This document shows positions 1 through 35,956 of a stretch of 35,956 nt of DNA, in pieces. Origin of the DNA: an uncultured Dokdonia sp. (lineage in GTDB: Bacteria > Bacteroidota > Bacteroidia > Flavobacteriales > Flavobacteriaceae); contig CAJXSW010000017.1 in NCBI GenBank assembly GCA_913060645.1, forward strand, positions 1 through 35,956, in the 5' to 3' direction. Below the pieces are notes generated by a model. The model did not search any database. It worked only from the letters and a program-made list of their open reading frames with translations, and was not told the DNA's origin. The position numbers and the translations under genes are program-made. Every line of letters begins with the position of its first letter. The first letter of the stretch is position 1.

Positions 1-355
1 CCTTATTTCCTTTACGCTCTTCTATTTTAGAGAATTCAAATTTATTTTCATTTATATTTTTTGATAAGTTTTTTGTTTCAATAAAATTTAAAGAATTCGA
101 TTTATCAATGTGAAAGTAATGCTCCTCATTTTCTTTGGTATCAAAAATTCTAGAGACTAGAGAATCATTGCGTTTGTATATATGCATATGATATGAATCA
201 TCCTTAGAATTAAAAAAATGAGTCCATTCTTGATTGGGAAATGATTGTGTGGAAAAACTGCTCTTTACAATTTTATCAAAATTATAGTTTTGACCGTAGC
301 TTGTACTCACTAATAATATAAAAATTATAGACAGTAGTATTTTTATTGTTTTCAT
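1..355 (-). CDS. Secreted hypothetical protein, 3' end cut by the window
   Basis: An open frame of 118 complete codons runs leftward from an ATG at 353-355 to the window edge without a stop, so the C-terminus is missing. The N-terminus is a good Sec signal peptide: MKTIK, a hydrophobic run (ILLSIIFILLVS), then a likely cleavage near TSYGQN at residues 18-23. The mature part is polar, rich in Asn, Lys, Ser and Phe, and I do not recognise a family. A block about 63 nt upstream (418-455) is shared with the upstream region of the next leftward gene, which suggests co-regulation. Function unknown; exported location is inferred from the signal peptide only. Confidence 0.7.
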   Translation of the reverse strand, partial: MKTIKILLSIIFILLVSTSYGQNYNFDKIVKSSFSTQSFPNQEWTHFFNSKDDSYHMHIYKRNDSLVSRIFDTKENEEHYFHIDKSNSLNFIETKNLSKNINENKFEFSKIEERKGNK

Positions 356-417
356 AAGTTATTTATAACAGTCTACTTCGTAAAGCAAGAGTATAAAATA
401 GATTTTTGATAGCCAAT

Positions 418-492
418 CTACAAATAGATACTCATGCTAATTTGTGGTTTTCCTTAATATATATATATTATTTGTAAAATAAAATACATTAT
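418..492 (-). promoter_or_regulatory. Upstream module, copy 1 (shared with 1365-1436)
   Basis: Read on the plus strand this stretch has CTACAAATAGAT (418-429), 16 bases, GGTTTTCCTT (446-455), then TGTAAAAT (473-480) and TACATTAT (485-492). The same blocks in the same order and near-identical spacing occur at 1365-1436. On the gene strand the first block contains TCTATTTG, one base off the -7 box TAnnTTTG, and AAGGAAAACC sits where a -33 element would be. I infer an activator-dependent promoter for the leftward gene starting at 355. Confidence 0.45.
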
Positions 493-614
493 AGTATTAG
501 CAGTTTTGGGGACTGTTGTTCTTCAATTACAGCTGCTGATGTATGAGTCACGCTAGGAAAAATATTTTTTGAAGTAGTCTACCTAATAGGTATATGCTGT
601 ACTGTAAAGTATGA

Positions 615-1178
615 CTAGTTAATCCAGTCAAATGCTTTTATAGAAATACCGGTAAAACAATCATCGGCACAATTATTAGGTGTAAAACCGCATAATGTAA
701 GTAAGCCATTTACTTCAGTCTGTAAGTATATCGTATTGTTCTCTTGATCTACTACGAGGTATTCGCTTGCGCAAGAATTGTATAACTCGTCTATTGTGAG
801 CGGTGCAGCTCCTTCTTGGTTAGTTCCTAAAGCAGCTTCGTTTTCAGAATAGGTGTCTGTAATTGTTCTTTCCCCGGTCTCACCGTTTATAGTAAAAGAT
901 TGGTATACTCTAGAGACCACACTGTTATTTATCACTTTGATTTCTGTAGTGCTTCCATCACCTGTAAAGGAGATAATGTCTGTTTGATAGATGTATGATC
1001 TTCCATTGTCAGTTTTTAAACCTGTCCACTTGCTCAAACTTTCGTCATATGATAAACCAGTTTCACCATTCAAGTCTGTAAGTGTTGATAGGTTATCGAT
1101 ACTCGTAGTATCATCATCACTATCACAAGAGGTAAGTAAGAGTGTACAAGCTAAAAGGAGGTTTAGAAAAAGTTTCAT
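615..1178 (-). CDS. Small hypothetical lipoprotein
   Basis: A 187-residue protein with a short lipoprotein signal peptide: MKLFLN, a Leu-rich core, and lipobox LTSC with the lipidated Cys at residue 18. It is followed by DSDDD, the acidic tail often seen after the lipid anchor in Bacteroidota lipoproteins. The rest is Thr/Asn/Glu-rich with four Cys near the C-terminus (NSCASE, LCGF, NNCADDC) that could form disulfides. I do not recognise a domain. It is probably anchored in the outer membrane or periplasm. Its leader of about 180 nt holds the palindromic repeat at 1293-1312 and a hairpin at 1315-1347, and further upstream the module at 1365-1436 shared with the neighbouring secreted protein gene. 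Confidence 0.75.
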   Translation of the reverse strand: MKLFLNLLLACTLLLTSCDSDDDTTSIDNLSTLTDLNGETGLSYDESLSKWTGLKTDNGRSYIYQTDIISFTGDGSTTEIKVINNSVVSRVYQSFTINGETGERTITDTYSENEAALGTNQEGAAPLTIDELYNSCASEYLVVDQENNTIYLQTEVNGLLTLCGFTPNNCADDCFTGISIKAFDWIN

Positions 1179-1292
1179 AGTTATGTTTTTTGAATGATTA
1201 TTGATGATTTATTTTGAATCTCTCATGCTTCTCAGCAGGCTCAATTTTTCCTTCGGAGTTACTACACGCGACTATATTATATATAAAATACT

Positions 1293-1312
1293 TACGCTTT
1301 CGCGAAAGCGTA
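1293..1312. repeat. Iterated palindrome, 20-bp form
   Basis: Perfect palindrome TACGCTTTCGCGAAAGCGTA, intergenic, inside the probable leader of the lipoprotein gene. The 14-bp core is GCTTTCGCGAAAGC. The same 20 bases recur at 3717-3736 and 7290-7309. Confidence 0.95.
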
Positions 1313-1364
1313 CAAGCACATAAACAACACCTAGTAGTTGATGTGCTGATTTATGCTGGCTAAG

Positions 1365-1436
1365 CTACAAATAGATTTTTACACTTGTTTACGGTTTTCC
1401 TTTGGGCTTGTTTTTTTTTATGTAAAATTTACATTA
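1365..1436 (-). promoter_or_regulatory. Upstream module, copy 2 (shared with 418-492)
   Basis: CTACAAATAGAT (1365-1376), 16 bases, GGTTTTCCTT (1393-1402), then TGTAAAAT (1421-1428) and TTACATTAT (1428-1436). The 28-nt offset between the first two blocks is the same as in copy 1. It lies 187 nt before the lipoprotein start, against 63 nt for copy 1, so the two transcripts would have very different leader lengths. Confidence 0.45.
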
Positions 1437-1572
1437 TGATGTTGTATGCAATAAGCTTAGGCATATGGCTTTAGTCTTTGTAATTAGTGGGCTTAATAGC
1501 CTTTGAACAGTGAGTTAGTTATTCTAGGAATGTAGGATAATTATGGAGACGTCATTTTATCTCACAACCCCT

Positions 1573-1602
1573 TTGTAAATCAAGATAAAGGATGTATTTT
1601 TG
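1573..1602 (+). promoter_or_regulatory. rpsA promoter (TTG / TATTTTTG)
   Basis: TTG at 1573-1575 and TATTTTTG at 1595-1602, 19 bases apart, fit the Bacteroidota primary promoter TTG-N(17-23)-TAnnTTTG. Transcription would start near 1609 and leave a leader of about 155 nt before the rpsA ATG. Confidence 0.6.
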
Positions 1603-1663
1603 CACTCCTTTTTGGCCACCTTTAGAAAGCTGCCAGAGAGGTATTTAAAAAAAAAACAAACCC

Positions 1664-1706
1664 TTTTACGGTTTCTAGGTTTATTAAGCTTTCACAGAAA
1701 CGTAAA
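1664..1706 (+). promoter_or_regulatory. Stem-loop in the rpsA leader
   Basis: TTTTACGGTTTCT (1664-1676) can pair with AGAAACGTAAAA (1695-1706), a 12-bp stem with one bulged G and a loop of about 18 nt. It lies in the untranslated leader of the S1 gene. S1 genes in other bacteria are autoregulated through leader structure, so a regulatory role is plausible but is inference. Confidence 0.4.
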
Positions 1707-1764
1707 ATACAAAACCCATCTATCTATAAAACGCTTGTTTTGAGGTGGATGCAAATTTTAGCAA

Positions 1765-3597
1765 ATGGCTGAAGAAACAAAAAATCCTGAAGTTCAGGAA
1801 GACGCTGCAGTAGTAGCACCAAAAGTTGAGCTATCTCCAGCTCAAGAGAACCCAAAGAAATTTCTTGAAGATTTTAACTGGGAAAAGTACGAAGAAGGAA
1901 TCGACACTGTAGATGACAAGCAACTTGAAGAGTTTGAAGCGCTAGTAGCTCAAAACTTTGTAGATACACTTGATGACGATGTAGTAGAAGGAACAGTAAT
2001 TACAATTACTGATCGTGATGCAATCATTGACATTAACGCTAAGTCTGAAGGAGTAATTTCTCTTAATGAGTTCCGTTACAATCCAGATCTTAAAGTAGGT
2101 GATAAAGTAGAAGTACTTATTGACGTACGTGAAGATGCAACTGGGCAATTGATATTATCACACCGTAAGGCACGTGTTATCAAGGCTTGGGATCGCGTTA
2201 ACGCAGCACATGATGAGGGAACTATCGTAAACGGATTTGTAAAAGCTCGTACTAAAGGAGGTATGATCGTAGATGTTTTCGGTATCGAAGCATTCTTACC
2301 AGGATCACAAATTGATGTAAAGCCTATCCGTGATTACGATCAGTATGTAAATAAAACAATGGAATTCAAGGTTGTAAAAATCAACCACGAGTTTAAAAAC
2401 GTTGTAGTATCTCACAAAGCGCTTATCGAAGCAGATATCGAAGAGCAGAAGAAGGAGATCATCGGGCAGCTTGAAAAAGGACAAGTACTTGAAGGTGTTG
2501 TTAAAAACATTACTTCTTACGGTGTATTTGTTGATCTTGGAGGTGTTGATGGATTGGTACACATTACAGACCTTTCTTGGTCACGTATCAACCACCCGAA
2601 TGAAATCGTTGAGCTTGATCAGAAACTGAATGTTGTAATCCTTGACTTTGATGAGGATAAAACACGTATCCAGTTAGGTCTTAAGCAACTTTCTAAGCAT
2701 CCATGGGAGGCTTTAGGAGAAGAGCTTAAAGTAGGTGATAACGTAAAAGGTAAAGTAGTTGTAATCGCAGATTACGGTGCATTTATCGAAGTAGAAGAAG
2801 GAGTAGAAGGTCTTATCCACGTATCAGAAATGTCATGGTCTACGCACTTACGTAGCGCTCAAGACTTTGTAAAAGTAGGAGACGTAGTAGATGCTCAAAT
2901 CCTTACTTTAGATCGTGAAGATCGCAAGATGAGCCTTGGTATCAAGCAATTAACGCAAGATCCATGGACAGATATTACTTCAAAATACCCTGTAGGTTCA
3001 CGTCACGAAGGTATCGTACGTAACTTTACAAACTTCGGTGTGTTCTTAGAACTAGAAGAAGGTATTGATGGATTAATTTACATCTCAGATCTTTCTTGGA
3101 CTAAGAAAGTGAAGCATCCATCAGAATTCTGTGAGGTAGGAGATAAACTAGAAGTAGTGGTTCTTGAGCTTGACGTAGATGGACGTAAATTATCTTTAGG
3201 TCACAAACAAATCGAAGCAAATCCTTGGGATAAGTACGAGGATGAGTTCAAAATGGGTACTACTCACAAAGCTGCAATCACAGAGATTGTAGACAAAGGA
3301 GCTACTATCGATTTTAACGAGGATATTACTGCATTTGTTCCTACACGTCACCTTGAAAAAGAAGACGGAACTAAATTAGGAAAAGGAGAAGAAGCAGAAT
3401 TCCAAATTATTGAATTCAACAAAGACTTCAAGCGTGTAGTTGCTTCACATATGGTTATCCATAAAGAAGAAGAAGCTAAAATCGTTAAGCAACAAGCTAA
3501 GAAAGCTAAAACTCAATCTGATGAGTCTAAGCCTACTTTAGGTGATGCAAACGATGCTCTTGCAGCTCTTAAAAAGAAAATGGAAGGAGGAGAGTAA
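1765..3597 (+). CDS. rpsA: 30S ribosomal protein S1
   Basis: A 610-residue protein with six S1 (OB-fold) RNA-binding repeats at about residues 73-135, 150-218, 239-308, 323-396, 410-483 and 497-563. Repeats 3-5 carry the typical G-V/A-F-[IVL] core followed by DGL[VI][HY][IV]S/T-D/E-[LM]SW, and each ends in a G-K/H-KQ-x(4-5)-PW segment. The N-terminal 70 residues are acidic and the tail is Lys-rich. S1 binds mRNA on the small ribosomal subunit and helps recruit transcripts, which matters in a clade that does not depend on Shine-Dalgarno pairing. The gene is monocistronic, with its own promoter, a long structured leader and a strong terminator just after the stop. Confidence 0.97.
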   Translation: MAEETKNPEVQEDAAVVAPKVELSPAQENPKKFLEDFNWEKYEEGIDTVDDKQLEEFEALVAQNFVDTLDDDVVEGTVITITDRDAIIDINAKSEGVISLNEFRYNPDLKVGDKVEVLIDVREDATGQLILSHRKARVIKAWDRVNAAHDEGTIVNGFVKARTKGGMIVDVFGIEAFLPGSQIDVKPIRDYDQYVNKTMEFKVVKINHEFKNVVVSHKALIEADIEEQKKEIIGQLEKGQVLEGVVKNITSYGVFVDLGGVDGLVHITDLSWSRINHPNEIVELDQKLNVVILDFDEDKTRIQLGLKQLSKHPWEALGEELKVGDNVKGKVVVIADYGAFIEVEEGVEGLIHVSEMSWSTHLRSAQDFVKVGDVVDAQILTLDREDRKMSLGIKQLTQDPWTDITSKYPVGSRHEGIVRNFTNFGVFLELEEGIDGLIYISDLSWTKKVKHPSEFCEVGDKLEVVVLELDVDGRKLSLGHKQIEANPWDKYEDEFKMGTTHKAAITEIVDKGATIDFNEDITAFVPTRHLEKEDGTKLGKGEEAEFQIIEFNKDFKRVVASHMVIHKEEEAKIVKQQAKKAKTQSDESKPTLGDANDALAALKKKMEGGE

Positions 3598-3622
3598 TTC
3601 TCACCATCTAGTTTTTTATAAT

Positions 3623-3655
3623 AAAAGCCTCTCAGGAAACTGAGAGGCTTTTTGT
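3623..3655 (+). terminator. rpsA terminator
   Basis: Perfect 13-bp stem AAAAGCCTCTCAG / CTGAGAGGCTTTT closed by a GAAA tetraloop (3636-3639), followed by more T residues. It starts 26 nt after the rpsA stop. The A-tract on the left arm means it could also work leftward. Confidence 0.9.
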
Positions 3656-3716
3656 TGTTTACACGTGTAGTAAGTAGGTGGTAAATATGTTTCGTTAAAA
3701 GTGGTGGGTGAGTAGT

Positions 3717-3736
3717 TACGCTTTCGCGAAAGCGTA
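3717..3736. repeat. Iterated palindrome, 20-bp form
   Basis: Perfect TACGCTTTCGCGAAAGCGTA between the rpsA terminator and the leftward transferase gene; intergenic copy. Confidence 0.95.
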
Positions 3737-3761
3737 CTTTAAAAATTTTATAAGTAAATTT

Positions 3762-3851
3762 ATGACTTTATTACTAACTGCTCATGACGCTATTGCGCAC
3801 GAATTTACCTTACTCTTATTAACAGGCTTACTACTATTTAAATCTGCTTAA
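3762..3851 (+). CDS. Possible 29-residue hydrophobic small ORF
   Basis: ATG to TAA encodes 29 residues: MTLLL, a short polar patch with His, Asp and Glu (TAHDAIAHE), then a Leu-rich stretch (TLLLLTGLLLF) ending KSA. The composition suits a one-pass membrane peptide, and it is the only sensible frame in this gap. No clear promoter box is visible and it ends 14 nt before the convergent gene's stop. It could be chance in AT-rich DNA. Confidence 0.25.
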   Translation: MTLLLTAHDAIAHEFTLLLLTGLLLFKSA

Positions 3852-3865
3852 GTGTGTTGCTTAAT

Positions 3866-4939
3866 TTACTTTTGATCTAAAGAATCGATAATAGTATCGT
3901 GTTGAAATACTGGGCCGTGATATTGTAATCGCTTGCGCATCTTATATTTCCTTATGAAGTTATAAGGCTTCTTTTTTAAGTGAGATTTATCACTGTGTAA
4001 AAATGCGATAGTGGCATCTATAACTCTGCGGCTAGATTGTCCATCATGATATGGGTGAGAAAATGCAGCAAACTCCTCTATGTGCTTGATTAACTCAGGA
4101 GGATTCGTTAGTGCGCGAGTAATTTCTTTCTCAATGTCGCTTACTTCTGTTACATCTATTAGGTATGGTCCAGGCATATTATTCCTAAAGGTAACGACTA
4201 GTTTGTGTTGTAATAAAAACTCTATAATAGCAGATGTAGTATCTGCAAAAAGTATGTTTGCCTTTTTAAATAACGGTATTAAATCTGTGGTGTCATGATA
4301 CACAAAATTCTCATTTTGTAATGCTTTGATTTTTGCGTGTACAGCCGGGTCCAACTTAGGGTGGAGTACAATATTAAACTTCCACTTATCTAGCTTAGAT
4401 AGACGTACCAGTTCTTCTATTACCTCGTCTTTTAAGGCAATACTATAATCTTTTGTAAATGTAGAGGCAATTAATATAGTAGGCTTTTCTGTCTCATTAT
4501 TTTCAATAGGAAACAGTGGGTCAACCTTTGACCAGCCAGTTTCTACTACTTCAAAATGAGGATATTTTTTTTGCTGCTTTTTAAAAGGGACTGTGCTCGA
4601 CGGTCCTTGTGTACAGTATAAATCAAAGAAACCTCGAATTCTAAACTGGTCTGTTCCTTTGCGTTTATTGGCAGGAAAACCATGAAAAATCTGCACTTTA
4701 ATACCTGATAAAAAATGTGCTACACTGTCTGTAGCAGTGAGCACAATATGTGGTCTGTATGCAACCGCTTCATCTATAGTGTGTAGTGCACCTTGCTCAA
4801 CGAGCAGTTTTTCTTTTCCCTCATCTTGATCTGCAAACCAGCGTACGCTGTGACCTAATCTTAGTAGTTCCTGTTCTAGTGGTTTACCTATAGGAATAGA
4901 GTAGCTATATGAGATGTAAATGAGAAATTTGTAGTCCAT
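3866..4939 (-). CDS. CDP-glycerol glycerophosphotransferase-like (TagB/TagF family) protein
   Basis: A 357-residue cytoplasmic or membrane-peripheral protein resembling the Glyphos_transf family: a GT-B-like fold with an N-terminal half containing IVLTATDS and QIFHGFPANK, and a C-terminal half with ILIASTFTKDYS, LHPKLDP and FADTTSAIIEFLLQHKLVV. The last matches the conserved T-[DT]-x-S-S/A-x-x-x-E-F segment of these enzymes. They transfer polyol- or sugar-phosphate units onto surface polymers. In a Gram-negative organism the acceptor is more likely capsule or lipopolysaccharide than teichoic acid. It starts 1 nt after the stop of the Stealth-type gene, so translational coupling is likely. Exact substrate unknown. 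Confidence 0.75.
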   Translation of the reverse strand: MDYKFLIYISYSYSIPIGKPLEQELLRLGHSVRWFADQDEGKEKLLVEQGALHTIDEAVAYRPHIVLTATDSVAHFLSGIKVQIFHGFPANKRKGTDQFRIRGFFDLYCTQGPSSTVPFKKQQKKYPHFEVVETGWSKVDPLFPIENNETEKPTILIASTFTKDYSIALKDEVIEELVRLSKLDKWKFNIVLHPKLDPAVHAKIKALQNENFVYHDTTDLIPLFKKANILFADTTSAIIEFLLQHKLVVTFRNNMPGPYLIDVTEVSDIEKEITRALTNPPELIKHIEEFAAFSHPYHDGQSSRRVIDATIAFLHSDKSHLKKKPYNFIRKYKMRKRLQYHGPVFQHDTIIDSLDQK

Positions 4940-4940
4940 G

Positions 4941-5933
4941 TTAAGATGTTAGTCTGGCAGAAATCCAGTCTTTAATATAAATAAGTAAAGCAGCATCTGC
5001 TTTTTCTAAACTCTGGAATGTGACAAATATCTTAGAAGGATCATCTATAAATTGAGCCAACTTCTTTTTTACACTCGAGGGTTTCTTGTAAGACCGAAAA
5101 TAAGTTAATTGCGTGTCTTTTGTGTAGTGAAAGGTTCCTTTTTTAATTTCGAGATGCTCAGATAAGGAAGAAAGTAAAAACTGACTCTTATCCCGAAACC
5201 TAAATGAAATATTTTTTTTGAGCAAGTCCTCATGCTCGTGAAAATAATCTACTAGCGTAGATTTTCTTACACTCATAGGAGTGTGATATCTTCTCACATA
5301 TTTTTTAGTACCAGCAAGCATAGCGCTTTGCTGCTGTAGCCTTTTGAAACTTGTTCTGTTGGGGTCTGGTTCCTTTCCTATAAGCTTGAGTAGCTTTTGA
5401 TAGTATACTCTAAGTGTTCTATCTTCATTAAACTTCTCCCAAGAGCCGCGTAGTATGGGTATGCCATTGATAAAAAAATCTTCTGGAGACGTAGCCCTCA
5501 TTAAGAAGAAATCATCATTAAAAACCACAAAATGCTCAGATAGGTTTGGGATTCTGTAGAGCATTATTTCTATAGAAATAGAGTTGAAACTAGGTAAAGC
5601 CTCTTCATAATTTTTAAAAATCACCGTGTGATCTATAATTTTTAGGTTGACACCTTGTTCTTGAGCCTTTGTAGATAAGACATCAAAATCTTGTGGTACC
5701 TGGTTGTCGGTAACGACATATATGTTTTTAATAAACGGAGCAAACTTGATAATCGATGCTATTGCAATCTGCACTTCGCCTATTGCATTGTAGCGAGTAC
5801 TTTCTGCTTTTTTAGAGAAATCAATTTTAGTATCTAGATACGTATTGATTTTATGTTGCCATGTTACGTCATCACCATTTACCCATGTGATAACCGCATC
5901 TATGTTCATGTCATTAGTTTGCTCCGTTGTCAT
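4941..5933 (-). CDS. Stealth-family sugar-phosphate transferase
   Basis: A 330-residue protein with the Stealth conserved regions: CR1-like IDAVITWVNGDD at residues 11-22, a block ending IYVVTDNQVPQD (about 71-82), and CR2-like LPSFNSISIEIMLYRIPNL...VFNDDFFL at about 113-144, with the paired Asp residues at 140-141. Stealth proteins, related to animal GlcNAc-1-phosphotransferase, transfer hexose-1-phosphate in capsule synthesis. A second ATG at codon 9 (MNIDAV) would also serve; I keep the first because it sits 1 nt from the dapD stop, which suits coupling. With the TagB/TagF-like gene downstream it suggests a phosphodiester-linked surface glycan. Confidence 0.82.
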   Translation of the reverse strand: MTTEQTNDMNIDAVITWVNGDDVTWQHKINTYLDTKIDFSKKAESTRYNAIGEVQIAIASIIKFAPFIKNIYVVTDNQVPQDFDVLSTKAQEQGVNLKIIDHTVIFKNYEEALPSFNSISIEIMLYRIPNLSEHFVVFNDDFFLMRATSPEDFFINGIPILRGSWEKFNEDRTLRVYYQKLLKLIGKEPDPNRTSFKRLQQQSAMLAGTKKYVRRYHTPMSVRKSTLVDYFHEHEDLLKKNISFRFRDKSQFLLSSLSEHLEIKKGTFHYTKDTQLTYFRSYKKPSSVKKKLAQFIDDPSKIFVTFQSLEKADAALLIYIKDWISARLTS

Positions 5934-5934
5934 A

Positions 5935-6750
5935 TTAAACTGCTACGTCGTACTCTCTTAAGGCATCATTAAGAGACGTCTTTTTGTTAGTGCTCTCTTT
6001 ACGTTTACCTATAATTAGTGCACAAGGAACTTGGTACTCTCCTGCAGCAAATTTCTTAGTATAACTTCCAGGGATTACTACAGATCTTGCAGGTACGCGT
6101 CCTTTCATTTCTACAGGCTCATCACCAGTAACATCTATAATTTTTGTGCTCATTGTAAGTACTACGTTTGCGCCTAAAACAGCTTCTTTCTCAACGTGTA
6201 CACCTTCTACAACAATACATCTAGATCCTATAAAAGCACCATCTTCTATAATTACTGGAGATGCTTGTAGTGGTTCTAGAACACCACCTATACCTACACC
6301 ACCACTTAGGTGTACGTTTTTACCTATTTGTGCGCAGCTTCCTACGGTTGCCCATGTGTCTACCATAGTTCCCTCATCTACATAAGCTCCTATGTTTACA
6401 TAACTAGGCATTAAGATTACCCCCTTAGAGATATAAGCTCCGTGACGTGCAACAGCGTTAGGCACTACACGAATACCACGATTTGCAAAGTCTCTCTTTA
6501 ATGGAATTTTATCATGATATTCAAAGATTCCAGCTTCCAGAGTTTCCATTTTTTGGATAGGGAAATAAAGTACAACCGCCTTTTTTACCCACTCATTTAC
6601 TTGCCATCCGTCTTCTGTAGGTTCTGCAACACGTAGCGTACCACGGTCTAGCATGTCTACTACCTCACGTATAGCATTTATTGTTACTGGATTAGTAAGG
6701 AGCGAGCGATCCTCCCAAGCCTCTTCGATGATGTTTCTAAGTTGTGTCAT
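5935..6750 (-). CDS. dapD: 2,3,4,5-tetrahydropyridine-2,6-dicarboxylate N-succinyltransferase
   Basis: A 271-residue enzyme of the succinylase branch of lysine/diaminopimelate synthesis. It uses succinyl-CoA to acylate tetrahydrodipicolinate in the cytoplasm. An alpha-helical N-terminal domain (about 1-90) is followed by a left-handed beta-helix of hexapeptide repeats (about 100-230), including VVPNAVARHGAYI, GVILMPSYVNIGAYVDEG and the family-typical TWATVGSCAQIGKNVHLSGG. Length fits the family. It heads the leftward run with the Stealth and TagB/TagF-like genes, and the stop-to-start gap is 1 nt. Diaminopimelate feeds peptidoglycan, so the loose theme is cell envelope. A TATCTTTG box lies about 60 nt upstream. 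Confidence 0.96.
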   Translation of the reverse strand: MTQLRNIIEEAWEDRSLLTNPVTINAIREVVDMLDRGTLRVAEPTEDGWQVNEWVKKAVVLYFPIQKMETLEAGIFEYHDKIPLKRDFANRGIRVVPNAVARHGAYISKGVILMPSYVNIGAYVDEGTMVDTWATVGSCAQIGKNVHLSGGVGIGGVLEPLQASPVIIEDGAFIGSRCIVVEGVHVEKEAVLGANVVLTMSTKIIDVTGDEPVEMKGRVPARSVVIPGSYTKKFAAGEYQVPCALIIGKRKESTNKKTSLNDALREYDVAV

Positions 6751-6812
6751 TTGATTTTTTTAAGCGCTGAGTAAGGTATGTTAACTCTTCTCAGTAATCG
6801 TTAATGGATGTT

Positions 6813-6820
6813 CAAAGATA
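6813..6820 (-). promoter_or_regulatory. dapD -7 box
   Basis: CAAAGATA on the plus strand is TATCTTTG on the gene strand, an exact TAnnTTTG. No TTG is found at the expected -33 spacing. Start would be near 6806, leaving a leader of about 55 nt. Confidence 0.45.
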
Positions 6821-7050
6821 AAGTTTCAAATGCTTTTTGATGGTTTCTAGTGGGGCAAAACTCAAACAAGTTAAGGCTTTCTTGTTATATATAAAACAAG
6901 TGGTCCTTGGTTGTAATGTGCATTGTGAAGCTATGTCACCACTTAGCTGGTAAAAGATAAGCTACCCTATAAATAGCTGCTTTTTGTGATTGCAAGACCT
7001 TACTAGTATGAAAGCTATTGCGATGCACGACCTTATAGCTTGTTTTTCCT

Positions 7051-7058
7051 TATTTTTG
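7051..7058 (+). promoter_or_regulatory. ruvX -7 box
   Basis: TATTTTTG matches TAnnTTTG exactly, 14 nt before the ATG at 7073. It lies inside the longer open frame that begins at 7040, which argues that the earlier ATG is not used. Confidence 0.55.
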
Positions 7059-7072
7059 CACAAATTTTACAG

Positions 7073-7483
7073 ATGGCACGCATCATTGCAATAGATTACG
7101 GAACAAAGCGCACTGGTATCGCAGTGACAGACGAGTTGCAGATGATCGCTTCAGGTCTTACAACGGTTGAAACTAAAGATATTTTTACTTTTTTAAAGAA
7201 GTATCTTTCAGAAGAGAAGGTGGAGGCTATGGTGATAGGTGAGCCTAAGCGCATGAATAATGAGGCGAGTGATGTGGAGGTAGACATTGTACGCTTTCGC
7301 GAAAGCGTAGAAAAAAAACATCCAGAGTTAACCATCATTAGACAAGATGAAAGGTTTACTTCAAAGATGGCATTCCAGACCATGTTAGACAGTGGTATCG
7401 GTAAAAAGAAAAGACAAAATAAAGCACTTGTAGATCAAATTAGTGCAACGATTATCCTTCAGGATTACCTGTATAATAAGTAG
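7073..7483 (+). CDS. ruvX: Putative pre-16S rRNA nuclease / Holliday junction resolvase-like protein
   Basis: A 136-residue YqgF/RuvX family protein with an RNase H-like fold. Visible motifs are the N-terminal IIAIDYGTKRTGIAV with the first catalytic Asp, VIGEPKR, the DERFTS motif and the C-terminal Asp in LVDQISATIILQDYL. The family matures the 5' end of 16S rRNA. The frame is open from an ATG at 7040, but I choose 7073 because MARIIAIDYG is the normal family start and the promoter box overlaps the extension. A 20-bp palindrome (7290-7309) lies in the reading frame and encodes VRFRESV between two conserved parts. It is followed after 2 nt by def, so the two form an operon. Confidence 0.93.
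   Translation: MARIIAIDYGTKRTGIAVTDELQMIASGLTTVETKDIFTFLKKYLSEEKVEAMVIGEPKRMNNEASDVEVDIVRFRESVEKKHPELTIIRQDERFTSKMAFQTMLDSGIGKKKRQNKALVDQISATIILQDYLYNK
7290..7309. repeat. Iterated palindrome, 20-bp form, inside ruvX
   Basis: Perfect TACGCTTTCGCGAAAGCGTA in coding sequence; read in the frame giving RFRES. It falls in a variable surface part of the protein before the DERFTS motif. Confidence 0.95.
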
Positions 7484-7485
7484 AT

Positions 7486-8076
7486 ATGATTATACCAATT
7501 GTGGCGTACGGAGATCCCGTACTTAAGAAAAAAGCAAAAAATATTACTCCGGAGTATCCTAAATTTAGCGAGCTCATTGAGAATATGTATGATACGATGT
7601 ATGAAGCTCACGGCGTAGGGCTCGCAGCACCTCAAATAGGTTTACCTATACGTGTGTTTCTAGTAGATACAACACCATTTGCAGAAGATGAAAGCTATAC
7701 TCCAGAAGAGCAAGAACAGCTTGCAAACTTCAAGAAAACCTTTGTAAATGCAGAGATTCTTGAAGAAGAAGGCGAGGAGTGGGCATTTTCTGAAGGTTGC
7801 TTGAGTATCCCAGGGATAAACGAAGACGTTTTTAGAAAACCTAAGGTAACTATCAGGTACCAAGATGAGAACTTTAAAGAGTACACAGAGACTTACGACG
7901 GACTTATTGCTCGAGTAATCCAGCATGAGTATGATCACATAGAAGGGGTACTTTTTACAGATAAACTATCTAGTCTTAAAAAGCGTTTAATCAAAGGAAA
8001 GCTTGTAAATATTTCAAAAGGAAAATGCAATGCAGAGTATCGCATGCGTTTTCCGGCAGCATCAAAAAAGCGCTAG
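7486..8076 (+). CDS. def: Peptide deformylase
   Basis: A 196-residue metalloenzyme that removes the formyl group from the N-terminal Met of new proteins in the cytoplasm. All three signature motifs are intact: GVGLAAPQ (43-50), EGCLS (103-107, metal-binding Cys105) and QHEYDH (146-151, metal ligands His147 and His151, catalytic Glu148). An acidic insertion around residues 62-82 (FAEDES, PEEQEQ) is common in Bacteroidota versions. It starts 2 nt after the ruvX stop. Confidence 0.97.
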   Translation: MIIPIVAYGDPVLKKKAKNITPEYPKFSELIENMYDTMYEAHGVGLAAPQIGLPIRVFLVDTTPFAEDESYTPEEQEQLANFKKTFVNAEILEEEGEEWAFSEGCLSIPGINEDVFRKPKVTIRYQDENFKEYTETYDGLIARVIQHEYDHIEGVLFTDKLSSLKKRLIKGKLVNISKGKCNAEYRMRFPAASKKR

Positions 8077-8122
8077 TAGCGTTAAAGTGTTGTAAAGATT
8101 AACGAATCCTTGCAAACAAAAT

Positions 8123-8153
8123 TTGTAAATATGTATGGCAAAGTGCATCTTTG
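8123..8153 (+). promoter_or_regulatory. Promoter of the DUF5606 gene
   Basis: TTG at 8123-8125 and CATCTTTG at 8146-8153, 20 bases apart; the -7 box differs from TAnnTTTG only in its first base. It is 20 nt before the ATG at 8174. Confidence 0.5.
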
Positions 8154-8173
8154 CCACCCAATTTGAATAACAT

Positions 8174-8599
8174 ATGAGTTTAGATAAAGTAATTGCAATC
8201 GCTGGAAAGCCTGGAATATATGAGTTAAAGCAACAAACACGCAGTGGTTTTGTGGCAGAATCTCTAGTAGATGGTAAGAGAATTACCGTAGGTATCCGTC
8301 ATAACGTAAGTGTACTTTCTGAAATTGCTATTTACACCTTAAGTGAGGAGAAGCCACTTAGAGAGGTGTTACAAGCCATAAAAGACAAGGAAAATGGAGC
8401 GCCTACTATTAATCATAAAGTCTCAAAAGATGAACTTGAAGAGTTTTTCTTTAACGTGATTCCAGATTATGATGAGGATCGTGTGTATGCTAGTGATATC
8501 AAAAAGGTAGTGCAGTGGTACAACATTTTGCAAGCAAAAGATATGCTTAACTTTGAAGCGCCAGCAGCGCCCGCAGCAGCAAGCGAAGAAGAGGAATAG
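8174..8599 (+). CDS. DUF5606 domain-containing protein
   Basis: A 141-residue protein that matches what I know of DUF5606, a Bacteroidota family of unknown role. It starts MSLDKVIAIAGKPGIYEL and contains GFVAESLVDGKRITV and VSVLSEIAIYT, suggesting a small beta-rich N-terminal domain. A helical segment (SKDELEEFFFNVIPDYDEDRVYASDIKKVVQWYNIL) follows, and the tail is low-complexity Ala/Pro/Glu ending in EEEE. No signal peptide, so cytoplasmic. It has its own promoter and terminator, so it appears to be monocistronic between def and mazG. Confidence 0.85.
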   Translation: MSLDKVIAIAGKPGIYELKQQTRSGFVAESLVDGKRITVGIRHNVSVLSEIAIYTLSEEKPLREVLQAIKDKENGAPTINHKVSKDELEEFFFNVIPDYDEDRVYASDIKKVVQWYNILQAKDMLNFEAPAAPAAASEEEE

Positions 8600-8620
8600 T
8601 GCATAACTTTTTATAATATT

Positions 8621-8656
8621 AAAAAGCCTTTACAGTTTATTTGTAAAGGCTTTTTT
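8621..8656 (+). terminator. Terminator after the DUF5606 gene
   Basis: 14-bp stem AAAAAGCCTTTACA / TGTAAAGGCTTTTT with a 7-nt loop and a T-run, starting 22 nt after the stop. Confidence 0.85.
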
Positions 8657-8674
8657 AGTTTTAATCATAGATAC

Positions 8675-8688
8675 GCTTTCGCGAAAAT
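8675..8688. repeat. Iterated palindrome, degenerate copy
   Basis: GCTTTCGCGAAAAT, 12 of 14 bases of the core, preceded by TAC. Intergenic, between the DUF5606 terminator and mazG. It looks like a decayed or half-built copy. Confidence 0.6.
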
Positions 8689-8764
8689 GTGATAAGCACC
8701 CACACTGTAAATAACATTAAATTAAGGTAATAGTAAATTATTGCTCCAATTACCACCACTGACT

Positions 8765-9538
8765 ATGAATACAAGAGAGACGCAATTAAAAGCCTTTGAT
8801 AGATTACTTACCATAATGGATGAGCTACGCGTGGGATGTCCTTGGGATAAAAAGCAAACCATGGAAAGCTTGCGTCACCTCACTATTGAGGAAACCTATG
8901 AGCTAGGTGATGCTATTCTTGATAATGATCTAGAAGAGGTTAAAAAGGAGCTTGGTGATCTCTTATTACACATTGTATTCTATGCCAAAATAGGAAGCGA
9001 GACCAAGGACTTTGATATCGCAGATGTTGCAAACAGTATTTCAGATAAACTTGTATCTCGCCATCCTCACATTTATGGAGATATTGATGTGGCAGATGCT
9101 AAGGAAGTAGAGCGCAACTGGGAAAAACTTAAGCTCAAAGAAGGTAAGAAGTCTGTACTAGAAGGAGTTCCAAAGGGATTGCCAGCACTTGTAAAAGCCA
9201 GCCGAATACAAGACAAAGTAGCCGGTGTAGGTTTTGACTGGGAAGAGCCACAACAAGTGTTTGAAAAAGTACAAGAAGAACTTGAGGAGCTACAGCACGA
9301 AGTAAATGAAAACAATCAAGAGAAGATTGAAGCAGAATTTGGTGATGTGCTCTTCTCAATGATTAACTACGCACGCTTCTTGAAAGTAGATCCAGAAAGC
9401 GCACTAGAGCGCACCAATAAGAAATTTATAAAACGCTTTCAATACTTAGAAGGCAAAGCAAAGGAACTTGGGAAAGATCTTTCAGACATGACACTTGCCG
9501 AAATGGATGCTTTCTGGGAAGAGGCTAAGAAGTTGTAA
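8765..9538 (+). CDS. mazG: Nucleoside triphosphate pyrophosphohydrolase MazG
   Basis: A 258-residue protein with two MazG domains. Domain 1 has GCPWDKKQT, IEETYELGDAI (Glu42, Glu43, Glu46) and ELGDLL (Glu62, Asp65), the E-E-x-x-E...E-x-x-D metal site. Domain 2 (about 176-205) has VQEELEELQHEV...EFGDVLFSMINYARFL. The enzyme hydrolyses NTPs to NMP and pyrophosphate, so it is a house-cleaning or stringent-response-related enzyme. The frame extends upstream to a TTG at 8741, but the ATG at 8765 (MNTRETQL) gives the normal family N-terminus. Confidence 0.95.
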   Translation: MNTRETQLKAFDRLLTIMDELRVGCPWDKKQTMESLRHLTIEETYELGDAILDNDLEEVKKELGDLLLHIVFYAKIGSETKDFDIADVANSISDKLVSRHPHIYGDIDVADAKEVERNWEKLKLKEGKKSVLEGVPKGLPALVKASRIQDKVAGVGFDWEEPQQVFEKVQEELEELQHEVNENNQEKIEAEFGDVLFSMINYARFLKVDPESALERTNKKFIKRFQYLEGKAKELGKDLSDMTLAEMDAFWEEAKKL

Positions 9539-9575
9539 TCGGTTTCTAATGAAATATTTTGAGAAGTAATTGATA

Positions 9576-9635
9576 TTCAACTTCAACTTCAACTTCAACT
9601 TCAACTTCAACTTCAACTTCAACTTCAACTTCAAC
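9576..9635 (+). repeat. Hexanucleotide tandem repeat (TTCAAC)10
   Basis: Ten perfect copies of TTCAAC in 60 bp with no interruption, ending 102 nt before the ATG of the vWA chimera and 37 nt after the mazG stop. Perfect short tandem repeats are prone to slipped-strand copy change. Here that would change promoter spacing or the mazG 3' end, not a reading frame. Confidence 0.97.
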
Positions 9636-9737
9636 ATAAGGGTTACTTCCCTCACTCAAACATCCAGTTCCCTCAATCTAGGTTTTTAAAAGGTGATCTC
9701 TACTATAATTTCACCTCATAATTAAAAACCAAAGGAT

Positions 9738-11192
9738 ATGAAAACACTTAGCACATTCATAATGCTGCTCCTTTTTATATTAGGAGTACAAGCGCAAGAA
9801 ATAACAATTTCAGGAAACGTATCAGATGATGGCGGACCTCTTCCAGGAGCTAATGTTCTTATAAAAAACAGTGAGATAGGAGTTGTGTCCGACTTTAATG
9901 GGAACTACGAGATTAAAGCTGCTGCTACAGATACATTGGTCTTCACATACGTAGGTTTTAAATCAAAAGAGGTTTCTGTGAATTCTCAGACTACTATAAA
10001 TGTCATTTTAGAATACAGTGGTGAGCTAGATGAAGTAGTAGTTACAGCCATGGGTGTAAGAAGAGAGAAGAAAGTTTTAGGATATGCTGTATCTACCGTT
10101 TCTTCAAAACTTGAAGGGAAAGTTGCTGGTATACATATTACGGATGGAAAGCCTTTATCTAGAATATCTCAGAATGATCCTGCGTATGGCCAACTAACAG
10201 CTGGTGAAATAAATGATGTAGAGAAATACGCTGAGTTTGTAAAAATCTACAACTCCGGAGAAGCAAAGGAAATCGCAAAGAAGTGGGAGTTTAATCATGA
10301 TGGTAGAACTGATATCCAAGTAACTGATAATAGCGGACTGCCAATAGCAAACGTAGGTGTTGCTCTTTATAAAAATAATAACCTCTTAATGAAAGGAATG
10401 ACAGATGCTTCGGGAATGAGTATGCTGCTTAAAGGAAAAAATAGTCCAACTGATACTTATTTAGTACAACTGTATTATAGTGGAAAAATAGAAGGAAAGA
10501 AAATTTCTAGAAATCAGAAACAAGTCTCTTTTACAATTAATGAGCATCAAGCTAGTAATGCTATCGACATATTATTTGCAGTAGATGCTACAGGTTCCAT
10601 GGGTGATGAGATTGCATATCTCAAGTCAGAACTCAAGAATATAATGAGTAGAATAGATACGAGTGTTGAGCAGAAGAGAGTGGCGCTTACGGTATACAGA
10701 GACCATGGTGATGATTATGTAACTCGTGCAATAGATTTTAGTAGTGATGTAAATGAAGTAAAAGACTTCCTTTCGGTACAGCACGCAGCAGGTGGTGGAG
10801 ATTATGAAGAAGCAGTAGAGGAGGCGCTTAAAGTATCATTGTCACAGTCATGGAACGAGAAAGCAAAAGCAAGAATACTCTTTTTAATGCTAGATGCTCC
10901 ACCTCATTTTAACCAAGAAAACGTTGTCATGATTAAAAGTCAAATAGCAAAAGCAAGAGAGCAGGGTATAAAAATTATTCCAGTAGTTGCCAGTGGAGCA
11001 AATAAAGAAGTAGAGTTTTTAATGAGATCTTTTAGTGTGTCAACTAGTGGAACATATGTGTTCTTAACAGATGATAGTGGTATAGGAAATGATCATATAG
11101 AAGCCACTACAGAAAGTTTTAAAGTAGAAAAACTTAATGATTTAATGGTACGATTGATAGAGCAGTATGCAGGTGTGCAAACTGCTGTTTAA
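9738..11192 (+). CDS. Exported chimera: SusC-like N-terminus plus von Willebrand factor A domain
   Basis: A 484-residue protein. Residues 1-20 are a Sec signal peptide ending VQAQ. Residues about 21-95 are a CarboxypepD_reg-like beta domain (GPLPGANVLIKNSEIGVVSDFNGNYEI). Residues 97-133 copy the start of a SusC/RagA receptor: LDEVVVTAMG, REKKVLGYAV and LEGKVAGI. The receptor then stops; there is no plug or barrel. A second beta-sandwich-like segment (about 190-270, IQVTDNSGLPIANVGVALY) leads into a vWA domain (about 275-484) whose metal site reads DATGS (283-287). The vWA part is predicted to bind a divalent ion and a protein partner at the cell surface or in the periplasm. The (TTCAAC)10 tract lies just upstream. 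Role unknown. Confidence 0.8.
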   Translation: MKTLSTFIMLLLFILGVQAQEITISGNVSDDGGPLPGANVLIKNSEIGVVSDFNGNYEIKAAATDTLVFTYVGFKSKEVSVNSQTTINVILEYSGELDEVVVTAMGVRREKKVLGYAVSTVSSKLEGKVAGIHITDGKPLSRISQNDPAYGQLTAGEINDVEKYAEFVKIYNSGEAKEIAKKWEFNHDGRTDIQVTDNSGLPIANVGVALYKNNNLLMKGMTDASGMSMLLKGKNSPTDTYLVQLYYSGKIEGKKISRNQKQVSFTINEHQASNAIDILFAVDATGSMGDEIAYLKSELKNIMSRIDTSVEQKRVALTVYRDHGDDYVTRAIDFSSDVNEVKDFLSVQHAAGGGDYEEAVEEALKVSLSQSWNEKAKARILFLMLDAPPHFNQENVVMIKSQIAKAREQGIKIIPVVASGANKEVEFLMRSFSVSTSGTYVFLTDDSGIGNDHIEATTESFKVEKLNDLMVRLIEQYAGVQTAV

Positions 11193-11217
11193 GAGTAGTG
11201 TTTTTTTGTGTATGATT

Positions 11218-11251
11218 AATAGCGCACTGTGTGAAGCAGTGCGCTATTTCT
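11218..11251. terminator. Bidirectional terminator between convergent genes
   Basis: 12-bp perfect stem AATAGCGCACTG / CAGTGCGCTATT (11218-11229 and 11237-11248) with a 7-nt loop, between the stops of the vWA gene and the VF530-family gene. Pyrimidine-rich bases follow on the right. Confidence 0.8.
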
Positions 11252-11482
11252 TTATATAGATTGTAAGTATAAATACTCTACTTTCTCCCTTGCCCATGGA
11301 GTTCTTCTTAAAAACTTTAAGCTTGACTTTATGGAAGGATCTTTTTTAAAGCAATTAATATCTACCTGTAAGCTCATTTCCTTCCAGCCATATTTTTCAA
11401 CTAGAAACTCAAGTATATCTGCAAGCTTCACACCGTGCAGCGGATTGTTAGGTTGTCCTTTTTTCTCTTCCATAGGCTGCAA
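11252..11482 (-). CDS. VF530 family (DUF2132) small DNA-binding-like protein
   Basis: A 76-residue protein with the whole family signature: [22 protein letters not shown], then [32 protein letters not shown]. The family is small, cytoplasmic and predicted to bind DNA; a clear function is not known to me. Start could be the first ATG or the ATG at codon 4 (MEEKKGQ). It lies 12 nt after the methyltransferase stop on the same strand, so it is probably co-transcribed. Confidence 0.88.
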
Positions 11483-11494
11483 AGATAAAAGAAA

Positions 11495-13105
11495 CTATTG
11501 TCTAAAAAGATTTACCGTTACCGTAGCTGCTTCTGTATTTGGAAACTTAGTACTTAAGGTTTCATCTCTTTTCATTCCAATAGCGGCAAGTGTATCATGA
11601 AATACTGGCACTTCTACAATATATTGATCAGAATATCCGTGTGTAGCATCATAAGCCGTAACCGCAGTACGCCCTATATTACGAGCAGCTACTGCTGGAG
11701 GAATACTGTGTAATTCTATAAGTAATAAACCATGTTTCCCTACATAAGGTGACCACTTGCTAAAGTGAGCCGCAAGAGATGCCTCTACGTCATTGTTTGA
11801 TAATCGTTTTCCTTCATAAGAAAATGCTCCCGTTGAGGTACTCGCATGCTCAAGCTTTTTTTCTGGTGCTTTCCATACACGATTGTGGTCTAAGAAGGAG
11901 CGTACATTTAATAAATCGCCCAGCGTGATATCATACTCCTCTTGTAAATCTGTCGCTAGTCTTTCTGGATCACCTATATCTCCCCACATTACTTTTGCCC
12001 AGATTTCAGACTGTATGACGTTTTGCTTAGTAATATCTATGGCAGCCTGGTTGTAATCTGCTCCTACAAGGATGAGTGGGTATTCATCTAGATGTTTACC
12101 TCGTAGGGTATGACGCTCGATGAGGTTGTAAAGGTGAATTAAAAATGCACCATTACCACAGCCCATATCCAGAATACCCTTAGGTTGTTCATCTAGTGGT
12201 TTATTAAATATGTCTAAGATGATGGTATCTACCACTTTAAAATAAGTGGCATGTGCTCCACCACTTCCCCAGACGTTCATAGCTCTATCTACATGGCCTT
12301 CTTGTTCGCCATCGCCATGGTTTTTTGCACTCAATGCATCGCCAAAAATAAGATTATCAAGTTTGCGTAATGTTGGTATGTACGATACAGTCACTCCGTA
12401 AGAGCTTGCTCTTTTAGCAAAAAATAGTCCTTTGTCTGTAAATTGATACGTCTGTCCTTTTTTATTAAAAAGCTCAAAATACGAGAGTATGTCAAGAAGC
12501 TTTTTAAAGTTTTCTCCGTCTGCGTGAAACTCTTTAGGCTTAAAGCTGGCTTGCATAAAGTATTTATGAAAGGCACCATTCATCGATAGGTGCACAAGCG
12601 TAGGGCCTAGAATATTTCCTTCTATATGTGCAAGTATTTGTTCTTGGACTTCGCGCTCCTCCGCAGTTGAAGATAAGGTGAGACCATAGGCTTCTTTGTA
12701 TTTCTCAAAAATATCTTGGAGTTTCTTAAATGGAGCAGCCTCAAATTTTCTAAAATGATAATTCTCAGAAAGCTGTTGTAATGCTGTCACATCCTCATAA
12801 AGAGGAAATAGTGCAAATGCAATAGGCGATAATTCGTTTACCTTATAAACCACTTCATTGTGCTCATTATTTACAGTTTGCTCAATCCATCCCTGTGATG
12901 CAAGTACACGCAATGCCACATTTAAATAGCCTTCGTTTACGGTAAATGTGTTACTCAAAGCAGTTAGGCTCACTTCTTTTTCTTGCAAAATAAAGTCGGT
13001 CACTCCATTTTTATATAGTGAAAACGCAGATGGCGCTGTCACAATACCATCTAGATGTCTAAAAAGGCGCTCTCTATAAGTGGTCTGTAGTGTTTTTGAC
13101 ACCAT
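11495..13105 (-). CDS. Large class I SAM-dependent methyltransferase with N-terminal helical/winged-helix domain
   Basis: A 536-residue cytoplasmic protein. The first 110 residues look like a winged-helix substrate/dimer domain (VSLTALSNTFTVNEGYLNVALRVLASQGW). A helical middle region contains a second winged-helix-like stretch (YFELFNKKGQTYQFTDKGLFFAK, about 210-235). The Rossmann methyltransferase follows with motif I ILDMGCGNGAF (Asp313-Gly319) and an acidic strand VGADYNQAAI. The C-terminal part contains LLLIELHSIPP. The layout and a GSGGAHATYF segment just before motif I remind me of AprA-type methyltransferases of polyketide clusters, but no such cluster is here. Substrate unknown. Encoded upstream of the VF530-family gene and divergent from pabB. 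Confidence 0.75.
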   Translation of the reverse strand: MVSKTLQTTYRERLFRHLDGIVTAPSAFSLYKNGVTDFILQEKEVSLTALSNTFTVNEGYLNVALRVLASQGWIEQTVNNEHNEVVYKVNELSPIAFALFPLYEDVTALQQLSENYHFRKFEAAPFKKLQDIFEKYKEAYGLTLSSTAEEREVQEQILAHIEGNILGPTLVHLSMNGAFHKYFMQASFKPKEFHADGENFKKLLDILSYFELFNKKGQTYQFTDKGLFFAKRASSYGVTVSYIPTLRKLDNLIFGDALSAKNHGDGEQEGHVDRAMNVWGSGGAHATYFKVVDTIILDIFNKPLDEQPKGILDMGCGNGAFLIHLYNLIERHTLRGKHLDEYPLILVGADYNQAAIDITKQNVIQSEIWAKVMWGDIGDPERLATDLQEEYDITLGDLLNVRSFLDHNRVWKAPEKKLEHASTSTGAFSYEGKRLSNNDVEASLAAHFSKWSPYVGKHGLLLIELHSIPPAVAARNIGRTAVTAYDATHGYSDQYIVEVPVFHDTLAAIGMKRDETLSTKFPNTEAATVTVNLFRQ

Positions 13106-13233
13106 AATATCAGTGTGTTAGTAGTTAGATTTGTTATAAGCCTAGTAGGTCGCTAGGATTATGCGCAAATTACTTAATAATTGTTTTTTAACATCAATTT
13201 AATAGCGGCAGATTCTTATGTATTTTTACAGTA

Positions 13234-14535
13234 ATGAATCGGACTTCAAAAATTATTTCTATTAGTGATATAGCAACGCTTAAGGAGCAGTTGTTATCGT
13301 GGTCTCAACAATATGAAGAGGTTGTCTGGCTTGATAGTAATAGCTATGAACGTCAGAATTATCCTGAGTATGAAGCCATCTTAGCAGTAGATGCTTTTAC
13401 TAGTTTAAAGACAGATTATCAAGGCGCTTTTGACCAGCTGGAGGAGTATCAAAGTACGATAAAGGATTGGATATTTGGCTATTTGAGTTATGATCTTAAG
13501 AATGATACGGAGCGCCTTACTTCAAAAAATAGCGACAAGCTAGACTTTGCAGACCTTCATTTTTTTCAACCTAAAAAGTTATTCTTATTCAAAGGAAACA
13601 CACTCGAGATGTTATATCTAGGTATGGTAGATGATGAGATGGAGGAGGATTTTGAGGAAATAACTGCCACCAAATCTTCTGAAACTAACTCCCAAGCGCA
13701 ACCATTATCCATAAAACTTAAGATTCACAAAGAGGCTTACAAGGAAAAAGTGCGCAGCATGTTAGAGCATATTTATCGGGGAGATATTTATGAGGCAAAT
13801 CTTTGTCAAGAGTTTTATGCACTAGGAAGCATCGATCCTCTAGAGATTTATAAACGCCTTAATGCGATTAGTTCGCCACCTTTTGGCACCTATCTCAAGC
13901 TCGAGGATCAGTTCTTACTTTCGGCATCTCCGGAGCGATATATTAAGAAAATAGGGAGTAAGATTGTCACACAACCCATAAAAGGAACAGCAAAACGTGG
14001 GGTAGATGAAAAGGAGGATACCGCTTTCGCGAAAGCGTTACAAGAAAACTCAAAAGAGCGTTCTGAAAATATCATGATTGTAGATTTGGTAAGAAATGAC
14101 CTATCAAAAACCGCCCAAAAAGGATCTGTAATTGTAGAAGAGCTATGCGAAGTTTATCCTTTTAAACAAGTGCACCAAATGATCTCTACGGTAACATCAA
14201 CGCTTAGTCTTGGTATTTCTCCGGTAGATGCGATTAGAAGTACGTTCCCAATGGGAAGCATGACAGGCGCTCCAAAGTTGAGAGCAATGCAAATTATTGA
14301 GTCACTAGAGGAGTCAAAACGTGGCTTGTATAGCGGCGCTGTAGGTTACTTTACGCCAGATGGAGATTTTGATTTTAATGTGGTCATACGTAGTATTCTA
14401 TACAATGCAGAAAATGAATATATCTCATACTCCGTAGGTGGAGCCATCACGGCAGGGTCAGATCCAGATAGTGAGTATGAAGAATGCTTGCTTAAAGCAA
14501 AAGCGATGCGTGCAGTTTTAGAAGGAGATTTGTAA
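13234..14535 (+). CDS. pabB: Aminodeoxychorismate synthase component I
   Basis: A 433-residue chorismate-utilising enzyme (anthranilate synthase component I family). Key motifs: GDIYEANLCQEF, LSASPERYIK, PIKGTAKRG (Lys250), ERSENIMIVDLVRNDLSK, FPMGSMTGAPK and GLYSGAVGYF. PIKGT, in place of the PIAGT of TrpE, carries the lysine used by PabB-type enzymes, so the product is 4-amino-4-deoxychorismate for folate. An amidotransferase partner (PabA/TrpG) is not in the window. An iterated palindrome at 14022-14037 encodes AFAKA at residues 264-268, just after PIKGTAKRGVDEKED. A box TATTTTTA, one base off TAnnTTTG, lies 6-13 nt before the ATG, so the leader is very short. Confidence 0.92.
   Translation: MNRTSKIISISDIATLKEQLLSWSQQYEEVVWLDSNSYERQNYPEYEAILAVDAFTSLKTDYQGAFDQLEEYQSTIKDWIFGYLSYDLKNDTERLTSKNSDKLDFADLHFFQPKKLFLFKGNTLEMLYLGMVDDEMEEDFEEITATKSSETNSQAQPLSIKLKIHKEAYKEKVRSMLEHIYRGDIYEANLCQEFYALGSIDPLEIYKRLNAISSPPFGTYLKLEDQFLLSASPERYIKKIGSKIVTQPIKGTAKRGVDEKEDTAFAKALQENSKERSENIMIVDLVRNDLSKTAQKGSVIVEELCEVYPFKQVHQMISTVTSTLSLGISPVDAIRSTFPMGSMTGAPKLRAMQIIESLEESKRGLYSGAVGYFTPDGDFDFNVVIRSILYNAENEYISYSVGGAITAGSDPDSEYEECLLKAKAMRAVLEGDL
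14022..14037. repeat. Iterated palindrome, 16-bp form, inside pabB
   Basis: CGCTTTCGCGAAAGCG in coding sequence, read in the frame giving AFAKA, in the segment that normally follows the PIKGT motif. Confidence 0.95.
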
Positions 14536-14555
14536 ATTAGTGCTTTAAACGACTT

Positions 14556-14972
14556 ATGGCAAATACATTAGAAAATATAAAAATTAAAGAAGAAAGCATA
14601 TCCATTAACGATAAATACATGGATAAATTATTGCTCTTTAGTAGCCTATCTACTTCGCTGTTTCTTTTGTTATATGCTTACAAAAGTTTTAATAATAGTG
14701 ATGTTGATATTCTCACTATTATCACTGGATCTTTAGGCGGCATACTTTTAATATTGAGTGTTTCAAGTATTTTTCGCAATTCATGGCAGAAAGAGATTGA
14801 CCTTTCAGAGATTGACTATGTTCAAGATAAAACAGCTTTTACGGGACATAGATCTCTGATTTTAAGATTGAAGAATAAGAAAATAAAGAACTTGTACTTA
14901 GAGCCTGCTGATATCCCAGAAATGCTCACGCAATTAACACAACATAATATTCCAATTAATGCTAAGGGATAA
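14556..14972 (+). CDS. Small membrane protein with two transmembrane helices
   Basis: A 138-residue protein of unknown function. Two hydrophobic segments (about 25-44, LLLFSSLSTSLFLLLYAY, and about 52-70, ILTIITGSLGGILLILSVSS) flank a short polar loop. A C-terminal soluble part of about 65 residues with alternating strands (EIDLSEIDYVQDK, SLILRLKNKKIKNLYLEP) resembles PH-like bacterial membrane proteins. A similar layout is seen in the gene at 21172-21645. It begins 20 nt after pabB and is probably in the same transcript. Confidence 0.7.
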   Translation: MANTLENIKIKEESISINDKYMDKLLLFSSLSTSLFLLLYAYKSFNNSDVDILTIITGSLGGILLILSVSSIFRNSWQKEIDLSEIDYVQDKTAFTGHRSLILRLKNKKIKNLYLEPADIPEMLTQLTQHNIPINAKG

Positions 14973-14985
14973 TTAAGTAACTAAT

Positions 14986-14993
14986 TACCTTTG
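14986..14993 (+). promoter_or_regulatory. ettA -7 box
   Basis: TACCTTTG matches TAnnTTTG exactly. No TTG at -33 spacing. It leaves a leader of about 90 nt that contains the hairpin at 15022-15065. Confidence 0.45.
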
Positions 14994-15021
14994 CATAATA
15001 GCGTGTTATTATAATAATGAA

Positions 15022-15065
15022 GAATATGATAAGCAATCCGTTTTCGCGAAAGCGTAATCATATTC
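15022..15065 (+). promoter_or_regulatory. Long hairpin in the ettA leader built around a palindrome copy
   Basis: GAATATGAT (15022-15030) pairs with ATCATATTC (15057-15065) and encloses an imperfect iterated palindrome CGTTTTCGCGAAAGCG (15039-15054) that can fold on itself. It ends 26 nt before the ATG. It may be a leader structure that affects expression or mRNA stability. Confidence 0.5.
15040..15053. repeat. Iterated palindrome, one-mismatch copy
   Basis: GTTTTCGCGAAAGC, 13 of 14 core bases; intergenic, in the ettA leader. Confidence 0.75.
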
Positions 15066-15091
15066 AAAAACAACTAGCCTAAAGCCAAACT

Positions 15092-16786
15092 ATGAGCGAC
15101 GATAAAAAAATAATATTTACAATGTCTGGGGTTACAAAAACCTTTCCAGGCGCACAAACACCAGTACTTAAGAAGATATATTTAAGCTTTTTTTATGGAG
15201 CTAAAATTGGAATTTTAGGTCTTAACGGTTCGGGTAAATCTACCTTGATGAAAATCATCGCAGGATTAGATACCAACTTTCAAGGAGACGTAACTTCAGA
15301 TAAAGAATTTTCTGTAGGATACCTTGAGCAAGAGCCGCAACTTGATCCAGAAAAAACAGTACTTGAGATTGTAAAAGAAGGAGCTGCCGAAACGGTTGCT
15401 ATTCTTGATGAGTACAATAGGATTAACGACTCTTTTGGCCTAGAAGAAGTATATTCTGATGCCGATAAGATGGATAAGCTTATGGCACGCCAGGCTGTCT
15501 TACAAGATGAGATAGATGCACGTGGAGCATGGGAACTAGATACAAAACTAGAGATCGCAATGGATGCACTACGTACGCCTCCAGCAGATCAAAAAGTGGG
15601 TGTACTTTCTGGTGGAGAGAAGCGTCGTGTTGCTTTATGTAGATTGTTATTACAAGAACCAGATGTATTGTTACTGGATGAGCCTACTAACCACCTTGAT
15701 GCAGAGTCTGTGCACTGGTTAGAGCATCACTTAGCGCAATACAAAGGAACAGTAATTGCTGTAACGCACGACCGTTACTTCCTTGATAACGTAGCAGGAT
15801 GGATTCTTGAGCTAGATAGAGGAGAAGGAATTCCTTGGAAAGGGAATTACTCTTCTTGGTTAGATCAGAAGTCTAAGCGTATGGCACAAGAAAGTAAAAC
15901 AGCTTCAAAACGTCAAAAAACTTTAGAGCGTGAGCTTGACTGGGTACGTCAAGGAGCAAAAGGTCGTCAGACTAAGCAAAAAGCGCGTCTACAGAACTAT
16001 GACAAAATGATGAGTCAAGACCAGAAGCAAGTAGATGAAAAAGTAGAAATCTACATCCCTAACGGGCCACGTCTTGGTACGAATGTAATTGAGGCATCGG
16101 GAGTGAGTAAAGCCTTTGGTGATAAATTACTGTATGAAGATTTAAACTTCAATTTACCACAAGCTGGTATTGTAGGGGTGATAGGACCTAACGGAGCTGG
16201 TAAGACTACTATCTTTAAAATGATCATGGGTGAGGAAGCTCCAGATAAAGGAAACTTTACGGTAGGAGAGACTGCTCAAATTGCATATGTAGATCAGAGT
16301 CACAGTAACATAGATCCAGATAAAACCATCTGGCAAAACTTCTCAGACGAGCAAGAGCTTGTCATGATGGGAGGGAAGGAAGTAAATTCTAGAGCGTATT
16401 TAAGTAGATTTAACTTCTCAGGAAGTGAGCAAAATAAGAAAGTGGCAACACTATCTGGTGGTGAGCGCAACCGTTTACACCTTGCTATGACACTAAGAGA
16501 AGAAGGAAATGTACTGTTACTGGATGAGCCTACAAACGACCTTGATGTAAACACATTACGAGCGCTAGAAGAAGGACTAGAGAACTTTGCAGGATGTGCC
16601 GTAGTAATTAGTCACGACCGTTGGTTCTTAGATCGTATCTGTACACACATTCTTGCGTTTGAGGGCGATAGCCAGGTGTATTTCTTTGAAGGAGGATTCT
16701 CTGAGTATGAAGAGAATAAGAAGAAGAGATTAGGTGGAGATCTAATGCCTAAGCGTATTAAGTATAAAAAACTAGTGAGATCATAA
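15092..16786 (+). CDS. ettA: ABC-F ATPase, energy-dependent translational throttle protein
   Basis: A 564-residue soluble protein with two ABC domains and no membrane segment. Domain 1 has Walker A GLNGSGKST (43-51) and signature LSGGE (172-176), then LLLDEPTNHLDAESV. Domain 2 has Walker A GPNGAGKTT (365-373), signature LSGGE (454-458) and LLLDEPTNDLDVNT. A charged helical linker of about 80 residues (KRQKTLERELDWVRQGAKGRQTK) lies between. Length and the linker match EttA rather than other ABC-F types. EttA binds the ribosomal E site and gates the first steps of elongation according to ATP/ADP. It has its own -7 box and a strong terminator. Confidence 0.95.
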   Translation: MSDDKKIIFTMSGVTKTFPGAQTPVLKKIYLSFFYGAKIGILGLNGSGKSTLMKIIAGLDTNFQGDVTSDKEFSVGYLEQEPQLDPEKTVLEIVKEGAAETVAILDEYNRINDSFGLEEVYSDADKMDKLMARQAVLQDEIDARGAWELDTKLEIAMDALRTPPADQKVGVLSGGEKRRVALCRLLLQEPDVLLLDEPTNHLDAESVHWLEHHLAQYKGTVIAVTHDRYFLDNVAGWILELDRGEGIPWKGNYSSWLDQKSKRMAQESKTASKRQKTLERELDWVRQGAKGRQTKQKARLQNYDKMMSQDQKQVDEKVEIYIPNGPRLGTNVIEASGVSKAFGDKLLYEDLNFNLPQAGIVGVIGPNGAGKTTIFKMIMGEEAPDKGNFTVGETAQIAYVDQSHSNIDPDKTIWQNFSDEQELVMMGGKEVNSRAYLSRFNFSGSEQNKKVATLSGGERNRLHLAMTLREEGNVLLLDEPTNDLDVNTLRALEEGLENFAGCAVVISHDRWFLDRICTHILAFEGDSQVYFFEGGFSEYEENKKKRLGGDLMPKRIKYKKLVRS

Positions 16787-16804
16787 GTACTCACAGTTAG
16801 CAAC

Positions 16805-16842
16805 AAAAAAGCCCAATACTCGAATGAGTATTGGGCTTTTTT
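16805..16842. terminator. Bidirectional terminator after ettA
   Basis: 17-bp perfect stem from AAAAAAGCCCAATACTC (16805-16821) to GAGTATTGGGCTTTTTT (16826-16842) with loop GAAT. It serves ettA rightward and, thanks to the A-tract, the small leftward ORF at 16871-16957. Confidence 0.92.
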
Positions 16843-16870
16843 ATTTTAATTAGGTGGTTACTTTAGGTTC

Positions 16871-16957
16871 TTATAGAAAGAAGAAAAATAACGCACATAA
16901 TGAGAGAACGATTATTGAAACAATGAGAATAGGTTTGTTTTTTATTTCTACTTGCAT
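16871..16957 (-). CDS. Probable 28-residue membrane peptide
   Basis: ATG (16955-16957) to TAA encodes 28 residues: a polar, charged start MQVEIKNKP, then an unbroken hydrophobic helix (ILIVSIIVLSLCALFFFFL) to the end. This is the profile of a one-pass small membrane protein. Support for a real gene: an exact -7 box TAGATTTG 33-40 nt upstream on the same strand, a terminator that can work leftward 29 nt past the stop, and no other use for this gap. Function unknown. Confidence 0.5.
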   Translation of the reverse strand: MQVEIKNKPILIVSIIVLSLCALFFFFL

Positions 16958-16989
16958 CTTGGGATAATGTTAGTTATAAACTATAGATG

Positions 16990-16997
16990 CAAATCTA
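16990..16997 (-). promoter_or_regulatory. -7 box for the small membrane peptide
   Basis: CAAATCTA on the plus strand is TAGATTTG on the gene strand, an exact TAnnTTTG. No TTG was found at -33. Confidence 0.4.
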
Positions 16998-17090
16998 TGT
17001 AAAAGGTTGCGTTTGAGAATATTAATTTTCTGTAAGAGTAATCTTAACTAAACGTTTCTTGCAGCAGCTTATTGTGATTTTTAACATCAC

Positions 17091-17104
17091 GCTTTCGCGA
17101 AAGC
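17091..17104. repeat. Iterated palindrome, 14-bp core
   Basis: GCTTTCGCGAAAGC, flanked by AC on the left and ATAAAA on the right; intergenic, 39 nt past the stop of the leftward M14 peptidase gene. Confidence 0.95.
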
Positions 17105-17143
17105 ATAAAAAAAACATCTCATTAATAAACGTTGCGCTAGCAA

Positions 17144-19681
17144 TTAATCAATGAGACTCCCAAAAAAGATTGCGTTTAAGAATAGCTTATTTGTTCCATA
17201 CCAGCTTCCTCTAAAGTTAGGATTATCTGCAAACATCACTATGCGTCCTCGTCCTTTAGGAGAGATTACAATAGATGCGCTCTTTTTCATAAAGTCATTG
17301 AGGTTTTTATCAGAAATATAACCGTCTATATGTGGCGTTGCCGAATACTGTGCAACAGTGTTATACTCGTTTTTGCTAGGTTGTAACCACACATTGTTAT
17401 TTTTATATACAGGTAGCTTGTCATATCTGTATCCAAAAGCTAGTGGGTGGGTAAGATCTAGGTCTACTTCAAAAATAGCTCCACCTAGGCGCTCTTTCCC
17501 GCGATTAGGTCTTTGATTTACATAAGGCTTGCGCTCTTGAGTAGCTGTAGAATCTTTTTTAGCTTCTTTAGTAAGTTTTCCTGTAGCTATTTTTGATTTG
17601 ATAGCCCAGCTGCTAGCTGTTCCAGAAGTAATCAATGTGTTCCCTTGTGAAACCCATGAGGTTAGATTTTCTTGAAATCGCTTTGATAAATCCCCGTAGC
17701 TTCCAGAAACCATTACTACTGTGTTGTATTTACTTAAATCTACCCTAATAAGATTGTTGCTCATCACTTTTGTAATAGGCATATGTACACGCGTATCAAG
17801 TAAATGCCATATCTCGCCAGCTTCGTACGAGCTTGTCCCATCTCCTATAATCATAAGCGCTTTAGGAGTATCCACTTTTTGAAAATTCTGACTACCTAAG
17901 TCAATTCCTTTAATGCTAAAGCCAGTATTTGCCGCATAGATAGGAACTTGGAATTGCTGTTGTCCAGATGTAATAATACGATACACTTCTTCTGTTGTTT
18001 TGTCTTGACGACTTACAGGCAGCATTAGTGTTCCGTAGTTGAAGTCATGATTACCGCTTGTTGTTTTTGCAGTAAAAGGTTTGAACGCCGTCGCCACCGT
18101 CAGACCTTCACGCTGTAAATAAGCAAGCAAAGCAGGCGCATTATAATCATCATAATCGATGAGGTATGCATATTCAGTTTTGTTTACAGCTTGAACTTGA
18201 GTGAGATTGTCTGTAGACGTAACTTCGCTACCTAAGTTCGGTGAGCTAGACAATCCCTTGTAACGCATATTGTAAAAATTACCCACAGACCATGCACTTG
18301 CGTCATAATAAACACTGTCTCTGTATGTTTTATAAGTTTCAAAAAAGGACTGCACCATTCTTTTTTGTGCTTGTTGTGTAGGTACTACATATCGTCCATC
18401 GCCTTTGTCATACAACTTAATGCGATGCTTAAGTAGCTTATCTATAAAAGCCTTGGTTCTATTTGCGTCATAAGGATCTCCAAACTCATAAGCGGCTGCT
18501 TGATCTGTTTTTGCTTTCGCGAAAGCGGACTTAAAAAAATCTTGCTGGTATTTGCGCAAAGTCCCTTTATTCTCTACTGCGGCCTTTACAGTAGCCATCC
18601 CAGAGGTGTACTGATTTCTAATGGTAAAAGGAAAACTTATAGTTCCGAAATCTGTGTCTTGAAGATGCCCGCGACTACTTGCTTGTTCAAAAAGAAGTGC
18701 TAGTGCTCCCTGAAGATCCGGATATGATGATCCATAACCAGGGTAGGTGCCATCAAAAGATTCCTTTGTAAAATAAAAACTACCTATCTCATCAAGCGCA
18801 CTTGAAAAGTAAGGAGCAAAAAGGTTATTGAGGTCTTCATAGTTTTCCTTGGGCATAATAGGATCCATACTCCCAATAGGTAACATAGGCTCAAAAAAGT
18901 GACTGCTGTTTGTTCCCATCTCGTGAAAATCTGTAACTACATTTGGATACCACTCGTGATACCAATCTAGTTTACCACGGCTTTCTGGATTTATCGCAAG
19001 GAGCCAGTCACGGTTTAAGTCAAACCAGTAATGGTTAGTACGTCCGCGAGGCCACATCTCGGTATGCTCTGCGTCTATATTATCAGAAACCAGCGGAGTA
19101 CCTTTATAGCTATTTGCCCACTGTGTATGGCGATCACGACCATCTGGATTTATGGTAGGATCTATAAATATGATACTGTTATTTCTATATTTTTCGATTT
19201 CGGGATGTTGTGAGGCAACGAGCGTGTATGCCGTGAGCAAAGCCGCTTCAGAGCTGGATGGCTCATTGCCATGTACATTATAACCTAGTTGTATAAAAAC
19301 AGGGATATCATCATAATTAGTCGCACGTTGCTTGGTATCTACAAAGGCGAGGTGTTGCTTTTTTAGGGCAGGTAAGTTCTCTTGATTTTTGATGTTTGAG
19401 ACGGTAAGCATCACAAGTTTGCGGTTTTCGTGTGTTTTTCCGTACTCGCTTATGGTTACTCTAGGTGATAATTCGGCTAGTTTTTCAAAGTAGGAGACTA
19501 TCTGATCGTGGCGCGTGTGTTGCTCACCTATTTCATAACCAAGATATTGTGCCGGAGACGGGATTGCAGCGTCAAAAGGTGCGTACTTTCCTGTAAAGTA
19601 CTCTTGTGCGTGTAGTTGAGGTGATAACGCTTTCGCGAAAGCGAGTACTAAAACACTTACAACTAGAATTTTGTATTTCAT
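17144..19681 (-). CDS. Secreted M14 family zinc carboxypeptidase
   Basis: An 845-residue exported protein. Residues 1-25 are a signal peptide ending LHAQ. The M14 domain (about 45-380) has zinc ligands in HGNE (His137, Glu140) and DFHEMG (His253), substrate motifs NPDG (178-181) and DLNR (221-224), and the catalytic Glu in FEQASSRG (Glu332). The long C-terminal part (about 590-845) resembles a class I amidotransferase-like/ThuA-type fold (ALMIIGDGTSSYEAGEIWHLLD, YNTVVMVSGSYG), a common add-on in Bacteroidota M14 peptidases. It probably degrades peptides for nutrition. Two iterated palindromes lie in the gene: one encodes AFAKA inside the signal peptide (residues 14-18), the other SAFAKAK in the middle. 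No T9SS tail seen. Confidence 0.9.
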   Translation of the reverse strand: MKYKILVVSVLVLAFAKALSPQLHAQEYFTGKYAPFDAAIPSPAQYLGYEIGEQHTRHDQIVSYFEKLAELSPRVTISEYGKTHENRKLVMLTVSNIKNQENLPALKKQHLAFVDTKQRATNYDDIPVFIQLGYNVHGNEPSSSEAALLTAYTLVASQHPEIEKYRNNSIIFIDPTINPDGRDRHTQWANSYKGTPLVSDNIDAEHTEMWPRGRTNHYWFDLNRDWLLAINPESRGKLDWYHEWYPNVVTDFHEMGTNSSHFFEPMLPIGSMDPIMPKENYEDLNNLFAPYFSSALDEIGSFYFTKESFDGTYPGYGSSYPDLQGALALLFEQASSRGHLQDTDFGTISFPFTIRNQYTSGMATVKAAVENKGTLRKYQQDFFKSAFAKAKTDQAAAYEFGDPYDANRTKAFIDKLLKHRIKLYDKGDGRYVVPTQQAQKRMVQSFFETYKTYRDSVYYDASAWSVGNFYNMRYKGLSSSPNLGSEVTSTDNLTQVQAVNKTEYAYLIDYDDYNAPALLAYLQREGLTVATAFKPFTAKTTSGNHDFNYGTLMLPVSRQDKTTEEVYRIITSGQQQFQVPIYAANTGFSIKGIDLGSQNFQKVDTPKALMIIGDGTSSYEAGEIWHLLDTRVHMPITKVMSNNLIRVDLSKYNTVVMVSGSYGDLSKRFQENLTSWVSQGNTLITSGTASSWAIKSKIATGKLTKEAKKDSTATQERKPYVNQRPNRGKERLGGAIFEVDLDLTHPLAFGYRYDKLPVYKNNNVWLQPSKNEYNTVAQYSATPHIDGYISDKNLNDFMKKSASIVISPKGRGRIVMFADNPNFRGSWYGTNKLFLNAIFFGSLID
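18513..18526. repeat. Iterated palindrome, 14-bp core, inside the M14 gene
   Basis: GCTTTCGCGAAAGC; on the gene strand read as AFAKA in the helical region after the peptidase core. Confidence 0.95.
19628..19643. repeat. Iterated palindrome, 16-bp form, in a signal peptide
   Basis: CGCTTTCGCGAAAGCG; on the gene strand it encodes AFAKA at residues 14-18 of the M14 peptidase signal peptide, putting a Lys in the hydrophobic core. Confidence 0.95.
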
Positions 19682-19811
19682 TTGGATTGATTTAATTCCT
19701 TAAAAATACAGAAATAAATTTTGCACAATCGGTGCCTGAAAAATATTGTTTTTGTGCTACCTTTATTTGTGCACGGTTTTTGATACCTGCTAGACTCATC
19801 AAAAAAACGCT

Positions 19812-21185
19812 ATGCGGTACTTTTACATATTCTTGTTTATTTCATCACTTGCAGTTGCACAATCAACACCTATAAAAGGGGTAGTTATCCCACAGGTAAC
19901 TTTTGATAATGCAACAAATGATTATTCTTTGTTTTTACCAGCAAATTATACGGATACAGCTACGTATCCTGTAGTTGTGATTTATGATGAACTAGGGCGA
20001 GGAGCTAGTGCGGTACAGCAGTTTTCTATAGGTGCAGGATTAACTGAGAGTATTGTGGCTAGTCCTAACTACAGGTTAAATGATACCCTTTCTGTAGCTA
20101 TTAATCAAAGTAAAGAATTTATAGAAAAGCTATCTCAAACGTATTCTGTTAATAAGGATAAAATTATCTTATCTGGATATGGCAGGGATGGTCTTATTGT
20201 TACAGCACAAGCACAAGCACAAGCGGATACATCTATTTATGGAGTCATCGCAATAGGAAATGCATTTTTAGATAAAAAAAGTCTTCGTAGTAATGAGAAT
20301 CTTAAAATAGCATTGCTATCTCCAGATGAAGGTAGTCAGTATTACAAGTTGAGGTCTTACAGCCGTAATTATGGGCTGAGAAAGAATCTCGTAAGTTATC
20401 ACACTTATGATGGTGTAGTCTGGCCTAGTGCAGGCTACATCGCAGAAGCGCTGACTGCTATTTTGATAGATGAAACTACGAGTGATGAGAAACTTCAATC
20501 ATATTATAATAGTGATATTGCTTTCGGTAAAACAATGTACCGAAAGCAAGAAGGTCTAGATGCTTATGATTTTGTATCCACGCTTAAAGACAAATATAAA
20601 AAGCGCCTTGACATCGACGAGCAAAAAGAGCTTTTGGATAACATCAAGCGACTTAAGAATTATAGATCAGATCGCGATATATATGCTATGTTCAGCTACG
20701 GAGAAGATCTCATGGCAGAGGAGTTTCAATACAATATCCGAGAGGATATGAATAATAGCTACTTTAATAATCTAGGATGGTGGAGTTACCAGATGGACGA
20801 ACTTTATATACAAATAGACAGTACAGATAATGCAATGATAAAACGCAAGTCGGCTATGCGTTTAAAGAGATTTGTACAATCTGAGGTTGAATTACAGTAT
20901 AAAATTTTACAGCGTAAGGATACTAAGATTGAGCAATTGTTATTTGCAAACGTATTGAGATCACTTGTAAATCCGAATAATCAGGATGCATTTATTCAAT
21001 CAATATCCTTAAGTGCAAGGGAAGGCGACGTGAATGCTACATGGTTTTATCTCGAAGAACTTCTCAAAACTGGATATACAGATTATGAGGCGTTGTATAA
21101 AATTCCATACACAACCGCAGCTCGCATAAGTAAAGAGTGGAACGAAATTATAAAAGCTTACTTAGGAAAGTCTAAGTACTACTAG
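19812..21185 (+). CDS. Exported alpha/beta-hydrolase-like protein lacking the nucleophile serine
   Basis: A 457-residue protein with a signal peptide (MRYFYIFLFISSLAVAQ). The N-terminal half looks like an esterase/depolymerase-type alpha/beta hydrolase: YSLFLPANYTDTATYPVVVIYDELG, then the strand-elbow IILSGYGRDG (Gly122-Gly127). The usual elbow is G-x-S-x-G, and here the serine position is Gly124, so classical hydrolase chemistry is unlikely. The C-terminal half is helical and Lys/Tyr-rich with no domain I recognise. Divergent from the M14 gene and overlapping the 3' end of the leftward membrane protein gene by 14 nt. Probably periplasmic or surface-located; function unknown. Confidence 0.6.
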   Translation: MRYFYIFLFISSLAVAQSTPIKGVVIPQVTFDNATNDYSLFLPANYTDTATYPVVVIYDELGRGASAVQQFSIGAGLTESIVASPNYRLNDTLSVAINQSKEFIEKLSQTYSVNKDKIILSGYGRDGLIVTAQAQAQADTSIYGVIAIGNAFLDKKSLRSNENLKIALLSPDEGSQYYKLRSYSRNYGLRKNLVSYHTYDGVVWPSAGYIAEALTAILIDETTSDEKLQSYYNSDIAFGKTMYRKQEGLDAYDFVSTLKDKYKKRLDIDEQKELLDNIKRLKNYRSDRDIYAMFSYGEDLMAEEFQYNIREDMNNSYFNNLGWWSYQMDELYIQIDSTDNAMIKRKSAMRLKRFVQSEVELQYKILQRKDTKIEQLLFANVLRSLVNPNNQDAFIQSISLSAREGDVNATWFYLEELLKTGYTDYEALYKIPYTTAARISKEWNEIIKAYLGKSKYY

Positions 21186-21645
21186 CGTTTTGAGCTTCTC
21201 TTAGAGCGGTTATTATTGATGGAGCATTGCTAGTGCTTACAAAAAACTCATTCATTTTATTTTTAGTTTTAATATGGAGATTGCCTCCAGTATGAGTATT
21301 ATATAATGTTCCTTCAGGAGTAAACCTAATACCTATGCCCCAGTACCAAGGTATCTTTACACCCCTCGCTGTGGTGATATCTAGGTCATTAATAGCGATC
21401 TTTTTATAAAGTAGCCCTACCCCAAAACTAGCAATAGCATACTGATTTGTAATGCTAATCTCTAGCTTGTAAAATAATAAGAGGATGACAATAAAAAGAA
21501 AACAGCAAGCAATTAGCATATAGGAAACGGTATCATTATCAATCCATTGCTCGATGATGAAAAAGGCCATAAGAGCAATAGATATTGCGCATATAATCGC
21601 AATCATATAAAATGGCTGCGTCTCTTTGTAACGTAATTTTCTCAT
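21172..21645 (-). CDS. Small membrane protein with PH-like C-terminal domain
   Basis: A 157-residue protein with two transmembrane helices (about 12-32, FYMIAIICAISIALMAFFI, and about 40-59, VSYMLIACCFLFIVILLLFY). A soluble beta-rich domain follows (LEISITNQYAIASFGVGLLYKKIAINDL, and GNLHIKTKNKMNEFFVSTSN), as in bacterial PH-domain membrane proteins. Function unknown. Its last codons overlap, tail to tail, the last codons of the hydrolase-like gene. Confidence 0.7.
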   Translation of the reverse strand: MRKLRYKETQPFYMIAIICAISIALMAFFIIEQWIDNDTVSYMLIACCFLFIVILLLFYKLEISITNQYAIASFGVGLLYKKIAINDLDITTARGVKIPWYWGIGIRFTPEGTLYNTHTGGNLHIKTKNKMNEFFVSTSNAPSIITALREAQNASST

Positions 21646-21755
21646 GATTGATAATGCTCGTTATTTGTAATATTGAAAATTACTGATTTTAAAACATTAA
21701 CCATAATATGGTTAGCTAGTGGTAGTATTCTATATTAATAATTGATTTTCAGCGT

Positions 21756-21776
21756 TGTGACATACATTTTGTCACA
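21756..21776. promoter_or_regulatory. Inverted repeat TGTGACA-N7-TGTCACA
   Basis: Perfect 7-bp arms separated by 7 bases, in the gap between the leftward membrane protein gene and the TPR gene, about 110 nt before each start. The 11-base spacing between TGTGA and TCACA differs from the CRP consensus (6 bases), so this is a candidate operator of unknown owner. Confidence 0.35.
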
Positions 21777-21887
21777 TATTGTATTTGGCTCGGTTATTGG
21801 CTGTTCATTACTATGTTGACAACTAAGTCTTAGTTTTTCAACAGTACTCATAAGTATTATTACATTTATATAAAGTGTAATTCAAAA

Positions 21888-23285
21888 ATGTCGTTTATGG
21901 ATTTTGGACAAGAAGGAAATAGTATATCGCTTACGCGCTTTGAGTCTATGTTAAAGACTAATGATGTGATATTCTTTGATGCTGAGGAGTTTGAGGATAT
22001 TGCAAATCATTATATTGAAAGTGGTAAGATTGCGCTTGCGCGAAAAGCTGTCAAGCTAGGTCTAGACCAGCATCCTACGTCTTCAAATTTGAGACTCTTT
22101 AAAGCCGAACTGTTCATTTTTGAAAATAAATTTGATAAAGCAGATGCTATTCTTACAGAGCTGCACTTGCTAGACCCTCATAACGAGGAGGTTTATATTC
22201 AAAAAGCAAATATTTATAGTAAGCAGGACGACCATGAAAAGGCAATCCATCTGCTTGAACAAGCTATAGACCTTACTGACGACCCTGCAGATGTATACTC
22301 TCTCATAGGGATGGAATATTTATTTTTAGAAGACTTCCAGAATGCAAAGCTTAACTTCATGAAGTGCCTTGAAGTAGATGATCAAGATTACAGCGCATTA
22401 TATAATGTGATTTATTGTTTTGATTTTCTAGAAGAGCACGAAGGAGCAATTGATTATCTAAATATGTTTTTAGATAATAATCCGTATTGTGAAGTAGCGT
22501 GGCATCAAATAGGGAAGCAATACTTTGGACTTAAGAACTATGAGAAGGCATTGTCGTCCTATGAATTTGCAATCATCAGTGATGATCGTTTTGTAGGTGC
22601 TTATCTTGAAAAAGGAAAAGTATTAGAAAAGCTAGGGCGTTATAATGAAGCGCTCGAAAATTATCAAATCACACTAGAACTAGAAGACCCTACATCATTT
22701 GCGTTACTACGTATGGGTAAATGTTATGATAAGCTAGGAAGCGATGAGCTTGCGATAAAGCACTTTGAACGTTGTGTACATGAAGATCCATTACTAGATA
22801 ATGGATGGATGGCAATTACAGACTTTTATCAAAAGAGACTAGATTATCAAAAGGCACTTTTTTTTATAAATAAGGCAATAAATATTGATAGCGACAATGT
22901 GTTATACTGGAAGCGCTATGCCACTATAAATCATAAACTTAAGTTTCTAGAAGCCGCAGAAGAAGGATATCGTCGTACCTTAGAACTTGGTAACTACGAG
23001 CTTGAGACATGGTTACAGAGAAGTGATATTCTTGTGCAATTAGGAGAGCCAGAGGCCTCCATTACAAATCTCACCCAGGCAATGGAGTTTTATCCAGAAA
23101 GCGCAGAGATTGCTTTTAGACTTGCAGGTCTTAACTATAGTAATGGTAATGATATCCAAGGACGTTATTTTTTAATTAACGGTTTAAAGATAGAACCGGA
23201 ATTCTCTATTATCTTAGGCGAACTATTCCCTTATGCTGCAAGTAAAAAAGAAGTGCTTGAACTAGTACAGCAGTACTTAGGTTAA
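21888..23285 (+). CDS. Tetratricopeptide repeat protein
   Basis: A 465-residue protein made almost wholly of TPR helices (about ten to twelve 34-residue repeats). Clear ones are DKADAILTELHLLDPHNEEVYIQ, EKAIHLLEQAIDL, YEKALSSYEFAIISDDRFVGAYLEKG and KALFFINKAINIDSDNVLYWKRYA. No signal peptide or membrane helix, so probably a cytoplasmic scaffold. No catalytic domain. It precedes the DUF368 pair by 79 nt on the same strand and may be co-transcribed. Partner unknown. Confidence 0.88.
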   Translation: MSFMDFGQEGNSISLTRFESMLKTNDVIFFDAEEFEDIANHYIESGKIALARKAVKLGLDQHPTSSNLRLFKAELFIFENKFDKADAILTELHLLDPHNEEVYIQKANIYSKQDDHEKAIHLLEQAIDLTDDPADVYSLIGMEYLFLEDFQNAKLNFMKCLEVDDQDYSALYNVIYCFDFLEEHEGAIDYLNMFLDNNPYCEVAWHQIGKQYFGLKNYEKALSSYEFAIISDDRFVGAYLEKGKVLEKLGRYNEALENYQITLELEDPTSFALLRMGKCYDKLGSDELAIKHFERCVHEDPLLDNGWMAITDFYQKRLDYQKALFFINKAINIDSDNVLYWKRYATINHKLKFLEAAEEGYRRTLELGNYELETWLQRSDILVQLGEPEASITNLTQAMEFYPESAEIAFRLAGLNYSNGNDIQGRYFLINGLKIEPEFSIILGELFPYAASKKEVLELVQQYLG

Positions 23286-23364
23286 TACTATTCTAAAATC
23301 TTGATTAAATGTAGGTGCTTATTGTGAAAGCTAGTATTTTAGCTTGACTCGAAAAACGAACCCT

Positions 23365-24339
23365 ATGCCGAAACCATCAGCTTCCTATTTATTTGTAATA
23401 CTAAAAGGTATGGCCATGGGAGCGGCAGATGTTGTTCCAGGAGTATCTGGAGGAACTATCGCTTTTATATCTGGAATCTATCAAGAACTTATTGAAACGA
23501 TTGATAAGTTAGATTTTGGTGTTCTTAAAGTGTGGAAGAAAGAAGGAATCAAAGCAGCTATCGAGCAGTATAATCTTAAATTTCTAGGAAGCCTTTTTCT
23601 TGGTGTTGCTATCAGTATCTTATCACTGGCACGCGTTTTTAAATACTTATTAGAAGTGTATCCTATAATGGTATGGTCATTCTTTTTTGGCTTAGTACTC
23701 GCTAGTATTTTGTACATAGGTAAACAAATCACTAAGTGGAATCCCACAGTAATTATAGCACTAATTCTAGGTGTAGCTGTAGCTTACTTCATAACTATTG
23801 CCGCACCATCTGAAGCACCAAATGTATGGTGGTTTTATTTCCTTTCTGGTTGTATTGCTATTATAGCAATGATACTTCCTGGAGTTTCTGGTTCATTTAT
23901 ATTAGTGCTGTTAGGTTCGTATGGAATGGTGCTAGGAACCATTACAGATGCTCAAGATGCTTTGTTAGCAAAGGATTGGGCACTACTTCGAGCTGCAATA
24001 TTTAAAATTTTTCTTTTTGGAATGGGCTGTATTGTTGGCCTCAAATTATTTTCAAAAGTGCTCAAATGGATGTTTGAACACAAAAAGCAAATCACCTTAG
24101 CTGTACTCACTGGCTTTATGATTGGTTCGCTCAATAAAATATGGCCTTGGAAGGAAGTGCTATCTACTCGAATAGATAGACACGGAGAAGAGGTTCCTGT
24201 AGAGGCTGTAAGTATTTTACCATCTTCTTTTGATGGTGATCCTCAGGTGCTGTATGCGGTTGTATTTGCCGTAATTGGATTTGCACTAATCTTGCTACTA
24301 GAAAGAGCTGCGGTTAAAAAAAACGTATATGCAGACTGA
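23365..24339 (+). CDS. DUF368 (PopT-type) membrane transporter, paralogue 1
   Basis: A 324-residue integral membrane protein with about eight to nine helices. The duplicated DUF368 motif is intact: VVPGVSGGTIAF near the N-terminus and MILPGVSGSFILVLLGSYGMVL near the middle. DUF368 proteins are established as polyprenyl (undecaprenyl) phosphate translocases that recycle the lipid carrier for cell-wall and glycan synthesis. I start at the ATG 23365 (MPKPSASYLF); the frame extends to a TTG at 23344, which is less likely. It overlaps the second DUF368 gene by 11 nt. Confidence 0.9.
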   Translation: MPKPSASYLFVILKGMAMGAADVVPGVSGGTIAFISGIYQELIETIDKLDFGVLKVWKKEGIKAAIEQYNLKFLGSLFLGVAISILSLARVFKYLLEVYPIMVWSFFFGLVLASILYIGKQITKWNPTVIIALILGVAVAYFITIAAPSEAPNVWWFYFLSGCIAIIAMILPGVSGSFILVLLGSYGMVLGTITDAQDALLAKDWALLRAAIFKIFLFGMGCIVGLKLFSKVLKWMFEHKKQITLAVLTGFMIGSLNKIWPWKEVLSTRIDRHGEEVPVEAVSILPSSFDGDPQVLYAVVFAVIGFALILLLERAAVKKNVYAD

Positions 24340-25351
24340 GACTAGATCACTTTCTGATAAAGTCTGGCTAGTCCTTAAAGGGCTGGCTATGGGTGCCGCA
24401 AATAAGGTGCCTGGAGTTTCTGGAGGTGTAGTCGCATATGTAGCAGGTTTTTATGAAGAGTTTATTTACTCACTTCAAAAAGTTAATGGTAAAGCATTAA
24501 AATTGCTTTTTAGTGGTAGGTTCAATAGTTTTTGGAGATATATAAATGGGAAGTTCTTAGGACTACTCATACTAGGTATGCTCATTAGCTATTTTAGCGT
24601 ATCGCTATTATTAGATATCGCCATTCGCAATTATCCTTTACTCGTTTGGAGTGCTTTTTTTGGGATGATTATAGGTTCTATTTACTACATCGCAAAGGAT
24701 TTTGAAGAGTGGACTAGGCGTAACATCATGATGCTTGTTGCGGGAATTATAGTTGGAGTTGCTATAAGTCTTATGGAGCCAGCTCAAGAAAATGACAACC
24801 TGTTTTTTGTGTTTATATGTGGGATTATTGGCGTTTCTGGTATGACATTGCCAGGGCTTTCAGGCTCGTTTATCCTTATACTTCTAGGTAATTATGTGCT
24901 GCTTCTTGTAGATGCCGTAAATGCAATATTTGTGACGATGACGAGTGTTTTTGGAGGTGATTTTTCATTCATTAATGATTCAGAGCACATGCGCTTACTT
25001 ACGGTACTTATCGTTTTTTCGCTTGGCTCACTTACAGGTCTAGTGACTTTATCTCACTTTTTAAGTTACTTGCTTAAGAAATTTAGATGGGCGACTAATG
25101 CTGCGATTCTAGGCTTTATTATAGGCTCTCTTGGCGTTGTTTGGCCCTGGAAACTAGAGGTTTTTAAAAGAAATGAAATAGGAGAGATAGCGATAGATAG
25201 AAACGGCAGCCCCATATTAGATAATTACGATCGCTACATGCCTACAGATATTAATATGGAAAATGTGCTCGCGGTATTTTTTATTCTCACCGGTATTTTT
25301 ATGGTCGTGGCATTAGGTAAATATGGAACAAGAACAAGAGCTCGTGGATAA
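24329..25351 (+). CDS. DUF368 (PopT-type) membrane transporter, paralogue 2
   Basis: A 340-residue paralogue with KVPGVSGGVVAYVAGFYEE near the N-terminus and MTLPGLSGSFILILLGNYVLLL in the second half. It keeps the helix plan of paralogue 1, but the sequences have diverged a good deal, notably Ala-Asn-Lys in place of Ala-Asp-Val before the first PGVSGG. The ATG lies inside the end of paralogue 1 (11-nt overlap) and its own end overlaps the aroE start by 29 nt, so all three are probably translated from one message. The pair could be two carriers of different preference or a hetero-oligomer. Confidence 0.9.
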   Translation: MQTETRSLSDKVWLVLKGLAMGAANKVPGVSGGVVAYVAGFYEEFIYSLQKVNGKALKLLFSGRFNSFWRYINGKFLGLLILGMLISYFSVSLLLDIAIRNYPLLVWSAFFGMIIGSIYYIAKDFEEWTRRNIMMLVAGIIVGVAISLMEPAQENDNLFFVFICGIIGVSGMTLPGLSGSFILILLGNYVLLLVDAVNAIFVTMTSVFGGDFSFINDSEHMRLLTVLIVFSLGSLTGLVTLSHFLSYLLKKFRWATNAAILGFIIGSLGVVWPWKLEVFKRNEIGEIAIDRNGSPILDNYDRYMPTDINMENVLAVFFILTGIFMVVALGKYGTRTRARG

Positions 25352-26111
25352 ATACGGATTAATAGGAAAAGATATAGGATACTCATTTTCTAGAGGGTAT
25401 TTTAAAAATAAGTTTGATAAGCTTGAGATAGCGGCAACATATGTGAATTTTGATGTTCCCGAGAAAGAGGCTTTAAAAGATCTTTTTTCTCCCGCTTACG
25501 CGAAAGGATATAATGTAACCATCCCATACAAACAGGATGTTATACCACTAGTGGATAATCTTAATGTAGATGCCGAAGCTATTGGAGCTGTAAACACCAT
25601 AAAAGTTGAAAGCGACGGAACGTTAACTGGCTACAATACTGACTTTATCGGTTTTAGAGATACATTGTTAGAGCACTTTGGAGACTCTCTTTTTGTAGAT
25701 TTTGGCACGCCAAGCTTTAAAAGTAGAGATTTAAAATGCCTTATTTTAGGAACAGGAGGAGCATCAAAGGCGGTACACTATGCAATGAAACAGCTAGGTG
25801 TTCAATGTGTTTTTGTTTCGCGAAAGCGTAACAAATCAACAATAACCTACGAAGATTTAGATAGAGAACTCATCGAGAGCCAGACTTTTATAGTGAATAC
25901 AACTCCGCTAGGCACCTATCCGGATGTAGAGGAATCTCCAGATATTCCATATTTATTTTTAAATGAAGCACATGTTGCATTTGACTTGATTTATAATCCG
26001 GCAGAGTCTTCTTTTTTACGATATGCAGGCAAGCAAGGAGCGACCATAATTAATGGTTTGCGCATGCTAGAATTGCAAGCAGAGGCCTCATGGTCAATAT
26101 GGAACAGCTAG
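25323..26111 (+). CDS. aroE: Shikimate dehydrogenase
   Basis: A 262-residue NADP-dependent enzyme of aromatic amino acid synthesis (3-dehydroshikimate to shikimate). Shikimate-site residues are visible: SFS (Ser21, Ser23), NVTIPYK (catalytic Lys70) and NTD (Asp107). The nucleotide loop GTGGASKA starts at residue 143, and NTTPLGTYP and NGLRMLELQA close the family pattern. The ATG at 25323 lies 29 nt inside the DUF368 gene. A GTG at codon 8 would shorten the overlap; conservation begins at YGLIGK, so both are possible. A partial iterated palindrome (25816-25830) codes for SRKR right after the NADP-binding segment. Confidence 0.95.
   Translation: MEQEQELVDKYGLIGKDIGYSFSRGYFKNKFDKLEIAATYVNFDVPEKEALKDLFSPAYAKGYNVTIPYKQDVIPLVDNLNVDAEAIGAVNTIKVESDGTLTGYNTDFIGFRDTLLEHFGDSLFVDFGTPSFKSRDLKCLILGTGGASKAVHYAMKQLGVQCVFVSRKRNKSTITYEDLDRELIESQTFIVNTTPLGTYPDVEESPDIPYLFLNEAHVAFDLIYNPAESSFLRYAGKQGATIINGLRMLELQAEASWSIWNS
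25816..25830. repeat. Iterated palindrome, partial copy, inside aroE
   Basis: TTTCGCGAAAGCGTA, the right three quarters of the 20-bp form; the left arm is missing. Read in the third frame (SRKR), which differs from the full coding copies. Confidence 0.6.
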
Positions 26112-26189
26112 AAAGCTGCATTATGCCCATATGTGCCAGCTAAATAGTATATTTACCTATATTCAAATAGAACCCTAACATTGAAAGAA

Positions 26190-28208
26190 ATGTCTGAAGA
26201 GAAGAAACCCCAAGATCCAAGTATTGAAGAGCATCTAGAAGAAACGGCTCCTGCCGCAGATCGCACGATGAATGCAGAAATAGAAGCGCTCGCTGCCGAG
26301 GCTAACGATACTGAGCTATCTACAGAGAAAGTAAGTGAAAACGCTGCTGCCACAACAGAAGCAGCACCTGCAGAAACTACAGCAGTTACTGAGGAGGCGC
26401 CTGTAGAAAAAAAGGAAGTACCAAAAAAAGATTATACCGTTCTTTCAAAAGAGGAGTTAATTGCAGAGCTGCAATTACTGATCAAAAATGAAAGAGTTAC
26501 AGATATAAAAGATCAGGTAGAAGAAATTAATACCTTGATTAATGCTCAGTTTGACGCAGCGCAAGAGGAGGCTAAACAAGCATTTCTTGCCGAAGGTGGA
26601 AATATCATTGATTTTAGATTTTTCTCTCCGCTCAAAAAAGAATTTAATGAGGTGTATTACGAGTACCGTAATAAGCGTCAGGAATTTTATGAGCGCAAAC
26701 GTAAAGATCAAAATGCAAACCTTAGAGAACGTCAGGACTTAATAGAAGAGGTAAAGGCATTGCGCAATGAACTAGGAGGTGCAGAGAGTGTAAACACTAC
26801 GTTCAATAAATTTAAGGATATCCAAGAACGCTGGAATAATGCAGGTAACATCCCAAGAGATCGTTACAATCTGGTATGGAACGATTACTACTTCCATATT
26901 GATGCATTTTATGAGTTGTTGCACTTAAACCGTGATTTCCGCGATAAGCACTTTAAAGAAAATCTTGATAAGAAATTACTTCTTATAGAAAGAGCAGAAG
27001 AGCTAGGAGCAGAGCCTAATATCAATAAAGCCTTTAAAGAATTACAATTACTACACCGCATGTGGAAAGAGGAGATAGGTCCTGTTGCACGTGAGTATAG
27101 TGATGAGATCTGGGACAAATTTAGCGTGGCAACAAAGAAAATTCATGATGCACGTGATGAGAAACAGAAGGAAGTAGAGGCTGTATGGGTTCAAAATCTT
27201 GAACAGAAAAATGAAATCATTGCAAAAATAAAAGAGGTAGCTCAAGATGATATCAAGGCGCACAAAACGGTGCAAGATAAAATCAAAAAAGTAGAAGCCT
27301 TACGTGATGAATTCTTTAAGGCTGGTAAAGTCCCTAAAGAGAATAACGAGGAGACATGGGCTTCTTTTAAAGAAGCAACAAAATTATTCAACCACAAGAA
27401 GAATGATTTTTACAAATCTCAAAAGAAAGAGCAATACGATAACCTTGCAAAGAAACAAGCACTTGTGAAAATAGCACAAGAGCACAAGGATAGTGATGAC
27501 ATTCCTGGAACATTAGATGTGATGAAACGCATCCAAGCAGACTGGAAAAAAGTAGGTCACGTACCACGTAAGGATAGCGATAAGATCTGGAAAGAATTTA
27601 AAGAAGCGTGTAATCACTTCTTTGATAGAATGAAGGATTCTAAGAAGCAAGCAAATGCTGGTGAGCAAGAAAACCTGGAAAAGAAGCAAGCTTTAATGAA
27701 AACTATTAAGGATGCAAAGATGACAGGTGATCGCACCGCAGATCTTGCAGCTATAAAAGATTTTATAGAAGATTGGAAAGCTATAGGTCGCGTTCCTTAT
27801 GCAAAGAAGAATATAGATCAAGACTTTAATAAAGTTCTTGATGGTCTTTTCAAGCAACTGGATATAGATAAGAAAGAAGCAGAGCTTATCAAGTATGAAA
27901 ACCGTATGAGTATTATGGTTGACGATGAAGCAGCTATTGAGAGAGAGCGTTTCTTTATCCGTAAGAAGATTGATGAGGTAAAAGCAGAGATTAATCAGCT
28001 AGAGAATAATCTAGGCTTTTTCCAACACGTGGCAGATGATAACCCTATGGTTGCAGAGGTTCATAAGAACATTGCACGTCATAAGGAAGATTTGAATATG
28101 TGGAAATCTAAGTTACGTAAACTCAGAATGGCAATTACAGAAAGCCAGAAAGTAGAGGAGGAAGAAACCACTACAACTGAGGAGACAGAAGATACATCAG
28201 ATTCATAA
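26190..28208 (+). CDS. DUF349 repeat protein
   Basis: A 672-residue acidic protein. The first 110 residues are low-complexity (Glu, Ala, Thr). The rest is a series of about five helical DUF349 repeats of 70-75 residues, each with a conserved pattern such as FKDIQERWNNAGNIPRDRYNLVWNDY, LHRMWKEEIGPVAREYSDEIWDKF and DWKKVGHVPRKDSDKIWKEF. A coiled coil (KKIDEVKAEINQLENN) precedes an acidic Thr/Glu tail. The family is common in Bacteroidota and of unknown role. The frame opens at a TTG at 26181, but the ATG at 26190 (MSEEKKPQDP) is preferred. Confidence 0.88.
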   Translation: MSEEKKPQDPSIEEHLEETAPAADRTMNAEIEALAAEANDTELSTEKVSENAAATTEAAPAETTAVTEEAPVEKKEVPKKDYTVLSKEELIAELQLLIKNERVTDIKDQVEEINTLINAQFDAAQEEAKQAFLAEGGNIIDFRFFSPLKKEFNEVYYEYRNKRQEFYERKRKDQNANLRERQDLIEEVKALRNELGGAESVNTTFNKFKDIQERWNNAGNIPRDRYNLVWNDYYFHIDAFYELLHLNRDFRDKHFKENLDKKLLLIERAEELGAEPNINKAFKELQLLHRMWKEEIGPVAREYSDEIWDKFSVATKKIHDARDEKQKEVEAVWVQNLEQKNEIIAKIKEVAQDDIKAHKTVQDKIKKVEALRDEFFKAGKVPKENNEETWASFKEATKLFNHKKNDFYKSQKKEQYDNLAKKQALVKIAQEHKDSDDIPGTLDVMKRIQADWKKVGHVPRKDSDKIWKEFKEACNHFFDRMKDSKKQANAGEQENLEKKQALMKTIKDAKMTGDRTADLAAIKDFIEDWKAIGRVPYAKKNIDQDFNKVLDGLFKQLDIDKKEAELIKYENRMSIMVDDEAAIERERFFIRKKIDEVKAEINQLENNLGFFQHVADDNPMVAEVHKNIARHKEDLNMWKSKLRKLRMAITESQKVEEEETTTTEETEDTSDS

Positions 28209-28270
28209 CTGTAACATTTTGTGTAGTGTGTCGTCTTTATAGTATCAATCAATCATTAAAAATCGACATT

Positions 28271-28402
28271 ATGAAAACTCAAGTTCACACAACACAGTTA
28301 CAAGACCCAAGGCAAGGAAGAAACTTAATTTTAGGAGTATATGTAATATTCTCCACATTCTTAATAGCTTCTTATACGCTAGTGCAGTATTTCTCTATGT
28401 AG
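28271..28402 (+). CDS. 43-residue small membrane protein
   Basis: ATG to TAG encodes 43 residues: a polar, Gln- and Arg-containing start (MKTQVHTTQLQDPRQGRN), then a helix of about 20 residues (LILGVYVIFSTFLIASYTLV) and a short QYFSM tail. The stop is followed within 9 nt by a perfect terminator, and the ORF stands alone between a finished upstream gene and that terminator, which makes it a convincing small gene. A one-pass inner-membrane protein is likely. Function unknown. Confidence 0.6.
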   Translation: MKTQVHTTQLQDPRQGRNLILGVYVIFSTFLIASYTLVQYFSM

Positions 28403-28410
28403 AGAAAATG

Positions 28411-28442
28411 AAAAAAAACACAACGCAAGTTGTGTTTTTTTT
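28411..28442 (+). terminator. Terminator after the small membrane gene
   Basis: 14-bp perfect stem: eight A, then CACAAC, loop GCAA (28425-28428), GTTGTG, then eight T. Confidence 0.92.
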
Positions 28443-28479
28443 GCGCATAACTCAACGTCTTGCCATACCTATAAATCAC

Positions 28480-28511
28480 AAAATCCGCTCCCAATTATGG
28501 AAGCGGATTTT
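28480..28511. terminator. Second hairpin, tandem terminator or small RNA end
   Basis: AAAATCCGCT (28480-28489) pairs with AGCGGATTTT (28502-28511), with CC/GG able to extend the stem past a bulged A. T-rich bases follow. It sits 37 nt after the previous terminator with no gene between, so it is either a back-up terminator or the end of a short transcript. Confidence 0.6.
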
Positions 28512-28575
28512 ACTTTTTCATAGCAGATTTTATCTATGTTACTTAAACTAAGTATCAAGACACTATATATGTCGG

Positions 28576-28610
28576 TTGTTTATAAGAGACCTTACAAAAA
28601 TGTATCTTTG
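28576..28610 (+). promoter_or_regulatory. Promoter of the histidine phosphatase gene
   Basis: TATCTTTG (28603-28610) is an exact TAnnTTTG; TTG at 28576-28578 is 24 bases upstream, slightly long. The ATG is 18 nt after the box. Confidence 0.5.
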
Positions 28611-28628
28611 AGTATAAAATAAATTATT

Positions 28629-29174
28629 ATGATGCGCATTCTATTATTTCTCTTTGTGGTTACTGCAACAACCTTAAGCTGTGATGGTCAGAAAAAGAAG
28701 GAATCACCTTCTAACACGATTACAACAAACTATTACTTTATTCGTCACGCAGAAAAAGATTTGAGTGATCCTAGTAATCGTAATCCAGACCTGACAATAG
28801 AAGGAGAAGAAAGAGCAGAGCGATGGAAGGCTTATTTCTCAGATAAGGATATCGATGCTGTGTACTCAACAGACTATATACGTACAATGCGCACTGCAGA
28901 ACCTACTGCTGTGGCAAATAATGTTGAGATACAATCCTATAATCCTTCGGAGCTATTTTCAGAAGATTTTAAACTTGATACTGCAGGTAAAAATATTGTA
29001 GTGGTAGGGCATAGCAACACCACTCCTAATTTTGCAAATGCTGCATTAGGTGAAAACTCTTTTAAAGATATTGATGAGTCTGAGTATTTCCATCTTTACC
29101 ACGTACAACTTGTTGTAAATGATGAAACGGGAGAGATAATCGATAGAAAAAATATCTCAACGGTAGTAGACTAG
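28629..29174 (+). CDS. Histidine phosphatase family lipoprotein
   Basis: A 181-residue protein of the phosphoglycerate-mutase-like (RHG) superfamily. A lipoprotein signal ends in LSC (Cys18). The catalytic motif reads RHAEK (Arg39, His40), the second His is in VVGHSN (His128), and a conserved Arg (YSTDYIRTMRTAEP) is present, so the site looks complete. Substrate unknown; it acts in the periplasm or at the outer membrane if the lipid anchor is real. A second ATG follows at once (28632). Its TAG stop lies inside the four-base CTAG shared with the convergent DUF6503 gene. Confidence 0.88.
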   Translation: MMRILLFLFVVTATTLSCDGQKKKESPSNTITTNYYFIRHAEKDLSDPSNRNPDLTIEGEERAERWKAYFSDKDIDAVYSTDYIRTMRTAEPTAVANNVEIQSYNPSELFSEDFKLDTAGKNIVVVGHSNTTPNFANAALGENSFKDIDESEYFHLYHVQLVVNDETGEIIDRKNISTVVD

Positions 29175-29923
29175 CAATTATCAGGACAGATAGTTACAGT
29201 GATATTCTCAAGCTCAATCTTACTTAAAAGATTGAGCTTGTTGTTTTCAAAGAGATTATCAAGCGTGGTAAGCGCAGGAAATTGCTCTTCTGGTTTGTAA
29301 TTGCGATAATCTACAAAGCGTATTCCTTCTATGATACGTTCATTGTAAGCTTCTCTAAAACGCGTGCCACCTTCAGAAGTTTGATAATTATAAGCAAGAT
29401 AATTTACGTTGTAATTCTCTTTGTGAATCCAATACATGTACTCATCTTGAAAATCTTCACCACCACCTTCTTGTGCAAATGCTACTTTAATACGGTAATA
29501 AGACTCGCCTTTTACGGTAACTTCATCCACTAGATTTTTTCTTACTGCTGGATCATTTAACCCATATGGAAGTACAGAAAAGTAATGAACAGAGTTAACG
29601 CTATTTGCATAACGATTTTTCATGCTATCTGCTACTGGGATAGGTGCGCTTTCGCGAAAGCGTACAAATTCTCCATTATCTTTTATAACGTCTTGTTGTA
29701 CCTGACATTCAGCATCCGTACAACGTTCTAAGGTGCGTAAACCTTCATTGCGAGTGGCTCTATAGTAGAAATCTCTAAACTTGAAATGAATACTAGCATG
29801 TTCAATTTGAGACCCACCAGAAGCTGCTATGGCCTTATCTACAATCTCTTGTGCAGTGGGTGTTTTTTGAGAACAACTTGTGATAATGAATAATAAGATA
29901 ATCGCCGAAAGAAATCGAAACAT
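29171..29923 (-). CDS. DUF6503 family lipoprotein
   Basis: A 250-residue lipoprotein with lipobox ITSC (Cys17). The mature part starts AQEIVDKAIAASGG, the usual opening of this family, and is probably a LolA-like half-barrel of antiparallel strands (IHFKFRDFYYRA, SYYRIKVAFAQ, MYWIHKENYNVNYLAYNY). That fold suggests lipid or lipoprotein binding, but the role is not known. An iterated palindrome (29647-29662) encodes VRFRESA at about residues 88-94. The last codons contain a perfect inverted repeat that acts as the terminator of the convergent gene. Confidence 0.82.
   Translation of the reverse strand: MFRFLSAIILLFIITSCSQKTPTAQEIVDKAIAASGGSQIEHASIHFKFRDFYYRATRNEGLRTLERCTDAECQVQQDVIKDNGEFVRFRESAPIPVADSMKNRYANSVNSVHYFSVLPYGLNDPAVRKNLVDEVTVKGESYYRIKVAFAQEGGGEDFQDEYMYWIHKENYNVNYLAYNYQTSEGGTRFREAYNERIIEGIRFVDYRNYKPEEQFPALTTLDNLFENNKLNLLSKIELENITVTICPDNC
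29209..29246 (+). terminator. Terminator of the phosphatase gene, inside the DUF6503 coding region
   Basis: 13-bp perfect stem CAAGCTCAATCTT / AAGATTGAGCTTG (29209-29221 and 29228-29240) with loop ACTTAA, followed by TTGTTTTC. It lies wholly within codons of the opposite-strand gene, where it codes for part of NNKLNLLSKIELEN. Confidence 0.7.
29647..29662. repeat. Iterated palindrome, 16-bp form, inside the DUF6503 gene
   Basis: CGCTTTCGCGAAAGCG followed by TAC; on the gene strand it reads RFRES, the same frame as in ruvX. Confidence 0.95.
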
Positions 29924-30093
29924 ATAAAGGGTTTTCTGAGTGGTGTGGTCGTTAGCAATAATTACTTCTTACAATGGCTTGTGTTAAGGCTACAAAAATA
30001 CAATCTCTTTGTTGTTAAAAATAAGACTAGGAGTCAAGAGATGATTTTTTTGATTTGAAGATTAATTTCAGGTTAGATTTCTTTTCAACTTTG

Positions 30094-30101
30094 TACATTT
30101 G
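30094..30101 (+). promoter_or_regulatory. smpB -7 box
   Basis: TACATTTG matches TAnnTTTG exactly and ends only 5 nt before the ATG at 30107, so the transcript would be leaderless or nearly so. Confidence 0.45.
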
Positions 30102-30106
30102 TTATA

Positions 30107-30568
30107 ATGTCAAATACGGTTAACATAAAGAATAGAAGGGCGCGCTTTGAGTATGAATTACTCGATAAGCTCGTTGCTGGAATCGTACTTGCGGGTACAG
30201 AGATTAAAGCAATACGAGAAGGTAAAGCCTCCATCGCAGAGAGTTTTTGTGAGTTTAATGATCATGGAGAAATGTTTGTGATTAATATGACGGTGCAAGA
30301 ATATTCTCATGCTACCTATTTTAATCACCAGCCTAAAAATCAACGTAAATTATTACTCAACAAACGCGAACTCAAAAAATGGGAGCGTGAGGTAAATAAA
30401 TCAGGTCTTACTATTGTACCACTACGTTTATTTACAAACGAAAAAGGATTTGCAAAGCTTGAAATTGCACTTGCAAAAGGAAAGAAAACCTACGACAAAC
30501 GAGAAACTATAAAAGATCGAGATAACAAGAAAAACTTAGATCGCATCAAGAAGTCTTTTAATAATTAA
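30107..30568 (+). CDS. smpB: SsrA (tmRNA)-binding protein SmpB
   Basis: A 153-residue basic protein that binds tmRNA and brings it to stalled ribosomes. Family landmarks are NIKNRRARFEYELLD, the GTEIKAIREGKASIAES strand-loop, HQPKNQRKLLLNKRELKK, and the basic C-terminal tail (KKTYDKRETIKDRDNKKNLDRIKK), which occupies the empty mRNA channel. Length is normal. Single gene with its own -7 box very close to the ATG. Confidence 0.97.
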   Translation: MSNTVNIKNRRARFEYELLDKLVAGIVLAGTEIKAIREGKASIAESFCEFNDHGEMFVINMTVQEYSHATYFNHQPKNQRKLLLNKRELKKWEREVNKSGLTIVPLRLFTNEKGFAKLEIALAKGKKTYDKRETIKDRDNKKNLDRIKKSFNN

Positions 30569-30646
30569 AACTCATTTTCTCAGTTTAACATTTTGTTAGG
30601 CAACTATTTATAATTTTATAACGTCTTTTATAGAGTACTATACTCT

Positions 30647-31381
30647 ATGCGTTTAAGATTACTTCTACTTTTATTATTTATCACCATCCAAGTTGTTGCA
30701 CAGTTTCCTATGTCTATGCAAGGACAGGTTACTCTTGAAGATAAAGTTCTAGAGTCTGCTCACGTGACTAATCTCAACTCACAGGGGAGTACCACTACAG
30801 ATAATAACGGAATATTCTGGCTACAAGTAGATGTGGGTGATGTATTACTTGTATCCCATGTTTCGGCCAAAGAGAAATTTGTTATCATACACAAGCAGCT
30901 TGCAAATGAACCTTTGTTATCTATTTCATTAGAAGAACAAAGAAATGAGCTAGATGAAGTGATCATAAAGGAACAGCCAGATATAACAGTACAAAGCGTA
31001 GGTATTATACAGGGAGAACGAAAAATTCCAACTGCAAATGAACGTAGGTTACATACAGCAGGAGATTTTAAACCTATTCATCTACTTAGTTTATTAGGTG
31101 GCAGTCTACAAGTAGACCCTATAATTAATGCTATTACTGGCCGTACTAAAAGGCTTAAACGTTATGTAGAAATAGATAAGAAAATCGCCGTTTATGAAAG
31201 TCTATATGAATATCATGCCTATTTTATAAAAGATAGGTTTGATATAGACGATACCGAGGTTAAGCGATTTTTTAACGAGCTGGTGAACCACCCAAACATC
31301 ACAGCATTACTTAAGAAAGATAATGAAGACCAGATTCGTATATGGCTTTGTGCTCAGTATCTTATCTTTAGTAATTCATAA
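30647..31381 (+). CDS. CarboxypepD_reg-like exported protein
   Basis: A 244-residue exported protein. A Leu-rich signal peptide (MRLRLLLLLLFITIQVVAQ) precedes a CarboxypepD_reg-like beta domain (about 24-105: GQVTLEDKVLESAHVTNLNSQGSTTTDNNGIFWLQV...LDEVIIKE). The C-terminal part is helical and polar (RRLHTAGDFKPIHLLSLLGGS, KRLKRYVEIDKK, FFNELVNHPNITALLKK). That layout is frequent in Bacteroidota envelope proteins without a barrel. It begins the pair with the DUF5686-type gene 24 nt downstream and probably works at the envelope with it. Function unknown. Confidence 0.75.
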   Translation: MRLRLLLLLLFITIQVVAQFPMSMQGQVTLEDKVLESAHVTNLNSQGSTTTDNNGIFWLQVDVGDVLLVSHVSAKEKFVIIHKQLANEPLLSISLEEQRNELDEVIIKEQPDITVQSVGIIQGERKIPTANERRLHTAGDFKPIHLLSLLGGSLQVDPIINAITGRTKRLKRYVEIDKKIAVYESLYEYHAYFIKDRFDIDDTEVKRFFNELVNHPNITALLKKDNEDQIRIWLCAQYLIFSNS

Positions 31382-31405
31382 TTTTCCATTTTCTAAGACA
31401 ATCAC

Positions 31406-33883
31406 ATGCGTACATACTTTTCTTTAGTTTTTATACTGCTCTTTTCCTTTGTTACAGCTGCACAGATTACAGGTACTGTAGTAAGTAAAGAAGGTGAGGC
31501 GCTTCCATTTGTAAATGTGTTTATAGAAAATACTAACCGAGGTACTACCACAAATGGTGATGGGCAATACGCTCTAGAATTACTGGCAATAGATCAAGGA
31601 GAAACATTAAATGTCACCTTTCAGTTTCTAGGCTATGCAACGGTTATAAAGGAAGTGGAGGTAAATTCTGAAGAAATGACAGTTTCTGTTGTAATGGAAG
31701 AATCTTCTACATCCCTAGATGAAGTAATCGTGCAAGCTGGTATAAATCCTGCAGATCACATTATACAAGGAGCAATATCCTCAAGAAAAAAGAATTTACG
31801 CAATATAGGAGAATATACTGCTGCCTTTTACTCTAGAGGGCTGTGGCAGGTAAAAGATGCACCAGATAAAATTTTAGGGCAAGAAGTAGGAGATCTAGGC
31901 GGTGGTCTGGACTCTACACGTACAGGTATCATATATCTAAGTGAGACTATTTCAAATATTAAATATCAGCGGCCAGATAATTTTAGCGAGGTAATCGTAG
32001 CGAGTAAAGTAAGTGGAGATGATAACGGTTTTAGCTTTAATACTGCGAGCGATGCAAATTTCTCTTTTTATGAAAATACCCTAGATCTCAATACGCAGAT
32101 CATTTCTCCTATCGCTAGTAATGCATTCTCTTACTACAAGTATAATCTTGAAGGAACGTTTTTTGAAAACGACCAACTCATCAATAAAATAACGGTAACA
32201 CCACGTAGAGAAAACGACCGCGTATTTACTGGAACCATCTATATTGTAGAAGATTCATGGCAACTTTATGGCGTAGATTTACAAACGGATGGTAGTGCGA
32301 TTCAAGTGCCATTTATTGAAAATCTCAACTTTAAGCAGAATTTTAAATATGAATCCTCACTTAGTCAGTGGGTGAAAATCTCACAAGTCATAGACTTTAG
32401 CTTTGGTTTTTTAGGACTTAAAGGTGATGGTAGATTTACAGCAGCTTATTCTGATTATGAGTTTGCTCCTCAGTTTACGAAGGACTCTTTTTCGGCAGAG
32501 ATTTTGTCTTTTGCAGATGAGGCAAATAAAAAAGATAGTGTGTTTTGGGAACGCAGCCGTCCAGTACCGCTAACCTCACTTGAGATAGATGACTACGTAA
32601 AGAAAGATAGCATACAGGTTATAAGAAAATCAAAGAAGTACCTAGATTCTATAGATGACCGAGGCAATCGATTTAAGATTACTTCGCCCATCTTTGGATA
32701 TTCTTATACAGATACTTATAATAAATGGCGATTTGGAATCACGCCACCTATCCAGAATATTCAGTTTAATACCGTTCAAGGTTGGAACGGAACCATGCAG
32801 GCAACTTAATCTAGTTGGAGTGATGAAGATTATAGTAAATCTCTTTCCGCTTTCGCGAAAGCGAACTACGGATTCTCAGAAGATCGTTTGCGTTACACAT
32901 TAGGATTTACTAGGCGTTTTAATCGTACTAATAGAGCCACTATAAGCGCTACGGGAGGAGTTGATATTTTACAAGTAAATAATGCAGACCCTGTACGCCC
33001 TATTATAAATTCATACCTCACATTAACTCAAGAAAAGAACTTTGCAAAATATTACGAAAAGGAATTTGCACAACTATACTATGGACAAGAAATAGTGAAT
33101 GGCTTGCGGGCAAACGCCATTATTGCTTACGAGCAGCGTAATCCTGTTTTCAACACTACAGATCAAACATTCTTCCCGAAAGATGATCGTGAGTATACCA
33201 GTAATAATCCGCTCAATTCTTTTGATACTGAGAACGGAGCTTTTGAAGCGCACTCCATCGGGAAGTTGCTTCTAAGTGCAACGGCAAATTTTGGTCAGAA
33301 ATATTACAGCTATCCTAGTGGGAAATTTAATGTTACTTCAGAAAAATATCCATCACTTACCTTAGTGTATGAAAAAGGTTTTGGAGCTTCTAGATCAGAT
33401 TATAACTTTGACCAACTACGCGTTGTCGCTCAACAAGAGTTTAATGTGAGTAATAAGGGTAGAATGTCTTATGATGTGCGCGCTGGGACCTTCTTAGGCA
33501 CTGCAAAAGGTGTGAGTTTTATAGATAGACAGCATTTTAATGGTAATCGCTCGCTCTTTTTTGAGCCATCACGCCTCAATCGATTTAATGTCTTACCTTA
33601 TTATGAACGTAGTACAAACCAAGGGTATGTAGAAGGGCATGTTGAGCATAATTTTAGAGGTTGGGTACTAGGAAAGATACCGCTAGTAAATAAACTTAAT
33701 TTTAATCTTATTGCAGGTGCACACGTGCTTAGCACAAATGAAAGCTCGTTTTATAGAGAATTTACCGTAGGAATAGGAAATGTAGGTTGGGGTAAATTTA
33801 GGCTATTACGTTTTGACTATGTGTATGGACAAGGAGCACTAGGAGGCAGTGATGGTGCGTTTTTAATAGGGTTGAGTTTGTAA
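31406..33883 (+). pseudogene. DUF5686 / CarboxypepD_reg-like outer-membrane protein, interrupted by one in-frame stop
   Basis: Two open segments (31406-32809, 467 codons, and from 32810 to 33883) are in the same frame, separated only by a TAA at 32807-32809. Read through, they make one 825-codon protein: signal peptide (to TAAQ, residue 19), a CarboxypepD_reg-like domain (about 20-100, ending in LDEVIVQAG), the long DUF5686 part, and a C-terminal barrel-like region ending ...FLIGLSL. The residues after the stop (SSWSDEDYSKS) continue the family-like sequence at once, so no bases are lost. It is either a recent nonsense mutation, a sequencing or assembly error, or readthrough. An iterated palindrome (32848-32863) encodes SAFAKAN 13 codons past the stop. 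The second ATG-like start at 32888 is TTG, so I do not treat the 3' part as a separate gene. Confidence 0.8.
32848..32863. repeat. Iterated palindrome, 16-bp form, inside the DUF5686 gene
   Basis: CGCTTTCGCGAAAGCG, AFAKA frame, 39 nt after the in-frame stop. Confidence 0.95.
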
Positions 33884-33890
33884 AATTCTT

Positions 33891-34715
33891 TTAGTAACCT
33901 TTTTTATAACTTTCTTTTTCTTTTAGAAATAGTACTGTGTCACCTGAATCAATTTTAAATTTGGTTTTGATGGTATGTCTATCTTGTATCTCTTGTCTAT
34001 AAACTACAAAGTGTAGATGTGGCCCATCGCTATAGCCTACATTACCACTGTATCCTATTAGTTCTCCTTGCTTTACTACGGTGCCTTCCTGGAGAGTAGA
34101 TCCTTTAAATTTTAGGTGTGCATAATCTGCAAATGTACCATCATCGTGATAGATGGTTATTTTATTATTGAACTGTTGGCATTCTGGCTTAAAACAAGTT
34201 TTATTGTTATTTACAATGACCGTAGTAACAATGCCTCCTCTCGCCGCAGTGATAGACGTCCCTATGGGCATGGTAAAGTCTAATGAATTCTCATTTTGAT
34301 GCGTTTGCTTCCCATTGTAACCTTGAAATAAAAGATACTCCTCACCTTTTTTAAATGGTAGGTCATATATGTGATTTTCATCATATAACGTTTTATGGTG
34401 ATTACCTTTATTAAAAAAGGTTTTGTAAGAGTATTTATAGGCTTTTACTTTATTTATTATGGCTAGTGAATTAGTGAGTTGTCTTTTTGAGTGAGCTGGA
34501 ATAACATAAACAGTACCGTTTTTATCTTTACTTTTTAAATTAGTAAGGTCAAAATTTATTTTGATGCTTATCGGGTATGGTTCATTATTATCTACAAAAA
34601 AGTCATATCCATTTGCTATGGATTCTCCATAAGCTTTTATATCAAACTGTTCACTTTGAGCAGATGTAGACATGACTGCGCAAATTAGGGCAAGTAATAA
34701 AGTTGTTCTTTTCAT
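33891..34715 (-). CDS. Exported M23 family metallopeptidase
   Basis: A 274-residue protein with a signal peptide (to about residue 20, STSAQ) and an N-terminal beta-rich domain. The LytM/M23 peptidase domain (about 135-250) has all site residues: His139 and Asp146 (THQNENSLDF), His200 (YAHL), and His233 and His235 (HLHF). Zinc ligands would be His139, Asp146 and His235. M23 enzymes cut peptidoglycan cross-bridges or act on peptides. Four Cys occur, two close together (TCFKPEC), perhaps a disulfide. It follows the beta-helix gene by 17 nt on the same strand and converges on the DUF5686 gene with a 7-nt gap. Confidence 0.9.
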   Translation of the reverse strand: MKRTTLLLALICAVMSTSAQSEQFDIKAYGESIANGYDFFVDNNEPYPISIKINFDLTNLKSKDKNGTVYVIPAHSKRQLTNSLAIINKVKAYKYSYKTFFNKGNHHKTLYDENHIYDLPFKKGEEYLLFQGYNGKQTHQNENSLDFTMPIGTSITAARGGIVTTVIVNNNKTCFKPECQQFNNKITIYHDDGTFADYAHLKFKGSTLQEGTVVKQGELIGYSGNVGYSDGPHLHFVVYRQEIQDRHTIKTKFKIDSGDTVLFLKEKESYKKGY

Positions 34716-34732
34716 TATTTGATCTTTTAAGA

Positions 34733-35910
34733 TTACTCAGGAAACACAACACTTTCATACGCCCCAAAGTCTGAATTACTCGTGCGGCTCGTGCCTATAA
34801 TATCTATCGGGAATTGGTTTGAAGCACTTTGAAGTCCGAGGCCGTTGCTTGCTGTGTTTTCTCCTATTTGGAGCATGTTTTCTGTTGGCTCAAAGAAATC
34901 TGGATCTCCACCTTTTATAATGTCTTGATAGAGGCTTACGTTTGTAAAATCAAATAACGGATTTTCATTAAAATCTCCAAAATCATCATCAAAACGAATC
35001 TGAGTATTTGTAAACTTGAAGTTAAACGGAGCGCCGTCATCTTTATTAAAACCTAGCTCCTCATCCTGATTACCGTATATAATACAATTTGTAAAATTAG
35101 CTTGAGCAAGTTCGCCTACTTCAAGAGTGTCGCCACTTAGTAGGGTATTGTCTATAAATACTGCGGGCGTATTTCTGAAACTTTGCGTCCAGTAATTTGC
35201 AAAGGTGCTATGCGTGAAATTGTAGCTACCGCCTAGTTGTATAAGCATAGCAAACTGGCCACAGTTATTAATCACAGTATTAGAAGTCTCCACAGCCGAA
35301 AATCTATTGAGTAACCCCACAGCAGATGCATTGTAGATCTGAGTGTTGCTAAGTGTTAAACCTGGGGTAGCTGAGTTGTTAGCACTAGATTCATTAAGAA
35401 TTCCTACCGTGGCATTTTTAATAGTTGCATGATTGATGGTATTGTTTACACTACCTTCTGTAAGTAAGATAGTTCCCCATTGACCTGGAACTTTAGAAAA
35501 AACAGTCTCAAGTCTATCGCTTTCAAAAATTACTTCATTTTCTAGAAGTACGCTATCTGTGCTTAATAATCCGTTTACTTGTAGCGATGCATTATCTGCA
35601 ATGAGTAAGCCGCTATCTGCATGGAAGTGAATGCGTGCGCCAGCTTCTATGTTGAGCGTTTTAGCGTCAATTCCGCTAGGATCTCCTACAGCCATATATC
35701 CATAAATTACATAAGGCTTATCATTTGTAAAAGTAAGCTCATCATCCATGAGATAGCGTCCTTCTAGCGAAGTTTCTACATTATTTACGGTAAGTGTTTC
35801 TACTATTCCAGTAGCTCCATCACGTTCTGGAAAAAGAAATATAGCATCTTTAACCAAGGTTACAAGATCTACTTGTTGCATTGTTCCTGTGCTATTAAAC
35901 TCTATAATAT
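34733..35910 (-). CDS. Right-handed beta-helix surface protein, 5' end missing
   Basis: At least 392 residues in an open frame that runs to the end of genomic sequence; the true start is beyond the contig. An internal ATG at 35879-35881 is not the start, since sense codons (IIEFNSTGT) precede it. The protein has repeated short strands typical of a parallel beta-helix: LNIEAGARIHFHADSGLLIADNAS, INHATIKNATVGILNES, LSNTQIYNASAVGLLN and NTVINNCGQFAMLIQ. It ends with DIIGTSRTSNSDFGAYES, a closing segment common in such proteins. Likely exported or surface-bound; role unknown. It precedes the M23 gene by 17 nt. Confidence 0.75.
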
Positions 35911-35956
35911 CTGTCTCTTATACACATCTGACGCTGCCGACGAAGAGGATAGTGTA
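35911..35956. other. Nextera sequencing adapter, not genomic
   Basis: 35911-35929 is the 19-bp Tn5 mosaic end CTGTCTCTTATACACATCT, 35930-35943 is GACGCTGCCGACGA (the rest of the read-2 side Nextera adapter), 35944-35951 is AGAGGATA (reverse complement of TATCCTCT, which I recall as the Nextera i5 index S503/N503), and 35952-35956 is GTGTA, the start of the P5 sequence. The contig end is untrimmed read-through. Confidence 0.97.

Follow-up and report, generated by a model that had tools for sequence, protein, structure and literature searches.

The window analyzed here, a stretch of 35,956 bases (37% GC) from an uncultured Dokdonia sp., raises the question of why one short palindrome should recur along its whole length. 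An earlier note on this DNA had likened the repeat to HIP1 of cyanobacteria or to a chromosome-wide binding site serving organization, segregation, methylation or repair. This general view is supported by genome-wide iteration, by the presence of sites in coding as well as intergenic DNA and by the lack of insertion-like behavior. The best reading of the data is a HIP-like lattice of sites for a putative dimeric protein that would organize or maintain the chromosome, to which we grant slightly less than an even chance.

Copies in the window, the genus and the family

The nine exact copies of the 14-mer listed in the earlier note are all found at the starts it gave, three of them in the full 20-mer form (Table 1; the 14-mer starts at 1296, 3720 and 7293 in these three). 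The imperfect copies it had reported are genuine as well; for the third, the 14-mer match begins at 25814, and the given position, 25816, marks where the TTTCGCGAAA core starts. At two mismatches or fewer, the window holds 13 matches to the 14-mer, against a mean of 0.10 and a largest value of 1 in 100 dinucleotide-preserving shuffles, together with 12 copies of TTTCGCGAAA and 39 of CGCG. A further, weaker match to the 14-mer lies at 25494. At the site starting at 14023, located within an ORF which we take to be pabB-like (13234-14535), 14 of 14 letters are identical in 8 of 10 Dokdonia orthologs.

Table 1. Copies of the palindrome in the window, with their genetic context.
Feature	Positions	Strand	Context
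Exact 20-bp palindrome	1293..1312	.	Between divergent ORFs 615-1178(-) and 1765-3597(+)
Exact 20-bp palindrome	3717..3736	.	Between convergent ORFs 1765-3597(+) and 3866-4939(-)
Exact 20-bp palindrome	7290..7309	.	Within RuvX-family ORF 7040-7483, peptide RFRES
Imperfect copy, 2 mismatches	8675..8688	.	Between ORFs 8174-8599(+) and 8741-9538(+)
Exact 14-mer	14023..14036	.	Within ORF 13234-14535, peptide AFAKA
Imperfect copy, 1 mismatch	15040..15053	.	Between ORFs 14556-14972(+) and 15092-16786(+)
Exact 14-mer	17091..17104	.	Between convergent ORFs 15092-16786(+) and 17144-19681(-)
Exact 14-mer	18513..18526	.	Within ORF 17144-19681(-), peptide SAFAKA
Exact 14-mer	19629..19642	.	Close to start of ORF 17144-19681(-), peptide LAFAKA
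Imperfect copy, 2 mismatches	25814..25827	.	Within ORF 25323-26111, peptide VSRKR
Exact 14-mer	29648..29661	.	Within ORF 29171-29923(-), peptide RFRES
Exact 14-mer	32849..32862	.	DUF5686 gene frame, past in-frame stop, peptide AFAKA

The copies are not confined to this segment. The Dokdonia genome from which the window originates (3.1 Mb) contains 705 exact copies of GCTTTCGCGAAAGC, and the 17 other genomes of the genus that were searched contain 369-905 copies each; D. sinensis has 857 and D. pacifica 903. These numbers are far above Markov expectation, so that neither of the refuting outcomes named in the earlier note came about: in 1.62 Mb (49%) of the complete chromosome G016, where genes were taken as longest-ORF calls, 450 copies are found against 0.0026 expected at order 3. 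The expectation rises to 7.6 at order 5 and 174 at order 6, orders at which the word counts come to be dominated by the sites. Density ranges from 133 to 274 copies per Mb in the 13 of 18 genus genomes retained once five that were less than 90% complete had been dropped, and it falls with genome size (Spearman -0.70, same 13 genomes, rounded sizes). Since copy number hardly increases with genome size, accessory DNA seems to be site-poor.

Among 397 genomes of the family, more than 19 copies occur outside Dokdonia in two genera only, which are not closely related and carry 408-664 copies. Between 1 and 19 copies are present in 74 family genomes, with 16-19 in g92 and g67; the stretches looked at came from 11 of these 74, among the matches listed and outside g92 and g67. 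When coding sites were aligned across the carrier genera, one of nine was shared, the same sequence standing mostly in different places. No iterated word of their own stood out in other genera when 73 of 80 named loci were pooled by genus, one near-duplicate and six loci without a genus name being excluded. The palindrome is also carried by a temperate phage lineage, which was picked by means of the 14-mer and includes several near-identical contigs. At least two cores are present in 14 of the 120 viral loci listed, and two Nonlabens phages have no site. Transferred metal islands bear sites, and no plasmid match was obtained for 20 kb of G222. Dokdonia serves as a model of marine bacteria that bear proteorhodopsin. 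The solved proteins nearest to the rhodopsin of g26, one of the two other carrier genera, are 9jov and 9jou.

Spacing, conservation and form of the site

Sites occur once per 3-3.5 kb and are spaced evenly. In G016, the gaps between copies of TTTCGCGAAA have a coefficient of variation of 0.62, and a coding-matched null gives 1.09; gaps below 1 kb represent 7.9% against 33.7%, 11 gaps exceed 8 kb against 36.8, and none of 1000 simulations was as even as the observed arrangement. No trend from ori to ter is apparent, each of 40 blocks of 40 kb in this chromosome holding 7-16 copies. Orientation, as read from the weak asymmetry of the arms, displayed no bias by replichore in what is a weak test (Fisher p 0.66, 516 sites), and polarity of the Chi or KOPS type was set aside on this result. 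As we read the ORFs, the gaps above 8 kb are for the most part occupied by genes of great length or by tightly packed genes rather than by foreign islands; a single site-free stretch of 10.3 kb and 31.8% GC (2423252-2433545 in G016) may be foreign. The earlier observation that sites lie in both coding and intergenic DNA extends beyond the window, about half of them being intergenic with an enrichment of 5.9-fold in tandem, 4.1-fold in divergent and 6.6-fold in convergent gaps. Over half a chromosome, the palindrome encodes 131 of the 149 AFAK, 60 of the 64 LSRK and 49 of the 51 FRES peptides present in ORFs.

Sites are kept in place between species. At 60-83% identity, 13 of 14 ungapped sites are conserved against 36 of 965 random 14-mers; this comparison drew on 20 ungapped sites over all identity bins, with four gapped ones set aside and alignments shorter than 300 bases dropped. 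Orthologous loci differ mostly by substitutions, the core being ungapped in 188 and gapped in 27 of 215 ordered pairs, which are not independent and from which sites near alignment ends were dropped. Sites thus change between species by substitution and not by insertion.

The consensus is approximately TTA-CGCTTTCGCGAAAGCG-TAA, with a strict core of 10 bp extended to 14-18 bp. Strictness is illustrated by the 522 occurrences of TTCGCGAA, 520 of which read TTTCGCGAAA, and by the 462 exact 12-mers against 88 one-off copies, 53 of the latter carrying C>T at the outermost base. C-poor, GT-rich 5' arms extend over roughly 30 bp on either strand, and the 3' arm is rich in A and C but not in T. In intergenic sites, pairing of the two sides is at chance level at +/-6 to 10 and below chance at +/-11 to 13; in coding sites, pairing at +/-10 is above chance (z 2.7). 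The arms are weakly asymmetric, and in coding sites this asymmetry tracks the gene strand (p 2e-10).

Weighing of the alternatives

The main rival, unlikely but deserving serious attention, is a palindromic DNA-uptake sequence, in which the natural-transformation machinery would have a surface receptor that prefers DNA with the site, and preferential uptake with recombination would spread and maintain sites in the core genome. The DUS of Neisseria and the USS of Haemophilus share with the present sequence an even spacing of copies that number in the hundreds, locations in genes as well as between them, recurrent peptides and restriction to particular lineages; they differ from it in that the palindrome is symmetric, its one-off copies are few and the receptor family presumed for uptake showed no link to it. 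PMC1939737 also reports even spacing for uptake sequences and presents these two known families as not palindromic. Further points in favor of uptake come from natural transformation in two Riemerella species of the same family, R. columbina preferring its own DNA (PMC7965970), and from the requirement of R. anatipestifer uptake for surface proteins that include a DUF5689 lipoprotein (PMC8459023). DUF5689 proteins are present in 12 of 12 carriers, but equally in 16 of 16 non-carriers, in a check of the competence machinery that covered this family; their identity does not follow the palindrome and DUF5689 was therefore rejected as the uptake receptor. The decrease of density with genome size speaks for uptake, and separate accumulation in three lineages together with sites on transferred metal islands fits a drive. 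Such a drive would nevertheless be expected to leave many intermediates, which are few, and the phages bear sites, although prophages could meet the same drive. We know of no competence in Dokdonia.

In its overall behavior the palindrome is the same as HIP1 and the alternate HIPs of cyanobacteria (GCGATCGC), which are likewise genome-wide, genic and intergenic, lineage-restricted, changed by substitution and without an agreed function. The HIP core is shorter (6-8 bp), the C-poor 5' arms and the Bacteroidota host are particular to the present case, and HIPs are reported to reach about 1000-2000 per Mb (PMC4390886), well above the density found here. A HIP1-type sequence linked, as in Elhai's model, to mismatch repair and an orphan DNA methyltransferase is very improbable. 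Methyltransferases for part of the sequence are reported in every HIP-bearing genome (PMC4390886), whereas no C5 or N6/N4 enzyme is common to the present carriers: in a search of these two families, PF00145 was found in 5 of 12 and PF01555 above cut-off in 2 of 12. No shorter core is enriched, TCGCGA being at expectation outside the sites (102 against 104.7), so that the methylation branch of the earlier proposal is left unsupported for the families searched. Usual methyltransferase sites are also shorter than the strict core. The segregation branch fails in its ParB form: each of 12 carriers has one PF02195 match and no second ParB, a parS-like cluster at 738-751 kb of G016 stands apart from the palindrome sites, and these are neither clustered at ori nor missing near ter. 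Noc and parS sites are chromosomal palindromes of 14-16 bp with TTTC...GAAA halves, as here, but their center between the halves is 4 bp, against 2 bp here, and the present copies lie by the hundreds all round the chromosome. A Chi-like recombination or repair signal, at which a resection enzyme or a bound roadblock would halt from either side to leave GT-rich 3' tails for RecA, is improbable. RecA prefers GT-rich DNA, the GT-rich stretch 5' of the site on each strand would yield such tails both ways after a break, a palindrome working in both directions would be of use for breaks to either side, and phages could benefit; the Chi sites of RecBCD and AddAB resemble the present ones in density and in the nearby GT-rich strand. 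Known Chi sites are however short and not palindromic, no replichore polarity was found here, and RecC (PF04257) was detected in 0 of 28 genomes with a positive E. coli control, which rules against Chi in its RecBCD form. Least probable of all are readings as a structural hairpin or cruciform, as a transcription terminator or as a small, inserted REP-like mobile element. A single strand of the 14-mer can form a hairpin and the intergenic half of the sites would suit such roles, but the halves do not covary between genes and pair below chance in the outer arms, which makes a dimer bound to duplex DNA more likely than a hairpin. An intrinsic terminator was rejected on the missing T-run and the enrichment in divergent gaps, and a REP or MITE insertion on the predominance of ungapped cores in the non-independent ortholog pairs.

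A proposed lattice of binding sites

We return to the HIP-like lattice. The palindrome probably marks places where a putative protein grips the DNA. A single trans-acting, dimeric and sequence-specific protein, acting inside the cell, would bind the palindrome in duplex DNA chromosome-wide and would organize or maintain the chromosome by compaction, by anchoring or by loading of a DNA-maintenance complex. Each site may serve just about 1.5-2 kb to either side, a reach under which selection would fill gaps and crowding would bring no benefit. No binding protein was found, ParB being single-copy in 12 of 12 carriers with the parS-like cluster standing apart. Stretches without sites of up to 19 kb count against this reading, as do the two site-free Nonlabens phages and the site-poor accessory DNA, which seems odd if each stretch requires a site; pairing at +/-10 in coding sites and the weak arm asymmetry are not predicted by a plain symmetric dimer. 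To our knowledge, no chromosome-organizing protein has some 900 sites. No description of the palindrome was found in the literature searched, from which the 12-mer and 14-mer are likewise absent, and TTTCGCGAAA figures in one paper as a string that the human genome lacks. A wider statement is possible but more tentative: a regular lattice of some 700-900 near-identical putative anchor sites would be held by selection, as an organizing or self-recognizing system unlike ParB/Noc, MatP, Chi and the methylation-based HIPs, with which three Flavobacteriaceae lineages (Dokdonia and the two other genera) would separately have filled their genomes and to which temperate phages would have adapted.

The even lattice offers a clean handle on an old question, the filling of certain bacterial genomes by a single short palindrome. 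Protein sequences are shaped by it as well, most AFAK, LSRK and FRES peptides originating from the palindrome. It further marks gene flow, as a label on phages and metal islands that probably went through these hosts at some point.

Abundance and spacing of the palindrome in Dokdonia

All nine exact copies of the 14-bp core claimed in the earlier note were recovered at their positions in the window, three of them as the 20-bp form. The imperfect copies proved real when the window was searched with mismatches, 13 matches at up to two mismatches being obtained versus 0.10 in shuffled windows. The palindrome extends far beyond this segment: the source genome (3.1 Mb, 89% complete, 219 contigs) contains 705 exact 14-mers and no copy of the reversed control. 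Among the 39 genomes searched, this one included, the 14-mer occurs 369-905 times in all 17 other genomes of the genus and is absent from all 21 genomes of other genera. Dokdonia sinensis has 857 copies and D. pacifica 903.

The Markov comparison proposed earlier was performed on 1.62 Mb (49%) of a complete Dokdonia chromosome (G016), sampled as evenly placed blocks. This sample holds 450 14-mers, against 0.0026 expected under an order-3 model, together with 354 16-mers, 156 18-mers, 124 20-mers and 520 copies of TTTCGCGAAA (among 522 TTCGCGAA). Each full 40-kb block contains 7-16 sites, also around the minimum and maximum of GC skew, and the variance-to-mean ratio of counts per 10 kb is 0.36. 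Spacing was compared with 1000 simulations in which the coding/intergenic preference of the sites was kept. The coefficient of variation of the gaps is 0.62 versus 1.09 in this null, gaps below 1 kb amount to 7.9% versus 33.7%, those above 8 kb number 11 versus 36.8, and none of the simulations approaches the observed evenness. Across 13 of the 18 genus genomes (2.9-5.5 Mb), copy number is nearly flat (slope 46 per Mb, p 0.26) and site density decreases with genome size (Spearman -0.70, p 0.008); accessory DNA is therefore probably poor in sites.

The match of the window's DUF5686 gene to its family ends at an in-frame TAA (348 of 669 positions), which reflects either an assembly error or a broken gene.

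Coordinates of features in the window and on the complete Dokdonia chromosome
Feature	Sequence	Coordinates	Observation
Tandem TTCAAC repeat	window	9564-9641	just upstream of ORF 9738-11192
DUF5686 gene	window	31406-33883	same frame continues beyond the TAA
In-frame TAA	window	32807-32809	
parS-like sites	G016:C1	738368-751320	near GC-skew minimum; best, TGTTCCACGTGAAACA, one base off the parS consensus

Anatomy, placement and conservation of the sites

In G016, the strict part of the palindrome is TTTCGCGAAA; beyond it, positions +/-6 to +/-10 hold C (94%), G (94%), C (83%), A (59%) and T (75%), in that order. Farther out, the 5' arm of either strand is C-poor and G/T-rich over 20-30 bp and the 3' arm is its mirror image. 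Similar arms are found in g26, another genus of Flavobacteriaceae (21 sites), and weaker ones in a further genus, g206 (21 sites). The arms are weakly asymmetric, one being more T-rich, a signal that exceeds 10 re-paired nulls. The proposed plot against origin, terminus and strand revealed sites all along the sampled chromosome and no evident polarity, the slight asymmetry making for a weak test: arm orientation is linked neither to replichore (p 0.66 for all sites, 0.54 for intergenic ones) nor, at intergenic sites, to gene direction. It tracks the gene strand at in-gene sites. At intergenic sites the two sides pair at no more than chance level from +/-6 to 10 and below that level from +/-11 to 13 (z -2.3, -3.9, -2.5); in-gene pairing exceeds chance at +/-10 (z 2.7). 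On balance, these tests disfavour a hairpin and fit two half-sites on duplex DNA.

The 520 sites comprise 256 in ORFs (0.55x expectation), 257 in intergenic DNA and 7 at block edges, with enrichments of 5.9x in tandem, 4.1x in divergent and 6.6x in convergent gaps. In-gene sites mostly encode AFAKA, RFRES or LSRKR, and within the ORFs of the sample the site writes 131 of the 149 AFAK, 49 of the 51 FRES and 60 of the 64 LSRK peptides. In 120 kb of the g206 genome G222 (L231, L255, L386-L389; GC 45%, weaker arms), ORFs contain 17 of the 21 sites; the corresponding figures are 256 of 520 for G016 and 9 of 21 for g26.

Dokdonia species keep sites in place between them. The site at 14023, inside the ORF of a pabB-like protein, retains all 14 bases in 8 of 10 orthologs, where the aligned DNA is 68-76% identical. 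Pairs at 60-83% identity preserve 13 of 14 ungapped sites, versus 36 of 965 random 14-mers, in a small, non-independent sample. Among 215 ordered pairs, 27 have gaps within the core and 88 only near it; the pairs without gaps in or near the core comprise 82 identical and 18 substituted ones. One-off 12-mers number 88 versus 462 exact ones, 53 of them differing by one outer C>T.

Distribution among lineages and mobile DNA

Sites occur in all ten loci whose pabB-like protein is 70-83% identical to that of the window (nine titled Dokdonia, one Cytophagaceae bacterium), which identifies the genus as Dokdonia; the remaining 70 named loci, the nearest being L026 at 69%, contain neither the 14-mer nor the 10-mer. 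More than 19 copies are present in six of 397 family genomes: the source genome (705), its congener G012 (857), a single g206 genome (408) and three g26 genomes (578, 664, 609). A further 74 hold 1-19 copies, and in a phylum-wide sample of 395 genomes the source genome alone exceeds 6. The pabB-like protein of g206 (59% identity) and g26 (49-51%) is no nearer to that of the window than are those of genera without genome-wide sites (52-66%), so that the palindrome, by this measure, occupies at least three separate lineages. Since one of nine aligned coding sites is shared between genera (two of the alignments being only ~30% identical), each genus appears to have accumulated the word on its own. 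The highest counts in the remaining genera, 16 and 19 in g92 (G108, G318) and 17 in g67 (G083), are well below genome-wide numbers; they may represent islands, or accumulation at an early or late stage.

In six of the 11 low-copy genomes sampled by stretches (G110, G119, G133, G246, G044, G378), copies cluster in putative copper/heavy-metal efflux islands, as read from ORF beginnings without family search. In four islands from different genera (L216, L219, L220, L223), the same 405-aa outer-membrane efflux-like ORF holds two copies spaced by 933 bp, which mark a transfer that probably went via a palindrome-bearing host. Sites also occur in a phage lineage that has portal and capsid families and, on two contigs, a tyrosine-integrase match: it carries 25 cores in 163.5 kb, on 11 of 12 contigs (several near-identical). 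Its distant portal relatives carry 2 cores in 588 kb, on 2 of 47, and no 14-mer; the lineage was selected via the 14-mer itself, so the contrast shows that sites can occur in phages but gives no measure of how common they are there. A contig of 39.8 kb has 4 copies. Two Nonlabens phages lack the site. On three phage contigs (L130, L148, L201), a site lies in a short gap adjoining an integrase-like ORF.

Candidate readers and possible roles

Candidate families were searched in 12 genomes with genome-wide sites (carriers) and 16 without. ParB gives a single match per carrier. C5 methyltransferases occur in 5 carriers and 9 non-carriers, N6/N4 methyltransferases exceed the cut-off in 2 carriers, and RecC was found in none of the 28 genomes. 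The likeness to HIP1 of cyanobacteria drawn in the earlier note holds for behaviour; however, this site is longer and stricter, with wide arms and an even lattice, and no methyltransferase of the C5 or N6/N4 families is common to carriers. No description of the palindrome was found in the literature searched, which leaves out most subscription journals; its text contains neither the 12-mer nor the 14-mer, although the 10-mer occurs in ten papers, PMC8034619 among them.

Sequence-specific DNA uptake, ranked second and rather unlikely, would account well for the deficit of sites in accessory DNA and for their separate accumulation in lineages, and Riemerella columbina shows self-preference (PMC7965970). 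Known uptake sequences, however, are not palindromes (PMC1939737). DUF5689, to which an uptake protein of Riemerella belongs (PMC8459023), was rejected as a palindrome-linked receptor: it is present in all 28 genomes and its identity is unlinked to the palindrome. A palindrome whose sides do not covary suggests a dimeric DNA-binding protein as the reader, and the even spacing and lack of polarity suggest that its role is static and limited in range. A function inside the cell, in organisation or maintenance, is placed first, as a tentative reading with somewhat less than an even chance of being correct.
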